Below, one piece after another: positions 1-64,000 of a DNA stretch of 64,000 nucleotides (position 1 is its first letter; each line of letters opens with the position of its first letter). Position numbers and translations under genes: made by a program. Under the pieces are notes generated by a model, which was not told where the DNA came from, did not search any database, and saw only the letters and a program-made list of their open reading frames with translations. Origin of the DNA: a candidate division LCP-89 bacterium B3_LCP (GTDB taxonomy: Bacteria > Electryoneota > B3-LCP); NCBI GenBank assembly GCA_005223185.1, contig NJBN01000014.1, positions 20,848 through 84,847 of the forward strand, written 5' to 3'.

Positions 1-333
1 GCTTTCCGGTGTTTTATCTATGCTTACCTCAGGACATGTTTTATGAACCAGAATCGCACGCAGAGCGACCACAAAATCATCCAGAGTAATTTTCTGTTCG
101 CCTTCCACCACACTACCCACGATAATAACATCATTATTCTCGTTATCGTAGACCATCCCTATAGGGTGCGTTATTCCACCGATTTCCATTACTTCTATTT
201 CCGAATGACCAGTAGAAATGTAACGCTTTTCCGCAGTATTGAGAGAGTACGCTATGAACGAGTTGGCAAGTGCAGTCTGAACGGAAATCAGGAGGAGGAT
301 AATTGAAAAGATCAGTTTTATTCTTTGTCTCAT
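1..333 (-). CDS. Secreted protein of unknown function, truncated by the window edge
   Basis: An open frame runs from ATG at 333 off the left edge (111 codons seen). The start is preceded by a good ribosome site (AAAGGAGAG, about 5 nt upstream). Residues 1-23 are a clear signal peptide (basic MRQRIK, a hydrophobic stretch, then a cleavage-like QTALA). The visible mature part is short, mixed strand/helix, and contains GGITHPIGMVYD and DDFVVALRAILVH. I do not recognise a family. It follows the 367-3117 gene by 33 bp on the same strand, so it is probably the next member of the large minus-strand cluster. Confidence 0.7.
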   Translation of the reverse strand, partial: MRQRIKLIFSIILLLISVQTALANSFIAYSLNTAEKRYISTGHSEIEVMEIGGITHPIGMVYDNENNDVIIVGSVVEGEQKITLDDFVVALRAILVHKTCPEVSIDKTPES

Positions 334-366
334 TTTTCTCTCCTTTATTTTCAAAGCAGATATTAG

Positions 367-3117
367 CTATCTCGAAGAATACATCAATCCATAGAATGGC
401 TGGAAAGGCCAGTCCCCCTTATCTGATATGCTCCCACTAAAATCTATGGCGACTCCTCCCGGACTATAAGTGGGAAGACTAGTTAAGTTCTGATCAATTT
501 TATTGCTAAAATCGAGATTATAATCTTTCCAACTGTTCATATTGTTTGTCACTGCGCCAGTTATAGCAGCGGTACCGGCCGCTGTACCACCAATTGCCAA
601 AGGATTTCCACCCGACGCAACTCCAGCTCCAAACGTTGCAGCAGCACCTAAACCTGCCAATCCAGCGCCAATCCCATTGATCCAAGCACCTGCCCCTGTT
701 CGATTCCAGTCGTTAACTACATCATTGAAATTACTTGTCATGCCGGTGAGTGAGGAACTCTTTGTCAAATCCGGGGTAATATTGTTATCCCATAGCTGAT
801 TAAAATCCGACGCAGAGAGAGTATTAGATTTATTACAAAAATTATTGTAGTTCGTCTGATTCGGACTTAGTACATAATTATCCCATGCTTTCGTAGCACC
901 AGTATAGTCCAATCCAAAGTAAGTTCCAGCATCTTCATCTGCTGTTAAAAGGGCAGCCATCTCTTCGAGCTCAAGACCGCTCATATATGCCTCGATATTT
1001 AATTGATTCAATCCAAAAAGCATGCTGGCTTCTGGTAATTCTTCTAAGGCAAGATTTAGATCCTCTATGGCTTTAGCCCGATCGGTCAAGATCTCAATGC
1101 AACCTTTACCGTGAACTGCAAGAGAGAAATTTCCTGAGTACTCCAATGCTTTATTGAAAGCATCCAATGCACCCTCTGCGCCGTCTTTCATTTGGATGAA
1201 CCTGAATCCCAAATTTGAGTATGGGTCAGCGAAATTAGGTAAAACATCAATGGCTTTTTCCAAATAATATCGTGCTAGACCCAGTTCTTTCTGGACTGCA
1301 TACACAACACCTAGCGCGTTCAGCGCTAATACATGTTTATCATCCAGCGCCAATGCCTGATCGAACGCTTCCTGCGCTTCATCCCATTTTTCCAGACGAG
1401 CTTTGGCGTCACCTTTGAAGTAGTGAGTGATCGGTTCCTGTGGATGTTTCCGGGCGTAGGCTTCAGCCCATTTCTCCCATTCAAGAAGATCCCGTTCCAG
1501 GTAAACGCTCAAAAACAGCGCCAGCGATTCGTTGTTGCGGTTCAAAGCCAGGCAGGCGTGCCCTTTGATCATACGCAACACCGGATAAGGTGAATTTGGA
1601 TCGATATCATCGTAGGTTTTCGCCACCTTTTTCCATTTTTCTTTGAGAATATAGTTTCCGATCCGATCGGGATCGAGGGCGGTGGGAATGGGCTGCGGGG
1701 GTGGGGGTGAGGGGATTACGGCTTTATAAAGGGTATCTCCAACTTTCCCCCTATCTTCTACAATGCCGGATTTTTTCTTTTCCGTCTCTATGCCTTTACC
1801 AACCAGAGCGGCAAGATGAGCTCCCACCTGGTAAGCGCGCTCTGCAACTTTCGTCAATGCTTCCTCTTTGGATAATCCTCCGCATTCAACGACCTCGATA
1901 ATATATCCGGCTTCCTCTAATTCCCTTTTGACCTCTTGAACTTCCGGATCATTCGAATCCCCACCGATGACAATAACCGAACCTTCCACCAGGTTAATCT
2001 CTCTGGCTTTTCTCACTACCTCAGTGACCACTTTTTCTGCCGGTTTTTGAGTGCCGTCAAAGACGAGTATCGTTTCTTGTTTGCCAATTTTATGTACTCC
2101 ATACCAGGTGTCTTTAAGTTCGAGAATGATATACTCTCCAAATGCCCTGGATTCCTTTAAATCTCCTGGTCCCAGCCATATGGTAATTCCATTGACTTTC
2201 ATAAACACTGGCAAAAGGTTACACCCTCTCACTTCTCTCGGGGTCATGAAACGGCTCCCTGTCCACTCCTTCGCCAGGAATCTTTCGTAATAACCTTTCA
2301 TCCCGGCAATATGACCACTTTTAAAGTAATCCAATCTCTCCAACGGATCAAGCCAGATACAGGTCAGGTTTGGGAATAGTTCCTTCAACTTCTTGACAAC
2401 TTCGAGATTGCCTATGGATTCTTTGATAAACCACCCTGCAGGTGCATCCCCTGCGGTGTTAAAAATCGTTACTTTGTCCGCCCCGACTTCTTGGACGGCT
2501 TTTATGGCATCTTTCTTTAAGGCACGCCCGTCATACATAAAAACGCCGACAATATGTTCTTTGTAAAATTTCCAGACGTCAGAGCATTTCGAAAAGACAA
2601 CTGTGCCGTTGCTCCCTAAGATGGCATAGAGGGCAGTGTCAACGCCCTCGCCTGCCAAGGACTTGATGACTCTTCCGATCGCTGCATAAGCACATCTACC
2701 GAAGCGTGCGACCATCGCTTGTCTTTTTTTATTGCCATAACCAGCAAGGTTGATATTCTGTACTAATTGTACTTCGAATCCTTCAACACCGGTCGCCTGT
2801 CCCTCAGTGACGCCCTCAGTAATGGTTTCATATATGTTCTGGATCAATTCTTCATCAGACATGTTAAATTCTTCATCCGGCGGCATCACGACCAATATCT
2901 GCCCTTCACTGGGCATATTAGGATAGACACCCGGCTTATTCGAAAAATCACTGCCTGTATTTAGATTAGCATTCCAGTCTCCAATACCGAAATCGGTAAC
3001 GTAGAAGGTGACTTGTTTTCCTGCACAGACTGTCGTGGTGAGGATGAGGAAAATGGTCACCATTGCATAGCTGAGACGAGTGCGTTTTATCAAATCGGTG
3101 TAAGTGTGGCTTTTCAT
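367..3117 (-). CDS. Large secreted TPR protein of the cluster, unknown function
   Basis: 916 residues with an N-terminal signal peptide or anchor (about residues 15-33, ending TTTVCAGKQ). The N-terminal half (about 35-480) is an alpha/beta region I cannot assign; it includes a segment near 355-450 with alternating strands and helices (ILVFDGTQKPAEK, GSVIVIGGDSNDPE). A proline-rich linker (PSPPPPQPIP) follows, then TPR-like helical repeats at about 500-720 (for example WDEAQEAFDQALALDDKH and LGLARYYLEKAIDVLPNFADPYSNLG). Near 810-860 is a long Gly/Ala-rich stretch resembling a glycine-zipper membrane-inserting segment. The start has AGGAGG 9 nt upstream. It lies downstream of the channel/coiled-coil genes. 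TPRs suggest a scaffold on the outer face; its exact role is unknown. Confidence 0.75.
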   Translation of the reverse strand: MKSHTYTDLIKRTRLSYAMVTIFLILTTTVCAGKQVTFYVTDFGIGDWNANLNTGSDFSNKPGVYPNMPSEGQILVVMPPDEEFNMSDEELIQNIYETITEGVTEGQATGVEGFEVQLVQNINLAGYGNKKRQAMVARFGRCAYAAIGRVIKSLAGEGVDTALYAILGSNGTVVFSKCSDVWKFYKEHIVGVFMYDGRALKKDAIKAVQEVGADKVTIFNTAGDAPAGWFIKESIGNLEVVKKLKELFPNLTCIWLDPLERLDYFKSGHIAGMKGYYERFLAKEWTGSRFMTPREVRGCNLLPVFMKVNGITIWLGPGDLKESRAFGEYIILELKDTWYGVHKIGKQETILVFDGTQKPAEKVVTEVVRKAREINLVEGSVIVIGGDSNDPEVQEVKRELEEAGYIIEVVECGGLSKEEALTKVAERAYQVGAHLAALVGKGIETEKKKSGIVEDRGKVGDTLYKAVIPSPPPPQPIPTALDPDRIGNYILKEKWKKVAKTYDDIDPNSPYPVLRMIKGHACLALNRNNESLALFLSVYLERDLLEWEKWAEAYARKHPQEPITHYFKGDAKARLEKWDEAQEAFDQALALDDKHVLALNALGVVYAVQKELGLARYYLEKAIDVLPNFADPYSNLGFRFIQMKDGAEGALDAFNKALEYSGNFSLAVHGKGCIEILTDRAKAIEDLNLALEELPEASMLFGLNQLNIEAYMSGLELEEMAALLTADEDAGTYFGLDYTGATKAWDNYVLSPNQTNYNNFCNKSNTLSASDFNQLWDNNITPDLTKSSSLTGMTSNFNDVVNDWNRTGAGAWINGIGAGLAGLGAAATFGAGVASGGNPLAIGGTAAGTAAITGAVTNNMNSWKDYNLDFSNKIDQNLTSLPTYSPGGVAIDFSGSISDKGDWPFQPFYGLMYSSR

Positions 3118-3276
3118 TTTTCTGCCCTCCTAATTGGAAAAGGTCATATTGTTTATTTGTACAGTCTGCTACTATGATCTGATGTGATACCTTCTAGTAT
3201 ATTCTATTCTGGATGAGTTCGAATTTCCGCTAATAATTACCTCTGGCTCTGAATCCATATCGATCCGTAGCCACAA

Positions 3277-4533
3277 TTACCCCCCGCCTGTTCTGCCTCT
3301 ACCACCACCTCCAGGACCGGCCATAAGTGGATCATCGTTTGGCCACCAGCCCACGACAAATTTCTTTTTCCAGGCGATATCCCGCGCTTTAATATAAAGA
3401 TCAAAAGAGTTTTTTCTGACGATGAACTTCAGCCAGTGCTCATTGGGATTCAGCTTATTAAGCTCCTGTCTGAAGACACAATCGGGATTATCTAATTCAT
3501 CAAATGAGTCACCTTTTACATGAGGCTTTTTTGTGAGTTGCTGGAAATGATCATTCAGATTTCGATATTCATAGTTATTTTCATTAACGCGATAAAGCTT
3601 GTTATTAACCGCCTCAAAACCAATCAGCTTCTTACCCTCAACGGCATCGGGATCGTCAGGATTGAGCTTGTTAGTCAGGTCCTTTAACTTCGTTTTTAGT
3701 TCGTCCTTTTCGGCGGCAATATTATCGGTGTCTTCTTTATAAAGGCTTATCTCACGCTCCAACAGAGTAGTATGGTTTACCTGCTCGCTTAATTGCTGTT
3801 GCAGCAGAGAATCATTCTGGGCAATTTCCTCTTCGATGCTTTCCAGTAGCACCTCCTTCTGCGTGATAGTCTCTTCTAATTCGGTTATGCGATTACCGAG
3901 CTCCCGAGCTTGGTCGGCACTCTGTGCTTCTGTTTTCTTCTCTTGCAGTTCTGACTTCAACCGGTTGATATCATCTCGTAATTTGGTTGTTTCACGATCT
4001 ATGGAATTCAGCTGTTCGTCATCTCGAATTCGCGCCTGTGTTGTCTCCAACACCCTTCGTAGCCTCTCTATTTCTCTTTCTAAATTCGTGATCTTTTGAT
4101 CCAATTCTTCCAGTAATTCTGTTTTATCCGCATCTTTAACCGCTTTCTCCAGCTCTATCTTCAAGCGATTCAGTTCAGCGATTTTACTTTGCACTACATA
4201 GTATAATCTTCGCTTCTCTCCTTCAAGCCTATCTGCAACCTCTTTTTCAGCTTCCTGGCTTGCTGCTGTGACTTTGACTTCCGCTTCCAAAATTTGCAGA
4301 TTCATTTCAAACGTCCTGATCTCATTCTCCAGGTTACGTATCGTGCTTTCTATGTTAGCGATATCTCCTCTGAATCGCTCTCTGTCCTCCTCAGACTGCA
4401 CCAGTCCGTCCACATCTGTGGATTTTGTTCCTGTTGTGGGAATGATAACCCAGATCGTTCCCAGTAGAATCAGGGCAATAATGGTCAGCAGGGGATCCTG
4501 AAATATATCTAATACGGAAGTTTCTTCCTTCAA
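3277..4533 (-). CDS. Membrane-anchored coiled-coil protein B, putative partner of the MotA/ExbB-like protein
   Basis: I place the start at TTG 4533: it has AAGGAG 6 nt upstream and overlaps the preceding stop as TTGA, so translation is coupled. A longer frame to 4590 would run 61 bp into the upstream gene. The product is 418 residues. One transmembrane helix lies near residues 13-32 (LLTIIALILLGTIWVIIP), then a very long heptad-rich coiled coil (about 45-300), and a C-terminal domain with FIVRKNSFDLYIKARDIAW followed by a Gly/Arg-rich tail. The C-terminal pattern resembles that of the upstream paralogue (FVVLFVRPEGVETF). No OmpA, TolR or MotB peptidoglycan-binding domain is visible. One helix plus a coil next to a MotA/ExbB protein suggests a B-type stator or tether; that role is inference. 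Confidence 0.75.
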   Translation of the reverse strand: MKEETSVLDIFQDPLLTIIALILLGTIWVIIPTTGTKSTDVDGLVQSEEDRERFRGDIANIESTIRNLENEIRTFEMNLQILEAEVKVTAASQEAEKEVADRLEGEKRRLYYVVQSKIAELNRLKIELEKAVKDADKTELLEELDQKITNLEREIERLRRVLETTQARIRDDEQLNSIDRETTKLRDDINRLKSELQEKKTEAQSADQARELGNRITELEETITQKEVLLESIEEEIAQNDSLLQQQLSEQVNHTTLLEREISLYKEDTDNIAAEKDELKTKLKDLTNKLNPDDPDAVEGKKLIGFEAVNNKLYRVNENNYEYRNLNDHFQQLTKKPHVKGDSFDELDNPDCVFRQELNKLNPNEHWLKFIVRKNSFDLYIKARDIAWKKKFVVGWWPNDDPLMAGPGGGGRGRTGGG

Positions 4534-5678
4534 GGTGTGCTCCTTTTTAAGAAGTCTAACTTCTGCTTTTTTGCGAGAGGTTCCGTACAATATTCAGATG
4601 TAATCTCTGTAACCCCATCGTGCACCGCTTCAAATGTTTCAACTCCTTCCGGCCGCACGAAAAGGACCACAAAGTCATAGTCGTGACAGAGGTTTTTCCA
4701 AAAGCTCTTTTCCGCAAACTGTGACGAGGAAATCAGCCGCCCTGCGGGGTACGTAATGATAGCTTCCCGTTGACAATCTATATAAAGTGGATTCTGGTAG
4801 GCGGTTCCCCCGCCGGTTCTCGACTGTATTCTCAAAATGTCAATTTCCTCCTGAAGAGCCGCCTTCAAATTCTTGAGCCGCGCTAATTCTTCCTCGAGGT
4901 CTGACTGCGTCAGTTGTAAGGAATCTCCTATTGCCTTGCCGTGCTCAGGGGAAAGCTGCTTAGATAATTCCGCAATAAGATCTATGTAATCTTGGAGCTC
5001 CTGTTTGAGTTGAATCAACTGATCTTCTTTTTCTGCAAGACTACCGGGGTCAACGCCTGCATCAAGTATGGCCTGTATCAGTCTATCAATTTCTTGGTGC
5101 AGTCTTTTATGTTTATCCCGCAATCTATCCAATTCCTTTTGTTTACCCTTTAATTGTTGCTGATTAACCGGATGCTTGGATACAGTCCGATTCAATTCAT
5201 TAAGATCACGCTTCAGTTTTTCAAGTTCTTCGCGCAGTTTCTCTATCTCCACCTGTTTGTTGATCACTTCATCTGGGTCGGGAAGATCCTGGAGATGCTC
5301 AAGCTCCCGTTTCAGTTTGGCGATCTGTTGGATCAAGAAGTCATATTCTGCATCCAAACGGCTGACTTCCGATTGTTTCTGGTATTCTCTGTTTTCTGCG
5401 ACACTTTCCGAGTCAGGGTGAAGAGACTCAAACTCTGCCCTCTTCCTTTCTAATATATTGAAGATATTATCTTTAAGCTTCTCGAATTCTTCAAGTTGTG
5501 CCTCTTTGTCGGAGCGCTCTTTCAGCAACTGTAATGCAACTGTTATGGCGCGATCCGATTCTTCCGGTGATTCAATATATGCGCTGGTTACAGCTAAACT
5601 CAGAGCGAAGAATGCCACCACGCCAACAATGCAACATAAAAGTAGCAATATTTCAATGTTGCCTTCCCGATTCCTCAC
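4530..5678 (-). CDS. Membrane-anchored coiled-coil protein A, putative partner of the MotA/ExbB-like protein
   Basis: 382 residues. Translation starts at GTG 5678, overlapping the stop of the MotA/ExbB-like gene as GTGA, with GGAGATAGGAA just upstream. A single transmembrane helix lies at about 9-33 (ILLLLCCIVGVVAFFALSL). A charged coiled coil spans about 45-285. The C-terminal globular domain of about 90 residues contains IITYPAGRLISSS and FVVLFVRPEGVETFEAV. The next gene has the same architecture and a related C-terminal pattern, so the two look like diverged paralogues, perhaps forming a heteromer. The order channel - coil A - coil B recalls MotAB, ExbBD and ZorAB pairs, but the usual periplasmic peptidoglycan-binding domain is absent. 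Function is inferred from context only. Confidence 0.8.
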   Translation of the reverse strand: MRNREGNIEILLLLCCIVGVVAFFALSLAVTSAYIESPEESDRAITVALQLLKERSDKEAQLEEFEKLKDNIFNILERKRAEFESLHPDSESVAENREYQKQSEVSRLDAEYDFLIQQIAKLKRELEHLQDLPDPDEVINKQVEIEKLREELEKLKRDLNELNRTVSKHPVNQQQLKGKQKELDRLRDKHKRLHQEIDRLIQAILDAGVDPGSLAEKEDQLIQLKQELQDYIDLIAELSKQLSPEHGKAIGDSLQLTQSDLEEELARLKNLKAALQEEIDILRIQSRTGGGTAYQNPLYIDCQREAIITYPAGRLISSSQFAEKSFWKNLCHDYDFVVLFVRPEGVETFEAVHDGVTEITSEYCTEPLAKKQKLDFLKRSTP

Positions 5679-6676
5679 TTCCTATCTCCAGAATTTTTGG
5701 ATTTGTTATTCTGTGACCTACGCGATTGTGTAGTTTTGGTGTTTTGGTTCTTGGTTAATTTATCGATAGATAAACTCAGTCTCGAAACCGATTTCTCGAT
5801 TCCCTCAATTAACTGGTGGTTTTGATCGTGTATTTTTTCGAAGACTCCAGTTATGGTAGAGGATAATTCTGCCTGAATTCCGGATAAAGTGTTTTCAACG
5901 TCCGCCGGAGCTGGTCTCGCGTGAGCATCTGCTGGAAACGGTTGCGGACTACCGTCCGCCTTTATCTGTCCGACGAGCACCCGCGCTCTCTCATCGACTC
6001 GGCTGACAAGCAGTTCTTCGCGATGTCGCAAGAAAGAAGTCATTAGGATAAGGGCCACTGTATAACCCAGAGCCAACAGTGTTGTGTCAAATGCAAAACT
6101 CATTGAGGCAGCAAATCCTTTCAGAGCAGCGCGAAGTGCGAATATATCAGTAACTTCCGGAAACTTGAGCATACCCGTTGACAATCCTATAACAGTGCCG
6201 AGAAAACCGATAACGGGGACTATACTACGAAGGCTATTCAAGATTAAATGTCCCCGTTCTACCTCAGCCATGTCGCGCTGGGAGAGCTCCTCATTGAGCC
6301 GGATGATGTCTTCGCGGTAAATGAAAGCCTGCAGGAGTTCCCGAATACGCCTCAATGTCAGGCTTCTACCGTGCTCTGTTGGCATAGATCTGATGATCTT
6401 GCTGGCATCCTCATGGGAAATCAAGTACTCCGGTAATTTGACCTTTTCAAAAGCCTTTTCCTCTTTTCTGAACAAGGAATAGCGTTGGAACCAGAATAGG
6501 ATAGCGATTGAAAAAAGCCATGTATTTAGTAATTGAATAGGCCATGCCCGGATTAAGAAACTATAAAAGTAGTTGTCTTCAGGAAGTAGGTATTTTACAG
6601 CAAGGGCTACAATCCCCACCTCCAATCCCAGCACGATATATAAAAGCATAGAGTTTGAACCGCTCTGTGATCTCAT
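5675..6676 (-). CDS. MotA/TolQ/ExbB-family proton-channel-like membrane protein
   Basis: 333 residues from ATG 6676, which has AAGGAGA 7 nt upstream; a 31-codon upstream extension lacks a ribosome site and is rejected. Four membrane helices are predicted at about 11-30, 46-64, 150-170 and 190-214. The last two carry the family signature: PVIGFLGTVIGLSTGM (the GTVxG stretch) and FAFDTTLLALGYTVALIL. The large cytoplasmic segment between helices 2 and 3 is typical of TolQ/ExbB/MotA. The C-terminal tail (about 240-333) is amphipathic and then Lys/Asn/Ser-rich. Family members conduct H+ or Na+ to energise a partner protein; here the partners would be the two coupled coiled-coil proteins. Whether it is an active channel cannot be told from sequence alone. 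Confidence 0.88.
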   Translation of the reverse strand: MRSQSGSNSMLLYIVLGLEVGIVALAVKYLLPEDNYFYSFLIRAWPIQLLNTWLFSIAILFWFQRYSLFRKEEKAFEKVKLPEYLISHEDASKIIRSMPTEHGRSLTLRRIRELLQAFIYREDIIRLNEELSQRDMAEVERGHLILNSLRSIVPVIGFLGTVIGLSTGMLKFPEVTDIFALRAALKGFAASMSFAFDTTLLALGYTVALILMTSFLRHREELLVSRVDERARVLVGQIKADGSPQPFPADAHARPAPADVENTLSGIQAELSSTITGVFEKIHDQNHQLIEGIEKSVSRLSLSIDKLTKNQNTKTTQSRRSQNNKSKNSGDRK

Positions 6677-7104
6677 CTTGAATCTCCTTTTATTGGTAAG
6701 CTTCAGATTAACCGTTATAAGAAAAATCTTTCTGAGCCATACCGTACGTTGAGTTCGATCGTGCTCCACACTACATAAGAGCGATAATTTTTCATCAGTA
6801 TCTTTTAGAACGAGGATTACAGTAGATCTCCGATTTAAATCGGAGATGCAGGATTATTGTCGTGTACTTTCAGAGATACCGTGTAAAGGTGATGATATAT
6901 TAGACTCCAGAACGGAGCTATATCTCGTGAGTGAGGATAGTAAACCGTGTGTACAAACTAACAAAGCAAATCATATCTTCCCTGCAGATGCGGGATATAG
7001 CTATCTTTAGATATTTATCAAATCTGGTTAGTTTGTTAGGTTATTAAACTTCGTATTTCAAATAGGTCGTGGTTATTTTATTATTATTGGAAAGGGCATT
7101 TGCG
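6677..7104. other. Gene-free gap inside the cluster, probable regulatory region
   Basis: About 430 bp with no credible reading frame on either strand, by far the longest gap in an otherwise tightly packed cluster. It separates the kinase gene from the channel/coiled-coil genes. It holds a 22-bp perfect palindrome (6826-6847) and a widely spaced inverted repeat, CAAACTAAC near 6953 and GTTAGTTTG near 7026. A second promoter for the channel half of the cluster is plausible, but I see no strong sigma70 hexamers. Confidence 0.5.
6826..6847. promoter_or_regulatory. 22-bp perfect palindrome, candidate operator
   Basis: Two 11-base half sites (ATCTCCGATTT and its exact complement) meet without a spacer. 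The symmetry stops at both ends. No T-run follows on either strand, so it does not look like a terminator. It lies 150 bp upstream of the MotA/ExbB-like start, in the only long gap of the cluster, which fits a binding site for a dimeric regulator. This is inference from symmetry and position. Confidence 0.4.
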
Positions 7105-10100
7105 CTACTTGGGCACGCAGACGAGACGGAATCCAGTGATCGATTCCCTGGCGCTTTGAATTCGTCTGGTTCGTTTCGTGCAGGTCAAGTACTTGGGATC
7201 TGTGGTTTCGTAACTGCCGCCGCGGACGATCTTCTCCTGGCCAAACATCGGTCCTTTGGGATCGGTGACCTGCGACGATGGGTAATAGTCGTACCAATCC
7301 TGACACCATTCCTGGACATTACCGTGCATATCGTAGAGGTTCCAGCCGTTAGGTTGTTTTTGGGCGACAGGATGAGTTGTCCTTCCCGCATTAGCACCAT
7401 ACCAAGCATAATCACCTAACATAGCGGGATTATCTCCAAAGGAGAACCGCGTATTGTTTCCGGCTTTGCAGGCATGTTCCCATTCGGCTTCTGTAGGAAG
7501 GCGATAAGTATTGTTCGGATCTAAACCGTTCAGCTTTATAAGAAAGTGCTGGATCTCCTCTTGGGACACATTTTCAACCGGATTCTGCTGATTCCCCTGG
7601 AAAAATGAGGGATTCGATCCCATGACTTCAATCCATTTTGACTGTGTAATTTCGTGGTTTCCCATCCATATCATTCTAGTAAATTTAACTTGATGTTTCG
7701 GCCTTTCATCCAGATTCAAACCCTTCACGTTTGATTCGTATCCCATTTCAAGACTGACAGAAGGCACCCAGACAAACTCCATCCCAGAAAAGGTTCTTTT
7801 AATACCTGCTTTCATCCACTGGTAGGATTCTTCGCGGTAATTCAGAGCATCCGGATAGTTCGCTGGTTTCTTATCGATTTGCTTCCCAAGCTCAATAACT
7901 TCACCCCATTTTTTATAGGCTTCTTCGTAGTTTTTTACTGAAAACAGTTCTTGAGCTTTGTTATATTCCTGCTTGAAGAGACTAAACAACTCGAGTTGCG
8001 CGATAGCATGGGTACGCTGTTGCCTGGCTTTTGAGAGACTGGTTGGAAGGGGTTTTACTTTTTCCCCTGTTGCAATGGCAGATTTAAAAGCTGCAATAGC
8101 TTCATCATAACGAGCGGCTTTCAGAAGCTGTTTAGCTCTGCTGAAGGTTGTCTCATATTCCTGCTTGAGGCGTTCATTCTCCTGGATCTTGTGAACAACT
8201 TCATCTTTTAGATCCTTAGCGTTTTGCAGGTCTGTGGGTATAGGATCCATTCTCTCTGCGGTTCCAATTGCCTCGGTTAATTTATCCACAGCCTTTTGCC
8301 AGCTCAGTGGATCTTCCGCACGTGCCAGTGGTATGGCTTCGTCGTAAAGGCGCTTGTACTTCCAGTATCTCACAATCTGAGTGTCGAGATGTTCTTTCAG
8401 CGCACTGGTTTGGGCGAGGTCGGTCGGTTGGGGATTCATTTTGTTCGCGATAGTGAGTGCAGAATCCACTTTTGTCCTGGCAACTTCCCAATCATCCGGA
8501 TCGGTCGAGTTGCGAAGCGGTTTAGCTTCTGCCACCAGTTCTGTATATAACTGATAATTGGCAATCTGTATTTCTACTACTTGCTTCAGGATCAGAATTT
8601 CCGATAAGTTCGGTGGCATGGGATTCATCTGGTGGGCGATATCGATCGCGGAGGTGAATTCTTGCGCGGCCGCCTTCCAAACTTCGACGTCTTTTGATTC
8701 ACGCCAGTGCTGCGCTTCCTCGACAAGCTTTGTGTATTCCTCAAACCGGCTGATTTGTATTTCTACTTTCTCTTTCAACTCTTCCAGGTAAGCGTACTCA
8801 GAAAAGCTGACTTTCATCTCTTTCGCGGTTTGGATAGCGCTATCCAACTTTACAATAGCCAGCGACCAGTTCTTTGGATTAGGCGACATTTGTAGAGATT
8901 TGGCCTCCTCAATAAAATGTTCGAACGCGTGATAGGATATAATGCGGGTCTCTAACTTCTGCTTTAAATCTTCCACCTTGGAATAATCGGAAGGTGCTGG
9001 ATCCATTTGAGTGGCAAAATTCAGTGCTTCGTCACACAGTACTACTGCCTGCTCCCAGTCCAGAAGCTCTAGCGATTGCTCGAAATCTTCCGCCCGTGAG
9101 ACGATTTCCTGGTACTGTCTGTACACCCTAAGTTGGCTCAGCAGACTCTGTCTGATTTCGATAATTTCAGTTAAATCCCTGGGTCTTTTCTTCAGGCTAT
9201 CAGATAAAATGATAGCCTCATCGTACTTAGTGACAGCTTTCTCCCAATCTTCATAATTTTTTGACTTTATCAAACGGCTGGCATTTTTTACAAGTTGTTC
9301 ATAACGATCTATTAGATCTTTTGAGCTCGAAGCGACTTGAACCTGAGGGGAGGGAGGTGCGGGTATGACTTGCATGATAATAGTTATTATGCTTACAAGC
9401 AGAATAAGCGCTAGAACTATCAATACTATGGTAGCTGAAGATAGCTTCTTAGATTTACTCTCCTCACCTGGATCGACAACAGGTGGGATTTTACCGCTTG
9501 AAGTTTCCGGTCTTTGCCCTAACCGTGGTTTGTATCCCTCGTCCTCCAAGAACTGCTGGACCTCCTCTAACGTCGCTCGTTGGTTTGGATCTTTCCGTAG
9601 CATGGAAGAAATAATACGGTGGTATTTTTCCTGTAGCTTTGCTTGAATCTTCCGCTCCGGATCCTCGTTCATCTTTTTCTGCAAGATTTCCGCATCGGTT
9701 TTCCCTTTGAAAAGACTTTCCCCGGTAAGCATTTCAAACCATATCAATCCAAGCGAATAAATATCCATTTGGGGAGTAGGACAATCACCTGAGTGATGTT
9801 CTGGAGACATGTAGGGAAAAGTGCCGTAAGCACCGATAGTTGTGCTGTTCGATGACAATTCCTTCGCAACCCCGAAATCGCAAACGACGACTTGCATATA
9901 GTCCCCGTCCCGGAATAATATATTTTTTGGTTTTAGATCGCGATGAATCACTCCTTTCTTATGAGCTGCCTCCAAAGCTTGGCAAACCTGTGCTATAATC
10001 GTGGTGGCAACCGATTGCTCGGGTTTTTTCTTCTTCTCCAGATAGTCCGATAAATCGGTATTGCCTTGAACGTACTCCAGCTCGATAAAGGGGATGTCTA

Positions 10101-10479
10101 TGACACCCATATGCAGGTCGTCGGCTTGGTAAATTTTAACGATGGGTGACTCGGGATAATCGCCCTTGATCGCCTTGAGGATTTCAGCTTCGCGATTGAA
10201 TTTATTTATAATTTCAGTTTCCGCGAGTCGTTCTTTATGTAGAATTTTGAGTATGCATTCACGTTCTTCTTTGGTGTTATAAGCGTAGTATATTGCGCAC
10301 ATACCACCTACCTTGGGCTTTCCATTTTTACCTAGGAGCGGCCTGACATTTCGGTAAGTGCCAATATCGGTGCTTACATCATCTTCCCTTCGTCGCCGAA
10401 ATAAAATGGTTCCCATTATCGCTAACACTACTAGGAGCAATAGTACCAGGATAACGACTAAGAGAGTATTCACGTACAT
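7105..10479 (-). CDS. Transmembrane Ser/Thr protein kinase with extracytoplasmic helical repeats and a SUMF1/FGE-like domain
   Basis: 1124 residues. Helix 1 (5-27) is followed by RRRR, placing the kinase domain (about 45-315) in the cytoplasm. Kinase motifs are intact: Lys78 in ILKIL, HRDLKPKN (catalytic Asp181), DFG 201-203, SPE in place of APE at 225-227, and DIYSLG. Helix 2 (about 349-371) leads to an extracytoplasmic region with about seven helical repeats of 65-75 residues (about 385-890), each with a Trp/Ala helix and a P-x-P or P-x-x-L turn. The last 230 residues are an FGE-sulfatase/SUMF1 (PF03781-like) domain with YRLPTEAEWEHACKAG, GNVQEWCQDWYDYY and GFRLVCVPK. A sensor kinase that phosphorylates cytoplasmic targets is likely. 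The PP2C phosphatase and the FHA protein are the two genes immediately upstream, giving a writer/eraser/reader set. Confidence 0.93.
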   Translation of the reverse strand: MYVNTLLVVILVLLLLVVLAIMGTILFRRRREDDVSTDIGTYRNVRPLLGKNGKPKVGGMCAIYYAYNTKEERECILKILHKERLAETEIINKFNREAEILKAIKGDYPESPIVKIYQADDLHMGVIDIPFIELEYVQGNTDLSDYLEKKKKPEQSVATTIIAQVCQALEAAHKKGVIHRDLKPKNILFRDGDYMQVVVCDFGVAKELSSNSTTIGAYGTFPYMSPEHHSGDCPTPQMDIYSLGLIWFEMLTGESLFKGKTDAEILQKKMNEDPERKIQAKLQEKYHRIISSMLRKDPNQRATLEEVQQFLEDEGYKPRLGQRPETSSGKIPPVVDPGEESKSKKLSSATIVLIVLALILLVSIITIIMQVIPAPPSPQVQVASSSKDLIDRYEQLVKNASRLIKSKNYEDWEKAVTKYDEAIILSDSLKKRPRDLTEIIEIRQSLLSQLRVYRQYQEIVSRAEDFEQSLELLDWEQAVVLCDEALNFATQMDPAPSDYSKVEDLKQKLETRIISYHAFEHFIEEAKSLQMSPNPKNWSLAIVKLDSAIQTAKEMKVSFSEYAYLEELKEKVEIQISRFEEYTKLVEEAQHWRESKDVEVWKAAAQEFTSAIDIAHQMNPMPPNLSEILILKQVVEIQIANYQLYTELVAEAKPLRNSTDPDDWEVARTKVDSALTIANKMNPQPTDLAQTSALKEHLDTQIVRYWKYKRLYDEAIPLARAEDPLSWQKAVDKLTEAIGTAERMDPIPTDLQNAKDLKDEVVHKIQENERLKQEYETTFSRAKQLLKAARYDEAIAAFKSAIATGEKVKPLPTSLSKARQQRTHAIAQLELFSLFKQEYNKAQELFSVKNYEEAYKKWGEVIELGKQIDKKPANYPDALNYREESYQWMKAGIKRTFSGMEFVWVPSVSLEMGYESNVKGLNLDERPKHQVKFTRMIWMGNHEITQSKWIEVMGSNPSFFQGNQQNPVENVSQEEIQHFLIKLNGLDPNNTYRLPTEAEWEHACKAGNNTRFSFGDNPAMLGDYAWYGANAGRTTHPVAQKQPNGWNLYDMHGNVQEWCQDWYDYYPSSQVTDPKGPMFGQEKIVRGGSYETTDPKYLTCTKRTRRIQSARESITGFRLVCVPK

Positions 10480-10561
10480 CGCTACGTCCTCACGATCTTG
10501 GTTGTTGACTTCGCAATGGAAAGCTGAAATTAAAGGATATCAACAGCCAGGTTGATATGTT

Positions 10562-11899
10562 TTACTCGGTTGTATTTATTTTCTCAATATTGCTCTGGTA
10601 TTCTTTATCTCCCATACGTACGATCAATTGCAGTTCCCATTGAGCATCTGACAAATTCGAAGTACCGATCGGTATTCGGGTCACAAGTAGAATCACATTT
10701 GTGCTTCCGGGCCAGGCATCTCCAAGTTTGAAAACGATAGTATCCTGAGCGCTTTCGACACTATTGAGGTTATCAGCCTCGCTCGGTTTAACCGCCGAAG
10801 ACAGTTCTGCGCCATCTACTCTATCAGGTTCTTCATCATGGGTAGATTCTGTCTTACTGATCAGGATTCCGTCAGTTCCTGTATCAGCGCTTACCGGCGA
10901 TTCAGTGGCAAGCATGTCATTCGCCGGCTCTCGCTGAGGAAAAATATTTTCGCGATCTATAACAATAACTATGGCAGCGATTAATATTACCGCCACAATT
11001 AGATTGAGGATCAGAAAGGTGTTGGATCTCCTTTTTAAACGTCTTTTTGCAGGGATAACTGTTGTGAAGTCCCTTGAGCGCATTACATCAATGTCCGTCT
11101 CATCGGGCAATAAAATGCTTCTACGCGGGAGATTACCGATCTCAATTAAAACTATCGTGATATTGTCAGTAGAGCCTCTTTGATAGGCAATGCTAATCAG
11201 GTTATCAGTAGCTGTTTCGAGATCGGTGGTGCCGAAAATGTGATTTTCCATATCATGGTCGAAAACCAGTGGATTGACCATACTTCCAACCAGTCCATCG
11301 CTGCAAAGTAGATAAACCTGGGAATAGGAAAGAGGGATTTCGATGATGTCGGGTTGAGAATTACCCCCCTCGCCCAGATTCCTCACCAGCGCGGTAGCGA
11401 GACTGCGTAATTCGGCACTGGAACTAACATTCTCGAGTGTGTAAATGCCCCGATCAATCCCGTCCTGAATCGCGGTGTGATCAACCGTCAGTTGGGTGGT
11501 GCTTAACTCATCGATTTGGTAGGCTCTGCTATCACCAATATTTGCGATCCAGACGGATTCTTCAGACACCGCAGCCAAGACCAGAGTAGTTCCCATATCT
11601 GACAGCTCCGGGTGTGTCACACAGTAAGCAATTAAGCGCTTTTGAATTGATTCAGTTGTATGTGTAATCCAACTGCGGATGGCTTTGTTATTTAGGGGAG
11701 GAGACTTCACGGCCTTGTCAATTTCATCGATAGCCAGGCGGCTGGCTATACTGCCTCCGCTCTGACCACCCATTCCATCGCAAATAGCAACAACAGCGTG
11801 GAGGCAGCCCCGAGAACGTTTAAAAACCTTATGAAGATAAGCATCCTCATTCTCCGGTCTGCGTCCCGCTGTGCTGAATCCGTAACTTCGTATCTCCAT
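10562..11899 (-). CDS. Membrane-anchored PP2C-family Ser/Thr phosphatase
   Basis: 445 residues. The N-terminal PP2C domain (1-255) has all metal-site motifs: RPENEDA, CDGMGG (Asp41), DMGTTL, NIGDSRAY, CSDGLV (Asp201) and GSTDNITIV (Asp245). It is the bacterial Stp/PrpC type and should dephosphorylate Ser/Thr phosphoproteins with Mn2+ or Mg2+. A basic stretch (KRRLKRR) precedes one membrane helix (294-314), and about 130 residues lie outside the membrane with no recognisable domain. The gene sits 82 bp upstream of the kinase and 8 bp downstream of the FHA gene, so it is probably the kinase's antagonist. A C-terminal extracytoplasmic tail occurs in some Gram-positive PP2Cs; here its role is unknown. 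Confidence 0.93.
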   Translation of the reverse strand: MEIRSYGFSTAGRRPENEDAYLHKVFKRSRGCLHAVVAICDGMGGQSGGSIASRLAIDEIDKAVKSPPLNNKAIRSWITHTTESIQKRLIAYCVTHPELSDMGTTLVLAAVSEESVWIANIGDSRAYQIDELSTTQLTVDHTAIQDGIDRGIYTLENVSSSAELRSLATALVRNLGEGGNSQPDIIEIPLSYSQVYLLCSDGLVGSMVNPLVFDHDMENHIFGTTDLETATDNLISIAYQRGSTDNITIVLIEIGNLPRRSILLPDETDIDVMRSRDFTTVIPAKRRLKRRSNTFLILNLIVAVILIAAIVIVIDRENIFPQREPANDMLATESPVSADTGTDGILISKTESTHDEEPDRVDGAELSSAVKPSEADNLNSVESAQDTIVFKLGDAWPGSTNVILLVTRIPIGTSNLSDAQWELQLIVRMGDKEYQSNIEKINTTE

Positions 11900-11907
11900 T
11901 GATCAGA

Positions 11908-13434
11908 TTAACGCTCCCTATAAATCAAACTGACGTTTCCCATCTTAATTCTGTCTCCTTCATTTAACTCTCGCTCCTCGTTGACTTTCATCTCTACGTC
12001 GTTGAAAATCGTTGCATTGCGGTCTGGATCATTTGGATCAGGGATGTTAATGAGGGTGTATTTCCCCTTATTGTATTTCATCCGAGCCTGCCGTTTAGAT
12101 ACCGTTTGATCCTCGAGTTGAATGTGAGACATGACGGAACCTTTAAGTCGCCCAAAGGTATACTCCAGTTTGTGATCCTGAATCCCACGCGGGCGAAAGA
12201 TGGGAATCTCCTTAATCTCTTGACCACCCTCTACCTCAAAGCGGCCAGGCATCAGTTTGACGGTTTCGTTTTCAATGGCCTCTTTCGTCGGTAGGGGAAC
12301 TCTGATCTTTTGCGTTTTATCGAAGGCGGTGATAACCGACTCTTCGTCAGTGGCACTCAATTTCATTCGTTCTCGGATCAGAACAAAGATCAAGACCGCT
12401 AATACGATGATCAATGCACCGATCAGTAAAATCAGCAGCCAGTTGGTTTCAATCTTTTTACCAGCTTCTCCAAGCTTGGCAGAGGCGTTGCTCAAATTGT
12501 GCGGGGGTGAATCAAGTTGATTTCCCAATACCATGACCTCCTTCCATTTGGCCACTACTTTTTCCCAATCCCCGCGACTACGTGCGGCCGCATGCAGCAC
12601 TTCTGCATCCGCAAAGCTACGCTGGTACTCAATATCCTTCTCTGAATGGGATTGTGCTTCTTTAAGCTTCGCCTTGGCGATGTGCAGGTTTTCCGGTGAA
12701 GGTTTGATTTCTTCCCCTAGACGGACAACCTCATTCCATTTTGCTGTAACTTCCTTCCAATCTTGGAAATCAGTTACCGTAGAGTGTAGTTTTTCAGTCT
12801 CTTCAAAGAGGCGCCAATAATTAAGCTGGGATTCAATTTCCTGGAGGTAAGATTCAGCCTCTTTTACTTTGGCCTGGGCGATGTGACCTGTAGCCGGTTT
12901 AGGATCCAATCGATTCCCCAATGTAAGAACGTCATTCCACTTCCTAATTACATCCCGTAGTGAAATCGCAACGTCTTCAAAATCATCAAGATGTTGATAC
13001 TTCTTGGCGGTATTGCATTGTTTTAATACTTCGGCATGCACTTTTTCAATATCATCGAATGAGGCGCGGTACTTACGCTCGTCACTCTCGGAAATGAGTT
13101 CTCGTGACACTTCCACAATCCAGCGTTCACCGGTCATCTCATCAACAGAAACGACCCCTTCTACCTTAAACTCCTTGCTGATTTCAGGATAAGAATCCCT
13201 GGTCACAACTTTAACAGTATCTGTCCAGTTATCCCGCAAGATATAAGCCCTCATGTTGGCCCCCATCGGTGCGCTGCTGTAGTGAGTAACTACCCCATAG
13301 ACCGTAACAGGGGAATGATCTAAAGCACCAATGTAGATACTGTTGACCACGCGCACATTGGATTGAGATTGCACGTTTGATGCTACTGTGAAGGTAATTA
13401 AAAGCACCAGTGAAAAGCATGTAGTGATTTTCAT
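11908..13434 (-). CDS. Secreted-repeat, transmembrane, cytoplasmic FHA-domain protein
   Basis: 508 residues. Signal peptide 1-23. An OB-fold-like segment lies at about 40-112 (VYGVVTHY, YILRDN, FKVEGVV). Three helical repeats follow (about 150-200, 222-262, 288-325), each with the pattern DW-x3-x2-KW-x2-V-x2-LG plus a P-x-P/NL turn and a K-x-EA helix. One membrane helix is at 331-353 and a cytoplasmic FHA domain at about 415-508 (YTFGRLKGS, VSKRQARM, GDRIKMGNVSLIY). FHA domains bind phosphothreonine. Here the usual SxxH histidine is a glutamine (SKRQ), but the Arg and Ser of the binding site are kept. The repeats resemble those of the kinase encoded two genes downstream. AGGAGG lies 6 nt before the start. 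It is probably the phospho-dependent reader or scaffold. Confidence 0.9.
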   Translation of the reverse strand: MKITTCFSLVLLITFTVASNVQSQSNVRVVNSIYIGALDHSPVTVYGVVTHYSSAPMGANMRAYILRDNWTDTVKVVTRDSYPEISKEFKVEGVVSVDEMTGERWIVEVSRELISESDERKYRASFDDIEKVHAEVLKQCNTAKKYQHLDDFEDVAISLRDVIRKWNDVLTLGNRLDPKPATGHIAQAKVKEAESYLQEIESQLNYWRLFEETEKLHSTVTDFQDWKEVTAKWNEVVRLGEEIKPSPENLHIAKAKLKEAQSHSEKDIEYQRSFADAEVLHAAARSRGDWEKVVAKWKEVMVLGNQLDSPPHNLSNASAKLGEAGKKIETNWLLILLIGALIIVLAVLIFVLIRERMKLSATDEESVITAFDKTQKIRVPLPTKEAIENETVKLMPGRFEVEGGQEIKEIPIFRPRGIQDHKLEYTFGRLKGSVMSHIQLEDQTVSKRQARMKYNKGKYTLINIPDPNDPDRNATIFNDVEMKVNEERELNEGDRIKMGNVSLIYRER

Positions 13435-13591
13435 TATAGCCTCCTATTTATCTGAAAACATGTCCTTACACTCGCCATGGTACACAATGGTTCGGACCGC
13501 ACTGCTTGCTGTCTGGATCTTCTCGTTATCGCTGTTTGTCCATATGAAATGGGGCAGATTGTTTCAGAGTGATTCTGAACTCTTGAAACGC

Positions 13592-15754
13592 TTAAAAATC
13601 GACGCTAAAACGTAATCCTACTCCGTTTTGGATTGGTACGATGCCCCATTGGGGTTTAAATTTGGGTAATGCCAGTTTACCTCTGTTTGGTACTCTTTGA
13701 TCATTGGCAAATAGCGTTTCCGTTTCCGGATTCCAGAGGATCAATCTATAACCGGCGTGAAGCACAAATATCGCCGAGAGACCGAGTAATATATTCTTTT
13801 CCACCTCCAGGCGGTTTTCAATTTTTGGGTAATCAGAGTAATCATCCAGAAAAGCCATATAACCATAAGTTCCCGCGCACGCTAATGCGACTCCAAAACT
13901 GGTCCAGGTCACCAGTGAATTTTCCCGATATTCGTATTGCCTGAATTGAGCCTTGCGCTCCAACAGGTTGTATAATCCACCCGCAAGCAGATACCCCGCG
14001 AAGAATACCCCAGCGCGAGTATACTTATTTTTCGCCTCTAGGTAATAATCATCGGGCCATACCAGCTTTTCAAAGCCTGCCAGGCAGCAATAGAGTGATG
14101 CACCATGGAGAACTTCCTTGATGCCGTCATATACATCAGAAAAAGGGGGCGGAACCTGATTTTTATATACCTCATATATCTCTTTCAATTGTACATCGTC
14201 TAGACTGAAATATTCCTTGTGTGTGCTATAGGCAAACGCTGTCTCAGCTAACCACTTTTTCTGTGAATAATTACTCCTGTCAGTGAAAGTCTCATAAAAC
14301 CTTTCACCGGCTTTCTCTTCAATTGATTTATGAAAGAAGAGAATGTTGTTACGTCCTGCTTGCGAGTTTTCTTCCATCTTGTTGATATAAATCTTAAAAT
14401 TTGGCCGGCTTTGGAAAATCGTCTCCGCACCTTCCCAGAACCAGTAGTTCTTTTGAAAAAGATATATAAGTCGATCTGAGTCTTCAAAGGCATTTATGTA
14501 ATATCCCGCGGCTAAATCCCGATAAATTGTGGAGAAAAAATCTTTATCAGGTTTACTGCTTGGCTCAAGGTAGGATTGGACTTTAGCCAAGCCGCTGTAC
14601 GCCTTCTTCCATTGATCAACTTTTCTCTTGAGTGTCGTGTATTTCAGCTTCCAGTAGGGTTGCAGTTCCTCTTCTTCCATCAAGATAGCGCCGAGCTCTC
14701 GTTGAAGATCAGTGTATATCTGATGCTCTGCTTTAACTTTGTCGATAGTCTTCCTGGAGAAGACTTGCCTTCCTGAAAGAACCTGATACTCATATTTCCG
14801 GAATTGGTTGCTGAAACCTTCGACTCGGATTGCGTTCTGATCTGCGAGAGCGATGAGTTCTTCTGCTTTGCTAATATCATCAGACTTTTTCGTCAAAGCA
14901 CTTCGATATTCCTGAAAGGTTGTACTGGTATTATAATAAACATCGTACAAACGGTTATAGACTATCGGATTTGTTTGCTTATAAGCCCTTTTCGCTTCCA
15001 ATGCACTGCTTTTAATAGAATTGAAGTTAGGTTCGTTAGTGGCATCAGACCAAGCCGCCTCTGCTCGGTGCAAGAACGAATCCCCCCTCTTTTTGTTGCT
15101 GCAGACTTTTAAAATGAGGGATCTGTTATTCTGAACGCTATTATAAATATCCTGACTTACCAGGTCTTGGTATTCCCGGTCTTGGTATTCGCGATCTTTG
15201 GAATTAAGATAGTCTTTTGCAGCATCAATTTTATCAAGTTGTTGTTCAACAAACTCATGGTCGAGAAAAATATCTGTTTCAGGTTGCACAACCATTTCTG
15301 CCAACTGCGCTTTCAAGTTCTGATATTTATCTTCCAGAAGATCGAGCACCTCAAATTTCCGTGTGGTATTTCCGGTTATCTCCACCATGCTAACCGCTTC
15401 CCTGTGATTCCTCAAACTCAACTCTACAAGAACCAAAGCCAGTTTATAGGGAATGTACATATCCGTCGGATTCTGCTTTCGCGCTTCTAGCAATTCAATC
15501 CTAGCCTGTTCGAATTCACCCAATTCTATATAACATAATCCAACCATCTTAGATATGTTATCCGAGCCTGTGTACCCCCCATCCCTCGCTGCCATAAAGT
15601 AAGCAAGCGCTTCAGGAAACAATTTCTGATCAAAGTATTCCTTACCGATTCTTAGCGATTTCTCGGTGTTCTGTGCAAAAGCAGACCCTGAAAATCCTGA
15701 TAGTAATAGGATCAAACATTGTAGTAACCAAAGCTTAAGACTCGCTTGCTTCAT
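13592..15754 (-). CDS. Secreted TPR protein with outer-membrane-like C-terminus, unknown function
   Basis: 720 residues from ATG 15754; a GTG one codon earlier is an alternative, and both sit behind AAAGGAGGAG. A signal peptide (about 1-28, ending SGSAFAQ) is followed by TPR-like helices (about 30-150: EYFDQKLFPEALAYFMAARD, CYIELGEFEQARIELLEARK), a long helical middle, and hydrophobic segments near 580-690 (FFAGYLLAGGLYNLL, FGVALACAGTYGYMAFLDD). The protein ends GVGLRFSVDF, a terminal aromatic like outer-membrane proteins. The C-terminal region with paired hydrophobic stretches resembles DUF5683-type envelope proteins, but I am not certain. A 15-bp tandem duplication gives two REYQD units near residues 188-198. 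Confidence 0.7.
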   Translation of the reverse strand: MKQASLKLWLLQCLILLLSGFSGSAFAQNTEKSLRIGKEYFDQKLFPEALAYFMAARDGGYTGSDNISKMVGLCYIELGEFEQARIELLEARKQNPTDMYIPYKLALVLVELSLRNHREAVSMVEITGNTTRKFEVLDLLEDKYQNLKAQLAEMVVQPETDIFLDHEFVEQQLDKIDAAKDYLNSKDREYQDREYQDLVSQDIYNSVQNNRSLILKVCSNKKRGDSFLHRAEAAWSDATNEPNFNSIKSSALEAKRAYKQTNPIVYNRLYDVYYNTSTTFQEYRSALTKKSDDISKAEELIALADQNAIRVEGFSNQFRKYEYQVLSGRQVFSRKTIDKVKAEHQIYTDLQRELGAILMEEEELQPYWKLKYTTLKRKVDQWKKAYSGLAKVQSYLEPSSKPDKDFFSTIYRDLAAGYYINAFEDSDRLIYLFQKNYWFWEGAETIFQSRPNFKIYINKMEENSQAGRNNILFFHKSIEEKAGERFYETFTDRSNYSQKKWLAETAFAYSTHKEYFSLDDVQLKEIYEVYKNQVPPPFSDVYDGIKEVLHGASLYCCLAGFEKLVWPDDYYLEAKNKYTRAGVFFAGYLLAGGLYNLLERKAQFRQYEYRENSLVTWTSFGVALACAGTYGYMAFLDDYSDYPKIENRLEVEKNILLGLSAIFVLHAGYRLILWNPETETLFANDQRVPNRGKLALPKFKPQWGIVPIQNGVGLRFSVDF
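15163..15192. repeat. 15-bp tandem duplication inside a coding region
   Basis: The unit GGTCTTGGTATTCCC is followed directly by a copy with one change (last three bases CGC). In the minus-strand gene it adds one five-residue unit, REYQD, in frame. It looks like a recent slippage duplication and does not break the gene. Confidence 0.8.
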
Positions 15755-15880
15755 CACTTCTCCTCCTTTTGCCCTTTTGTAAGGTAGTTGTTGAGATCAA
15801 CACTATTGCAAGGGTTAACATTTACCCTGACTATTCCTCTGTAATAATCGCAATCCTCCTCTGATAGCCCTCAAAGCTCC

Positions 15881-18781
15881 TTATCCTATTTTTTCTAAAA
15901 GTTGTTCGAGTTCGTGCTGCAAACGTATTAATTCCACTTTCCTGTGCATCCGGGCTACCAGAGTTTTTAGATATTCTTCGGCTAGTTTTTCCAACTTTGA
16001 TCGAAAGTTATTCCGGGATTTCTCTTCAGAGAGATCAGCGGCAACTATTTTATTTTTTAGCTTGGTTAGTTTCTTTTCGAACTTGCCGATGGATTTTTTT
16101 TCTTTCTCGGTTAATATATACCAGCCCTGAATCGCTGTTATCATTTCATCCAGATTATTTTCCGGTTGACAGAATTCAAGAGGTTGTTTGGTGTTTGAGG
16201 TAATCTGCATTGCCTGGTTATTCAGTTCGGCGATTGTGGATGTTTTAGGGTGCTCATCGAGTCTGTTTTCTCCGTAATAAAGAGTAGGAATTATACTTTG
16301 GTAAACGTTGACAAACTGGTTCATAACCTCTAACGAAGGATGTCTGAAACCTCGGGACGTTTCCCTGCTGATTAAAAACCTTTCGGCACTCCTTTCATTC
16401 GGATCTCTATCGCCAATGTTGACCAGTAATTGATCGAACATGTACCTATCAGGCAGGGCAACACCCTGCCTTTCATCGAATTTTATAATCCTCATGCGTA
16501 AGGGGATCAAGTCCGCTTCTCGGTTCACCTCCTGGTACAGTTTGTCGAGTTGCGTTTTAAGCTTCTCCAATTCTTTGGTATATTTTTTCTGGATCTTTTG
16601 AGTAAATTGTATCTGAGACGGGAAATTCTCTTCAAATTTGCCAAACTTCTTCCAAAGCTTCTCGATCGATTTCCGGTCCCCAGGTACTGAATAGGTTTCT
16701 TCTGACCTCGGCAGGCATTGCCAGAATTTTAACTTAAAAGAGAGGATTCCGGCGCGAAGGGTCGCAAAGAGAATAGCGTCATCCTTGGTGAGATTCACCT
16801 TTTTATATACAGACATGGTTACATTTCTAATTCTCGCGTCTGTATCCTCTAATAACCAGGTCCAAATATCGAAAGCGCACGCGTAGGCAGCAGCTCTTTC
16901 AGCCGGATGCGTGTCACCATATTCTTCCATAGCACGGGCGATCATGGAGCCCAGGATAAAACAATCGTTGCGGTTGTCCCTTTTGCCTTCCTGGTCGAAG
17001 AGCTTGTAAGCTGAAACATAACTTCCAAAATCTCTTCCCGAATAGTAAACAAAATTCTTGACCGGCTCCAGAATATTTTTCTGAAAGGGATAGTTCTCCA
17101 ATTTGATGACCAGAGTATTGTCCTTGGGTACCATATCATCAATGAGCCGTTCATCATAGGTTGGATCGTGATTGCCGAACTGATCCAGGCGTTGCAGTTG
17201 AATCCTTGGACGTAGACTACCTAATTCATACCTCTTATAGTATCGATGCATCTGACCTTCGATATAGACCGTATCTGAGGGGAAATCGACTACAGTGAAG
17301 GTTCCTAAGCTTTCACCGTCAATGATCACCGAAACGGAGAATGTAATGTCCTTCAAACCCTTGTAATCAAAGTAAATGTACATTGAAGGGCGATTGTAGT
17401 AAATAGGTGATCCTGATATCATACGATCTCGGACTACTTCCATATTGTAAACGGTATCGGGAAGATGTAACTCAAAAGGTTTCCCTGCGGGTATTTTGAA
17501 CTCAAGCTGTCCAAAGATCGCATTGGATTCAGCAATCTTCCGATCCAATTCCAGTGAGATGACCTCCCCGGTCCCGTTATAATCATGAAGATCAGAGTAG
17601 ACTACCTTGACTTTAATGACTTCCTGTTGAGGTGGCGGCATGTTGTTAACGGTCGAAGCATATCCCCAGATAGATTCGGCAAATTGTTCTATGACCCGGC
17701 TGTAATTGCTGTCATCGATTTGTTTAATGACCTCAGAATCTCCGATAATGCCGTCTCGAATTTTCAGGCATCTAAGCCACGAGTTTGAGGCTTGCCCACC
17801 CGAGAAGAAGGGCCATAATTCCAGCACATAAACATTGAGGTCGTTTATATGCTCTCGATGGTAAAAATCCTTAATTCTGGTGATCAGATTCCCGCTGGTA
17901 TAGGTACCCCAATCTGAAAAACTCGCGGATTCATTACAGAAATATAAAGGTATGATATCCATATGGCTATAACCGTATTCATCTCTGAGACGGTTGAATA
18001 TTTCTTCCTGCTGGGATTCTGGAGCGGCAATAATAATATCACTATTGCCGCGCCGGTCCTTACAATCAATGATCCATCTAATTTTTGGCAACATGGCAAA
18101 AATCGAACGATCATAATCTCCGGTTATCTGGTAGTTACGTGGATTCATTAGGATGATATCGCCAAGGCCTTGATCGATCCGAATGATTTTCCGTAACGGA
18201 AACCAGCTCTTGTCATGGTTTAAGTCTACATCCTCAAAAGTCACAAATGTGATAAAAGTATTCTTTAATTTGTTCTTGATCAGAGTCTCAAAACGGTTCC
18301 GGTAGTCTTTTTGATTTCTGTAAATACCCCTCGGAGGATGCGCGTAACTGGCAGTAATCACAATGATGTAATCTTTGTCCAGACTGCTGCCCATGCCTAA
18401 CAAATTCGCTGCTTTTTCTATTGCTAAATAAGGATCCGAATCCCTCCCGTTATATCGAATGTGCTCAACTACAGCATTCATCATATCGGGTGTTTCCTTA
18501 ATCTCCTTCGCAGCCACAAGATGATCTTCACCTATGATCGCTCTGGCAGTCCTGTCGTAAGTGATCAGTCCAAATTGATCATTGGGTTCCAGATAGTTTT
18601 TTATGAAATATTGAACACAGCGCAGAATCCTCCTGTCAGGATCGTGATACGACGAAGTCATAGCCTCGCTATTATCCACGATCATGACAATGCTGCGGCC
18701 TTGAACATCCTTATAGTGGAAGCCAATAATCGATAGAACAATTATAATCAGCAAAGTTGATGGAATAGTTCTCTGTTGCAT
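15881..18781 (-). CDS. Secreted von Willebrand factor A (vWA) domain protein with C-terminal coiled coil
   Basis: 966 residues; start ATG 18781 with AAAGGAG 8 nt upstream. The N-terminus is a signal peptide or anchor (about 9-26). A vWA domain follows at once: RSIVMIVDNSEAM (Asp36; the MIDAS D-x-S-x-S is D-N-S-E-A here), FGLITYDRTARAI, a degenerate middle motif, and DYIIVITASYA, where the usual Asp of the last MIDAS motif is missing. Metal binding may therefore be weak or lost. The middle (about 330-560) looks beta-rich (LELDRKIAESNAIFGQLEF, IYFDYKGLKDITFSVSV). Residues from about 700 are helical, with two coiled coils (about 705-745 and 890-960). vWA proteins often serve as adaptors in secretion or signalling assemblies. 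It sits between the ABC ATPase and TPR genes. Confidence 0.82.
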   Translation of the reverse strand: MQQRTIPSTLLIIIVLSIIGFHYKDVQGRSIVMIVDNSEAMTSSYHDPDRRILRCVQYFIKNYLEPNDQFGLITYDRTARAIIGEDHLVAAKEIKETPDMMNAVVEHIRYNGRDSDPYLAIEKAANLLGMGSSLDKDYIIVITASYAHPPRGIYRNQKDYRNRFETLIKNKLKNTFITFVTFEDVDLNHDKSWFPLRKIIRIDQGLGDIILMNPRNYQITGDYDRSIFAMLPKIRWIIDCKDRRGNSDIIIAAPESQQEEIFNRLRDEYGYSHMDIIPLYFCNESASFSDWGTYTSGNLITRIKDFYHREHINDLNVYVLELWPFFSGGQASNSWLRCLKIRDGIIGDSEVIKQIDDSNYSRVIEQFAESIWGYASTVNNMPPPQQEVIKVKVVYSDLHDYNGTGEVISLELDRKIAESNAIFGQLEFKIPAGKPFELHLPDTVYNMEVVRDRMISGSPIYYNRPSMYIYFDYKGLKDITFSVSVIIDGESLGTFTVVDFPSDTVYIEGQMHRYYKRYELGSLRPRIQLQRLDQFGNHDPTYDERLIDDMVPKDNTLVIKLENYPFQKNILEPVKNFVYYSGRDFGSYVSAYKLFDQEGKRDNRNDCFILGSMIARAMEEYGDTHPAERAAAYACAFDIWTWLLEDTDARIRNVTMSVYKKVNLTKDDAILFATLRAGILSFKLKFWQCLPRSEETYSVPGDRKSIEKLWKKFGKFEENFPSQIQFTQKIQKKYTKELEKLKTQLDKLYQEVNREADLIPLRMRIIKFDERQGVALPDRYMFDQLLVNIGDRDPNERSAERFLISRETSRGFRHPSLEVMNQFVNVYQSIIPTLYYGENRLDEHPKTSTIAELNNQAMQITSNTKQPLEFCQPENNLDEMITAIQGWYILTEKEKKSIGKFEKKLTKLKNKIVAADLSEEKSRNNFRSKLEKLAEEYLKTLVARMHRKVELIRLQHELEQLLEKIG

Positions 18782-18856
18782 TGGTGTACTCCTTTTATCT
18801 CACTATCCAACTTATCAAGGCTTCAGAATTGCTGATTCCTGGATAAGTATGTTGAT

Positions 18857-20812
18857 TCAGTGACAAGTCGCTTCAGGGGATTCCGGTGAACTCTGTCCTA
18901 ACCAATCCTTCACCGCGACTACTTTACTCTTGTGGAGATCGTGGTTCCGTTCGTCGGGATATAACTTTAAAATTCGATCACAGAGTAAAGCAATCATTGA
19001 TTCACGGTGACTCACGATGATATAACTCATTCTGGTGCGAGCCTGTATCTCATACAACAACGAGAGTAGACCGTTCTCAACAAGGATATCCAAACCCTCC
19101 GTCACTTCATCGATCATGAGGATTCGCCACTCCGGTTCAGGGATATTCAATCCCGACCATTCATGAAGAAGACCTAAAGTAATAAATGTCTGCAGGATAA
19201 AAGCTCGCTTTTTCTGCCCACCGCTTAACTTATAAGGAAATTTCTGTAGAATATTTTCCCCTAGATTCAATTTGAAAAGCAGCTCATGCAAACCCTCGGT
19301 CACCTCTCTCTCTTCAAATGCATAAGAAAGTCCATAAATATCATTGTACAACTGGAAGAGCTCTTTATATTGGTGATTAAGTCGCAAGCTTGGATTCAGA
19401 GATCCAGAACAGTTCTGGAAAATGTACTGACAACGGGTAATCCATTGCCGATGATCAATTAAAGTTAGGTCGGTGAGATGACCTCCCTGGTCCGCCAGGG
19501 CTGAACCGCGATATGTCCTTAAACCGAGCAACGCCTTCAGCAGACTCGTCTTACCACACCCGTTTTCTCCCTGTACGCCCAGGTTTTCTCCCTTCTTCAT
19601 TTCAAAATCAATGGGATTGGAAAAAGTACAATATCGATATGGCCAAACTGCTTCGATTCGAACCTGCAACAGAGGTTGATCTACGACTTGAATGGAATAC
19701 CTCTGGTCTGAATCCTTAGATTGCATGTCGCTGAAGTGTCGATCGCAAATGCGGTAGTGGTCCATCAATTCTCCGGAAGGAAGCTCTCCCTTCATAACGC
19801 AATCTTCGTGTCCGGGTCTGGGTTTGATCCTCTCGCATAGCCCACATCCTTTTAATGTATGTTTTTCGAGGGGTGGCCCCGGTATGGTCGGTAAATGAGA
19901 TCTTTCCTTGAGGCCTTTACCATTCCCAATATTCTTTACGGCTATGTCTCGTTTATGCCAAGCATCAAAGAGGATCTCCGTATAAGCATGCCGCATGCTG
20001 TTCTCACCGAAAAAGTCGGCTTTGGGGCCCCATTGCACAATACGCCCCAGGTACATAATACCTATAAAATCACTGAACTCTTCGATTATTTTCAAATTGT
20101 GGCCGACATATATGACGGTAGCACCCGCCTTAGATAGATTTCGAAGAAACGTCTTGAACGTCTCGATGCCCTTTTTGTCGAGATCGGAGATGGGCTCATC
20201 CAGGGCTATAATGGGAAAAGAACCGTCCTTGTATGGCAAAAGAAGTGTGCTTAAGTCAGCCAGAGCGAATCGCTGAATATTTCCTCCTGATAACTCAGTG
20301 ATTCGGGCTGCATTGACACGTTTGGATATTTTGGTGAGTTCGAACTGTGTCAACCAGTCGAGCGTTCTCTGTTCCGGACCGTCATGGTTCCTCACAATAC
20401 CCCAGGGGGAATTCTGTTCTTTCACCCGCGATAGTTTCGGAGCGATAATCTCCTGCAAGGTCTGAAAATGATTAAAAAAATCGATTGTGTTCTGGAACAT
20501 GGCTAAAAACCTACGTTTGCGCCGTGCGAAAAGCTCAAATCGACGTTTTGACCACCATGATCTGTTGAAACGCCCAAAATCAAAAGAATCGTTCCTACTG
20601 AATTTTAAGTGGCCCGCGATAGGGACAACATTATCGTCCAAAACTCCGAGCAGACATTTTAATAGAGTGGTTTTCCCAGAGCCACTTTCTCCGACAATAG
20701 ATACCATCTTTCCGGGCTCCAGGTAAAGGGCGATATTTTTTAATATGGCTTCATCCGCTTCCGGTGCGTGAATGTGAAGGTTGGTTACGCTCAAAAGCAA
20801 ATCTTGATTCAT
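18857..20812 (-). CDS. Double ABC ATPase (DppD-DppF-like fusion) of a peptide-type importer
   Basis: 651 residues with two complete ABC modules. Module 1: Walker A GESGSGKT (41-48), signature LSGGNIQRFAL, Walker B PIIALDEPISDLD, and H-loop VGHN. Module 1 is followed by an oligopeptide-transporter dimer region with cysteines (GCGLCERIKPRPGHEDC, then YRICDRH). Module 2: GENGCGKT, LSGGQKKRAF, WRILMIDEVTEGLD, and IVSHRE. Both look catalytically intact. Most peptide/nickel (Opp/Dpp) importers use two separate ATPases, so the fusion mirrors the fused permease next to it. The start overlaps the permease stop as ATGA, showing tight coupling. It should power uptake of peptides or a similar ligand. Confidence 0.93.
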   Translation of the reverse strand: MNQDLLLSVTNLHIHAPEADEAILKNIALYLEPGKMVSIVGESGSGKTTLLKCLLGVLDDNVVPIAGHLKFSRNDSFDFGRFNRSWWSKRRFELFARRKRRFLAMFQNTIDFFNHFQTLQEIIAPKLSRVKEQNSPWGIVRNHDGPEQRTLDWLTQFELTKISKRVNAARITELSGGNIQRFALADLSTLLLPYKDGSFPIIALDEPISDLDKKGIETFKTFLRNLSKAGATVIYVGHNLKIIEEFSDFIGIMYLGRIVQWGPKADFFGENSMRHAYTEILFDAWHKRDIAVKNIGNGKGLKERSHLPTIPGPPLEKHTLKGCGLCERIKPRPGHEDCVMKGELPSGELMDHYRICDRHFSDMQSKDSDQRYSIQVVDQPLLQVRIEAVWPYRYCTFSNPIDFEMKKGENLGVQGENGCGKTSLLKALLGLRTYRGSALADQGGHLTDLTLIDHRQWITRCQYIFQNCSGSLNPSLRLNHQYKELFQLYNDIYGLSYAFEEREVTEGLHELLFKLNLGENILQKFPYKLSGGQKKRAFILQTFITLGLLHEWSGLNIPEPEWRILMIDEVTEGLDILVENGLLSLLYEIQARTRMSYIIVSHRESMIALLCDRILKLYPDERNHDLHKSKVVAVKDWLGQSSPESPEATCH

Positions 20813-22827
20813 TTTGTCCCATATTTATGGATGAACCGATCCTCAAACGTTAAAGATACCATTCTCAAACCGGCGATGTTTAAAATGATGATGAACATGG
20901 GAAAAAGGTAAGCCCACGATAGAGGTTTATCCGATTCCAAATGAATGAGATGTCCCCAATTCGTGATGACTGCTTGTCCACGGCCTAAAAAGCTGATGAT
21001 TACCTCAAATAGGAAAGCCATGGCGGCGAGATAACAAGCGTCAATGAAATAACGGGCACGAATATAGTTGCGTAGAAACACATCTATAAAATAAATACGC
21101 GTCATGGAGAATCCAGATGCCCTGCGAGCACTTAGGAATTCTCGTTGTGATAGAATGTTCATGAGTGCCTTGAAGTTCTCCACCATAACCGGAGAGAGCA
21201 GGATTCCCATCAATAGAAATATATAAATCTGGTAATGTGGATTAGGCTCCTCTATACCATGGTCGTTAGGGATAAGGCGGGAGATAGCGGACAAAGCAAT
21301 CGGTATGAAGATAAGAATTGGAATGCTCGAAAATGTAGTAAAGAGCTGGTTTATTAGTTTTGCCAGCAACCGCCAGGTCTTAGCGGTATGCATAATACCC
21401 ATAAACAAGATAAATCCAGTTAAAATGAGAATGACTAAAGCAGTCACCTCACAGATAAATAAAGGAACCAGGTAGGACCGAAAACCTGATAGTGTATATG
21501 AAAATATGGGATATTTTTCACCATATGCAAAGATACCGAGATCAAACCGCAAAGGCACCCATCCGAAATAACTCTGTAAAATTCCAAACAAAAGAAGCAG
21601 GGACCACAGTGATAGAATTACATGTCTCGGATTGATGAGATGTTCAATTTTTAATTTGACGAGGTTCTTTATTCTTAGCTTAATGTTCTGAGAGCAACCA
21701 AACCAGAAAGTCGAGTAGAAATGTGATAATCGGTGCAGGTTCCCTCGAAGTAGATTGAAATTGATTTTCGTTTTAACCTGCTCACCAACAGATGCGAGTG
21801 GAAATTCAAACTGATTTCCGTTCCCTTTTCTGGCTTCATCCAGCTGCCTGGAAAGCAAAGGTGGATTAAGTACTCTCATCGTCCACGCAAGCAAAAGTTC
21901 AAAAATCCAGATCAGTAGAAATGAGATGAATACAACCCATATGAGAACATGAAAATGACGAGGATCAGCTATTCCCTGCCAGGCAAAAGTCGCCAATCCT
22001 TCCAAAGCAAATAGATTTTCTATGATAAGAGATAAACTTAACATGAGAACGAACTGCCCTTTAAGTGTAGTCAGGGTTTTTATCACAATAGCTCGCAAAA
22101 TAATCCTGAATTCCTGGAACCGGATCACGAAAAGGGATGAAGACGGTTTCATTTCATTAACTTTGAAGCGCCTTAGATAATCTGTAGCTAATTCTTCGGA
22201 AACTGATCGATTTGTGAATTCAAACAGAAGGAAGAGAACCATATTAGTTACAGCTAGAATGACAACAGCGAGAATATAGCGTGTCCCAAACGAACTCATC
22301 GTAAAAACCCACCTCGCGAGTGCTACAGACGGAATAGAGGAAATAAGCAGTATACTGATGCGAGCAATTCCTGTCAGCCTGTTTATATTCCACCAACCAA
22401 GAAGAAAACTGATAGAAAGAGATAATAGATAAGATAAAATGAGAGCGGGCACGACAAGTTTTAAGGTAACCAATAGATATGGCCGTAACTTGTTGCCCTT
22501 GAATTTCTGATTCGGCGAAAGCTTGCCCTCAGCTATAAACGTCTCCTCCCGATCAACCCGCCTCTTATGGGCGTCGAGGAGTAAATAGTAAAAAGGTTTG
22601 TAAGTGGGGAATAGAGGTTTCAAATCAGGGGCATAAAACAATAGCTTCCAACCCTCCTCGGTATCTATCATGGTTTCAATGACAGGAGGGATGTCTTTTA
22701 TATACTCTTGATTGCTTGGCATGACTATGTACCACATCACCAGGATTAAGAGAAAAATAATAACCCGGACGAATAAATTCGAAAATGTCTTTAGAGCAGT
22801 GATAACAAAATCTGTGAACAATTTCAT
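20809..22827 (-). CDS. Double permease (DppB-DppC-like fusion) of the same ABC importer
   Basis: 672 residues and about 11-12 predicted membrane helices. The N-terminal half carries DppB-like features (SLIIENLFALEGLATFAWQG) and the C-terminal half DppC-like features, including an EAA-type loop (REFLSARRASGFSMTRIYF) and FLGRGQAVITNWGHLI. Each half therefore corresponds to one binding-protein-dependent permease domain. A basic hydrophilic linker (about 330-390) joins the halves. A periplasmic loop of about 70 residues follows the first helix. It lies between the solute-binding protein (41 bp upstream) and the ATPase (4-bp overlap). Fused DppBC permeases are uncommon. Confidence 0.9.
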   Translation of the reverse strand: MKLFTDFVITALKTFSNLFVRVIIFLLILVMWYIVMPSNQEYIKDIPPVIETMIDTEEGWKLLFYAPDLKPLFPTYKPFYYLLLDAHKRRVDREETFIAEGKLSPNQKFKGNKLRPYLLVTLKLVVPALILSYLLSLSISFLLGWWNINRLTGIARISILLISSIPSVALARWVFTMSSFGTRYILAVVILAVTNMVLFLLFEFTNRSVSEELATDYLRRFKVNEMKPSSSLFVIRFQEFRIILRAIVIKTLTTLKGQFVLMLSLSLIIENLFALEGLATFAWQGIADPRHFHVLIWVVFISFLLIWIFELLLAWTMRVLNPPLLSRQLDEARKGNGNQFEFPLASVGEQVKTKINFNLLRGNLHRLSHFYSTFWFGCSQNIKLRIKNLVKLKIEHLINPRHVILSLWSLLLLFGILQSYFGWVPLRFDLGIFAYGEKYPIFSYTLSGFRSYLVPLFICEVTALVILILTGFILFMGIMHTAKTWRLLAKLINQLFTTFSSIPILIFIPIALSAISRLIPNDHGIEEPNPHYQIYIFLLMGILLSPVMVENFKALMNILSQREFLSARRASGFSMTRIYFIDVFLRNYIRARYFIDACYLAAMAFLFEVIISFLGRGQAVITNWGHLIHLESDKPLSWAYLFPMFIIILNIAGLRMVSLTFEDRFIHKYGTK

Positions 22828-22868
22828 TCTTACAAATTCCTGATAAGGTTTTACATGTTGAGAAGTTT

Positions 22869-24692
22869 CTACGGCACAATCATCAAATCTTTGATATCCC
22901 TGAAAAAGTAGACCGGATCAGGGTCATCGCGCAGCTGCCGCCAGAATGGGTTGTCTGTTTCGAATCGCTGGCTACGTATCAAGGCAGACTTGGGAAGGTT
23001 CCAGAGGAAAATTGCCGCGGCATCTTCGTTGAGCAAGCGGTGGATGGTGCGTAGAATGCCTCGCTTATTTATCAAATCCGTTTCGTTGAGCAGAAAATTG
23101 ACTTGCTGATTGACCAAATGATTTCGATACCGGAGAAAATTTGAACCTTCGTCATGTTCCTCGAAGTAAAACATTTTCAGCACTCGTTCATATCCCTGAT
23201 GGTATACAAATTCATCGAAAATTAGGTCAAAATTGCGTTTGTTATAAGCCCGATCATACCACTGGTTCGCAGGAATCGTCTCAATGTGAATGATAAGACC
23301 AATCTGTTCCATCCGGCCCTTAAATGATGACGCCACCCGAATCATATCCAGACGTTCAGCCGGAACGATCAGTACAAACTGTTGGACAACACCGAGATAC
23401 TCCAATTTCCCGCTGTTGGTACCGTACCTCAATTCGTTTGGTGCAGCCTCACCGATATCAAGCATGATTTCTGCAGCAGAAATATCAGGGGATACAATCA
23501 CATTATCATTGTAAGCCAGGTCGCTATTTCGAAAGGGGCCTGTTACGATATTCCCGCTTGGATAAACCTCCTTGAGCATGAGGCGAATGTTGGTATACCG
23601 ATACATCGCTTTGCGGAGTTCGCGTACTTCTGCAAAAACTCGCGAAGAGTTGCGCTTTGGATTGCAATTAAAGCCGATATAATAAAACGCATCGATCGCA
23701 TAATCCAGAAATACGTACCCTTCCATTCCAAAAAAATCGTTCATTTTTTCTGGCGGAATCTCGAGGATCATATCTAGCGCTTGAGGATGGCTGAGCGGCA
23801 ACTGAAAATTGTCTAACAATGGTTCATAGTTGTTGTATTGTCGAAATTTTACCTGTTGAATGTTGCCGGTTCCACCCGCTACCTCTTGCAAGCGCGTGAG
23901 GACTCTTTCATTAGTGCCACCTTCCGTAGCAATATCGTAGTAAAATCCTGTTCCGGAATAGGGCAATTGCGGTAGAGGACGTCTGCGATCCCTGATGCCA
24001 TGCTTATATTGATCGCTGAATACAATTCCGAAGTTCAGCATCCTTTCAAAATCAGTGGCCCCACGGTTAAATTCGATTTCGAGTTGCAATGGATCGGGAC
24101 AACCCCTCACATCTTTGATATAGTTTTTCAAAACCATCAAATTGGGATAGGTTCTGGGATTGCGTATAATCCCGAGAGTATGAATCACATCATCAGCTAA
24201 AATAGGAAAAATGTCCAGAGAGGGAGTGATCCAGTTGTTGCCCTCTGCTACCTGGCATTTCATCAGGCTGGCATTGTGGACATCGTCTGTTGGGATAAGG
24301 TTGCCCGCCTTTTCGGCGAGAAACTCAACTTGGCTTAAAATCCCGGGTTTATAGACCAAAAGGACCCGTTGACCGATTATCTCCAGCCCGGAGTACTGGT
24401 ATAGTTTCGGATACATTAGACCGTTGAAAAGCACCTCAACGGGATTGATACATGTGATCGGATCCATAGTTCCGATATACTGAATATGACCGATACGCAG
24501 TTCTTGAGCGAGCGTAGTAGATCCCCTGAAGAGAAGCAAAATCAAAGCCAGAACAGTAAATAGCTGCGCTGTTTCCTTCAGCACCTTGGCATTTCTGTAG
24601 GGTGTGGGATAGTGATGACAACAAGAGGTTATTTCTCGATTCCTGCCCAGTAGTTCTGGTTCAGTTGTCCTTACGTTGCCTTCCTGGTTCAT
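22869..24692 (-). CDS. Extracellular solute-binding protein, family 5 (peptide-binding type)
   Basis: 607 residues. A 36-residue cytoplasmic leader precedes a hydrophobic signal segment (about 40-62, ending STTLAQ); no lipobox cysteine follows, so it is soluble or anchored by the uncleaved helix. The start ATG 24692 has AGGTG just upstream. The mature part shows family 5 features: LRIGHIQYIGTMDPIT at the mature N-terminus, VLFNGLMYPKLYQY, GTGFYYDI, and helical C-lobe segments such as AEVRELRKAMYRYTN and the late KRNFDLIFDEFVYHQG. It should deliver a ligand to the fused permease. In this cluster the ligand could be a signal rather than a nutrient; that is inference. Confidence 0.85.
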   Translation of the reverse strand: MNQEGNVRTTEPELLGRNREITSCCHHYPTPYRNAKVLKETAQLFTVLALILLLFRGSTTLAQELRIGHIQYIGTMDPITCINPVEVLFNGLMYPKLYQYSGLEIIGQRVLLVYKPGILSQVEFLAEKAGNLIPTDDVHNASLMKCQVAEGNNWITPSLDIFPILADDVIHTLGIIRNPRTYPNLMVLKNYIKDVRGCPDPLQLEIEFNRGATDFERMLNFGIVFSDQYKHGIRDRRRPLPQLPYSGTGFYYDIATEGGTNERVLTRLQEVAGGTGNIQQVKFRQYNNYEPLLDNFQLPLSHPQALDMILEIPPEKMNDFFGMEGYVFLDYAIDAFYYIGFNCNPKRNSSRVFAEVRELRKAMYRYTNIRLMLKEVYPSGNIVTGPFRNSDLAYNDNVIVSPDISAAEIMLDIGEAAPNELRYGTNSGKLEYLGVVQQFVLIVPAERLDMIRVASSFKGRMEQIGLIIHIETIPANQWYDRAYNKRNFDLIFDEFVYHQGYERVLKMFYFEEHDEGSNFLRYRNHLVNQQVNFLLNETDLINKRGILRTIHRLLNEDAAAIFLWNLPKSALIRSQRFETDNPFWRQLRDDPDPVYFFRDIKDLMIVP

Positions 24693-24731
24693 ATTGCACC
24701 TAGTTTGGCTTGGTAGTAAAAGAAGTTGATA

Positions 24732-26162
24732 CTAGCGGTCTTTGATGAAATATCTAAGAGCCCACGTGCAATTATAAAGATCACAGAATTCCTGAGATGC
24801 CTGATATACTGCATTTGTGTTGAAGATCAGGTGTATCGCTTTAGTCGGATAGACCCAGCCTAGAAATTTACCAAATCTGATTAGAAAGAGTAACTCATCG
24901 GTTTTCATTGTAGTGACCTGCTTGTTGATAGGTATGGTCCGTGATGCAATATTGATCTGATTCAAGGTATCCCCTCGCATCCACTCAAACTCACTCTCCA
25001 TACGGTAAACCCAGGCATAGTTCCGGTAATCAAGCATTGAGTGATGTTCCTTCTCCAAAACCTCGGAACAGGAGGGAATGGATCGAATTTTCTGTTGCAG
25101 GTCCTGGCCATACTGCTTCAGAGCATAAAGGACAAATAGGCTCTGGTTTACAGCGGCTAGATGATTACATTCAATGATGTACTCTAAGGCTTGGGCAGCT
25201 TCAACCGTTTTATTTTGGGAGATGGCGTACGCATAAGTCAACCCCCACCATCGAGCGTGGAGCTCTTCGTCTTTTAGAGGTAGACCCAGCTTCTTAATTC
25301 GGTTGATGAGAATCACTACGTCATCCCATTTTGCCCGTGTCCCGTATAAAATAGCGAGATCAATCAGATCCCCTGCTGATTGGTTCTCCATTCGATCGTC
25401 TATAAAACGTCGAACCAGGAGATCACAATACAAGGTGAGATCGATCAGGTCATAGAATCTAACCTCGAATGCAAAGTTGCCGGAGGTTTTTCGATAAACT
25501 TCCGCAACTTCAAATTTTCGGAAACTGAAAGAACCGGGGTAAGTCAGGCCGTAATGAACTGCTCCATCGAGAGTCTTAAGGTGATCGAAATCCCTCGCTT
25601 TCAGAGTATCATATCCCAGTTTATAGGTTTTGATGATGCGTGTTGGATGGTGAAGATCTGTCGCTAAAGGGGAAGCAAGGGTACTCATATTCTCCTGAAA
25701 AAGCTGCGCAATTCGGAGCAAAGCTTCCGACTGATTCGATGGTGGATTTGTTTGAATTATACAGGAAGCTACACTCTTCTCAAGGACTTCGATGCAACCG
25801 GCATTAGGCAGGTAATAGGGATGCCGGTGGGCAATGGCCAGTGTCTCGGCGGGCGAGGAAAAGAGGCGAGACCACGTTTGAATGTCATACTCTACCAGTT
25901 CAATAGAAGCTTTTCTGCTACGATACAGTTCTAAGTTTGATCTGGCAACTTTCAGATCATTCATGAGATATCGAGCTTCGGCAGCCCATAGATGAGCCAA
26001 AATCGATCCCTCCTCAGCCTTAGTTTCGTAAAAAAGTGCGAATTCCTCGGGCAAAATGCGGCCTAATTCATCGTAAAAAAGAGCCTGTCCCAGCATAACC
26101 TCAGCTGCGAGGCAGGGTGGTGTAATTAAATACAGCAAGCAGATAAACACTGCACACTTCAT
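24732..26162 (-). CDS. Secreted helical-repeat protein, unknown function
   Basis: 476 residues with a clean signal peptide (1-20, PPCLAAEV). The mature protein is largely helical, with TPR/Sel1-like spacing (AEARYLMNDLKVARSNLELY; AILYGTRAKWDDVVILINRI; AYAISQNKTVEAAQALEYII), and has nine or so cysteines. No catalytic motif is recognised. The ATG follows the upstream stop by one base, with AAAGGA 8 nt before it, so it is co-translated with the propeller gene. Its position just upstream of the solute-binding protein suggests an accessory periplasmic factor. Confidence 0.7.
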   Translation of the reverse strand: MKCAVFICLLYLITPPCLAAEVMLGQALFYDELGRILPEEFALFYETKAEEGSILAHLWAAEARYLMNDLKVARSNLELYRSRKASIELVEYDIQTWSRLFSSPAETLAIAHRHPYYLPNAGCIEVLEKSVASCIIQTNPPSNQSEALLRIAQLFQENMSTLASPLATDLHHPTRIIKTYKLGYDTLKARDFDHLKTLDGAVHYGLTYPGSFSFRKFEVAEVYRKTSGNFAFEVRFYDLIDLTLYCDLLVRRFIDDRMENQSAGDLIDLAILYGTRAKWDDVVILINRIKKLGLPLKDEELHARWWGLTYAYAISQNKTVEAAQALEYIIECNHLAAVNQSLFVLYALKQYGQDLQQKIRSIPSCSEVLEKEHHSMLDYRNYAWVYRMESEFEWMRGDTLNQINIASRTIPINKQVTTMKTDELLFLIRFGKFLGWVYPTKAIHLIFNTNAVYQASQEFCDLYNCTWALRYFIKDR

Positions 26163-26163
26163 C

Positions 26164-27552
26164 TTAAAATCCTTTCATAGGCGCCAGGAGGACAACGTCA
26201 TGCTGGCCCAAATAGCCAAAATAGTACCGGGATGTCATCAACATGAAGCGGTTGTCTCCTGAAATTGCAAGGTTCACGTTTGAATAGACTTTTATAGAAG
26301 GCTCCCAGAATATACCTTTTTCTTCAAGTAACTTGGATTTAGCTTCGTATTCCTGTGCTTTCTGAGTATCTCCACTCTTTTGTGCCTTCTGTATATCAAC
26401 ACTGTATCGCTTGATGGTAGAATTGCGGTAACCCTGATCAGGTAGACTCCATGACCTTACCGACTCTGCGGCATTTACCTGACGGGGAGATCCCCCTGTC
26501 ACATCACAGATGAAGATAGGCTGGAATTCTCCCGGATTGTTCGTCAACCTAATGTAAATCAGAGAATGTTCCCATTTCCCATGTAACCAGCGAATGCTGC
26601 TATAACCTCTGTAGTTCAACTCCAGGGCCTGCACCGGTGCCGGATCAATAAGCTGCAGCTTGCCGGCTTTAAAATCATACGCATATAGGCGGTAGGATAC
26701 GCTCGAGCTCATTTCTGAATTCGAATAAAAAGCTAGATATCTTCCGTCATCTGACCAGGTGGGATTGACATTCCCGAAGACTATTGAGGTATCGCAAGGT
26801 GGCAGATCAGCACCGATTTCTTTCAGTTCCTTTCGACCTTCCCAGATAAAAATCCGCCGCTCGCCTCCTCGATTGGCCAGTTGCACCTCTATAGCAATGG
26901 TTTTAGGATCCCCGGGTCGATAATGCGGATTCCATTTCGTGCCCGGGATAGGTACATCCAAAGCTTTCCCGTCTTCAAACAGCTCGCCATCCTGCGAATA
27001 AACAGTTTTTCCGTCAGTACCGATGTCAGGATGGCGGCCAGCGGTTTCACCTTTGAAATAAGTCTTGGCACTGATGACGGACTTTTTTCCTTTATACAAA
27101 TGAGAACGGCCCTGGTGAGAACTGCGTACAATAAACCAGGGGGTATTTTTCTTTGGGCTCCAACAGAAATCATATTCGAAGCTATTTGACCGATGGTCGG
27201 TGAATTCCATAGGCGTGTTGTCCAGATAATCGCGAGGATCCAGCATTCTATCCGCTAAATCGTTTAAATCGTCTGCCTGGGATAGAGTCAGTAAATGGTA
27301 ATTGCCTCTGCTTTCCAGGGGATCCTCTGCCCGCTGGTAAACGTAGTAGCTGGCCATCGGTGTTTCACGGTTATCTAAGAAGAACTCCGGCAATCCGAAA
27401 TCCCTGTCTTGCTTCTCTATGCCCTCTCTATTGTAAAAGAGGACATATTCGCCGATTTCTTCCCCTGCGTAGGACGAACAGACTGTCAGGCATACTAATG
27501 CAATGGGGGCAAGCCGAGCATATTTCTCGTATCGGTTCTTATATGTTGACAT
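26164..27552 (-). CDS. Secreted TolB/WD40-like beta-propeller protein
   Basis: 462 residues from ATG 27552, which has GGAG 9 nt upstream and overlaps the previous stop by 14 bp; the longer frame to 27597 is less likely. Signal peptide near 14-30 (PIALVCLTVCSSYAGEE). PD40/TolB-type blades are visible: VNPTWSDDGRYLAFYSNSE, YRLYAYDFKAGKLQLIDP, SLIYIRLTNNPGEFQPIFICD and LAISGDNRFMLMTSRY. A lysine-rich helical insertion (about 390-420) interrupts a blade. Such propellers bind other envelope proteins; no enzyme motif is seen. It is the second gene of the cluster. Confidence 0.78.
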   Translation of the reverse strand: MSTYKNRYEKYARLAPIALVCLTVCSSYAGEEIGEYVLFYNREGIEKQDRDFGLPEFFLDNRETPMASYYVYQRAEDPLESRGNYHLLTLSQADDLNDLADRMLDPRDYLDNTPMEFTDHRSNSFEYDFCWSPKKNTPWFIVRSSHQGRSHLYKGKKSVISAKTYFKGETAGRHPDIGTDGKTVYSQDGELFEDGKALDVPIPGTKWNPHYRPGDPKTIAIEVQLANRGGERRIFIWEGRKELKEIGADLPPCDTSIVFGNVNPTWSDDGRYLAFYSNSEMSSSVSYRLYAYDFKAGKLQLIDPAPVQALELNYRGYSSIRWLHGKWEHSLIYIRLTNNPGEFQPIFICDVTGGSPRQVNAAESVRSWSLPDQGYRNSTIKRYSVDIQKAQKSGDTQKAQEYEAKSKLLEEKGIFWEPSIKVYSNVNLAISGDNRFMLMTSRYYFGYLGQHDVVLLAPMKGF

Positions 27553-30205
27553 TGACGATAACTCCACATTTGTGAGCGATGAATAACCTGTTGCCATTAT
27601 GGCCTATCCCGATTACACTCCAGTCCTTCAATTGAAGTCGGTCTCCATATCGTGAAGATATCCCTGATCCAGTATAAATAGTCCGAGCTTTTCCTGTCGA
27701 TATATCGACTTGGTAAACGTTCCCTTTATCGGTGCCGCAGAAGAACATATTGCTATACAGATGAGGTGCAGTATGAATGGTTGATCCGTCTATGTCTTGT
27801 TCCAGTGATCCTGAATGGATGCGCTGAGATTGGTCGAAAGCATTACCTCTGGGAATCACATACCATGTGCCTCCTTCAGACATCAGGAGGATATTTGACT
27901 CATCGGCGGTTTGCCAGGACCTTAAAGGCAGGAAAGCATCTTCATATAAACTCAATGGAATTTGACGCGTTTTTTGCATGTTGCGAAGATCAATCCAATG
28001 TCCGTAGGCATTACCTGTAACCACCCAGGTATAGTCCTGGTCTGCGAGATGATAGACGAAACGTACGTCACTGTCTAATTCCACTTCTCTGATTGTATCC
28101 AATGTAATGGAACGTAATTCCTGATTATAAGCAATCGAGATTTCTATCAGTTGATCACCCGAGAGGATGTGCATAATATCAGGTGAACTTGCACAGGGGT
28201 AAATCTCATTGATTTGTGAGTAAATCCCTTTAAGAGAACTTTCTTTAGGCATTCGGTAAGATACTCCACTTCCTTCCGAACTGCTTCCACCAAGTTCCAA
28301 ATAAGACTGACCGTCAAAATGTTGCGCAGAATACAGTAGCCCCACTCTGTTATTTAGAGGATCAAAGCCGAAGTTTACTATACTAAGACCATTGAAAGCT
28401 GGAATATTGATCGTATTTCCATCCGTGTTTAATAAGAACTTCCCCACCTCTCCCTCCATAACGGCGACCCATAATTGATTGTCATAAAGCACCGGTTCGT
28501 CCAGGAATATAGCTCCCGGGGCACTTATTTTAACGGCATTGTCTAATTTGGGGAAATAGGGTATTCGAAAAATGGACTGGTTCATATCCAGCAGGAGAAT
28601 TTCGTCATGCGTGAAAGCAACAGATTTTGCACTATTAACAGGCTCTATACCAAACCGGTTCAGTTCCTTCTGCTCGAGGAAATCATAGCAGACCAGCTCG
28701 CTCTTTGGACTCGGGATGGTCTGATAAAGAAAAAATAGATGTTTATGAGGACTCACCGTGGTTAAAATGGGTTTGAAGGCATTGATTTTTTCAAATTGTG
28801 CTAAACTATCCTCTCGCCATTCTTCATGTGTATAGGGATCCGGTTGGCGGAATACGTATATTTTGAGCAAATCGCCGAATAAGAAGAAGTGGTCCGGCCT
28901 GGACCATTCTTTGTAAGCTTGGTATAAATCAATATGAAGATTAGAGGTTTTCTGCTGGTTTATGATTTTTTCAGGTAGATTTTTCAGCTTAGTGGTCCCT
29001 TCATTAGGATCATAGTGCAACAGATGTATCGTGAATGTTACTTCATCAGTTTCTTCATCCACTCTGTTGACCATGGTATCGACAACAGCGATCGTAGTTT
29101 CCTGGGTATATTGAAGCGGAAAAACCTTCTCAACAATCGAGCGCGGTATAATCCTGACGCGAGCCAAACTCAGGTTACTGAGAGTATGTTGTGATAGACT
29201 GTGAACATGCTGAGGTTTGAAGGCAGTATTAGCTGAAAAATCCCAGATCAAGGTCGAATCCTGTCTCCCTAATTGGATTAAATCAACAAAAAGAAAAATC
29301 CTGTGGCTGTTCGGTTCATAATGCGGTTGCATATGAATTTCCATCTCGGAAAAAGGGATCTGCCTCAATTCTCTGATAATTTTTTCGATTTCACACAGAT
29401 CCCAGGTAGGCTCAGCGCAATTGAGCCAGTTAGCCAGGAGTGCACATTGACCAGTTTGATCTTTAGCTCCCATCAGGATTTTACTTTGAACTACTGGTGT
29501 GTTTTTAGGGTAACTGTAGAACAGAAGCGGTGGAGAGGTGGCAGTACAATTTTCAGGCAGAGTCAGTTCTTTTGTGATAGTTTCGACGAATGATTCACTA
29601 CTGGGAAGGTGGTTAAAAGAACTGTAATGCAGTTTACTCCCTCCGTTTGTAATATAGATGAGATCGTATCGCTGGTGGAGATCTCTCTCATAATTGAGAA
29701 AAATGAAATTGCGTTCGACTGAAATTTCTTCCCAAAGTTCATTGGCCGGAAATAGATGTTTACCATTTAATTTTGACACGACCATCATTCGATCCGGCTT
29801 TTTACCGGTTTCATCCAGCATGAAGAGAAAAACGGCCTGGGCGCGTTGCAACATATGGAATTCTCTAGCTAATCCGGTCAATGGGATGGACAGTGTCCAC
29901 AATGATCCAGTTTTTCCGAACTGCTGGTCCAGATTGACTGCGGCGATCAAGACCTGGTTCTGGATGTAATCAATGTCGTGGTACAAACAGATGTGATCAG
30001 GATCCGACTGCTCTAACAGCCCCGTCATTTGTGTGGATTCATTTAGATCGTACCAAAAATCCAGTGCAGAAGCATTGACTTCAGGTTGTTGAGCCGACAC
30101 CTGCGGGATAGGGAAACTCCGTAGCCAGGACAACACAACAATCGTCAAGGCACACTTTAGAGCGAATTGATTTTTTGTACTTAATAGAAGGCGCATTTTC
30201 CGCAC
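27539..30205 (-). CDS. Large secreted beta-propeller-like protein, first gene of the cluster
   Basis: 888 residues. GTG 30205 and ATG 30196 are both possible starts; neither has a strong ribosome site. Signal peptide about 17-38 (ending QVSAQQ). The middle and C-terminus consist of repeated beta-strand units with aromatic/Asp-Gly turns (LLYSAQHFDGQSYLELGG, YTWVVTGNAYGHWIDLRN, MFFCGTDKGNVYQVDISTG, RLFIAHKCGVIVNVNI), reading as a quinoprotein/WD40-like propeller. The N-terminal 350 residues are also strand-rich but unassigned. No active-site motif is visible. It opens the minus-strand cluster, after 960 bp without a convincing gene. Confidence 0.72.
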   Translation of the reverse strand: MRKMRLLLSTKNQFALKCALTIVVLSWLRSFPIPQVSAQQPEVNASALDFWYDLNESTQMTGLLEQSDPDHICLYHDIDYIQNQVLIAAVNLDQQFGKTGSLWTLSIPLTGLAREFHMLQRAQAVFLFMLDETGKKPDRMMVVSKLNGKHLFPANELWEEISVERNFIFLNYERDLHQRYDLIYITNGGSKLHYSSFNHLPSSESFVETITKELTLPENCTATSPPLLFYSYPKNTPVVQSKILMGAKDQTGQCALLANWLNCAEPTWDLCEIEKIIRELRQIPFSEMEIHMQPHYEPNSHRIFLFVDLIQLGRQDSTLIWDFSANTAFKPQHVHSLSQHTLSNLSLARVRIIPRSIVEKVFPLQYTQETTIAVVDTMVNRVDEETDEVTFTIHLLHYDPNEGTTKLKNLPEKIINQQKTSNLHIDLYQAYKEWSRPDHFFLFGDLLKIYVFRQPDPYTHEEWREDSLAQFEKINAFKPILTTVSPHKHLFFLYQTIPSPKSELVCYDFLEQKELNRFGIEPVNSAKSVAFTHDEILLLDMNQSIFRIPYFPKLDNAVKISAPGAIFLDEPVLYDNQLWVAVMEGEVGKFLLNTDGNTINIPAFNGLSIVNFGFDPLNNRVGLLYSAQHFDGQSYLELGGSSSEGSGVSYRMPKESSLKGIYSQINEIYPCASSPDIMHILSGDQLIEISIAYNQELRSITLDTIREVELDSDVRFVYHLADQDYTWVVTGNAYGHWIDLRNMQKTRQIPLSLYEDAFLPLRSWQTADESNILLMSEGGTWYVIPRGNAFDQSQRIHSGSLEQDIDGSTIHTAPHLYSNMFFCGTDKGNVYQVDISTGKARTIYTGSGISSRYGDRLQLKDWSVIGIGHNGNRLFIAHKCGVIVNVNI

Positions 30206-30281
30206 TCATCTGATATTAGCTTCGACGATATTCTTTCGATTGGTATATTAAACTATTTTCTCACCTGTTACATCAGGCAGT

Positions 30282-30324
30282 CAAATTATAGAGTGACATG
30301 CTGTTCACTTTCCAGTGTAAACAG
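30282..30324 (-). promoter_or_regulatory. Candidate promoter/operator of the 30-kb cluster
   Basis: On the minus strand CTATAATTTG (30282-30290 core) lies about 77 bp before the first start codon. It contains a perfect -10 hexamer and also resembles the TAnnTTTG -7 box of Bacteroidetes promoters. No matching -35 is seen at 17 bp. Just upstream, 30301-30324 is an imperfect palindrome (CTGTTCACT / AGTGTAAACAG arms around TTCC) that could be an operator. Evidence is positional and weak. Confidence 0.3.
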
Positions 30325-31103
30325 GAGAAAACACTATTGCTTTTTAGGAATGTCTTTTTGTGGGTGACTCTGTGGGAAATCTGGGATTGAAGATTATCCA
30401 TTTTAACTGCACAAAGTGGGCTTTAAATCGTGCAGTGGATTAATCGCTGCTATTTTCCTACATGAACCTGAAGCAAGGTAAGCCACCTTCTGAAGTATCG
30501 ATAATCGCACAAGTAGATTGGTTGTTGACGTCTCTTCACAGCGTCAACGCCATAATTTATTTTTCCAGAACACAAAACATCGTTTGTGAATTGTCGTATT
30601 TCGTGCCGAATCAACATGTGAAGTCCAGCCTGATAGTTTATGAGTCTTTAGTAGATGGTATTCTTCAGGGGATAATCTCACTTGAACGAATTCATCGAGG
30701 AGAGGCAGTGGCCGTAAGGCAATGCTTTTCAGAAATTTGTGGAATTGTAAATGGAAAACCATTGGGAAGAGGAACGATTTAAGGTAGGGTATCTGGACCA
30801 TCATGGAGAGCTCTTGATTAACGCCAGAAAAACTGGGGAATATAGTGAAAGTTAAATTTAAGTTATTATTATGAAAAGTCAAGGGGAGAAATCATTTATT
30901 TTTTATGGCAGTGATCAATATTTAGTACTGCTGGAGGTATGGCGCCAGATGTCTCTGACCAAAGCCTGAGTTAACAAACTCGATATGGAACTTGACGCTT
31001 AGAATTGTATCCAACATGCGACAGGGAGGATTTAGGGTGCAGCGACCTCGACTGCGAGTACAAAGAGCTGCGATACGAATTAAAGATCCGCATGGTCCGC
31101 CCA

Positions 31104-31143
31104 TAAAAATACCCCAACGACGCTAAGTCGACAATTGGGGTAT
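31104..31143 (-). terminator. Rho-independent terminator downstream of the tRNA remnant
   Basis: A 9-bp stem (ATACCCCAA with TTGGGGTAT) encloses a second 4-bp stem (CGAC/GTCG). It is followed on the minus strand by five T residues. It lies 28 bp beyond the 3' end of the tRNA fragment on the same strand, so it is most likely the terminator of the original tRNA transcript. Confidence 0.75.
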
Positions 31144-31170
31144 CCTCTGTTTATCCTACTATTTAATTGT

Positions 31171-31199
31171 CGGGGCGACTGGATTTGAATCAGCGACCA
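31171..31199 (-). pseudogene. 3' fragment of a tRNA gene (probably tRNA-Pro), likely att site remnant
   Basis: On the minus strand the sequence reads GTCGCTGATTCAAATCC and then AGTCGCCCCG with A at the discriminator position. That is a T-arm plus the 3' acceptor strand; its complement would be 5' CGGGGCG, typical of tRNA-Pro. The T-stem has one mismatch (CTGA against CCAG). No 5' half, D-arm or anticodon arm is present beyond 31199. A tRNA 3' end cut off like this is the usual scar of tyrosine-recombinase integration, and an integrase remnant lies 1.2 kb away. Confidence 0.65.
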
Positions 31200-31226
31200 C
31201 CTCAAGAAGATATACATTTATTTGTT

Positions 31227-32434
31227 TGTTCTTCCAACACCGATTCCTCCCAATATCAATCAGGTGCTGTTCAGTCTTTCCCTACTTTACTTTTAACACA
31301 CAATTCCCATACTCCCCCAATATTTCACAAAGAACACTATCGGAATAAGTTGAATGAATCGGATTCAGGTTCTTTATCTCTTAGTGGTATTTCTGGTTTT
31401 GTATGTATAAATGACCAGATCACCGAGTACCAGCTGGTTGGAGTAGGTGTTGATAGTCTTTCAATAGCTTTTGAGAATGGAGTTGCAAGGGGGTTTCGAA
31501 GCGCCTTTGAGAAGTGGAGATGGTTTAAGAGGAAAGGTAAGGGTAAGAGCACTCATACCATATGGCTAGGTCCTAAACTACCTAAAGGACTCAGTGTCGA
31601 GTATAAGAAATTCCATTTTGTCCCCTATGAAGCACTTTATATTCTCATCCAGCCGGACCATCTTTTAGGGCAAGATCTAGAGCCAGCGCGTGGTGAGCTT
31701 CTAATCAAAGCCTTAGAGACCGCCTCAAAGGAGCTTTCTAGGTGGTTCGGTCCCATCACTCTGGAAATGCTGCTTCATGCAAGATTGAAATCTCTGGAAA
31801 TCTGCTGGGACTTCCGCGATCTCTGGTTTCACTACCTCATCGATCTCCCCCTGAAATTCAAACGCAACGGAGAATATAAAAGTGGCTTAGAGAGTAGTAG
31901 CTCAGAGAGACTCAAATCGAACAGCCAGCAGGAATGCGATGTGGGATTGAAACAGTACACCCGCGACTGTGGATGGCGGATGTGCGATGTATTATATGAA
32001 AATTAAAGAAATGCTGTATAGGTCGCATAGAGTTCAGGTATAAAAATACTGAATCGGTTAAAGCTTTGTTGAATGCTGATGGTGAGCATCAGAACCTACT
32101 GAACTTCATGCTTAAGGAGGATGTGGTTTACAAGAAGATTGCATATAGAATTAAAGACGTGCTTCGTTTAACTCCCGGCTGCTTGGTAGTATCCAATGCC
32201 TATGCCTTCAAACTCCTCAAGGCTGATAATCCCAGAAACTTCATTCGCCTGATGAAAGCGCTTCGGATTCCGCGTGTGATGGTACCACTGCAGAAGCACC
32301 TAAAGAAGGAATTTGAGCTCATCCGGAAGTATCTTTGGAAGTATCATAATTGCATAGTGGGCTCCTATTCCGTTGAAGAGTCCTCCTCATACTGGCGGCA
32401 TACCCACCTCATACTCCAAACCAAAACCGTTTAA
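31227..32434 (+). pseudogene. Frameshifted replication-initiator-like gene of a mobile element
   Basis: Two open frames join into one protein by a single frame change near 31995-32010. The first part has VGVGVDSLSIAFENG and RLKSLEICWDFRDL and ends CDVLYEN. The next frame continues at once as LKKCCIGRIEFRYKNTES and runs to 32434. The order of an S-L-S-I-A-F strand, an I-x-W-D-F strand and a G-R-I-E-F-R strand resembles rolling-circle/phage replication initiators (Rep_trans-like). The family call is tentative; the frameshift is plain. The first 20 codons of the upstream frame (from 31167) are only the antisense of the tRNA fragment. Confidence 0.4.
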
Positions 32435-32678
32435 TTACGGTCCATACTGGATAACGAATTTATTCAGGCGATACCGAGAGGTTGCGGGCCTTAATAAAAG
32501 ATTCCATTTACACTGCCTGAGACATACGGCAGCAAGCGATCTGGTTCGACAAGGTATACATATGAAAAAAATCTAAAAATTCCTGGGACACTCATCTGTA
32601 ACGACAACTGAGATCTACACACACGTCTTACCGGAGGATCTGCGAGAGGTTGCTGATGCCCTAACCTGCGTCGGATAA
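32430..32678 (+). pseudogene. Tyrosine recombinase (integrase) C-terminus with in-frame stop
   Basis: The frame contains the catalytic core of a phage-type integrase: LHCLRHTAASDLVRQG (the H-x-x-R box), then KKI, a TAA stop at 32574-32576, and KFLGHSSVTTTEIYTHV (LGH box and the nucleophile Tyr) in the same frame to TAA 32678. A CAA-to-TAA change would explain the stop. The N-terminal arm-binding and first catalytic regions are missing. It lies about 120 bp from the 3' end of tRNA-Arg. Together with the tRNA fragment and the Rep-like remnant it marks a dead integrative element. Confidence 0.8.
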
Positions 32679-32754
32679 TCTCGTGCAAGGTTTTTGCAAG
32701 GTTTCATACCCTGAAATCCACCAACATCCACTAAAATCCCCACTCATAAAGTAT

Positions 32755-32782
32755 AATAACGACACCGTTAGATGCCGTTATT
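32755..32782 (-). terminator. Hairpin downstream of tRNA-Arg, possible terminator
   Basis: A 10-bp stem (AATAACGGCA with TGTCGTTATT, one G-U pair) with an 8-nt loop. It pairs fully only when read from the minus strand, the strand of tRNA-Arg, whose 3' end is 17 bp away. The following bases (ATACTTT) are only weakly T-rich. Confidence 0.5.
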
Positions 32783-32799
32783 TCAATGCTTTGTACTTG

Positions 32800-32872
32800 T
32801 ACCCCCGCCGGGACTCGAACCCGGGCAACTGGCTCCGGAGGCCAGTGCTCTATCCAACTGAGCTACAGGGGC
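32800..32872 (-). tRNA. tRNA-Arg (anticodon CCG)
   Basis: 73 nt including the discriminator A. The cloverleaf is complete: acceptor GCCCCTG against CGGGGGT (G-U at the end), D-arm GCTC...GAGC, anticodon stem CTGGC/GCCAG with loop CTCCGGA (T33, anticodon CCG, reading CGG), and T-arm CCGGG-TTCGAGT-CCCGG. The CCA end is not encoded. Its 3' end faces the integrase remnant. Confidence 0.95.
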
Positions 32873-33005
32873 TTCAGGCTAAAAGGTACGAAAGAAATGC
32901 CCTGAAGTCAAGAAGTTTGGGATTACGTCTGCTTAAGTAAACTAATACACTGCGAGCGTTTTATCGTTCTGAATGTAAATATGAGGCAGGACAATGGGGT
33001 AGAGG

Positions 33006-35126
33006 TTACTTCAGCAATACCATCTTTTCTGTCGCTGTGTAGGTTTTAGTTTTCAACCGGGCGAAATACAGACCGGAGGGCAGATTAGCGGCATTGAATT
33101 TGAAGCTATGTTTCCCGGCTGTGAGTTCCGCATTGACCAGCTCAGCCACTTGCTGGCCACCAACGTTGTAAACGTCAAGATCAACAATGGTTCGATACGG
33201 CAAGGTAAAAGTTATTGAGGTAGCGGGGTTAAACGGATTAGGATAGGGTGTTTCAAGCTCAAATTCTTCCACCAGGTGCAAGGTATTATCAGTCTGTAAA
33301 CCGGTCGTCAGATCAGATTCATACAATCCCAGGCAATAGGTGTCAGCCAGAATGATCTTATCATCCATAAGCGCCATGTCAACAGCCGAACCGGGGGTTT
33401 CAGCCCAGGCGCTTAAAATCGGTGATTCTGGATTGGATATATCTACAACCGCTATCCCTTGATCGTGCAGCGCGACGAAAGCCATGCTGCCCGCAACGAT
33501 AATTCTCTCCGCATGACCGGGAAGATCCAGATGTGCCACTTCCAGCGCATTAACCGGATCAGCAATATCAATAATGCGGAGTCCAGCTTCGGAAGCGGCA
33601 ATTAGAGCGTATTGATCGACTACGGCAACGTCATAAGCGGAAGCAGTATCAGCAGGGATAACATTACCGATAATAGTGGGTATGTTCAGATTGGCAATAT
33701 CATATATCGTCACACCATTATTCCCCTCAGCAACAAAAAGCAGATCGCCGTCTTTGGCGAGACTTAATGCCTCATTGACGGTAATCACGTTGGTGATATA
33801 TTCCGGCACTTGTGGATCGGTGACGTCAATGACCGCAATACCCATTGCTCCATCAGCAACCCAGGCGGTATCACTATCAATCAGGGTGCGCAAGGCATAT
33901 CCCGGTGTATCGACCGTATCCAACAGAATTGGAGCGTAGGCGATATTAAGATCATACAAGGCTAGTCCAGAGGCCCCGCAGGCTGTGATTGCCAATTCGT
34001 CCTTTAAAGTGATCGAACGCGCAGAATCGGGCGTCTGTGCATAGCCTCTCCATTCCAAAGCAGAATCCACAACTTCGAAAACCTGTATGTCGTCCTGCAA
34101 CGCTGCGGCATACACGACATTATCACTACTGGCAATGCCGATAATATTTCCAAAAGGCTGATAATGCCCCAATTCGATGGGCTCATTTCCGTAGTTGGTG
34201 TGAAACGAAATCAAGCCACCTGGTCCATCAGCAACGAACAGGGTCTGTTCCTGTATGAAAGTTCCCCATACTTCGCCATCTGTGTTGATTGAATACAACG
34301 GAATTGGGATTGTAGGGATGGTTATGTCGTAGATTTTGAGACCGTCCAGACCAGCGCAGACATATAACCTGTTGCCGAACGTTTTCAGGTTAAAGTAGTC
34401 AAACGTGGTGGAAGAAGCACCCACCTGATCAAAGTTTCCGGCAGCATCAATATAGAGAACTTCCAAACCATATCCTTCTTCAGCCAGATAGAGGAAACCG
34501 TTAGAATAGGCAATTCCACGAACGATACCGGGGTTGGACGTATAGGAATCTATCGATTCGGGATCGGTGGGATCGGTAATATCGGTGGAAAAAACTCCTG
34601 TGTCCCAACCAGCAGTAATCACCTGATCGTTTACTACCACAACATCCACAGCAAAGCCGTTGATTCCAAAACTGCCTGAGATTGCCGGTATTTCAGGATT
34701 TGATATATCTAAGAGACACACACCTTCCGGTCCACAAGCAACAGCAGCGATTGATTCAGCAAAATCTATCGACCATACTTCACCGGGGAGATCTAATTGA
34801 AAGATTATTTCAGGTGAGAGAGGATTGGCAACATTTATCACTAAGAGCTCATCCTGCCAATTGGTCAGGTAGATGAGGTTATCGGTAGATTCCAGACTAT
34901 AAGCATATCCCTGCCCGGCTTCATGACTCAACGGGTACATATTTTCGGGGTTATCGACGTCTAAAGCAACCAGTCCGTAAACGCTGGCGATGAAGGCATT
35001 GTCTCCGATAACAACAGGCTCTTCATAAAAACCCGAAACGTAGAAGTCACCTGTATGAGTAATCGTTCCAGCAATGGAGCAGCATACGCTCAATGTAATC
35101 AGAATAACAGCGTTGAGAACTTTCAT
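33006..35126 (-). CDS. Secreted LVIVD-repeat beta-propeller protein with C-terminal sorting domain
   Basis: 706 residues from ATG 35126; a GTG one codon earlier is possible. Signal peptide about 1-20. The body consists of about a dozen LVIVD-type repeats with the pattern G-L-x-[IVL]-x-D-[IV]-x-[DN]-P-x-x-P (VCLLDISNPEIPAISG, GIAVIDVTDPQVPEYI, GITVYDIANLNIPTIIG-like, GIAVVDISNPESPIL), forming one or two beta-propellers. The last 80 residues are a FlgD-Ig/Por-type sorting domain (ETPYPNPFNPATSITF, VDLDVYNVGGQQVAELV, GLYFARLKTKTYTATEKMVL). Such domains direct export to the cell surface in the FCB group. The ligand is unknown. It is separate from the large cluster. Confidence 0.88.
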   Translation of the reverse strand: MKVLNAVILITLSVCCSIAGTITHTGDFYVSGFYEEPVVIGDNAFIASVYGLVALDVDNPENMYPLSHEAGQGYAYSLESTDNLIYLTNWQDELLVINVANPLSPEIIFQLDLPGEVWSIDFAESIAAVACGPEGVCLLDISNPEIPAISGSFGINGFAVDVVVVNDQVITAGWDTGVFSTDITDPTDPESIDSYTSNPGIVRGIAYSNGFLYLAEEGYGLEVLYIDAAGNFDQVGASSTTFDYFNLKTFGNRLYVCAGLDGLKIYDITIPTIPIPLYSINTDGEVWGTFIQEQTLFVADGPGGLISFHTNYGNEPIELGHYQPFGNIIGIASSDNVVYAAALQDDIQVFEVVDSALEWRGYAQTPDSARSITLKDELAITACGASGLALYDLNIAYAPILLDTVDTPGYALRTLIDSDTAWVADGAMGIAVIDVTDPQVPEYITNVITVNEALSLAKDGDLLFVAEGNNGVTIYDIANLNIPTIIGNVIPADTASAYDVAVVDQYALIAASEAGLRIIDIADPVNALEVAHLDLPGHAERIIVAGSMAFVALHDQGIAVVDISNPESPILSAWAETPGSAVDMALMDDKIILADTYCLGLYESDLTTGLQTDNTLHLVEEFELETPYPNPFNPATSITFTLPYRTIVDLDVYNVGGQQVAELVNAELTAGKHSFKFNAANLPSGLYFARLKTKTYTATEKMVLLK

Positions 35127-35293
35127 CACTACCTCAGGTTGTAAGTGTAATAACTTAACATTTTCTTCAGCTTAACGCAAATGCTTTTTAACAGCTGGGG
35201 AGGGTAGCGATATGTTTAAGCTTCAACAGGGTAAATATGCTTGCTTTTTTGGCTTTAGTAGCTTATATTTGCACAACCTTTAAGAATTTTCTG

Positions 35294-36619
35294 ATGAACA
35301 GTAACCGCAACATAGCTGAAACAGCCAGGCAAGCAGGCATAGTGGGCGCCGGAGGCGCCGGATTTCCCACTCACGTCAAATTGCAAGCCAACGTCGAGGC
35401 CGTCATAGTGAATGGGGCTGAATGTGAACCCTTGTTAGCCAATGACAAAGCCTTAATGACCAACAGAACCCAGGATCTGCTGCACGGTTTGGAATTGGCT
35501 GTTAAAGCAACTGGCGCCCAGCGGTCTATCATAGCCGTAAAAGCGAAGAACAAAGACGTTATAAACCACCTGCGTTCCCGGACAGGATCGCAAGCTGTGG
35601 AAATATTCGAATTAAGCGATTATTATCCTGCAGGAGATGAACAGGAGATCGTTCGCGATGCGTTGGGTAGAACAGTTCCGGAAGCTGGTTTACCACTGGA
35701 AGTGGGCGCTTTAGTACAGAATGTGGAGACCCTGGTAAATCTGGCGAAAGCAGACGAAGGTGAGGTCGTCACGAAACGGGTATTAACCGTTGTTGGTGAG
35801 GTAGGTAAACCAGCAGTGGTGGAGGCACCCATTGGTATGTCCGCTGGAGAGGTCATCGAACAGTGCGGAGGGATCACATGTGATGATCCCATTCTTTACA
35901 TCGGTGGACCCATGATGGGCGAAGTTACCCCATCACTGGATCAGCCCATTACAAAGACTTTGAGCGGTTTGTTTATCTTGCCGAAAGATAACTTTCTCAT
36001 TCAGAAGCGCTCCATTTCCATGCGGCATATTCTGCGGCAGGCACAGGCAGCCTGCACCACCTGCATGCAGTGTACAGAAGCCTGTCCAAGATATCTGTTA
36101 GGCCACAGAATCCATCCACACAAGATCATGGGTGCGGTGTCTTTAGGTTTGACTGATCAGAGTGATACTTTCTTAGAATCGTTCCTGTGCATGTTCTGCG
36201 GGATGTGTGAATATGCCTGTCCCATGTGGCTCTCTCCGAAACGAGTCTATGCAGAAGTCCGGGCGGAACTATCAAAGAAGGGCAGCAAATATCCGAGACG
36301 CGAGAGAGACTACCGGGATCACCCCATGCGCGAAGCACGACGAATTCCTGTATCGCGCTTGATTCGCCGCTACGGATTAACGAAGTATGACAGGAAGTTA
36401 CCAGTAGAAATCAAACCACTGGAAACTCAGAAGGTACACATTCCATTGAGACAACACTTAGGCATACCGGCATCACCGATTGTTAGTGAGGGAGAGTACG
36501 TTAAAGCAGGGCAACTTTTGGGTGAGATCCCGGATGAGAAGTTAGGAGCCAGGATTCACGCTTCGATAGAAGGGAGGGTAATCCAGGTGGGACCTGAAGA
36601 GGTAATAATAGAGAGATAA
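35294..36619 (+). CDS. PduS/RnfC-like iron-sulfur flavoprotein (NADH dehydrogenase-like)
   Basis: 441 residues from ATG 35294; an ATG at 35237 would add a hydrophobic stretch and is less like the family. The N-terminus has the NADH/FMN-binding glycine loop AGIVGAGGAGFPTHVKL and VIVNGAECEPLLANDKALM. An SLBB-like segment follows, then two 4Fe-4S motifs, CTTCMQCTEACP and CMFCGMCEYACP (about 265-325). A barrel-sandwich C-terminus ends the protein (IPLRQHLGIPASPIVSEG, EGRVIQVGPEEVIIER). Length and order match PduS (cobalamin reductase) and RnfC-like proteins. No microcompartment, Rnf or cobalamin genes are nearby, so the electron acceptor is unknown. It is the only long intact plus-strand gene. 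Confidence 0.85.
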   Translation: MNSNRNIAETARQAGIVGAGGAGFPTHVKLQANVEAVIVNGAECEPLLANDKALMTNRTQDLLHGLELAVKATGAQRSIIAVKAKNKDVINHLRSRTGSQAVEIFELSDYYPAGDEQEIVRDALGRTVPEAGLPLEVGALVQNVETLVNLAKADEGEVVTKRVLTVVGEVGKPAVVEAPIGMSAGEVIEQCGGITCDDPILYIGGPMMGEVTPSLDQPITKTLSGLFILPKDNFLIQKRSISMRHILRQAQAACTTCMQCTEACPRYLLGHRIHPHKIMGAVSLGLTDQSDTFLESFLCMFCGMCEYACPMWLSPKRVYAEVRAELSKKGSKYPRRERDYRDHPMREARRIPVSRLIRRYGLTKYDRKLPVEIKPLETQKVHIPLRQHLGIPASPIVSEGEYVKAGQLLGEIPDEKLGARIHASIEGRVIQVGPEEVIIER

Positions 36620-36678
36620 TTACCCGAACCATTCGGGTAAAAAAAGACTAAAACCTCAGAAGACAAATTACGGGTAAA

Positions 36679-36710
36679 CAATAGGGAATGTCAACATCCA
36701 TTCCCTATTG
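36679..36710. terminator. Bidirectional hairpin between convergent genes
   Basis: A perfect 12-bp stem (CAATAGGGAATG and its complement) with an 8-nt loop. It is followed by TTATTATTCT on the plus strand and TTTACCC on the minus strand. It lies between the convergent PduS-like and GNAT genes. Confidence 0.7.
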
Positions 36711-36713
36711 TTA

Positions 36714-37184
36714 TTATTCTGTTCCCCATTCGTGCTTGGCATCAGCGTCAACAAGTTGGTAAATCATCTTTTCTTCGCTTCGCTCGAATCCCATATGCTC
36801 CAGTAGTATGCGCGTTCGTTCATTTTTCGATTCGACATTCGCCCATATACGGTGCACACCGAGGTCATGAAGCTCGTCAAGCGTTTCTTTTAGCAGTCCA
36901 CGTCCGACACCTTTATGCCTTATCGTCGGATCTACGAAGAGATCAAATATAATGCCGATGCGATAGTCGAAAATGCGCAAGGCAACCGCCCAGATATAGC
37001 CGCGTACCTCTTCGTTCTCTTCATCTTCAGCCACCAGGGTAATGTCCAACACTTTACTGGAGAGGGTGGAGAGTTTCCAACCACGAAAGACTTCCGTGGA
37101 TTCTTTGAAAACCTCGATATCCTGAGCAACATGGAGTGAGGTCAAAACGGCACGATCTTTATCTTCTGCTTTTCTTATTTTCAT
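36714..37184 (-). CDS. GNAT-family N-acetyltransferase
   Basis: 156 residues from ATG 37184, which has AGGAG 6 nt upstream; an ATG at 37190 overlaps that site and is rejected. GNAT motif A is clear: IIFDLFVDPTIRHKGVGRGLL (R-x-K-G-x-G acetyl-CoA loop), followed by VHRIWANVESKNERTRILLE and MGFERSEEKMIYQL (motif B). It transfers an acyl group from acyl-CoA to an unknown amine. It appears to be a single-gene unit between two terminators. Confidence 0.85.
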   Translation of the reverse strand: MKIRKAEDKDRAVLTSLHVAQDIEVFKESTEVFRGWKLSTLSSKVLDITLVAEDEENEEVRGYIWAVALRIFDYRIGIIFDLFVDPTIRHKGVGRGLLKETLDELHDLGVHRIWANVESKNERTRILLEHMGFERSEEKMIYQLVDADAKHEWGTE

Positions 37185-37279
37185 AAGCATCTCCTCTTCC
37201 TATTAGATTATTTTTCTTGATAATATACTATACCAATTATTTCGACCGAATTCAAGTCAAATATGATCATTCTGCGATT

Positions 37280-37308
37280 AAAAAGGGAACGGATTTAGGT
37301 CCATTCCC
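37280..37308 (-). terminator. Rho-independent terminator of the atp operon
   Basis: On the minus strand a 9-bp stem (GGGAATGGA with TCCGTTCCC, one G-U pair) and a 6-nt loop are followed by five T residues. It lies 50 bp beyond the atpC stop. Confidence 0.8.
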
Positions 37309-37358
37309 CTGATTTATACCGAATTCAGCCGGTTTCGTAATCGACTATTCAAACTTAA

Positions 37359-37763
37359 TCAGATACGTTTGGCAACACGAATCCTGTTGATGGATCGCAT
37401 CAATGCGCCTTCAGCTCTATCTAAATCTGTATCGGGCTGTTTCGATTGCACCCGTTCTGCAGCTCGTTTGCGGGCTTCCTCAGCGCGCTCTATGTCAATG
37501 TCTTCGGCGAATTCCGCAGTCTGAACCAGTATCACAGTCCGGTCAGGATTGACTTCAACGAATCCTCCTGAAGTCGCCAGAATCCTCACTTTCCCGCTTT
37601 GAGTAACGTCCACCTCGCCAACGTCCAGAGGCGTCATAAAAGGTGTATGACCGACCAAGACTCCGAAAGAACCTTCCACGCCTGGTGCGCGCAGGTGTTC
37701 AATCGGTTCAGAAAACACCAGACCGTCAGGTGTAACTATATCTAACTGAAAAGTATCCGCCAT
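37359..37763 (-). CDS. atpC: F1 ATP synthase epsilon subunit
   Basis: 134 residues, the usual length. The N-terminal beta-sandwich is recognisable (FQLDIVTPDGLVFSEPIEHL, APGVEGSFGVLVGHTPFMT, GFVEVNPDRTVILVQTAE) and the C-terminal helical hairpin follows (RAEEARKRAAERVQ, LMRSINRIRVAKR). Epsilon is part of the central stalk and can inhibit hydrolysis. Last gene of the atp operon, 44 bp after atpD. Confidence 0.97.
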   Translation of the reverse strand: MADTFQLDIVTPDGLVFSEPIEHLRAPGVEGSFGVLVGHTPFMTPLDVGEVDVTQSGKVRILATSGGFVEVNPDRTVILVQTAEFAEDIDIERAEEARKRAAERVQSKQPDTDLDRAEGALMRSINRIRVAKRI

Positions 37764-37807
37764 GTTACTGCAACCGGGGTATCCCCCAGCCTCCTGATTC
37801 CTTTTTA

Positions 37808-39292
<1,485 letters not shown>

Positions 39293-39410
39293 CTAAGATA
39301 TAATGAAGAGATTTTACTCTTTATTGTATATTCTTTAACTTCATTTATGGAGTTAAACTTATTAAACTTGCTAAGTATCGGCGTCGCCCCTGACGCCGAC
39401 AAATGTTAAT

Positions 39411-40277
39411 CTACTTCAACCCTTCCGCACCCGATACTACTTCCAGCAATTCCTTGGTGATAGCTGCCTGACGAGCCTTGTTATAGGTCAACGTCAGCGT
39501 ATCGATCAGTTCGTTGGCATTGTTGGTGGCGTTCTCCATGGCGGTCATGCGAGCACCGTGTTCAGCGGCGTTGGATTCCAAGAAAACCCGCCACATCTGC
39601 ACGTTGACATACAGTGGCAATACTCCTGACAGCACCTGCAGTGGATCAGGTTCGTAGATAAAATCCACCTGCGAAGTAGTGGTTTCTTCAGGTTCATCAG
39701 GAATAATGGGCAGCAGTTGTTCGACTATCAAATTCTGCTGTATCGCCGACTTGAATTCGTTGTAAATCAGATATACGCGGTCTAACTTTTCCTGTTTATA
39801 GAAATCGATCAGCGACTCGCCCACTGAGGCAGCAACGCCGAAATGCAGATCCTGGAATAGTTGATCGTGACGCTGCAGAACGTTGTAGTCATTCTTGGCG
39901 AAATAGTCGGAACCTTTCTTCCCTATGGTCATCATCTGGATGGTGGGATCAATCGTTTCGAAGGACTCGATTTCCTTTACCGCTCGCTTGATGATGTTGG
40001 TATTGAAACCACCGCAGAAACCGCGGTCAGCGGTTATCACAACAACGCCTATCTCTTTCGGTTCCCTGACAGCCAGCAACGGATGCTGACTACGGTCGCA
40101 GCGACCGGAAAGGTCCTTGATGACCTCACGCAGCTTGTGCGAATAGGGTCGTGCCTTTATGATATTTTCCTGCGCTCGGCGCAGCTTAGCCGCAGCCACC
40201 ATCTTCATCGCCCGCGTGATCTGCTGGGTGTTCTTAATGGATGAAATGCGGCGTTTTATCTGTTTTAGTGATGGCAT
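39411..40277 (-). CDS. atpG: F1 ATP synthase gamma subunit (central stalk)
   Basis: 288 residues. The N-terminal helix (IKRRISSIKNTQQITRAMKM), the Rossmann-like middle (VVITADRGFCGGFNTNIIKR) and the C-terminal helix (MTAMENATNNANELIDTLTL, YNKARQAAITKELLEVVSGA) are all present and typical. Gamma rotates inside the F1 head. It follows atpA by 60 bp. Confidence 0.97.
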   Translation of the reverse strand: MPSLKQIKRRISSIKNTQQITRAMKMVAAAKLRRAQENIIKARPYSHKLREVIKDLSGRCDRSQHPLLAVREPKEIGVVVITADRGFCGGFNTNIIKRAVKEIESFETIDPTIQMMTIGKKGSDYFAKNDYNVLQRHDQLFQDLHFGVAASVGESLIDFYKQEKLDRVYLIYNEFKSAIQQNLIVEQLLPIIPDEPEETTTSQVDFIYEPDPLQVLSGVLPLYVNVQMWRVFLESNAAEHGARMTAMENATNNANELIDTLTLTYNKARQAAITKELLEVVSGAEGLK

Positions 40278-40337
40278 GGAGATCGATTAAGATTAAGTCG
40301 TTCCAGATCTTACTAAATTGACTTTAGAGACTGCCTT

Positions 40338-41888
40338 TCAAGCAGCTTCTTCTACCGCGAATCCCTTGCCGAATTCCTCGATAGCACTCTTAAGTTTGCC
40401 TTCGAGTTCTTCGGAAATCTTACCTTCGTCCAGGATGCTCTTCAGGAGGTCTTGATGAGAGGCACGCATATATTTAATCAGCTCATCCTGATAGCGCTTG
40501 ATTTCAGCGGTGGGGATTTTGTCCATGAACCCATTAACAGCGGAGAAAATTACCGCCACCTGTTCTTCCATGGGAATGGGCGCATACTGTCCCTGTTTCA
40601 GTACTTCAACTAAACGTTCACCGCGATTAAGCTGTGCTAAAGTTGCTTTGTCCAAATCAGAACCGAACTGAGCGAAAGCTGCCAGCTCACGATACTGGGC
40701 TAAATCCAACCTCAGGGTTCCGGCAACCTGACGCATAGCCTTGGTCTGGGCGTTACCACCGACACGAGAAACGGAAATACCGACGTTAATAGCCGGACGA
40801 ACGCCAGCATAAAAGAGATCGGGTTCTAAGAAGATCTGACCGTCGGTAATGGAAATCACGTTGGTGGGAATGTAGGCGGATACGTCACCTGCTTGAGTTT
40901 CAATTATGGGCAGTGCTGTCAACGAACCACCAGGCGCCGAACAGCCCGCTCCAGCTGCGACTTCCGGGTCTCCAGACATTTTCGCGGCGCGTTCCAACAA
41001 CCTTGAATGCAGGTTAAAAATGTCGCCGGGGTAGGCTTCACGTCCGGGGGGACGGCGCAGCAGCAGCGACAACTGGCGGTAAGCCCAGGCGTGCTTGGTC
41101 AGATCATCATATACGATGAGAGCATGTCTGCCTGAATCCCGGAAATACTCGCCGATAGCAGCACCGGAGAAGGGAGCGATGTACTGAATCGGCGCTGTCT
41201 CATCAGCAGTGGACGAAACTACGATAGTGTGATCCATGGCGCCGTTTTCTTCCAGGACTTTTACCACCTTGGCGATGGTGGATCCCTTCTGACCAATAGC
41301 CACGTAGATACAGATTACATCCTTGCCCTTCTGGTTTATTATGGCATCTATAACCAGAGCTGTTTTCCCGGTCTGGCGGTCACCAATGATGAGCTCACGC
41401 TGACCTCTGCCGACGGGAACCATAGCGTCGATAGCCATAATTCCGGTATCCAGAGGCTCCTTAACCGGCTGACGGTAAATCACGCCGGGCGCCTTTTTTT
41501 CAGCAGGGCGGTAAGTATCGGTTTCTATAGGTCCTTTTCCGTCAAGCGGGATTCCGATAGGGTTGATGACTCGACCTAAGAGCGCATCTCCAACCGGCAC
41601 TTCCACGATGCGGTTGGTGCGGCGTACGATATCGCCTTCCTTGATCTTGGTGTAGTCACCGAAAATAGCGATACCGACATTATCCTCTTCAAGGTTCAAT
41701 GTCATACCATAGGCATCACCGGGAAACTGTACTAACTCAGAAGCCATGACATTTTCCAGACCGTAAACGCGAGCGATACCATCGCCAACCTGGATGACTT
41801 CGCCCACCTCATCGACTTCGGTTTTTGCGTCGAAGCCAGCGATCTGTTTTTTAATTATCGAAGTTATTTCTTCGGGTTTAATTTGCAT
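40338..41888 (-). CDS. atpA: F1 ATP synthase alpha subunit
   Basis: 516 residues. It has the N-terminal crown ([20 protein letters not shown]), P-loop [29 protein letters not shown] and the arginine-finger region [20 protein letters not shown]. Nucleotide binding is non-catalytic, and the Arg completes the beta site. Standard position between atpH and atpG. Confidence 0.98.
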
Positions 41889-41973
41889 TGTTAAAGTCCC
41901 TTATGCCATTCGATTTATTTCGAATGCTGGTTACATACCAGATCACTAATTTTACTGTATTACTATCGAATCG

Positions 41974-42516
41974 TCAGCGAGTACTCATTAATTCTTCGCG
42001 TAATGAGGCTAATCTGCCAATGATGGTAGCATCTAAAAGCTGATGTCCGATCTGCAGGCGGATTCCACCCAACAGGGTTTCATCCAATTCGCATTTGAGA
42101 ATGACGTTCTTGCCGGTGCGCTTCGCCAGTTTATCCGAGATAGCGTCTTTTTGATCACCTGTAAGTTCAACGGCAGAGATGACTTTAACGTCAATCCGTG
42201 AACGGTAGTCATCCCAGTACTTGTTGAAAGCTGCGGCAGCATACGGCAGAACTTCCTGCCTTCTTTTGCGCATCACCAGATCCAGGAAATTTCCGAAATA
42301 CTTCGACCACGGCTTCGCATAGGCTTTCTTGAGCAGATCCAGCTTGACCGAACCCCGGACGTTAGGGCTGTCTAAGTACTCTCTTAGAACCTGAACCTCT
42401 TCATAGAGTTTAGCCAGTACGTCAAGTTCGGCAGCAATGGATTCGATGCTTTTATTTTCCACTGCCAGATCGAATAATGGGCGTGTGTAAATACGGACTA
42501 AAGCGTCGTTTTTCAT
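41974..42516 (-). CDS. atpH: F1 ATP synthase delta subunit (OSCP-like)
   Basis: 180 residues, family length. It has an N-terminal helical domain (LVRIYTRPLFDLAVENKSIE, LREYLDSPNVRGSVKLDLL) and the C-terminal signature DETLLGGIRLQIGHQLLDAT. Delta links the peripheral stalk (b) to the top of F1. It follows atpF by 96 bp. Confidence 0.96.
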   Translation of the reverse strand: MKNDALVRIYTRPLFDLAVENKSIESIAAELDVLAKLYEEVQVLREYLDSPNVRGSVKLDLLKKAYAKPWSKYFGNFLDLVMRKRRQEVLPYAAAAFNKYWDDYRSRIDVKVISAVELTGDQKDAISDKLAKRTGKNVILKCELDETLLGGIRLQIGHQLLDATIIGRLASLREELMSTR

Positions 42517-42612
42517 TGATTAGTTCCCAATTCCGCAAAGTGCTCTTAAGGGTGACCGCACCTCTGATGCACGAAAACCAACCAGCACCAGCGAGGCGCT
42601 GCAGCGCGTAAG

Positions 42613-43101
42613 TTAATTCAATCCATCAATTTCACGCTGAATCAGATCGCGATGATCTTCCGCGCGAAGTGCCTGACCGATAACTTTTCCTGCTGCGGTG
42701 ATAGCGATTTCCACCACTTCCTGCCGGAGTTCCTGGGCGGCTTTCTGCCTCTCCAGTTCGATATCAGCCTTGGCTTTCTCCAGGATGGACTGTGCTTCAG
42801 CTTCCACCTGAGCTTTTTTCTCTTCATGAAGAGCTTCGGCGCGGGTGGTCGCTTCGCTGATCAGCTTCTGCGATTCTTTACGAGCATCGTCCAGTTGTTT
42901 CTGATACTTTTTGAGGAGTTCTTCTGCTTCGTTGTGCGCATTTTTGGCGTCCTCGATGTCTTTCTTAATACCATCTTCACGAGCTTGCAGACCCTGGACG
43001 ATTGGTCCCCAAGCCCACTTTTTTAAGACGAATATTAACACCAGAAAGACGGCTGCGGTCCAGATAATGGACCCGGGTTGAGGCATTATAATGTCCTGCA
43101 T
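42613..43101 (-). CDS. atpF: Fo ATP synthase b subunit (peripheral stalk)
   Basis: 162 residues. One N-terminal membrane helix (SIIWTAAVFLVLIFVLKKW) precedes a long charged helix rich in A/E/K/Q (about 30-140). It ends with the usual AAGKVIGQALRAEDHRDLI segment. Only one b-type gene is present, so the stalk is probably a b homodimer. The gene is 9 bp downstream of atpE. Confidence 0.96.
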   Translation of the reverse strand: MQDIIMPQPGSIIWTAAVFLVLIFVLKKWAWGPIVQGLQAREDGIKKDIEDAKNAHNEAEELLKKYQKQLDDARKESQKLISEATTRAEALHEEKKAQVEAEAQSILEKAKADIELERQKAAQELRQEVVEIAITAAGKVIGQALRAEDHRDLIQREIDGLN

Positions 43102-43110
43102 TCTTGCTTC

Positions 43111-43338
43111 CTATTTCAGAGCGATGAGCATACAGATGACGGCGTTAAAGAAGGCAACACCTTCGATCAACGCTGCCGAAATCAGCATGGCTGTTTGGAT
43201 CTTTCCTGCGGCTTCTGGTTGACGGGCGATACCGTCCATAGCTTGTCCTGCGATACGACCGATACCCAGGCCAGCACCTAAGGTTACTATACCGGCGCCC
43301 AGACCAGCGCCCATGAATCCAAATGCGAGGTTTTCCAT
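43111..43338 (-). CDS. atpE: Fo ATP synthase c subunit (rotor ring)
   Basis: 75 residues with two helices. Helix 1 has the Gly-rich packing motif GAGLGIG and the loop is IARQPEAAGK. The ion-carrying carboxylate is Glu59 in ALIEGVAFF. The residues that coordinate Na+ in Na+-type rings (Gln in helix 1, and Ser/Thr directly after the Glu) are Arg28 and Gly60 here, so a proton-type ring is expected. Confidence 0.96.
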   Translation of the reverse strand: MENLAFGFMGAGLGAGIVTLGAGLGIGRIAGQAMDGIARQPEAAGKIQTAMLISAALIEGVAFFNAVICMLIALK

Positions 43339-43421
43339 TGGTACCTTTCTCCGTTTGTGAATTTATTTACTGTTGTGGTTATTTAAAATCTTGAAAAGTG
43401 ACGTTTCTGAACAGACAACCC

Positions 43422-44408
43422 CTAATGTTCACCTGACACTGCTGCTCCGATGAAGAGCGAAGACAGCATGGTAAAGATATACGCCTGCAGAAAAGCCACG
43501 AACAGTTCCAGCAAGGATATCGCCACCGCACCTACGATAGCCACCGGAGCGATGAAGTAACTCGATATCAACCCTAAGAAGACCGTTATGACTGCATGAC
43601 CCGCCAGCATGTTAGCGAACAGCCGGATGCACAAGGCGAAATGCTTCACCAAAATTCCGGCAATTTCAATCGGGAACAGGATCGGTATCACGAAAGCAGG
43701 TATGCCGTGCGGAATAAAGGAGCCCATATATTTTAACGGTCCGTGTATAATCATCCCCGAACCGACCATCACTATTAAGGATACACTCGCCAGAGCGCCG
43801 GTCACCGCAATATTGCCGGTGGATGAAGACCCATAAGGGATCATCCCTAATAGATTGGAAAATAGAACGAAGAAGAAAGCGGTCAGGAAAAATGAGAGGT
43901 ATTTTCTGCCGTATTTCGATCCTAAGTTAGGATAAACAACCTCATCACGGATGAATACGATCAGCACTTCGATGAAATTAGACCATCCGTGAGGTACACC
44001 TGAACCGACTTTCCTGCGGGGAAATACTAAGACAATGAGTAGAATAGCTGCCGTGATCAACATGATGGTATGCTTGGTGATCGGCAAGTGATAACCACCG
44101 ATGGATAGTACCGGCAGATGGAAATCCATCCCGAAGAATTCGTAGTGATTGGAATCCATCAGGTGGTGCGTGAGAAGCCCCAGGACGCCAGTATCTTCCT
44201 CACCATGTTCACCATGACCACCAGCTTCAGCGGAAGCTGCTTCGCCATGAGTCTCAGCGTCTGTTCCGTGCTCAGCTTCAACCGTTTCTTGATGACTATC
44301 GCCTGTTGAAGCGGCACCGGAATGATCTGCGTGTTCATCAGCCTGAAGTTGTCCACCAAATAAAATCAGTGGAAGGATTATCAGAACCAACCCAACTAAA
44401 CGACTCAT
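43422..44408 (-). CDS. atpB: Fo ATP synthase a subunit, with a His-rich N-terminal extension
   Basis: 328 residues from ATG 44408, which overlaps the atpI stop as ATGA and starts directly into a hydrophobic signal-like segment; ATGs at 44426 and 44447 are alternatives. After that helix comes an unusual acidic, His-rich stretch (about 23-70, HADHSGAASTGDSH and GGHGEHGEEDTG). The core is a normal a subunit, with FALCIRLFANMLAGHAVITV carrying the essential Arg and FLQAYIFTMLSSLFIGAAV at the end. It forms the ion half-channels against the c ring. Confidence 0.94.
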   Translation of the reverse strand: MSRLVGLVLIILPLILFGGQLQADEHADHSGAASTGDSHQETVEAEHGTDAETHGEAASAEAGGHGEHGEEDTGVLGLLTHHLMDSNHYEFFGMDFHLPVLSIGGYHLPITKHTIMLITAAILLIVLVFPRRKVGSGVPHGWSNFIEVLIVFIRDEVVYPNLGSKYGRKYLSFFLTAFFFVLFSNLLGMIPYGSSSTGNIAVTGALASVSLIVMVGSGMIIHGPLKYMGSFIPHGIPAFVIPILFPIEIAGILVKHFALCIRLFANMLAGHAVITVFLGLISSYFIAPVAIVGAVAISLLELFVAFLQAYIFTMLSSLFIGAAVSGEH

Positions 44409-44740
44409 TGAGAATCTATCGTACATCGGCGTATTTTCCAGATACATGGGATGATTTCCAGAAACATAGAAATGAAATAACCGGCAAAAAAGCCATATAC
44501 CAGCGGTTTTGGACTTAATGCTGAGTACTTAATCGCTAAATATAATCCAACTATCGCTAATAACAATTTGACCAGTACCGACACGACGAAGCGAATCAAC
44601 AATGCCTGCACACCGCGTGAGCAGCCCGGCCATAAAATAAATAAACCTATCAGTCCCAGAGCCGATCCACAGATCATCCCCAAGACCCAGTCGGGAATTC
44701 CCAACACTATTATTGTCCCACCATAAAGAAACCTTTGCAA
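44405..44740 (-). CDS. atpI: Small membrane protein in atpI position (AtpI/AtpR-like)
   Basis: 111 residues with three to four membrane helices (VLGMICGSALGLIGLFILW, RFVVSVLVKLLLAIVGLYLA, YGFFAGYFISMFLEIIPCIW). It lies between atpZ and atpB, the standard place for the ATP synthase I chain, which helps assemble the c ring. Sequence similarity is low, as usual for this family, so the assignment rests on size, topology and position. It overlaps atpB by 4 bp. Confidence 0.7.
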   Translation of the reverse strand: MQRFLYGGTIIVLGIPDWVLGMICGSALGLIGLFILWPGCSRGVQALLIRFVVSVLVKLLLAIVGLYLAIKYSALSPKPLVYGFFAGYFISMFLEIIPCIWKIRRCTIDSQ

Positions 44741-44770
44741 CAGGGCAGGATTGGAATCAGTCTGGTTGAA

Positions 44771-45076
44771 TCAAAGTGTGTTTTCCTTTTTCTCGGAACC
44801 GCTCTCTGATTCCTCGTCTTCTTGTATTTTCTTCAACTGGAGAAAGAGACTGTAGAAACTGCCACCCAATCCCCAGAAAACACCTATTAAAAGAAATAAA
44901 GGGGACGATCCTAACTTTGAATCAACCCAACGCCCTATGAAGAGCCCAACCAGAACTGACACAGCTAAGGTCAGTGCCCAGCGTAAAGCCAAATCGAACG
45001 ATTGGGGAAGTCTTCCGAATCCCATGCCGAAAGGCGAGCGATTCTTTTCCCCCGGTGATTTATCCTCCGGAGGCAT
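44771..45076 (-). CDS. atpZ: AtpZ/AtpQ-type F1Fo-associated membrane protein (PF09527-like)
   Basis: 101 residues, two membrane helices. The family pattern is clear: VGLFIGRWVDSKLGSSPLFL (G-x-x-x-D-x-x-x-G-x-x-P) and then GVFWGLGGSFYSLFLQLKK. AtpZ proteins are encoded at the head of many atp operons and have been linked to Mg2+/Ca2+ transport or complex assembly. It begins 10 bp after the bactofilin stop. Confidence 0.88.
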   Translation of the reverse strand: MPPEDKSPGEKNRSPFGMGFGRLPQSFDLALRWALTLAVSVLVGLFIGRWVDSKLGSSPLFLLIGVFWGLGGSFYSLFLQLKKIQEDEESESGSEKKENTL

Positions 45077-45086
45077 TGATAATCAC

Positions 45087-45521
45087 CTATTCAGCAGGTT
45101 CGGTTTCCGGTTCAGGAGACAGCTGAATGCGGTGCGGTGTTTCTTCAACCCTCGTGCGTTCGGTTGTCCCCATGGCTGATCGTCCACTGAATGTGGCGCC
45201 ATCAATGATGACCAACCGAGCCGCTTCTAAATCTCCGGTAAGGCGACTACCAGCTTCAAGTGTAATCAAACCACCTGATTTTAAAGAGCCCTCAACCTGG
45301 CCGCCCACCACGATATTTTCACCTATCAAAGTCCCTTCGATTCTTCCGGTTGAACCGACAGTGATGGTGTCAGAGCTTTCTAATTCCCCGTTCAAGCGCC
45401 CGTCAATTCTAACCGCGTGCTTGACTGTCAGCTTTCCTTCGACGATCGCTTCATGGCCAATGATGGTTCCCAATTCCGAACCATTCCTGCTTCGAGCACT
45501 CGATGATTTCATACTTAGCAT
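45087..45521 (-). CDS. Bactofilin (polymer-forming cytoskeletal protein)
   Basis: 144 residues. The central beta-helix domain has the short repeated turns typical of PF04519: TIIGHEAIVEGKLTVKHAV, VRIDGRLNGELESSDTITVG, GRIEGTLIGENIVVGGQVEG, GDLEAARLVIIDGATFSG. Termini are short, charged and disordered. Bactofilins polymerise without nucleotide and place cell-wall enzymes. The M23 peptidase 22 bp upstream is a common partner. GGGGGA lies 7 nt before the start. Confidence 0.93.
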   Translation of the reverse strand: MLSMKSSSARSRNGSELGTIIGHEAIVEGKLTVKHAVRIDGRLNGELESSDTITVGSTGRIEGTLIGENIVVGGQVEGSLKSGGLITLEAGSRLTGDLEAARLVIIDGATFSGRSAMGTTERTRVEETPHRIQLSPEPETEPAE

Positions 45522-45543
45522 TACAGCATCCCCCGATTTAAGT

Positions 45544-46392
45544 TTACAAAGCGGTCAGGAATCCAATAGGATCTAAGGGCTGACTACCCAGCCAGATTTC
45601 AAAATGCAGGTGCGGCGCACTGGACTGTCCAGTATTACCCAGCAAAGCAATAGGAGTTCCTCGATCGATAAACTGCCTGGGTTTCACCAGATTGACCTGA
45701 TTGTGACCATATACGCTGAAATAGCCCGAAGAGTGAGCCAGAACAATCAAATTACCGAAGACGTCAGACCAGCCACACCAGGTTACAATACCGCCAGCAG
45801 TGGCTTTTACGACTTCTCCCTCCTTCCCGACGATATCGATTCCACAGTGCGATAAGCCGGGGACGACAGGGTTATACTCAAAACCTCTGCTGATAAAACC
45901 TTCAACAGGCCACAATGAAGGCACTTCAAAATCTTGTAGAAATACCGGCGCTGTTGATTCCTTAGCATTCCCTGAGACGTGGAAAGGCGTATGGTCTTTG
46001 CGCCTTAATCTACCATCGGGGATTGCCAGTTCAGAGTAGGAAAAGTTGCTATCCGATGGAATGTAAGTGGTTCCTGTAACTTCTAATTCCAGGTCTGCGC
46101 CCAGTGCACGCCTTATCTGGTTCTCGAAGATCTTTAGATTCTTGACCCGATCCTCTAATTCGGCGACGCGCTGATGTTCTGCGCGGTACTGTTGATTTTC
46201 AAGCGCTAAGAATTCCGCCTGGTTAGCGCGCTGATATAGTTCACTCCAGGTGAATAAAATAACAAGAAAGAGCACAAATCCCAAGATTATGACAACAGAA
46301 GCAATCTTCAGAACGAGATAAGAAACCTTGAAAGTGTGAGGCGTACCCTCTAAATCGGGCACGATCAGAATTGTTGCCTTCTGACCTTTCAT
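45544..46392 (-). CDS. Membrane-anchored M23 peptidase
   Basis: 282 residues. A membrane helix (about 24-48) precedes a coiled coil (about 50-95, LALENQQYRAEHQRVAELED). The C-terminal lysostaphin-type domain keeps the zinc ligands: SHCGIDIVG (H-x3-D) and HLHFE (H-x-H). GNTGQSSAPHLHFEIWLGS is characteristic. It should cut peptide cross-links in peptidoglycan on the outer side of the inner membrane. M23-bactofilin pairs shape cells in several bacteria. Confidence 0.93.
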   Translation of the reverse strand: MKGQKATILIVPDLEGTPHTFKVSYLVLKIASVVIILGFVLFLVILFTWSELYQRANQAEFLALENQQYRAEHQRVAELEDRVKNLKIFENQIRRALGADLELEVTGTTYIPSDSNFSYSELAIPDGRLRRKDHTPFHVSGNAKESTAPVFLQDFEVPSLWPVEGFISRGFEYNPVVPGLSHCGIDIVGKEGEVVKATAGGIVTWCGWSDVFGNLIVLAHSSGYFSVYGHNQVNLVKPRQFIDRGTPIALLGNTGQSSAPHLHFEIWLGSQPLDPIGFLTAL

Positions 46393-46550
46393 CTGTTGTT
46401 AGCGAGGAAATTTGAATTGAAAAAGTTAATTAATCTTTTCTACCAAGTCAATTCTTTTTTAATATTTTTACTTTAAAGCCCATTTCAATAAACGGAATTC
46501 AATGATTGTAAATGAATCGTTCAATACGGGAGAAAAAGAGAGCGAATTTT

Positions 46551-47558
46551 CTATATATATTGTTTGCTAATGAGATATTCCAGTATCTGCACTGCATTGG
46601 TTGCCGCACCCTTGCGCAGGTTGTCAGTGACGATCCAGACATCCAAAGAATGAGACTGTCCGGGAGTCTGTCTGATCCTGCCAACAAAGACATTGTCATC
46701 ACCGACACATTCAGAGGGAAGAGGGTACTTATCCACACCCGGCTCATCAATGACGGTTATTCCTGGCGAAGCTTGCAGAATAGATCTCGCCTCTTCAGGG
46801 TGAACTTCCCTGTCAAAAAACAAGTGCACCGATTCCCCATGACAATGAGTTACCGGAACGCGAACGGCAGTAGGAAAAACATCCAGGCCAGGTAATCGAA
46901 GAATCTTGCGGGTTTCACAAATAAGTTTGGTCTCTTCTGAGAAGTAACCATTATCATCCAGTTCTCCGATTCCGGGGATCAGATTATCAGCCAAGATGTG
47001 AGGGAACGGATCTGTACCTGACATATCCCCAGATTGCTGAGCAAGCAACCTCGATTTTCCCTTGTTCCCAGCTCCGGAAGCTGACTGATAGGTGCAAACG
47101 ACTACTTCCTTCAGTCGGTAAGCCTGATGTAAAGGAGCAAGTGCCATAACCAACTGTATGGTCGAACAGTTGGGATTGGCTATAATCTTATGCTGTTCAG
47201 AAATCGTATCGGCATTAACTTCAGGCACAACAAGTGGAACATTTTCATTTTGCCGGAACGCCGAACTATTGTCAATGCACGTAATGCCAGCTTCAATTAG
47301 CCTGGGAATCCATCCCTTCGCCACATCTGATCCGGCAGATAGGAGGGCAACATCCGTCTGTCGCCAAATCTGATCTTTTAGACCCGTAATTTTACACTCG
47401 GCGTTGTGGAAAGGGAAACTTTTTCCACGGGATTTATCAGTAGCTACCGGGAATAACTGCCTGATGGGGCTCTCTCTATCTTCCAGCACCTTAGCCATAG
47501 TGCGTCCCACCAGACCCGTGGCACCGATGATCGCCAGCTTTACGCCGTTATCTTTCAT
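46551..47558 (-). CDS. asd: Aspartate-semialdehyde dehydrogenase
   Basis: 335 residues. It has the NADP-binding loop AIIGATGLVGRTM, the catalytic Cys in IANPNCSTIQLVMAL, YQSASGAGNKG and the proton-shuttle His segment RVPVTHCHGESVHLFF. The enzyme reduces aspartyl phosphate to the semialdehyde for lysine/diaminopimelate, threonine and methionine synthesis. It lies 158 bp upstream of the M23 gene; no aspartokinase is in the window. Confidence 0.95.
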   Translation of the reverse strand: MKDNGVKLAIIGATGLVGRTMAKVLEDRESPIRQLFPVATDKSRGKSFPFHNAECKITGLKDQIWRQTDVALLSAGSDVAKGWIPRLIEAGITCIDNSSAFRQNENVPLVVPEVNADTISEQHKIIANPNCSTIQLVMALAPLHQAYRLKEVVVCTYQSASGAGNKGKSRLLAQQSGDMSGTDPFPHILADNLIPGIGELDDNGYFSEETKLICETRKILRLPGLDVFPTAVRVPVTHCHGESVHLFFDREVHPEEARSILQASPGITVIDEPGVDKYPLPSECVGDDNVFVGRIRQTPGQSHSLDVWIVTDNLRKGAATNAVQILEYLISKQYI

Positions 47559-47616
47559 CCATCTTTCTTATGGGAAATCGAATTGTAAGGGATGCCAAAG
47601 CCCTAATAATATCAGA

Positions 47617-48069
47617 TCAGGGAATATTATTCAGGCGAATCTTGATCTCTTTTTCCCACCAGCGTTTGGCTTCATCCCCTTTGAGGAGATCCTCCAATTC
47701 ATCCTGGGCATCGGCTGGATCTATCAATAAAATCCAGCCGACGCCGTAAGGATCATCCCGAATGATTTCCGGATCCTGGTGGAGTTCTAAATTCACATCC
47801 AGTATTTCGCCGGACAACGGAGCATAAAGAAGTTTCTTCTTCTGTTCACCACGGATTACACCGCAGATCTCATCCTGTGCGATCTCGTCCCCTTCGTTGG
47901 GAAAGTCCAGTCGGACGATCTTATCCACATCGCGGAGGAAGACGTCATCCAGACCTACGCGATAGCGATCTCCCAATTCATGCTCTTCTCTACGAACCCA
48001 AGTATGTTCCGGATGGAAATAGAGGTCCTTGGGAAAAGGCAGCTTGGATATGTCCTTCTTTTCAGGCAT
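47617..48069 (-). CDS. GcvH-like (glycine cleavage H) protein with altered lipoyl site
   Basis: 150 residues. The H-protein fold is clear: LYFHPEHTWVRREE, RVGLDDVFLRDVDKIVRLDF, and LLYAPLSGEILDVNLELHQD, with YGVGWILLIDP at the end. The lipoyl-lysine segment, normally E-S-V-K-A-x-x-x-L-Y-A-P, reads RGEQKKKLLYAP, so the usual Lys position is Gln and a run of three Lys follows. It may be lipoylated at a shifted Lys or may be a non-glycine-cleavage paralogue. No gcvT or gcvP is nearby. Confidence 0.82.
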   Translation of the reverse strand: MPEKKDISKLPFPKDLYFHPEHTWVRREEHELGDRYRVGLDDVFLRDVDKIVRLDFPNEGDEIAQDEICGVIRGEQKKKLLYAPLSGEILDVNLELHQDPEIIRDDPYGVGWILLIDPADAQDELEDLLKGDEAKRWWEKEIKIRLNNIP

Positions 48070-48122
48070 TTTTTTTTACTACCAGATAGACCTTCTATAT
48101 TCCTGTTATCATCAGAGCTAAT

Positions 48123-48221
48123 TTAGACAACACCCTGCTCGATCATGCTGTCAGCAACCTTCTCGAAACCGGCGATGTTAGCGAGGATATATATATATTG
48201 GGTCGCCTCATAGGCTGTGCT
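48123..48221 (-). pseudogene. C-terminal remnant of glutamate dehydrogenase
   Basis: On the minus strand the frame ILANIAGFEKVADSMIEQGVV ends at TAA 48123-48125. This is the highly conserved last segment of NAD(P)-glutamate dehydrogenase (ANIAGFxKVADAMxxQG). Upstream, TAYEATQYIY continues it in another frame; the shift falls inside a TATATATATA tract. The rest of the gene is absent: the fragment ends 13 bp from the glutamate synthase stop. It is a deletion scar of gdhA. Confidence 0.75.
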
Positions 48222-48233
48222 TTAACTGGTCGT

Positions 48234-49859
48234 TTACTTCCTCTTAGATTTTTTCGCGGCTTTGCCGTTTGATTGATCGAGAATCTCGATTGCCCGGTCT
48301 TTATCGAGGTCCATCATGTACGGCAATCCGGTGATCTCAGAAGCCTCACGAGTCAAACAGGCAAGATCATCCCTGGTCATGTAACCCAGGTTGAATTTGC
48401 GGCTACCACACATCAGTTGCCGTAACCCCTGTGCTAAGCGTTCGTAATAGGTGTAGAGACCTATTGCGCCCGTCGGGAGCTTCTCGAATTCTTTATTGCC
48501 CAGGTCTTTGCGCAGGTCTGCTGCTGTCACGAAAATTTCGTCCTTCGAATTACCAAAGCGTTCGACATAGACCGGAACCTCGTTATTATCAATGGTGCGA
48601 CCAAGGGTTTTTCCTACCATGGTGGCAGCCAATGGGGACCTTGCCATTCCGATTAACTTCACGAACGGCGCACCCAGGGCTAATCCCTTAAACATCTGGT
48701 CTTCGAAGGTGAATCCGCCAGCCAGACAGAGCGCCGGTACATGTTCACCACGATCCGCCAGACGTTTGGTATATTGATACAGCATCGAATGCAGCTCAAC
48801 TGTCGGAACACCCCATTCATTCATCATGCGCCAGGGGCTCATACCGGTTCCGCCACCAGCACCATCAACAGTGAGCAGATCGATATTATACTTGGAAGCG
48901 AACAAAACAGCGCGTGCCAGGTCAGCAGGGCGATAGGCGCCTGTCTTCAAGAAGATGTACTTTGCGCCGGCGGCGCGTAGTTCTTCAGTACGTTTAGCAA
49001 ATGCCTCTTCGGTCACCATACCGACGCGTGAATGCCTCTCGAATTCCTTGAACGAGCCATTTTCAAAAGCTTTGATAACGTTCGGATCGGTCGGATTGGG
49101 CAGTACCACATACCCGCGGTCATATAATAACTGGGCTTTTTTAAGATCGGTAACTTTTACTTCACCACCGATGTCCTTGGCGCCTTGACCCCACTTGAGT
49201 TCGACGATTTCGACACCCAGTTTTTCAATAGCGTATTCCTGGACACCTAAACGGGTATCTTCGACATTAGCCTGAACAATAGTAGCGCCCCAGCCATCGA
49301 TCTGGTGATCTTTAAACAAGTTGACGCGACGCTTCAGATCGACAGTATCAATGATCCTGCCCTTTTTAATAACCGCTTGCGGATCCATCCCAACAACGTT
49401 TTCGCCGATGGTTAGACCAGTTCCAGCCAATGCAGTTCCAATTGCCAATCCATCCCAATTATTCTTGGCAACGTTAGTAGAACCGATACCCGGAATCATG
49501 ATGGGAAGCTTGAACTTCAGACCCTTATCGTGCCCGAAGTGGGCTTCAAGGTTGACTGCCGGAAAGATCGCTTTGTCACTGTCGGCTTCAACTCCCAGAG
49601 CACCTACACAGGTGCCCATGATATTGATATGAGAATAGTCAACAGGGTAAACTTTTTCCGATGCTGTAGTGATTACTCCAAAAGGTTGTGGATAGATAAC
49701 TTCGTGTCCGCGATAAGCGGATTTACCGATTTCACACATACCAACACAGCCATCAACACAGGTTACGCACATACCGGATATGGGAGTAACCGAATCTTCT
49801 GTTCTGTTTTTGGTTAATGTAGCAGCCGATGCATTTATTCTCGAGAGAGTCGATGCCAT
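48234..49859 (-). CDS. FMN-binding glutamate synthase family protein
   Basis: 541 residues. The N-terminus has a cysteine cluster (CVTCVDGCVGMC). The glutamate synthase FMN barrel follows: IMIPGIGSTNVAKNNW, ELKWGQGAKDIGGEV, LLTVDGAGGGTGMSPWRMM and ALCLAGGFTFEDQMFKGLAL. Members correspond to the GltB synthase domain without the amidotransferase domain and make glutamate from 2-oxoglutarate plus ammonia supplied by a partner. Here the likely electron donors are the NuoF-GltD fusion and ferredoxin-like subunits encoded just upstream (29-bp gap). AAGGAG lies 8 nt before the start. Confidence 0.9.
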   Translation of the reverse strand: MASTLSRINASAATLTKNRTEDSVTPISGMCVTCVDGCVGMCEIGKSAYRGHEVIYPQPFGVITTASEKVYPVDYSHINIMGTCVGALGVEADSDKAIFPAVNLEAHFGHDKGLKFKLPIMIPGIGSTNVAKNNWDGLAIGTALAGTGLTIGENVVGMDPQAVIKKGRIIDTVDLKRRVNLFKDHQIDGWGATIVQANVEDTRLGVQEYAIEKLGVEIVELKWGQGAKDIGGEVKVTDLKKAQLLYDRGYVVLPNPTDPNVIKAFENGSFKEFERHSRVGMVTEEAFAKRTEELRAAGAKYIFLKTGAYRPADLARAVLFASKYNIDLLTVDGAGGGTGMSPWRMMNEWGVPTVELHSMLYQYTKRLADRGEHVPALCLAGGFTFEDQMFKGLALGAPFVKLIGMARSPLAATMVGKTLGRTIDNNEVPVYVERFGNSKDEIFVTAADLRKDLGNKEFEKLPTGAIGLYTYYERLAQGLRQLMCGSRKFNLGYMTRDDLACLTREASEITGLPYMMDLDKDRAIEILDQSNGKAAKKSKRK

Positions 49860-49888
49860 TGTAAACTCCTTATTCCTCTTTATAATTA

Positions 49889-50563
49889 TTATTTTTCAAT
49901 TTCACAAGCGACACAGGGATCCATGTAACACATCAAATCCCCGAATTTATCTTTATCAAGGCATGGAGCGGCTATATTGGCGCAGGCTCCACATATTGCT
50001 TTATCTGGTTCACTAAAGGTACACCGCAGCGAGCAAGCTGGACATACATACATACAACCACCGCATAACCTGCAAACATCAGATTTAATGTCGAAAGGTG
50101 TGCCAATACTGCGGGTTTCACCGCGCCCTCTGAAACCGATGGCTTTGGCAACCATCTGCTCTTCACACATACGGACACACAGCCCGCAGAGGATGCAGTC
50201 TTCGTGTTCCTGTCTGAAGCGCTGCTGACGCACGTTATACTTCGATGCAATATCCTGAATTATTTTGGACTGCGGGCAAGATGCCAGATGCAGCTCAATG
50301 ATCATTCTTCTGGCACGATCAACTCTTTTTGAGGTAGTCCTGACCTTCAGCCCTTCCTGCACTGGATAGGTGCATGAGGTGACCAGCTTGGCTCTATCTC
50401 CCTCACCGATCTCAACCAGGCATAGTCTACAGGCACCATAAGGTGATAATCCCTCCTTACTGCAAAGGGTTGGAATTGGAAATCCGAGGAATTGGGCAGC
50501 TTCAAGGATCGTCATTCCCTCTTCCATGGAAACATTCAAGCCGTTTATGGTCAGGTTTATCAT
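49889..50563 (-). CDS. HoxU/NuoG-N-terminal-like iron-sulfur subunit
   Basis: 224 residues. A plant-type 2Fe-2S domain (1-80) has C-x10-C-x2-C...C: LCSKEGLSPYGACRLC and TSCTYPVQEG. An H-C-x-x-C type region (LHLASCPQSK) follows, then two 4Fe-4S motifs (CILCGLCVRMC; CRLCGGCMYVCP) and a further Cys-rich tail (CGACANIAAPC, CYMDPCVAC). This is the electron-relay subunit of NADH-linked hydrogenase/dehydrogenase modules. It overlaps the NuoF-GltD gene by 4 bp (ATGA). No hydrogenase catalytic gene is present, so the acceptor is probably the adjacent glutamate synthase. Confidence 0.9.
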   Translation of the reverse strand: MINLTINGLNVSMEEGMTILEAAQFLGFPIPTLCSKEGLSPYGACRLCLVEIGEGDRAKLVTSCTYPVQEGLKVRTTSKRVDRARRMIIELHLASCPQSKIIQDIASKYNVRQQRFRQEHEDCILCGLCVRMCEEQMVAKAIGFRGRGETRSIGTPFDIKSDVCRLCGGCMYVCPACSLRCTFSEPDKAICGACANIAAPCLDKDKFGDLMCYMDPCVACEIEK

Positions 50564-53500
50564 AATACCTTTTCCTCGTCAATCAGTGATTCAATCTTTT
50601 CTTCTTTCGGCTGTGTGAACTCAAGATCGCAACGCAGGCAACGCATAGCCTCTAATTTAGCATCGGCTTCAGATAGTGTCTTTTCCACCTCAATAAAACT
50701 GTTTTTACGTTGATCTACCGGTGCCCGCGGAGGTTCAATACGACTCAACTGGTCTAATTTCTCATCGCTCAACATACATGGAGCGACATAGACTTCAGGC
50801 GCTCTGGGTTTTTCAGGTTGGTTGAGGTCTTCACCTTTCAGATAACGGTCAATCATCACAGCCGCCTTACGTCCTGCGGCAATAGCGTCTATTACGGTAT
50901 TTGGTCCAGTTACGACGTCACCACCAGCAAATACACCCGCACGACTACAGCAAAGTGTATCTTTGTCTACTTCTAAAGTGCCATCATCCCGAATTTTAAG
51001 CTCTGATTCTCCCTTGGGTGATATAGAATCAACATCCGGTTGCTCACTAATAGCGACAATCAGTGTATCCAGAGGAAGAATAAATTCGCTTTTAGGTATA
51101 GGCACTGGTTTACGTCTGCCGCTGCTATCAACTTCGCCCAAGCTATTACGTATGCATTTAATACCGATTAAACGACCATCTTCCTTTATTATCTTAACCG
51201 GAGTTACCAGCGTATCAAGATTAATCCCCTCCTCGATTGCTGCATCAATTTCCTCGTAAAATGCAGGCATCTCTTCACGTGTACGACGATATAGGATAGT
51301 TACATCATCAACTCCCTTCTGTCGCAGAGCAGTTCGCGCAGCGTCAACGGCTGAATTTCCGCCACCTACAACAGCCACATGACCCTTAGCTAGTTGTTCA
51401 TTTCTCTGGCTAAAGGCTTTTAAAAATTCGATAGAAGGATATATCCCTTCACCTTCTTCTCCTTCTAAACGGAGCCGCCTGCCTTTTTGAGCTCCTATTC
51501 CAATGAATACGGCCTTGAAGCCATCATTTAATAGGTTCTCGATAGTTATATCCTTACCCAATACAGAATTGCACTTTAAGGTGACGTTCTCATCGAGAAT
51601 GGCATCAATCTCTTTAGTTAATACTTCACGGGGTAAACGATACTCCGGAATACAACTGAGCATCATGCCACCAGGCTCTGAATCCGCTTCGAAGATAGTA
51701 ACAGGATAGCCCATTAGTGAAAGATTATGCGCACCGGTTAGACCGGCTGGCCCTGCCCCAATTATGGCTACTTTATCTTTCTTCTTTTGCGAAGATCTTT
51801 GCGGCTGGTAGATCGAAGGATCTATATTATCGGTTATGAAGCGTTTTAGTGCCCGGATGGCGACGGGGCGGTTACCTACCTGTCCCAGTTTGCATCTTTC
51901 TTCACACTTATGGTCACAAACCCGGGAGCAAATTGACGGGAAAGGATTAGTCTCCCGTATAGCCAAATAAGCTTGCTCATAATCACCGTTGGCGATATGA
52001 GCGGTATAACGCCAGGCTTCGGTGCCAATCGGGCATGCAGCCTGACAAGAAGCTCCAACGAGATCCCTGCATACGCCTGCCGGGCAGCGTTTGTGTACAA
52101 TATGTTCTATATATTCTTCGCTGAAATAGCGCAGCGTGGAAAGCACAGGATTTGGAGCTGTCTGCCCCAAACCACACATAGTAGCATCTTTAACTACATT
52201 TGCCAACTCTTCGAGGAGATCAATATGCTTTAAAGTAGCTTGCCCTTTTGTTATATCATCCAGGATTTCATACATGCGTTGTGTTCCCTTACGACAGGGA
52301 TAACACTTACCACAAGATTCTTCCTTCAGGAATTTCATGTAATATTTGGCGATATCCACCATGCATGTATTCTCATCCATGACGATCATACCGCCTGACC
52401 CCATAATTGACCCTACTTTAGCCAGACTGTCATAATCAATAGGGATGTCGAACATATCAGAAGGAATGCATCCACCCGAAGGACCACCTGTCTGAACCGC
52501 CTTTATCTTCACTTTGCCTACCGGACCGCCGCCTATATCATAGATTACCTCCTTCATCTTCATTCCTAAAGGAACTTCAACGAGTCCGGTATTCCTGATT
52601 TTACCAACCAGAGAAAATATCTTCGTTCCGGTATTACCGGGCACTCCAACCTTAGCGTACTCTTTAGCTCCCTTGCTAATTATCACCGGAACGTTAGCTA
52701 GAGTTTCAACATTATTTATACATGTTGGATGACCCCAAATTCCTTTTTCGATGGGATATGGTGGTCTCTGCCGGGGTTCACCCAGGCGACCTTCAATCGA
52801 TTTAATTAGCGCTGTTTCTTCTCCACATACGAATGCACCAGCTCCTCGTACAATTTCGATATCGAAATTAATACCAGTTCCTGCAATATCTTCCCCCAAC
52901 AAACCTAACTCATGGGCTTGTCTGATGGCAATCACACTATGTTTGATAGCCAGTGGATATTCAGTTCGTACGTAGATATATCCTTTGTTTGCTCCAATAG
53001 CAATACCAGCTATTATCATACCTTCCAAGATAGCGTGCGGATTACCTTCCAAGAGACTTCGGTCCATATAAGCTCCTGGATCTCCTTCATCGGCATTGCA
53101 GACGATATATTTCTGTCCTGAATGATCTTCTGAATTATGTGCTAACTCCCACTTGTTTCCTGTGGGAAATCCTGCACCACCTCGACCTCTCAAACCTGAT
53201 TGTTGAACTTCCTTTATGATCCAATCAGGTTGGGGATTTTCAAGCACCTTTTCAAGTGCAGAGTAGCCGTTGCGCTCAAGATAATCCATGATCCGAATTG
53301 GATCAATCTTTTCATTATCACCAAGGATAGTACGTGTCTGTTTCTTGAAAAAGGGAATATCTTCCTGGTTGTCATAATGCACATTCTTACCAGGTTCATT
53401 ATATAGAAGATCTTCAACTACTTCACCTGCTATCGCGGCATTTATGACTCTGGGAACATCCTCCATTTTAAGCTTGGGGTAGAGATTATGTCCAGGTTCC

Positions 53501-53745
53501 ACTAATATAAATGGATCCATTTCACAGAAGCCTTGACAACCAGTAATTCGTATAGAGATTTTTTCCTGGAGGCTTCGTTCCAGAATATAGCGCTTCATGA
53601 TGCGCAATATATCGTTTGATCCACTGGCTTGTCCGCCCGTTCCTGCACAAATTACCAGACAGGGTCTGGTATCCTCTATTCTCTTTTCCTCTAAAATGCG
53701 CTGGCGGAAATTCTTGAAATCCTCTACAGATGATATTCTATTCAT
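50560..53745 (-). CDS. NuoF-GltD fusion: NADH dehydrogenase 51-kDa-like subunit joined to a glutamate synthase beta-type FAD/NADPH module
   Basis: 1061 residues from ATG 53745, with GGAG 9 nt upstream; a TTG five codons earlier is rejected. Domains in order: thioredoxin-like 2Fe-2S region (about 1-100, VICAGTGGQASG, ITGCQGFCEMDP); NuoF FMN/NADH domain (RGRGGAGFPTGNKW, CNADEGDPGAYMDR); SLBB; 4Fe-4S motif ESCGKCYPCRKGT; then a GltD module (about 570-1040) with cysteines (ACPIGTEAW, CSRVCDHKCEERC), FAD loop VAIIGAGPAGLTGA and NADPH loop VAVVGGGNSAVDAA, ending MRCLRC. It combines an NADH site with an NADPH site, suited to transhydrogenation or bifurcation. It is followed by the HoxU-like subunit and glutamate synthase. 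Confidence 0.92.
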   Translation of the reverse strand: MNRISSVEDFKNFRQRILEEKRIEDTRPCLVICAGTGGQASGSNDILRIMKRYILERSLQEKISIRITGCQGFCEMDPFILVEPGHNLYPKLKMEDVPRVINAAIAGEVVEDLLYNEPGKNVHYDNQEDIPFFKKQTRTILGDNEKIDPIRIMDYLERNGYSALEKVLENPQPDWIIKEVQQSGLRGRGGAGFPTGNKWELAHNSEDHSGQKYIVCNADEGDPGAYMDRSLLEGNPHAILEGMIIAGIAIGANKGYIYVRTEYPLAIKHSVIAIRQAHELGLLGEDIAGTGINFDIEIVRGAGAFVCGEETALIKSIEGRLGEPRQRPPYPIEKGIWGHPTCINNVETLANVPVIISKGAKEYAKVGVPGNTGTKIFSLVGKIRNTGLVEVPLGMKMKEVIYDIGGGPVGKVKIKAVQTGGPSGGCIPSDMFDIPIDYDSLAKVGSIMGSGGMIVMDENTCMVDIAKYYMKFLKEESCGKCYPCRKGTQRMYEILDDITKGQATLKHIDLLEELANVVKDATMCGLGQTAPNPVLSTLRYFSEEYIEHIVHKRCPAGVCRDLVGASCQAACPIGTEAWRYTAHIANGDYEQAYLAIRETNPFPSICSRVCDHKCEERCKLGQVGNRPVAIRALKRFITDNIDPSIYQPQRSSQKKKDKVAIIGAGPAGLTGAHNLSLMGYPVTIFEADSEPGGMMLSCIPEYRLPREVLTKEIDAILDENVTLKCNSVLGKDITIENLLNDGFKAVFIGIGAQKGRRLRLEGEEGEGIYPSIEFLKAFSQRNEQLAKGHVAVVGGGNSAVDAARTALRQKGVDDVTILYRRTREEMPAFYEEIDAAIEEGINLDTLVTPVKIIKEDGRLIGIKCIRNSLGEVDSSGRRKPVPIPKSEFILPLDTLIVAISEQPDVDSISPKGESELKIRDDGTLEVDKDTLCCSRAGVFAGGDVVTGPNTVIDAIAAGRKAAVMIDRYLKGEDLNQPEKPRAPEVYVAPCMLSDEKLDQLSRIEPPRAPVDQRKNSFIEVEKTLSEADAKLEAMRCLRCDLEFTQPKEEKIESLIDEEKVL

Positions 53746-53792
53746 AAAGCCAGACTCCAAGCTTTCAGTTATTAAATTATTTGGAAATGGTT

Positions 53793-54632
53793 TTATTCAC
53801 CGAGATCGAGTAGGTGACCCTTACATCCACGGCGCAGGCAGACTTGCACAACGCCTCCACCACGCACAATCATTGGTACCATTGGAGCGCCGCATTCCGA
53901 GCAATTCGATCCGCTAATCAGCTCAGCGTGGCAATGCGGGCAGAAAAGATTCAAGACAGTATCTATGGGGATCACATGTTCGGAAGATACGTTATAACTC
54001 CCATAAAGACATGACAAACTGAGCCACCCATGCTTGCTTCCGAATGAAGCTGTTACTGTGATGGAGGGATGACCATCAACCAGATTATTACGATCCATCA
54101 AGCTGTGATTGCAGCGCGGGCAGCTAACTTCAATGGGGAAGATCCGTTGATCAGTTTTAATCTCGATTTTATCAAAACCAGCTAAAGCTTCATTAATGAT
54201 TTCCTTAACCTTAACGGTTTTAACCTTGGAGAAATAGTGCCCGTCCACCACGGCGATCGGACCAAGCGCGCAGGCACCCAGACAGTTCACAGTTTCCAAT
54301 GTGAATTCTCGGTCAGGTGTGGTCTCACCTGCTCTGATTCCCAGTTGTTTCTCAAATTCCTTAACTATAAACGGTGCATTACGGACGTGACAGGCGGTGC
54401 CCAAACAGACGGACATCAGATGTTTTCCTCTTGGTTTTAGACTGAAGGATTTATAGAACGTAGCAACACCATAGATGTCCACGAGAGCCTGCCCGGACTT
54501 ATCGGCGACAATCTGCAGAGCTTCTTGCGGAAGATAGCCAAAGTGATTTTGTATATCCTCCAAGATTGATATCAGACCGTCCTGACCCTCGTTGTGCTTC
54601 TCCAGGATGTTCTGTACTACTTCAGGATTCAT
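53793..54632 (-). CDS. NuoE-like 24-kDa subunit with a C-terminal zinc-ribbon extension
   Basis: 279 residues, about 120 longer than NuoE. The N-terminal 155 residues are a normal NuoE: helical part (EKHNEGQDGLISILEDIQNH), DIYGVATFYKSFSLKPRGK and the 2Fe-2S cysteines in CLGTACH and NCLGACALGP. The extension has CPRCNHSL, CPHCHAEL, CSECGAP and CLRRGC, which look like two zinc ribbons. It forms the NADH-oxidising unit with the NuoF-GltD protein encoded 47 bp downstream. AGGGAA lies 8 nt before the start. Confidence 0.9.
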   Translation of the reverse strand: MNPEVVQNILEKHNEGQDGLISILEDIQNHFGYLPQEALQIVADKSGQALVDIYGVATFYKSFSLKPRGKHLMSVCLGTACHVRNAPFIVKEFEKQLGIRAGETTPDREFTLETVNCLGACALGPIAVVDGHYFSKVKTVKVKEIINEALAGFDKIEIKTDQRIFPIEVSCPRCNHSLMDRNNLVDGHPSITVTASFGSKHGWLSLSCLYGSYNVSSEHVIPIDTVLNLFCPHCHAELISGSNCSECGAPMVPMIVRGGGVVQVCLRRGCKGHLLDLGE

Positions 54633-54712
54633 CGGTAATTCCCTAAGATTTTATACTTAATGTTAACAGTATTCTTCACAGTGCTATATACCATATTGGG
54701 TATTGCGATTCA

Positions 54713-54730
54713 TAATCACTCATGTGATTA
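54713..54730. promoter_or_regulatory. Palindrome upstream of the NuoE/NuoF-GltD operon, candidate operator
   Basis: TAATCAC and GTGATTA are exact complements around a 4-nt spacer (TCAT), 80 bp before the nuoE-like start. Size and symmetry resemble Crp/Fnr-type sites, but the half sites do not match either consensus exactly. Confidence 0.35.
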
Positions 54731-54787
54731 CCTTCACAATTAAATCAGATCCGGACAGGTTTTTACGTTCTTCTTTTTTTTAAGATT

Positions 54788-54813
54788 AGGCTGATAGTTT
54801 CTGCTATCAGCCT
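54788..54813. terminator. Hairpin downstream of the GNAT gene
   Basis: A perfect 10-bp stem (AGGCTGATAG with CTATCAGCCT) and a 6-nt loop lie 31 bp beyond the stop of the minus-strand GNAT gene. No T-run follows on the minus strand, so it is an imperfect terminator at best. Confidence 0.45.
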
Positions 54814-54844
54814 TACATTTTATATCTTAATTGAATTACTTTAT

Positions 54845-55306
54845 TTATTCGTCTAAACTAATCTCAAGCTGTACCATCTGTCCCTGTTTAAAGCCTACAG
54901 TCCCGAAGAATTCGCGGCTTGATTTATCCTCGCTGTCGAACATGGTGTAAACACATTTGACATTGAGTGTGGCAAACTGAACTAATAGTTCCCGAATCAG
55001 TTCGGCAGCAACCCTTTTGCGTCGGTACTCCTGATCGACACCTATCAGTTCAACCCATCCTGTACCAGCGCTGACGCCAAACTCCCAACCGGATATATTT
55101 CCCATTACGCAACCTACGATATGGTTGTCCATTGTGGCAACCAGAGATAAGTTAGGATGCCGCATCCGGAAGACAGCAAATTTTTTCTCCCAATACTCAT
55201 GGCGGCGTTCACCACCCAGCAACCTGCTGTCCAATTGCACCACTGAGTCAAAATCATCCGCCTTGAGAGGTCTGATGGCTAATTCTGAATCTTTAGATCT
55301 ATCCAT
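54845..55306 (-). CDS. GNAT-family N-acetyltransferase
   Basis: 153 residues. Order and motifs fit GNAT: IRPLKADDFDSVVQLD at the N-terminus, HIVGCVMGNISGWEF, and WVELIGVDQEYRRKRVAAELI as motif A, although the usual R-x-x-G-x-G/A loop is degenerate (RRKRVAA). REFFGTVGFKQGQMVQLE is motif B. The substrate is unknown. It is a single gene with its own flanking hairpin. Confidence 0.82.
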   Translation of the reverse strand: MDRSKDSELAIRPLKADDFDSVVQLDSRLLGGERRHEYWEKKFAVFRMRHPNLSLVATMDNHIVGCVMGNISGWEFGVSAGTGWVELIGVDQEYRRKRVAAELIRELLVQFATLNVKCVYTMFDSEDKSSREFFGTVGFKQGQMVQLEISLDE

Positions 55307-55486
55307 CTATCTGTCTGTGAAATTAGTACTTTGGATCATTTTGTATATTTCAGAGAGCGATTCGCCTATATCTCGCGATTTAATCTCAACAATTTAATTT
55401 AAAAAAAATAGGAAATCAAGAAAAATCCGTCAGATCGGTTATGAAAAAATAGCGGATTTTTCATATCCTACATTGAAGAGGAAAAC

Positions 55487-55509
55487 TATTCCCTCCTGTT
55501 AAGGGAATA
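55487..55509 (-). terminator. Hairpin downstream of the DnaJ-type gene
   Basis: An 8-bp stem (TATTCCCT with AGGGAATA) and a 7-nt loop, followed by GTTTT on the minus strand, 18 bp beyond the stop. A second long inverted repeat (GAAAAATCCG / CGGATTTTTC) lies further downstream near 55420-55463. Confidence 0.5.
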
Positions 55510-55527
55510 CGACGCAACATCAACCTT

Positions 55528-56595
55528 CTATTCAGTTGCTCGTTTACACCAACCTTTATCATCTATAGCAGGCGAAAAGCCTTTAGTAGATTCTAAACGC
55601 TTCAGCAGCGAAATCTGTTTCCGGTTCAACTCATTTGGTATCGCCAGGCTGTATTTGACTACCAAATCACCTTTGCCGCCATCTTTATCAGGCATTCCCC
55701 GCCCCGGGACTTTCAGTACGCCTTCAGGTATTTTGCGGGGTTCCAACTTCAAAGCAATCGGTCCGTTCAAACTGGGCGCCTGAAGTTCGCACCCCTGCAG
55801 CCACTGGGTGAAGGTTACATTACAGTGATAAATCAAATCGCCATTCTTGCGTTCGAAATAGGGATGTTCCTTTTGAACGATTACAACTTTGAGATCACCC
55901 GACTTCCCCCCCATAAATCCCTGATGCCCCTGGGATTTCACCACTATCTTCTCTTTGTCATCACTGCCGGGTGGCACACCAACAGTAATAGTTATGTCCG
56001 CCAGGATCTGTCCTCTGCCCTCGCAGTTTTGACAAGCTTTCATCGCCTGCAAGCCGGAACCACCGCATTTTCGACAAGGGATGGAATCTCTGCGACTGCC
56101 GCTGCGATGAGTAAAATCAGGAACGTCACCGGAACCTTTGCACACCGGACAGATTCCTCCTGCGGCGCCACCGGCTATGCCGGTACTTTCGCACTCTGCA
56201 CAAGGCTGCCTGCGCCTGATTTTGACTTTTCTCATCACTCCTTCAGCTAACTCTTCAAGAGTAACGTAAAGCCGGACTAAAATATCCTTACCTTCTCGGG
56301 GTCCCTGCCTGGATGTTTCCTTGGGAGTATCTTTCCGGTAGGTTCGTGTACTTTGATGACGATGCGTTTCAGCACGCAAATGGGGATTTAAATCTTCGTA
56401 GGATTTCCTCCGTGCAGGATCAGAAAGTACCCAATAGGCGTGCGCTATTTCCTTGAAACGTTCAGCTGTATGGGGATTATCAGGATTTAAATCCGGGTGG
56501 TATTTTTTAGCGAGTTGGCGATAAGCTTCACGAACTTTCCGTTGCGGCGCGCCAAGGCTCAGGCCCAGTAAATTGAATAGGTTCTTGTCAGGCAT
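55528..56595 (-). CDS. DnaJ-type co-chaperone (J domain, zinc-finger, C-terminal domains)
   Basis: 355 residues from ATG 56595; a longer frame needs a TTG start. The J domain (about 1-70) has the HPD motif in KKYHPDLNPDN. No Gly/Phe-rich linker is obvious; a charged linker (RTYRKDTPKETSRQG) follows. Four C-x-x-C-x-G-x-G-like zinc motifs (CAECESTG, CPVCKGSG, CRKCGGSG, CQNCEGRG) and the substrate-binding C-terminal domains come next (PGSDDKEKIVVKSQGHQG, RKIPEGVLKVPGRGMPDKDG). It stimulates DnaK ATPase and holds unfolded clients. No dnaK or grpE is adjacent, so it may be a second DnaJ paralogue. Confidence 0.9.
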   Translation of the reverse strand: MPDKNLFNLLGLSLGAPQRKVREAYRQLAKKYHPDLNPDNPHTAERFKEIAHAYWVLSDPARRKSYEDLNPHLRAETHRHQSTRTYRKDTPKETSRQGPREGKDILVRLYVTLEELAEGVMRKVKIRRRQPCAECESTGIAGGAAGGICPVCKGSGDVPDFTHRSGSRRDSIPCRKCGGSGLQAMKACQNCEGRGQILADITITVGVPPGSDDKEKIVVKSQGHQGFMGGKSGDLKVVIVQKEHPYFERKNGDLIYHCNVTFTQWLQGCELQAPSLNGPIALKLEPRKIPEGVLKVPGRGMPDKDGGKGDLVVKYSLAIPNELNRKQISLLKRLESTKGFSPAIDDKGWCKRATE

Positions 56596-56713
56596 CTGGA
56601 AATAATGAAAATAATAATATATTATAGCGGTTATCGAAAGAAAAATCAAGTATTATTGTAAACTTTTTAAGGCAGGGCTTTAAGATTAAGGGGACAAAGC
56701 GAATCTTTTCCGC

Positions 56714-57589
56714 TCAAATCAGACGAAACAGCCACTTCACAACCGGTTTTGCAGCACTGGCTATTAAGCGCCATTTTGACAACGATACACGACCATCGTA
56801 CACTCTGTAATTGCGGCGCTTGATTTCCTCAAGTGTGCTGCGATACACCGCTTTCATAATTTCCGCAGGCAGCAATTTTCGCGATTGGTCGCCGATTATT
56901 TCCAGGTCCGCGGAATTGAAATATTGCTGGGCGCGCTCGTATTGAAATTCCATCAAAGCGATGAACCGGTCATCGTAAACCTGGTTGTGGATATCCTCTT
57001 CTTCTAAAGAGAATCTGTGTAAATCTTCAAGAGGAATATAGAGCCTTCCCCTATGGGAATCTTCTGAAATATCTCGAATGATATTGGTTAACTGGAGACC
57101 AATGCCCAGTTTTTCGGCGTATTCGTCAGCGGCGTTTGTGTCACAGCCGAATATCCGAACTGAAATGAGACCCACCGATGAAGCAACATACTTGCAATAT
57201 GTTTCCAGTTCGCTGAAAGTCGAAAAACGTGCAGGAGTGAAATCTATTCGGATTCCTTTAAGCAGGTCTTCAAAGGGACTGATGGGAAGATTGTATTTGG
57301 TTATGGCATCCCCCAGCGCCAGAAAGAGAAAGGAATCTGCTTCCCCTTTAAAACAGCGGTTGAGTGATTCTTCCCAGGCATTCAACCTATTCTGTTTCTC
57401 TTCCAGAGAAGCGCCGGATTCATCATCAGCAATATCGTCTGAATGGCTGCAAAATACGTAGAAAGTTGAAAGTGCCAACCGTCGGGATGAGGGTAGAAAT
57501 CGAAAGGCAGGATAGAAGTTGCGGGCACGTTGGCGAGCGATCCGGTCACAGTGATGGTACGCATCCTGTAGATCACCCTGAAAAGTCAT
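56714..57589 (-). CDS. hpnD: Presqualene diphosphate synthase / phytoene synthase family (HpnD-like)
   Basis: 291 residues. Trans-isoprenyl synthase motifs are present: FYVFCSHSDDIADDE (first Asp-rich motif) and LTNIIRDISEDSHRGRLYIP (second). RNFYPAFRFLPSSRRLALS is the usual N-terminal substrate segment. It would join two farnesyl diphosphates to presqualene diphosphate. The hpnC gene ends 7 bp upstream, and this pair defines the HpnCDE route to squalene; phytoene synthase is the alternative for this gene alone. HpnE is not in the window. Confidence 0.85.
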   Translation of the reverse strand: MTFQGDLQDAYHHCDRIARQRARNFYPAFRFLPSSRRLALSTFYVFCSHSDDIADDESGASLEEKQNRLNAWEESLNRCFKGEADSFLFLALGDAITKYNLPISPFEDLLKGIRIDFTPARFSTFSELETYCKYVASSVGLISVRIFGCDTNAADEYAEKLGIGLQLTNIIRDISEDSHRGRLYIPLEDLHRFSLEEEDIHNQVYDDRFIALMEFQYERAQQYFNSADLEIIGDQSRKLLPAEIMKAVYRSTLEEIKRRNYRVYDGRVSLSKWRLIASAAKPVVKWLFRLI

Positions 57590-57596
57590 GAATATC

Positions 57597-58511
57597 TCAT
57601 TGTTTCTGAGTTGATACGGGCTGAGGTTTGACTGAATCAGCCGAGTAGGTGCGTGATAACGGTCTAAGCGAGGTCAACACCGCTTTCATTTTCTGTTTTG
57701 GGCTAAGTTTCATCCGCCGGTACAGCGCGGCTAAGGGATCTCTCTCGAGGATTTCCAAGATTTGTAGCCCACCCAGCGTAAACAATCTAACGGAGATCTT
57801 CAACCTGCCCTTTAAACGTTCTGCTAAGGGCAACCCCGCCAATAAGAACCGGTAAGCCCGCACAATTTGAAAGCGCAGCAATCCTTCCAGCTTGGGACTG
57901 GACTTTCGATCTAAGATGTCCACAATGTCAACGCCGAACCTGCGGCATTCGTCCAAGGGGATGTAAATGCGGTCTCGAAGCGCATCTTCTCCGATGTCCT
58001 GGCAGAAATTAGCCAGTTGGAGTCCAGTGCAAATATTATCCGAAAGTTCGGACAGCTCAGGATCATCAGCGCCATAGATTTTAAGCATCAAACGACCCAC
58101 CGGATCAGCAGAACGCCTGGTATAATCCCGCACCAGATCAAAGGTTTCGAAGCGCGTTACGGACAGGTCCTGTTTGAAGGCAATCAGCAGATCGTACAGT
58201 AATTTATCAGGTAGCTGATATTTTTGCACCGAATTACACAAGGCAAGTATTATAGGATGGTGGGGATCGCCTTGTAAGCCATCTTTAAGGTCCTGCTGCC
58301 AGACGTCAAGCTCATGCAGCGCGTTTTTAGGATCATCGGATTCATCAGCCAGATCATCGGCATATCGGGCGTAAGCGTAGAGTGAAGCTATATGCGGAAC
58401 CAGTCGCGGCGGCGTCAGCGGTCCCAATACGAAGAAGTTCTCGTAGTGTTTTAAAGCTGTTCTTATGCAGTGAAGTTGTGCTCTTCTGATCTTAAATTTT
58501 ACAAAACCCAT
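57597..58511 (-). CDS. hpnC: Hydroxysqualene synthase-like protein (HpnC)
   Basis: 304 residues from ATG 58511; a GTG at 58550 would overlap the preceding gene. It has the HpnC hallmark HYENFFVLGPLTPPRLVPHI, then YAYARYADDLADESDD (first Asp-rich motif) and LANFCQDIGEDALRDRIYIP (second). HpnC converts presqualene diphosphate to hydroxysqualene. The C-terminus is basic. It lies directly upstream of the hpnD-like gene, and downstream of a small zinc-finger-like gene. Confidence 0.87.
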   Translation of the reverse strand: MGFVKFKIRRAQLHCIRTALKHYENFFVLGPLTPPRLVPHIASLYAYARYADDLADESDDPKNALHELDVWQQDLKDGLQGDPHHPIILALCNSVQKYQLPDKLLYDLLIAFKQDLSVTRFETFDLVRDYTRRSADPVGRLMLKIYGADDPELSELSDNICTGLQLANFCQDIGEDALRDRIYIPLDECRRFGVDIVDILDRKSSPKLEGLLRFQIVRAYRFLLAGLPLAERLKGRLKISVRLFTLGGLQILEILERDPLAALYRRMKLSPKQKMKAVLTSLRPLSRTYSADSVKPQPVSTQKQ

Positions 58512-58518
58512 AACTCGT

Positions 58519-58734
58519 TTAATCTTCCACGGCAGCAGGAGAACGTTCACGCTTGGATTCGTTGTTATCTGCGCTTACATTTGAAATACTAGCAATGCTG
58601 ACCTCAACGGGCATTCTGCTTCTGCAAGCTTCGACAAAACAGTTCCAGTGGTATTCTCCTTCCATTCCTGCCTGTTTACTTATATACGGTTTTTCTGCAA
58701 GTTCAAATTCCCCCTGGCAGTACTTACATACCAT
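58519..58734 (-). CDS. Small zinc-finger-like protein, unknown function
   Basis: 71 residues. The first half has C-x2-C (VCKYCQGEF) and H-x2-C (YHWNCF) plus one further Cys, a possible zinc site. The second half is Ser/Asn/Arg-rich and probably disordered. It starts 12 bp after the phosphomannomutase stop and ends 7 bp before hpnC, so it belongs to that operon. I do not recognise a family. Confidence 0.65.
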   Translation of the reverse strand: MVCKYCQGEFELAEKPYISKQAGMEGEYHWNCFVEACRSRMPVEVSIASISNVSADNNESKRERSPAAVED

Positions 58735-58746
58735 ATTTTAACCCCC

Positions 58747-60105
58747 CTATTGTATTATCAAGCTCTTAAGTTCTTCTAACTTAGCCTCCATTAAGGATTT
58801 AATTTCCGCCAGCCGTTCAGGACTGTTGGCTTCAAATCGCATGACAATTACCGGCTGCGTGTTCGATGCTCTGATCAGACCCCATCCGTCATCAAATATT
58901 ACGCGCACGCCATCGACGTCAACGACTTCGTAGTTTGATTTGAAGAATTCCTGGGCTTTTTCCACAAGAGAGAACTTCTCTTCGTCAGGACAGTCTATAC
59001 GTATTTCCGGCGTGGCGAAAACCTGCGGAAGTCCCCACAACAACTGCGATAATGGTCTGGCTTCTTCACAGAGAAGTTCCAGCAGACGTCCAGTAGCATA
59101 GATGGCGTCATCGAACCCGAAGTAGCGGTCGTTGAAGAAGATGTGACCGCTCATTTCCCCCGCTAACAGAGCCTTCTCCTCTCGCATCTTCTTCTTTATC
59201 AGCGAATGCCCGGTCTTCCACATGATAGGATTACCACCCTTTTCTCTGATATCGTTGTAGAGGTTCTGCGAACACTTGACTTCTCCGATGATAGATGCGC
59301 CGGGATTATTTTTGAGAATTGATCTGCTGAAGATGGTCAATAGCTGATCACCCCAGAGGATATTCCCCATGTCATCGATAACTCCGATGCGGTCGGCATC
59401 ACCATCGTAAGCGATACCTAAATCATAGCCCAAAGATTTCGTGCGGTGTATCAGGTCATCTAAGTTTTCCGCAACGGTGGGATCAGGATGATGATTGGGA
59501 AAATTGCCATCAGGTTCGCCGTAGAGAACGTCCACGAGACAACCCATTTCCTGGAAGAGTTCAGGAGCCACCAACCCACCACAGCCGTTACCGCAGTCAA
59601 TGACCATTTTGATGGGCAGATCAATCTTAAGATTTTCTTTCAGATAATCTTTATAAGCTGGAAAAATATCATGCGACTTGACCGACCCTTGACCTGATTC
59701 AAAACTGCCGCTCTTAATCTGAAGGTACAGTTCCTGTATCTCTTCACCGTATATGGAATCTTTACCGACGCACATTTTAAACCCGTTGAATTCTGGCGGG
59801 TTGTGGCTGCCGGTGATCATAACGCCGCCGTCGGTCTTCAGGTGCGCTATTCCAAAGTACAGCAGAGGCGTAGGAACGATTCCAAGATCGATCACTTGCA
59901 GTCCTGTTGACAGAAGCCCATCAAGTAGAGCATCCTTGATGCGGGGTGATGAAAGCCTCACGTCCCTACCCAGGGATATGGTCTTTCCACCAAGGCGAAT
60001 CAGCTTACTGCCGAAGCCTCTCCCCAGAGCCTTTACGGTGTCATCATCGAGGTCCTTATCTGCGACGCCTCGAATGTCGTATTCGCGAAATATTAGTGGG
60101 TTCAT
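58747..60105 (-). CDS. Phosphomannomutase/phosphoglucomutase (AlgC/ManB type)
   Basis: 452 residues. All four family motifs are seen: N-terminal FREYDIRGVADKDL, the phosphoserine loop TGSHNPPEFNGFKM, the metal loop DGDADRIGVID, the sugar-binding GEMSGHIFF, and the phosphate-binding RASNTQPVIVMRFEA. It interconverts hexose 1- and 6-phosphates for surface polysaccharides. It is the first gene of the unit that runs on to the hpn genes. Confidence 0.93.
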   Translation of the reverse strand: MNPLIFREYDIRGVADKDLDDDTVKALGRGFGSKLIRLGGKTISLGRDVRLSSPRIKDALLDGLLSTGLQVIDLGIVPTPLLYFGIAHLKTDGGVMITGSHNPPEFNGFKMCVGKDSIYGEEIQELYLQIKSGSFESGQGSVKSHDIFPAYKDYLKENLKIDLPIKMVIDCGNGCGGLVAPELFQEMGCLVDVLYGEPDGNFPNHHPDPTVAENLDDLIHRTKSLGYDLGIAYDGDADRIGVIDDMGNILWGDQLLTIFSRSILKNNPGASIIGEVKCSQNLYNDIREKGGNPIMWKTGHSLIKKKMREEKALLAGEMSGHIFFNDRYFGFDDAIYATGRLLELLCEEARPLSQLLWGLPQVFATPEIRIDCPDEEKFSLVEKAQEFFKSNYEVVDVDGVRVIFDDGWGLIRASNTQPVIVMRFEANSPERLAEIKSLMEAKLEELKSLIIQ

Positions 60106-60249
60106 TTTATTCTATTTCAGGATTTGTTTTTCAGGATACTCTCTACTTCCAGCGGTAGTTCCTGTTAGATGAGCATTTATTTTCAATCCCCATCAGGGGC
60201 GTAAAGTTAATTATACGATTTGACTTTTTCAACATAAAAGTTTAAAATT

Positions 60250-61383
60250 TTAGCCGGACAGTACCTGGTGATAAATATCAAGATACAAATTGACTATGCG
60301 GGCAGCGTTAAATACCTCCCGAGCCCTTTTCCTGCCAGCTTTATCCATTTTCCTGCGAAGTTCATCATCATTGATAATCATCAGCGCTTTATCAGCCATA
60401 GCATCCACGTCCCCAACTGGCAGCAGAAAGCCGGTTTCGCCGTCAACTATAACCTCAGGCAGCCCACCAACGTTGGAACATATAACCGGCGTGCAACAGG
60501 CATTAGCTTCTAAGGGAGTTAACCCAAAGCTTTCAGTTTCGCTGGGCTGCAGAAGTACGTCCGCCAGCCTTAAAATATCGGAAATCTCAAGCTGCATACC
60601 TAAGAAGTAAACGTCATCCTGAACTTTCAACTCCCTCGCCATCCTCTCAGCCGGAGCTCGTTCGGGACCATCACCAACCATGAGAAGCTTAGCCGGTTTT
60701 TCTTTCCGAATTCGGGAAAAGATCTGCATCACGTCACTGATACGCTTCACCGGGCGGAAATTGGAAATGTGTACGATGATGGCTTCATTATCGGAAGCTA
60801 TCGTGGAACGGCGAATATTGACATTGCTGCAATCGTCTAAATCCGATCTTATGAAATTAGGAATTACGGCAATATCGCGATCGACCTTGAAGAAGTTGAG
60901 GGTCTCCTGCTTCAGGAAATTGCTAACTGCGGTAACGGCATCTGACTTCTCTAAGACGAACTTGGTGATAGGCATAAACGAAGGCGCATTGCCCACTAAG
61001 GTAATATCGGTTCCATGCAGGGTCGTAACGAAGGGAATGCTGTTATCGCCCAGCATTTCTTGAGCTAAGTAGGCGGAAACTGCATGTGGTATGGCATAGT
61101 GCACGTGAAGCAGATCAAGTTTTTCAGTTTGCGCCACTTCAACCATGCTGGAAGCCAGAGACAGGCTGTAAGGAGGATATTCGAAAAGGGGATAATCTGT
61201 AACTTCGACTTTGTGGAAATGTAGATTGGGGTGATATAATTTTATTCGTGCGGGGGGAGCATAAGAGATAATATGCACTTTATGTCCGAGCGCAGCTAGC
61301 TCCATACCGAGCGCCGAAGCAACCACTCCCGATCCGCCGAAGGTGGGGTAACAAGATATGCCTATGCGAAGTTTGTTATTCAA
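60250..61383 (-). CDS. bshA: BshA: N-acetyl-glucosaminyl L-malate synthase (bacillithiol synthesis)
   Basis: 377 residues if translation starts at TTG 61383, 25 bp after the bshB1 stop and at the family's usual N-terminus ([19 protein letters not shown]). A longer frame to 61437 also needs TTG and overlaps bshB1. BshA hallmarks are [34 protein letters not shown] and [20 protein letters not shown]. The GT4 C-lobe has [20 protein letters not shown] (E-x7-E). It joins UDP-GlcNAc and L-malate, the first step to bacillithiol. Operon with bshB1. Confidence 0.93.
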
Positions 61384-61408
61384 GAGTTCTTTTGAGATTA
61401 GTATATAT

Positions 61409-62173
61409 TCAGCGCAATGTTGCCCATTCGGAATCAATCCCGGTCAAGAATTTGACCGGATCGTCAACGCGCAGTGTTTCCTGTGATTTGAAGGGTTCGC
61501 CATAGGCAGCTTCAATCTTTGATCCGTAGTATTTAGCCCTGGCTATGATGCCCTCTAAAAATTGCGGGCGGCTGATGAAAGTCTTAGGACCTTCTGTTTT
61601 CGGATCGAACTGAGAGCTGTACGCTTTAATCGCCTCGATGCGGGTTTCAAAAGTATCGGAAACATCAACCACAAATGAGGGTTGATCTTCCCAGCGCAGG
61701 AAGTAGTTCAATGTCCAGGTGGGACGAAAGGGTTCCTGCCCGGTATCTACTTTCCGCAATCCTGCTAAGAAAGCTGCAGCCTGCGCAGCTTGACCCGTCG
61801 CAGCATGGTCTGGATGTCTATCTCTTGGCAGAGGAATTATCCATAATTTCGGTCGATATTTACGTAAAATCTTTATGAGCGTCAGCTTGGTCTCCCAATC
61901 AGGCTGCAAGTGTCCATCCGGCAAACCCGCATTCTCACGAACTGTCAATCCCATGATTTCAGCGGCGTTCTGTGCTTCCAGATGACGCTCTTCTTCGCTG
62001 CCGCGGGTTCCCATTTCACCTTCGGTGAGATCCAGTATGCCGACGCGGTATCCCATCCGGGCAAGTTTAATTAGAGTCCCTGCGCAGGATAGTTCAATGT
62101 CATCCGGGTGGGATCCTACCGCCAAAACATCCAAACCTGCAGGATGGTTATTTTTCTTTTTCATTTGTGCCAC
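61409..62173 (-). CDS. bshB1: BshB1: GlcNAc-malate deacetylase (bacillithiol synthesis)
   Basis: 254 residues of the LmbE/PIG-L zinc deacetylase family. Zinc site: DVLAVGSHPDDIELSCAGT (H-P-D-D) and LPRDRHPDHAATG. DLTEGEMGTRGSEEERHLEA is typical of BshB1. It removes the acetyl group from GlcNAc-malate, the second step to bacillithiol. It lies directly upstream of bshA; bshC is not in the window. Confidence 0.93.
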   Translation of the reverse strand: MAQMKKKNNHPAGLDVLAVGSHPDDIELSCAGTLIKLARMGYRVGILDLTEGEMGTRGSEEERHLEAQNAAEIMGLTVRENAGLPDGHLQPDWETKLTLIKILRKYRPKLWIIPLPRDRHPDHAATGQAAQAAAFLAGLRKVDTGQEPFRPTWTLNYFLRWEDQPSFVVDVSDTFETRIEAIKAYSSQFDPKTEGPKTFISRPQFLEGIIARAKYYGSKIEAAYGEPFKSQETLRVDDPVKFLTGIDSEWATLR

Positions 62174-62255
62174 AGAATATCAACATTCATGGATATATAA
62201 CGAACTAAACGATAAAATTGTGGGATTTAAGGAGCCTTTTGTTGTAAAGGTCAAT

Positions 62256-63008
62256 TCACCGAGTCCCGGCTTCATGGACAGCATCGCAGAGACCCGCCAG
62301 GAAACTGAAATCCTCATTCTCTTCAATTGCTGTTCCAACTACAATAAAATCGGCTCCAGCATTGACCTTTTGGGCAGCATCCTGAGTCGAACGAATTCCC
62401 CCACCCACCATCAGGGGAATATCCACCCAGCTACGAACGGCTGTGATGAGATTTTCAGGAACTGAATTATCAGCTCCGGAACCCGCTTCCAGATAAATCA
62501 GCTTCATCCCCAGATACTGTGCCGCTAAAGCATGAGCAGCGGCTAATTTGGGTTTATCTCTGGGTATGGGTTTGCTATTCGATATGAATTCCACAGTTGT
62601 GGAGTTACCTGAAGAAACCAGCATATAACCGGTTGGGATTGCCTCTAAACCTAAACGTTTCACGAGTGGCGCAGCGGTGACTTGATCACCAATTAGATGC
62701 TGCGGGTTCCTCCCGGATATCAGGGATAGGAAGAGGACGGCATCGGCTTCTCCGGTGAGTTGTCCCGGCCCGCCGGGAAAGATGATAACCGGTATCGAAC
62801 AGTTGCGTTTAACGGCTGCAACTGCCTCCGAAAAACTATTTTCAAGCAGGAAACTCCCCCCGATAAGCAGAGCATCCGCTCCAGCTTGTTGGCATTTACC
62901 GGCTCTTTTTGCCAGAACAGCAGGTTTTTCGTTATCAGGATCGAGCAGAACGAAGAAACCGGCGCCTCTGTTCTGCCTGATATCCAGTAATGTTTGATAT
63001 ATAGTCAT
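62256..63008 (-). CDS. Geranylgeranylglyceryl phosphate synthase family protein (GGGPS/PcrB)
   Basis: 250 residues, a TIM barrel with GGGPS motifs: FVLLDPDN at the first strand, ADALLIGGSFLLEN, PVIIFPGGPGQLTGEADAVL, LIYLEAGSGADNSVP and MVGGGIRSTQDAAQ with VVGTAIEEN (phosphate site). Archaeal and some FCB enzymes link glycerol 1-phosphate to a polyprenyl diphosphate, making an ether-lipid precursor; PcrB of Firmicutes uses heptaprenyl diphosphate. The YLEAGSG form resembles the group II enzymes of Archaea and Bacteroidetes. Chain length cannot be told here. It starts 2 bp after the FAH-family stop. Confidence 0.87.
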   Translation of the reverse strand: MTIYQTLLDIRQNRGAGFFVLLDPDNEKPAVLAKRAGKCQQAGADALLIGGSFLLENSFSEAVAAVKRNCSIPVIIFPGGPGQLTGEADAVLFLSLISGRNPQHLIGDQVTAAPLVKRLGLEAIPTGYMLVSSGNSTTVEFISNSKPIPRDKPKLAAAHALAAQYLGMKLIYLEAGSGADNSVPENLITAVRSWVDIPLMVGGGIRSTQDAAQKVNAGADFIVVGTAIEENEDFSFLAGLCDAVHEAGTR

Positions 63009-63010
63009 GG

Positions 63011-63778
63011 CTATTCTCGTGTCTTGACAGAATTATGCAATATACCGATCCCCTGCAATTCAACTTCGACGATGTCGCCATTTTTAAGCGGTCCGACGCC
63101 TTCAGGGGTTCCGGTAAGGATTAAATCACCGGGATATAACGTCATTATTTCAGATATAAACTTTACGATTTTCACGGGAGGAAAAATCATATTAGACAGG
63201 GACGCTCGCTGGCGTTCTTCACCATTTACCCGCGTTATTATTGTCGGATTTTCCGGCAAATAGGTCGTCAGCAGCGGACCAACCGGACAAAATGTGTCAA
63301 AGCCTTTCCCTCTGGTGAATTGCACGTCCTTCCGTTGTAAATCGCGGGCGGTGACGTCGTTAGCCAGTGTATAGCCGAATATAGCTTCCCGGGATTGTTC
63401 ATCACTTCCCCGGGAGAGCCGTTTACCGATAACCACCGCCATTTCCCCCTCATAATCAACACGTTCACTCTGCGGCGGCAACAGAATAGTACCGTTAGGC
63501 TTAAGCAAGGCTGATGGCGGTTTCATGAACAGAAGCGGCTCTTCCGGAAGGTTTTCACCAGGGTGCAGTTCCTGAATGTGCGCCGAATAATTCTTACCAA
63601 CGCATATTATCTTGGTGGGTTCGCAAGGCGGTAGCAGATGTGTATCATCACCCAGAATGAAGCGGCGCATTTCTTCTGATTTCTCGTCCCATGGAGGAGC
63701 GGATAGTTCAACAATATGGTCGCCTCCTAAGCGTCCCCAGCGGGATTTATCACCGAAACGATAGCGAATGAATTGCAT
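63011..63778 (-). CDS. Fumarylacetoacetate hydrolase family protein
   Basis: 255 residues. FAH-family features: KIICVGKNYSAHIQELH, PLLFMKPPSALLKPNGTI, the metal ligands in VDYEGEMAVVIGKRL (E-x-E) and GYTLANDVTARDLQ (Asp), KGFDTFCPVGP and LILTGTPEGVGPLKNGD. Members hydrolyse C-C bonds or decarboxylate/isomerise keto acids; the substrate is unknown. A sigma70-like promoter lies 30 bp upstream. It is the first gene of an operon with the GGGPS-like gene. Confidence 0.9.
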   Translation of the reverse strand: MQFIRYRFGDKSRWGRLGGDHIVELSAPPWDEKSEEMRRFILGDDTHLLPPCEPTKIICVGKNYSAHIQELHPGENLPEEPLLFMKPPSALLKPNGTILLPPQSERVDYEGEMAVVIGKRLSRGSDEQSREAIFGYTLANDVTARDLQRKDVQFTRGKGFDTFCPVGPLLTTYLPENPTIITRVNGEERQRASLSNMIFPPVKIVKFISEIMTLYPGDLILTGTPEGVGPLKNGDIVEVELQGIGILHNSVKTRE

Positions 63779-63807
63779 GAATATTCTTGTTATTATTGAT
63801 ACGAATA

Positions 63808-63836
63808 ATTTAATACCTGATGATAGGGAAAGTCAA
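63808..63836 (-). promoter_or_regulatory. Sigma70-like promoter of the FAH-GGGPS operon
   Basis: On the minus strand TTGACT (63831-63836), a 17-bp spacer and TTAAAT (63808-63813) lie 30 bp before the ATG. The -35 matches five of six consensus bases and the -10 four of six. Confidence 0.5.
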
Positions 63837-63871
63837 GACGATTCTGGTCTTAGTAAGGAAGATCAGTTGCA

Positions 63872-63906
63872 CAAAAAAAAGAGGCTGACCTATAAAAGTC
63901 AGCCTC
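63872..63906 (-). terminator. Strong rho-independent terminator
   Basis: A 9-bp stem (GAGGCTGAC with GTCAGCCTC) and an 8-nt loop are followed on the minus strand by eight T residues. It lies 21 bp beyond the stop of the edge gene. Confidence 0.92.
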
Positions 63907-63927
63907 GTGTAGTGCGAAGTGTAAAAA

Positions 63928-64000
63928 TTACTTCATCAGGATCATCTTGCCTGTGTAGTTGTATTCGCCAGCTTCCAGACGATACAGATAGACGCCTGAA
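63928..64000 (-). CDS. C-terminal end of a surface protein with Por/FlgD-like sorting domain (truncated)
   Basis: The minus-strand frame reads SGVYLYRLEAGEYNYTGKMI and ends LMK before TAA 63928-63930. This is the last strand pair of the same sorting domain seen at the end of the LVIVD protein (GLYFARL...TATEKMVLLK). The rest of the gene lies beyond the window. Its product is probably exported to the cell surface. Confidence 0.8.
   Translation of the reverse strand, partial: SGVYLYRLEAGEYNYTGKMILMK

Follow-up and report, generated by a model that had tools for sequence, protein, structure and literature searches.

The window analysed here is a 64,000-nucleotide stretch of contig NJBN01000014.1 from the candidate division LCP-89 bacterium B3_LCP. 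A long run of minus-strand genes in it combines phospho-signalling proteins, an ABC importer and a MotA/ExbB-type motor, which raises the question of whether these genes encode one trans-envelope system and whether that system is found in other bacteria. The run, which was translated and scanned for protein families, comprises 15 complete ORFs (367-30205) and one ORF cut at base 1. It continues beyond base 1 with at least seven further same-strand genes on the same contig (DUF1598-like of 1190 aa, NfeD, SPFH, TPM-FGE, TPR and two others), which include further secreted proteins. About 22 genes lie on one strand, and the junctions inside modules are short or overlapping. All the parts named in a preliminary description of this DNA (kinase, PP2C, FHA, vWA, importer, motor, propeller and TPR proteins) are present on the minus strand. 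The secreted proteins encoded in the window are:

27539-30205, minus strand: 888-aa secreted protein with propeller-like repeats by eye, without a family
26164-27597, minus strand: 477-aa secreted PD40 (TolB-like) propeller protein, from the family scan
24732-26162, minus strand: 476-aa secreted protein, helical by eye
15881-18781, minus strand: 966-aa secreted vWA protein with a signal peptide and an incomplete metal site
13592-15757, minus strand: 721-aa TPR protein, secreted, with a membrane helix at its C terminus
367-3117, minus strand: 916-aa secreted TPR protein
1-354, minus strand: N-terminal part of the 1190-aa DUF1598-like secreted protein, which continues off the window

The vWA assignment is weak and under the cut-off (23.8 bits versus 27), and the metal site, read by eye, has DNSEA in place of DxSxS. 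Two DUF1598-related secreted proteins are encoded in the island described below (L002 4736-6088 and C3:17629-21200); no description of DUF1598 function was found in the literature searched. The island also encodes a protein that joins a TPM domain to a second FGE-type domain (L002 13892-15952); this second FGE-type domain and the one in the kinase are related.

The phospho-signalling triad is encoded by three consecutive genes:

7105-10479, minus strand: kinase, PF00069 (150 bits) with an FGE-sulfatase domain, PF03781 (119 bits)
10562-11899, minus strand: PP2C phosphatase with a membrane helix (TM 296-314) and a short periplasmic tail
11908-13434, minus strand: FHA membrane protein (FHA 35 bits)

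Hydropathy analysis revealed membrane helices in all three proteins, as the preliminary description had stated. The kinase contains a membrane helix (residues 7-25), the kinase domain (residues 58-309), a second membrane helix (residues 351-369), eight 63-aa repeats (residues 393-893) and the FGE-type domain (residues 901-1120). The FHA protein contains a signal peptide, a beta domain, two to three of the shared 63-aa repeats, a membrane helix (residues 335-353) and a cytoplasmic FHA domain (residues 425-499); a genome-wide family scan detected no other FHA domain. The catalytic motifs are kept in the kinase, the PP2C and both nucleotide-binding domains (NBDs) of the importer. The topology predicted from the positive-inside rule and the helix positions places the kinase, PP2C and FHA domains in the cytoplasm and the repeats in the periplasm; in both the kinase and the FHA protein, the repeats adjoin a membrane helix.

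When the window proteins were compared with each other, the single link was that between the kinase and the FHA protein. Residues 393-893 of the kinase form eight tandem units of ~63 residues each, and the kinase-repeat profile matches the FHA protein at an E value of 1.3e-19 (two clear units and one weak), with no other match in the window or at the other loci examined. In the whole genome, 11 of 11 matches of this profile fall in the kinase and FHA protein genes, and the 385 other genomes yielded only five weak single matches. A repeat family private to these two proteins points to one sensor pair, and the kinase and the FHA protein probably form a coupled sensor. Modelled from sequence alone, the repeats of the FHA protein are predicted to be helical with good confidence. 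The model of the periplasmic part matches known folds at the level of helical bundles, spectrin-like among others; these matches are no better than usual for helical bundles, so no fold name is claimed. The repeats may represent a common helical bundle type, in which case the sharing would reflect common origin and not a shared ligand. Of the earlier proposal, membrane phospho-signalling with envelope sensing is supported, and the periplasmic repeats tie the kinase to the FHA protein; synteny across several phyla, the check suggested with that proposal, is not supported.

The importer genes are as follows:

22869-24692, minus strand: solute-binding protein, SBP_bac_5 (43 bits, over the cut-off)
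20809-22827, minus strand: fused double permease (OppB-like and OppC-like) with 12 predicted helices
18857-20812, minus strand: fused double ATPase (OppD-F like) with both sites intact

A peptide-type ABC importer cut to three proteins had been described, and the scan points to an Opp-like set of three: a fused double NBD, a fused double permease and SBP_bac_5. The NBD scores 123 bits, over the cut-off. The permease scores 17.4 bits versus a cut-off of 26.4 for BPD_transp_1, and 25 bits, also under the cut-off, for an OppB-like NCBIfam model.

The motor trio lies on the other side of the kinase gene, behind a short intergenic gap:

6826-6847, no strand: 22-bp perfect palindrome ATCTCCGATTTAAATCGGAGAT, a candidate operator in the gap 5´ of the motor trio
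5675-6769, minus strand: MotA/ExbB-type channel subunit (PF01618) with an S/T-rich cytoplasmic tail
4530-5678, minus strand: ExbD-like partner type a, coiled coil, no Asp at the membrane-helix start
3277-4590, minus strand: ExbD-like partner type b, coiled coil, conserved Asp at the membrane-helix start

No gene was found in the 335-bp gap between the kinase and the motor trio, so a single transcript is not necessary, and the gap and the palindrome suggest that the motor trio is transcribed separately. The channel with two coiled-coil partners was recovered as described: the channel subunit scores 37.4 bits with PF01618 (MotA_ExbB; cut-off 22.9) and carries a GFLGTV motif, and neither partner has a Pfam ExbD match. 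In the alignment with homologs from the other phylum described below, type b keeps S-x-L-D-I and type a is without the Asp; among the sequences compared, one is truncated where its contig ends and another has a disrupted reading frame at this point. The presence of the Asp in one partner only suggests an unequal axle, comparable to AglQ/S, itself a case that is still open (PMC9389320). The single-sequence model of the ExbD-like C-terminal domain (pLDDT 53) is too poor to use, and no family model covers the tandem ExbD-like pair.

The cluster is almost certainly the cargo of an integrative island of ~50 kb (49.95 kb), in which it is wholly contained and which was inserted at the 3´ end of a tRNA-Arg(CCG) gene by a tyrosine integrase since broken, as judged from the following features:

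32799-32872, minus strand: tRNA-Arg(CCG), island insertion site (ARAGORN; Rfam 66.8 bits; same neighbours in relatives)
32797-32848, minus strand: 52-bp attachment repeat (3´ half of the tRNA, from the anticodon stem), with a perfect copy at C3:3640-3691
32683-32702, no strand: 20-bp repeat GTGCAAGGTTTTTGCAAGGT, a candidate integrase arm-type site
32066-32690, plus strand: broken tyrosine recombinase with a frameshift and an internal TAA, in which the HxLRHT and LGHSSVTTTEIYTH stretches are readable
31167-32006, plus strand: 279-aa ORF next to the integrase that may belong to the element itself; no relatives found
31104-31203, minus strand: tRNA-like 3´ fragment and a terminator-like hairpin with a T run (by sequence; the fragment is unmatched in Rfam)

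The second copy of the 52-bp repeat has the same orientation and lies 50,004 bp away, left of the window. The 20-bp repeat recurs at C3:3725-3744, just inside the other island end. The longest word shared in 200 shuffles is 18 bp, compared with 52 bp and 20 bp for the two repeats. The C-terminal region of the recombinase matches PF00589 over the cut-off (28.3 bits at 32373-32573). The fragment at 31168-31203, unlike tRNA-Arg, is one that we take to resemble tRNA-Pro, without a match in Rfam; lying inside the island end, it may be a relic of an earlier insertion elsewhere. The island was judged by the Islander definition, which requires an intact tRNA gene, a displaced 3´ fragment of it in the same orientation and a tyrosine integrase inside, over a length of 2-200 kb (PMC4383910).

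The GC content of the island is 44.1%, versus 48.1% and 47.0% outside. In three genomes of the same family (G001, G003 and G004), tRNA-Arg(CCG) carries no island and is followed by hpt and then thiC, as named from reading of the sequences, with tRNA-to-hpt gaps of 50, 56 and 274 bp, respectively. The block of ATP synthase, an RnfC-like gene and tRNA-Arg(CCG) is common to the window and these three genomes. The far flank of the island, which carries an M14 carboxypeptidase (C3:441-3377), is unlike that of the relatives. The hpt and thiC genes of the present genome are located on another contig (G000:C12:18287-20180, L095) without an adjacent tRNA, which indicates rearrangement on the far flank as well. 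The genes immediately outside the two ends (33006-35129 and C3:441-3377) encode sorting tails for type IX secretion, and such tails are absent from the scanned island genes. No conjugation or phage structural families were detected in the scanned island genes, and no relative was found among plasmids, phages and viral contigs. Because the cluster is island cargo, the adjacency of its genes is weaker evidence for one machine than it would be in a vertically inherited operon.

We then sought orthologs across 386 genomes, of which the same phylum contributes 39 (both totals include the present genome); for distant relatives, a search with a single sequence is weak. No ortholog of the permease, the vWA protein or the 63-aa repeats was found in the 385 other genomes (38 from the same phylum). 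A scan for the permease across 85,000 species gave generic OppC matches only, and L043 matches by chance and has none of the remaining cluster genes. FHA loci found elsewhere in the phylum (such as G033 and G017) do not correspond to the cluster described here. FHA-rich clusters of another kind, which include PP2C genes, occur in other families of the phylum (G007:C10 and G021:C168; L031-L042). The C-terminal domains of the two motor partners recur as an adjacent pair in another small phylum, with the first-type domain present in four of four genomes. The tandem pairs are located at L049 12194-13515, L050 300-1918, L061 11630-13227 and L062 7412-9035; they are followed by a HEAT-repeat lipoprotein, where the contig reaches, and no kinase, FHA, ABC importer or MotA genes lie next to them, where the contigs allow. 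The synteny in several phyla that would have spoken for one system thus did not appear, and the claim of a new conserved trans-envelope system is not supported: no second genome with the cluster was found among the 385 others, which leaves no conservation argument for one system. The cluster is rare within the genomes searched, and no description of this gene combination was found in the literature. The data support a one-genome mosaic, acquired horizontally, with a coupled kinase-FHA sensor.

Taken as a whole, the locus is best explained, in our judgement and with rather better than even confidence, as island cargo encoding a trans-envelope phospho-signalling unit. In the proposed mechanism, the kinase and the FHA protein would display the same repeats in the periplasm next to their membrane helices, so that the two probably recognise a common ligand or a secreted partner, or bind one another. 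Binding would activate the kinase inside the cell. From the biochemistry of the families, the FHA protein would bind phosphothreonine and keep the phosphorylated target at the membrane, and the PP2C would reset the phosphorylation. The closest tested precedent is TssL in Agrobacterium, a component of a membrane machine on which an FHA protein reads phosphothreonine (PMC3953482). The likeliest targets, speculatively, would be the MotA/ExbB-type motor with its Ser/Thr-rich tail and, after it, the ABC importer; such phospho-control of either one is a tentative proposal. The extracytoplasmic side would be made up of the secreted vWA, propeller and TPR proteins. It is doubtful that the island is a self-contained, horizontally moving package in which one periplasmic repeat sensor directly gates both the motor and the peptide importer. 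An island that delivers an envelope phospho-signalling unit together with a transporter and a motor would show that trans-envelope control systems can be acquired whole. The kinase and the FHA protein, with their shared repeats, offer a clear test case for the matching of a bacterial kinase and its reader through outside domains.

The same genes could have been gathered without any working link, with three separate modules (kinase-PP2C-FHA unit, importer and motor trio) collected by the integrative element. We regard this mosaic origin as possible, short of likely. It is consistent with the lack of co-conservation, with the occurrence of the motor-partner domains in a second phylum, where neither kinase nor ABC genes accompany them (first-type in four of four genomes), and with the gap and palindrome between the kinase and the motor genes; the tRNA-like fragment and terminator inside the island end hint at more than one insertion event. 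However, the repeats shared by the kinase and the FHA protein tie these two together, and the short or overlapping junctions within modules and the ~22 genes on one strand also argue against it. An error of assembly or binning, by which foreign sequence was joined to the host contig, is very improbable: the 52-bp repeats at the ends could mislead an assembler, but the contig is a single one of 84.8 kb in an 18-contig genome with 0.36% contamination, its right flank is collinear with relatives up to the tRNA, and the tRNA, repeat and integrase remnant stand in textbook order.

Two functional alternatives concern what the cargo encodes. Genomic islands are well known as carriers of defence, resistance and metabolic genes. 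A new anti-phage system, with a motor as in Zorya and a kinase as in Stk2-type defence, is in keeping with the frequent carriage of defence by mobile islands, and PADLOC returned a weak ZorA match and strong but unspecific kinase matches. It is nonetheless quite unlikely, given that ZorA scores 15.8 bits versus a cut-off of 100, that PADLOC matches on the cluster are limited to generic kinase and coiled-coil models, and that the numerous secreted proteins and the solute importer are out of keeping with defence. A secretion machine, type VI-like or other, under PpkA/PppA/Fha control is suggested by the kinase, PP2C and FHA activities, which the cluster has in common with the threonine phosphorylation pathway; we give this reading hardly any weight, since no Tss family occurs in any island gene and the FHA protein has a signal peptide, a membrane helix and periplasmic repeats. 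The preliminary description had noted the absence of secretion tubes, ter genes and defence effectors, and the scan agrees: the island genes contain no Tss or ter families and no nuclease or other effector.

Compared with known systems, the island resembles Islander-type tDNA islands in its tRNA gene, displaced fragment and tyrosine integrase beside the tRNA, and differs in the broken integrase, the unusual envelope-cluster cargo and the lack of visible phage or conjugation genes (PMC4383910). The importer resembles the Opp/Dpp peptide importers in its SBP_bac_5 protein, its OppD/F-like ATPase and a permease that is OppB/C-like at scores under the cut-offs; here, in contrast, the permeases are fused to one protein and the ATPases to one, giving three genes in total. 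As in ZorAB of Zorya, a MotA-like protein has a coupled membrane partner, but the match is under the ZorA cut-off, no OmpA-like domain was found and ZorC, ZorD and ZorE are missing. In the TerY-P triad, a cytoplasmic TerY vWA protein occurs with a PP2C and a kinase, and ter genes lie near. This triad was considered and rejected, as the vWA protein here has a signal peptide and an incomplete metal site, and no ter families occur in the cluster. The PpkA/PppA/Fha threonine phosphorylation pathway of type VI secretion (PMC3953482, PMC6082577) likewise places a membrane Ser/Thr kinase, a PP2C and an FHA protein near a membrane machine; the present cluster differs in having no Tss genes and a membrane-bound FHA protein whose repeats are homologous to those of the kinase. 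Relative to the 5:2 motors ExbBD, TolQR, MotAB and AglRQS (PMC9389320), the partners are unequal, with the Asp in type b only, and their C-terminal domain is unmatched to the TolR, ExbD and OmpA families. The trio resembles these motors in its MotA/ExbB fold with GFLGTV, in the single N-terminal helix of each partner, in the Asp with which the membrane helix of one partner starts and, as in AglQ/S, in having two different partners.
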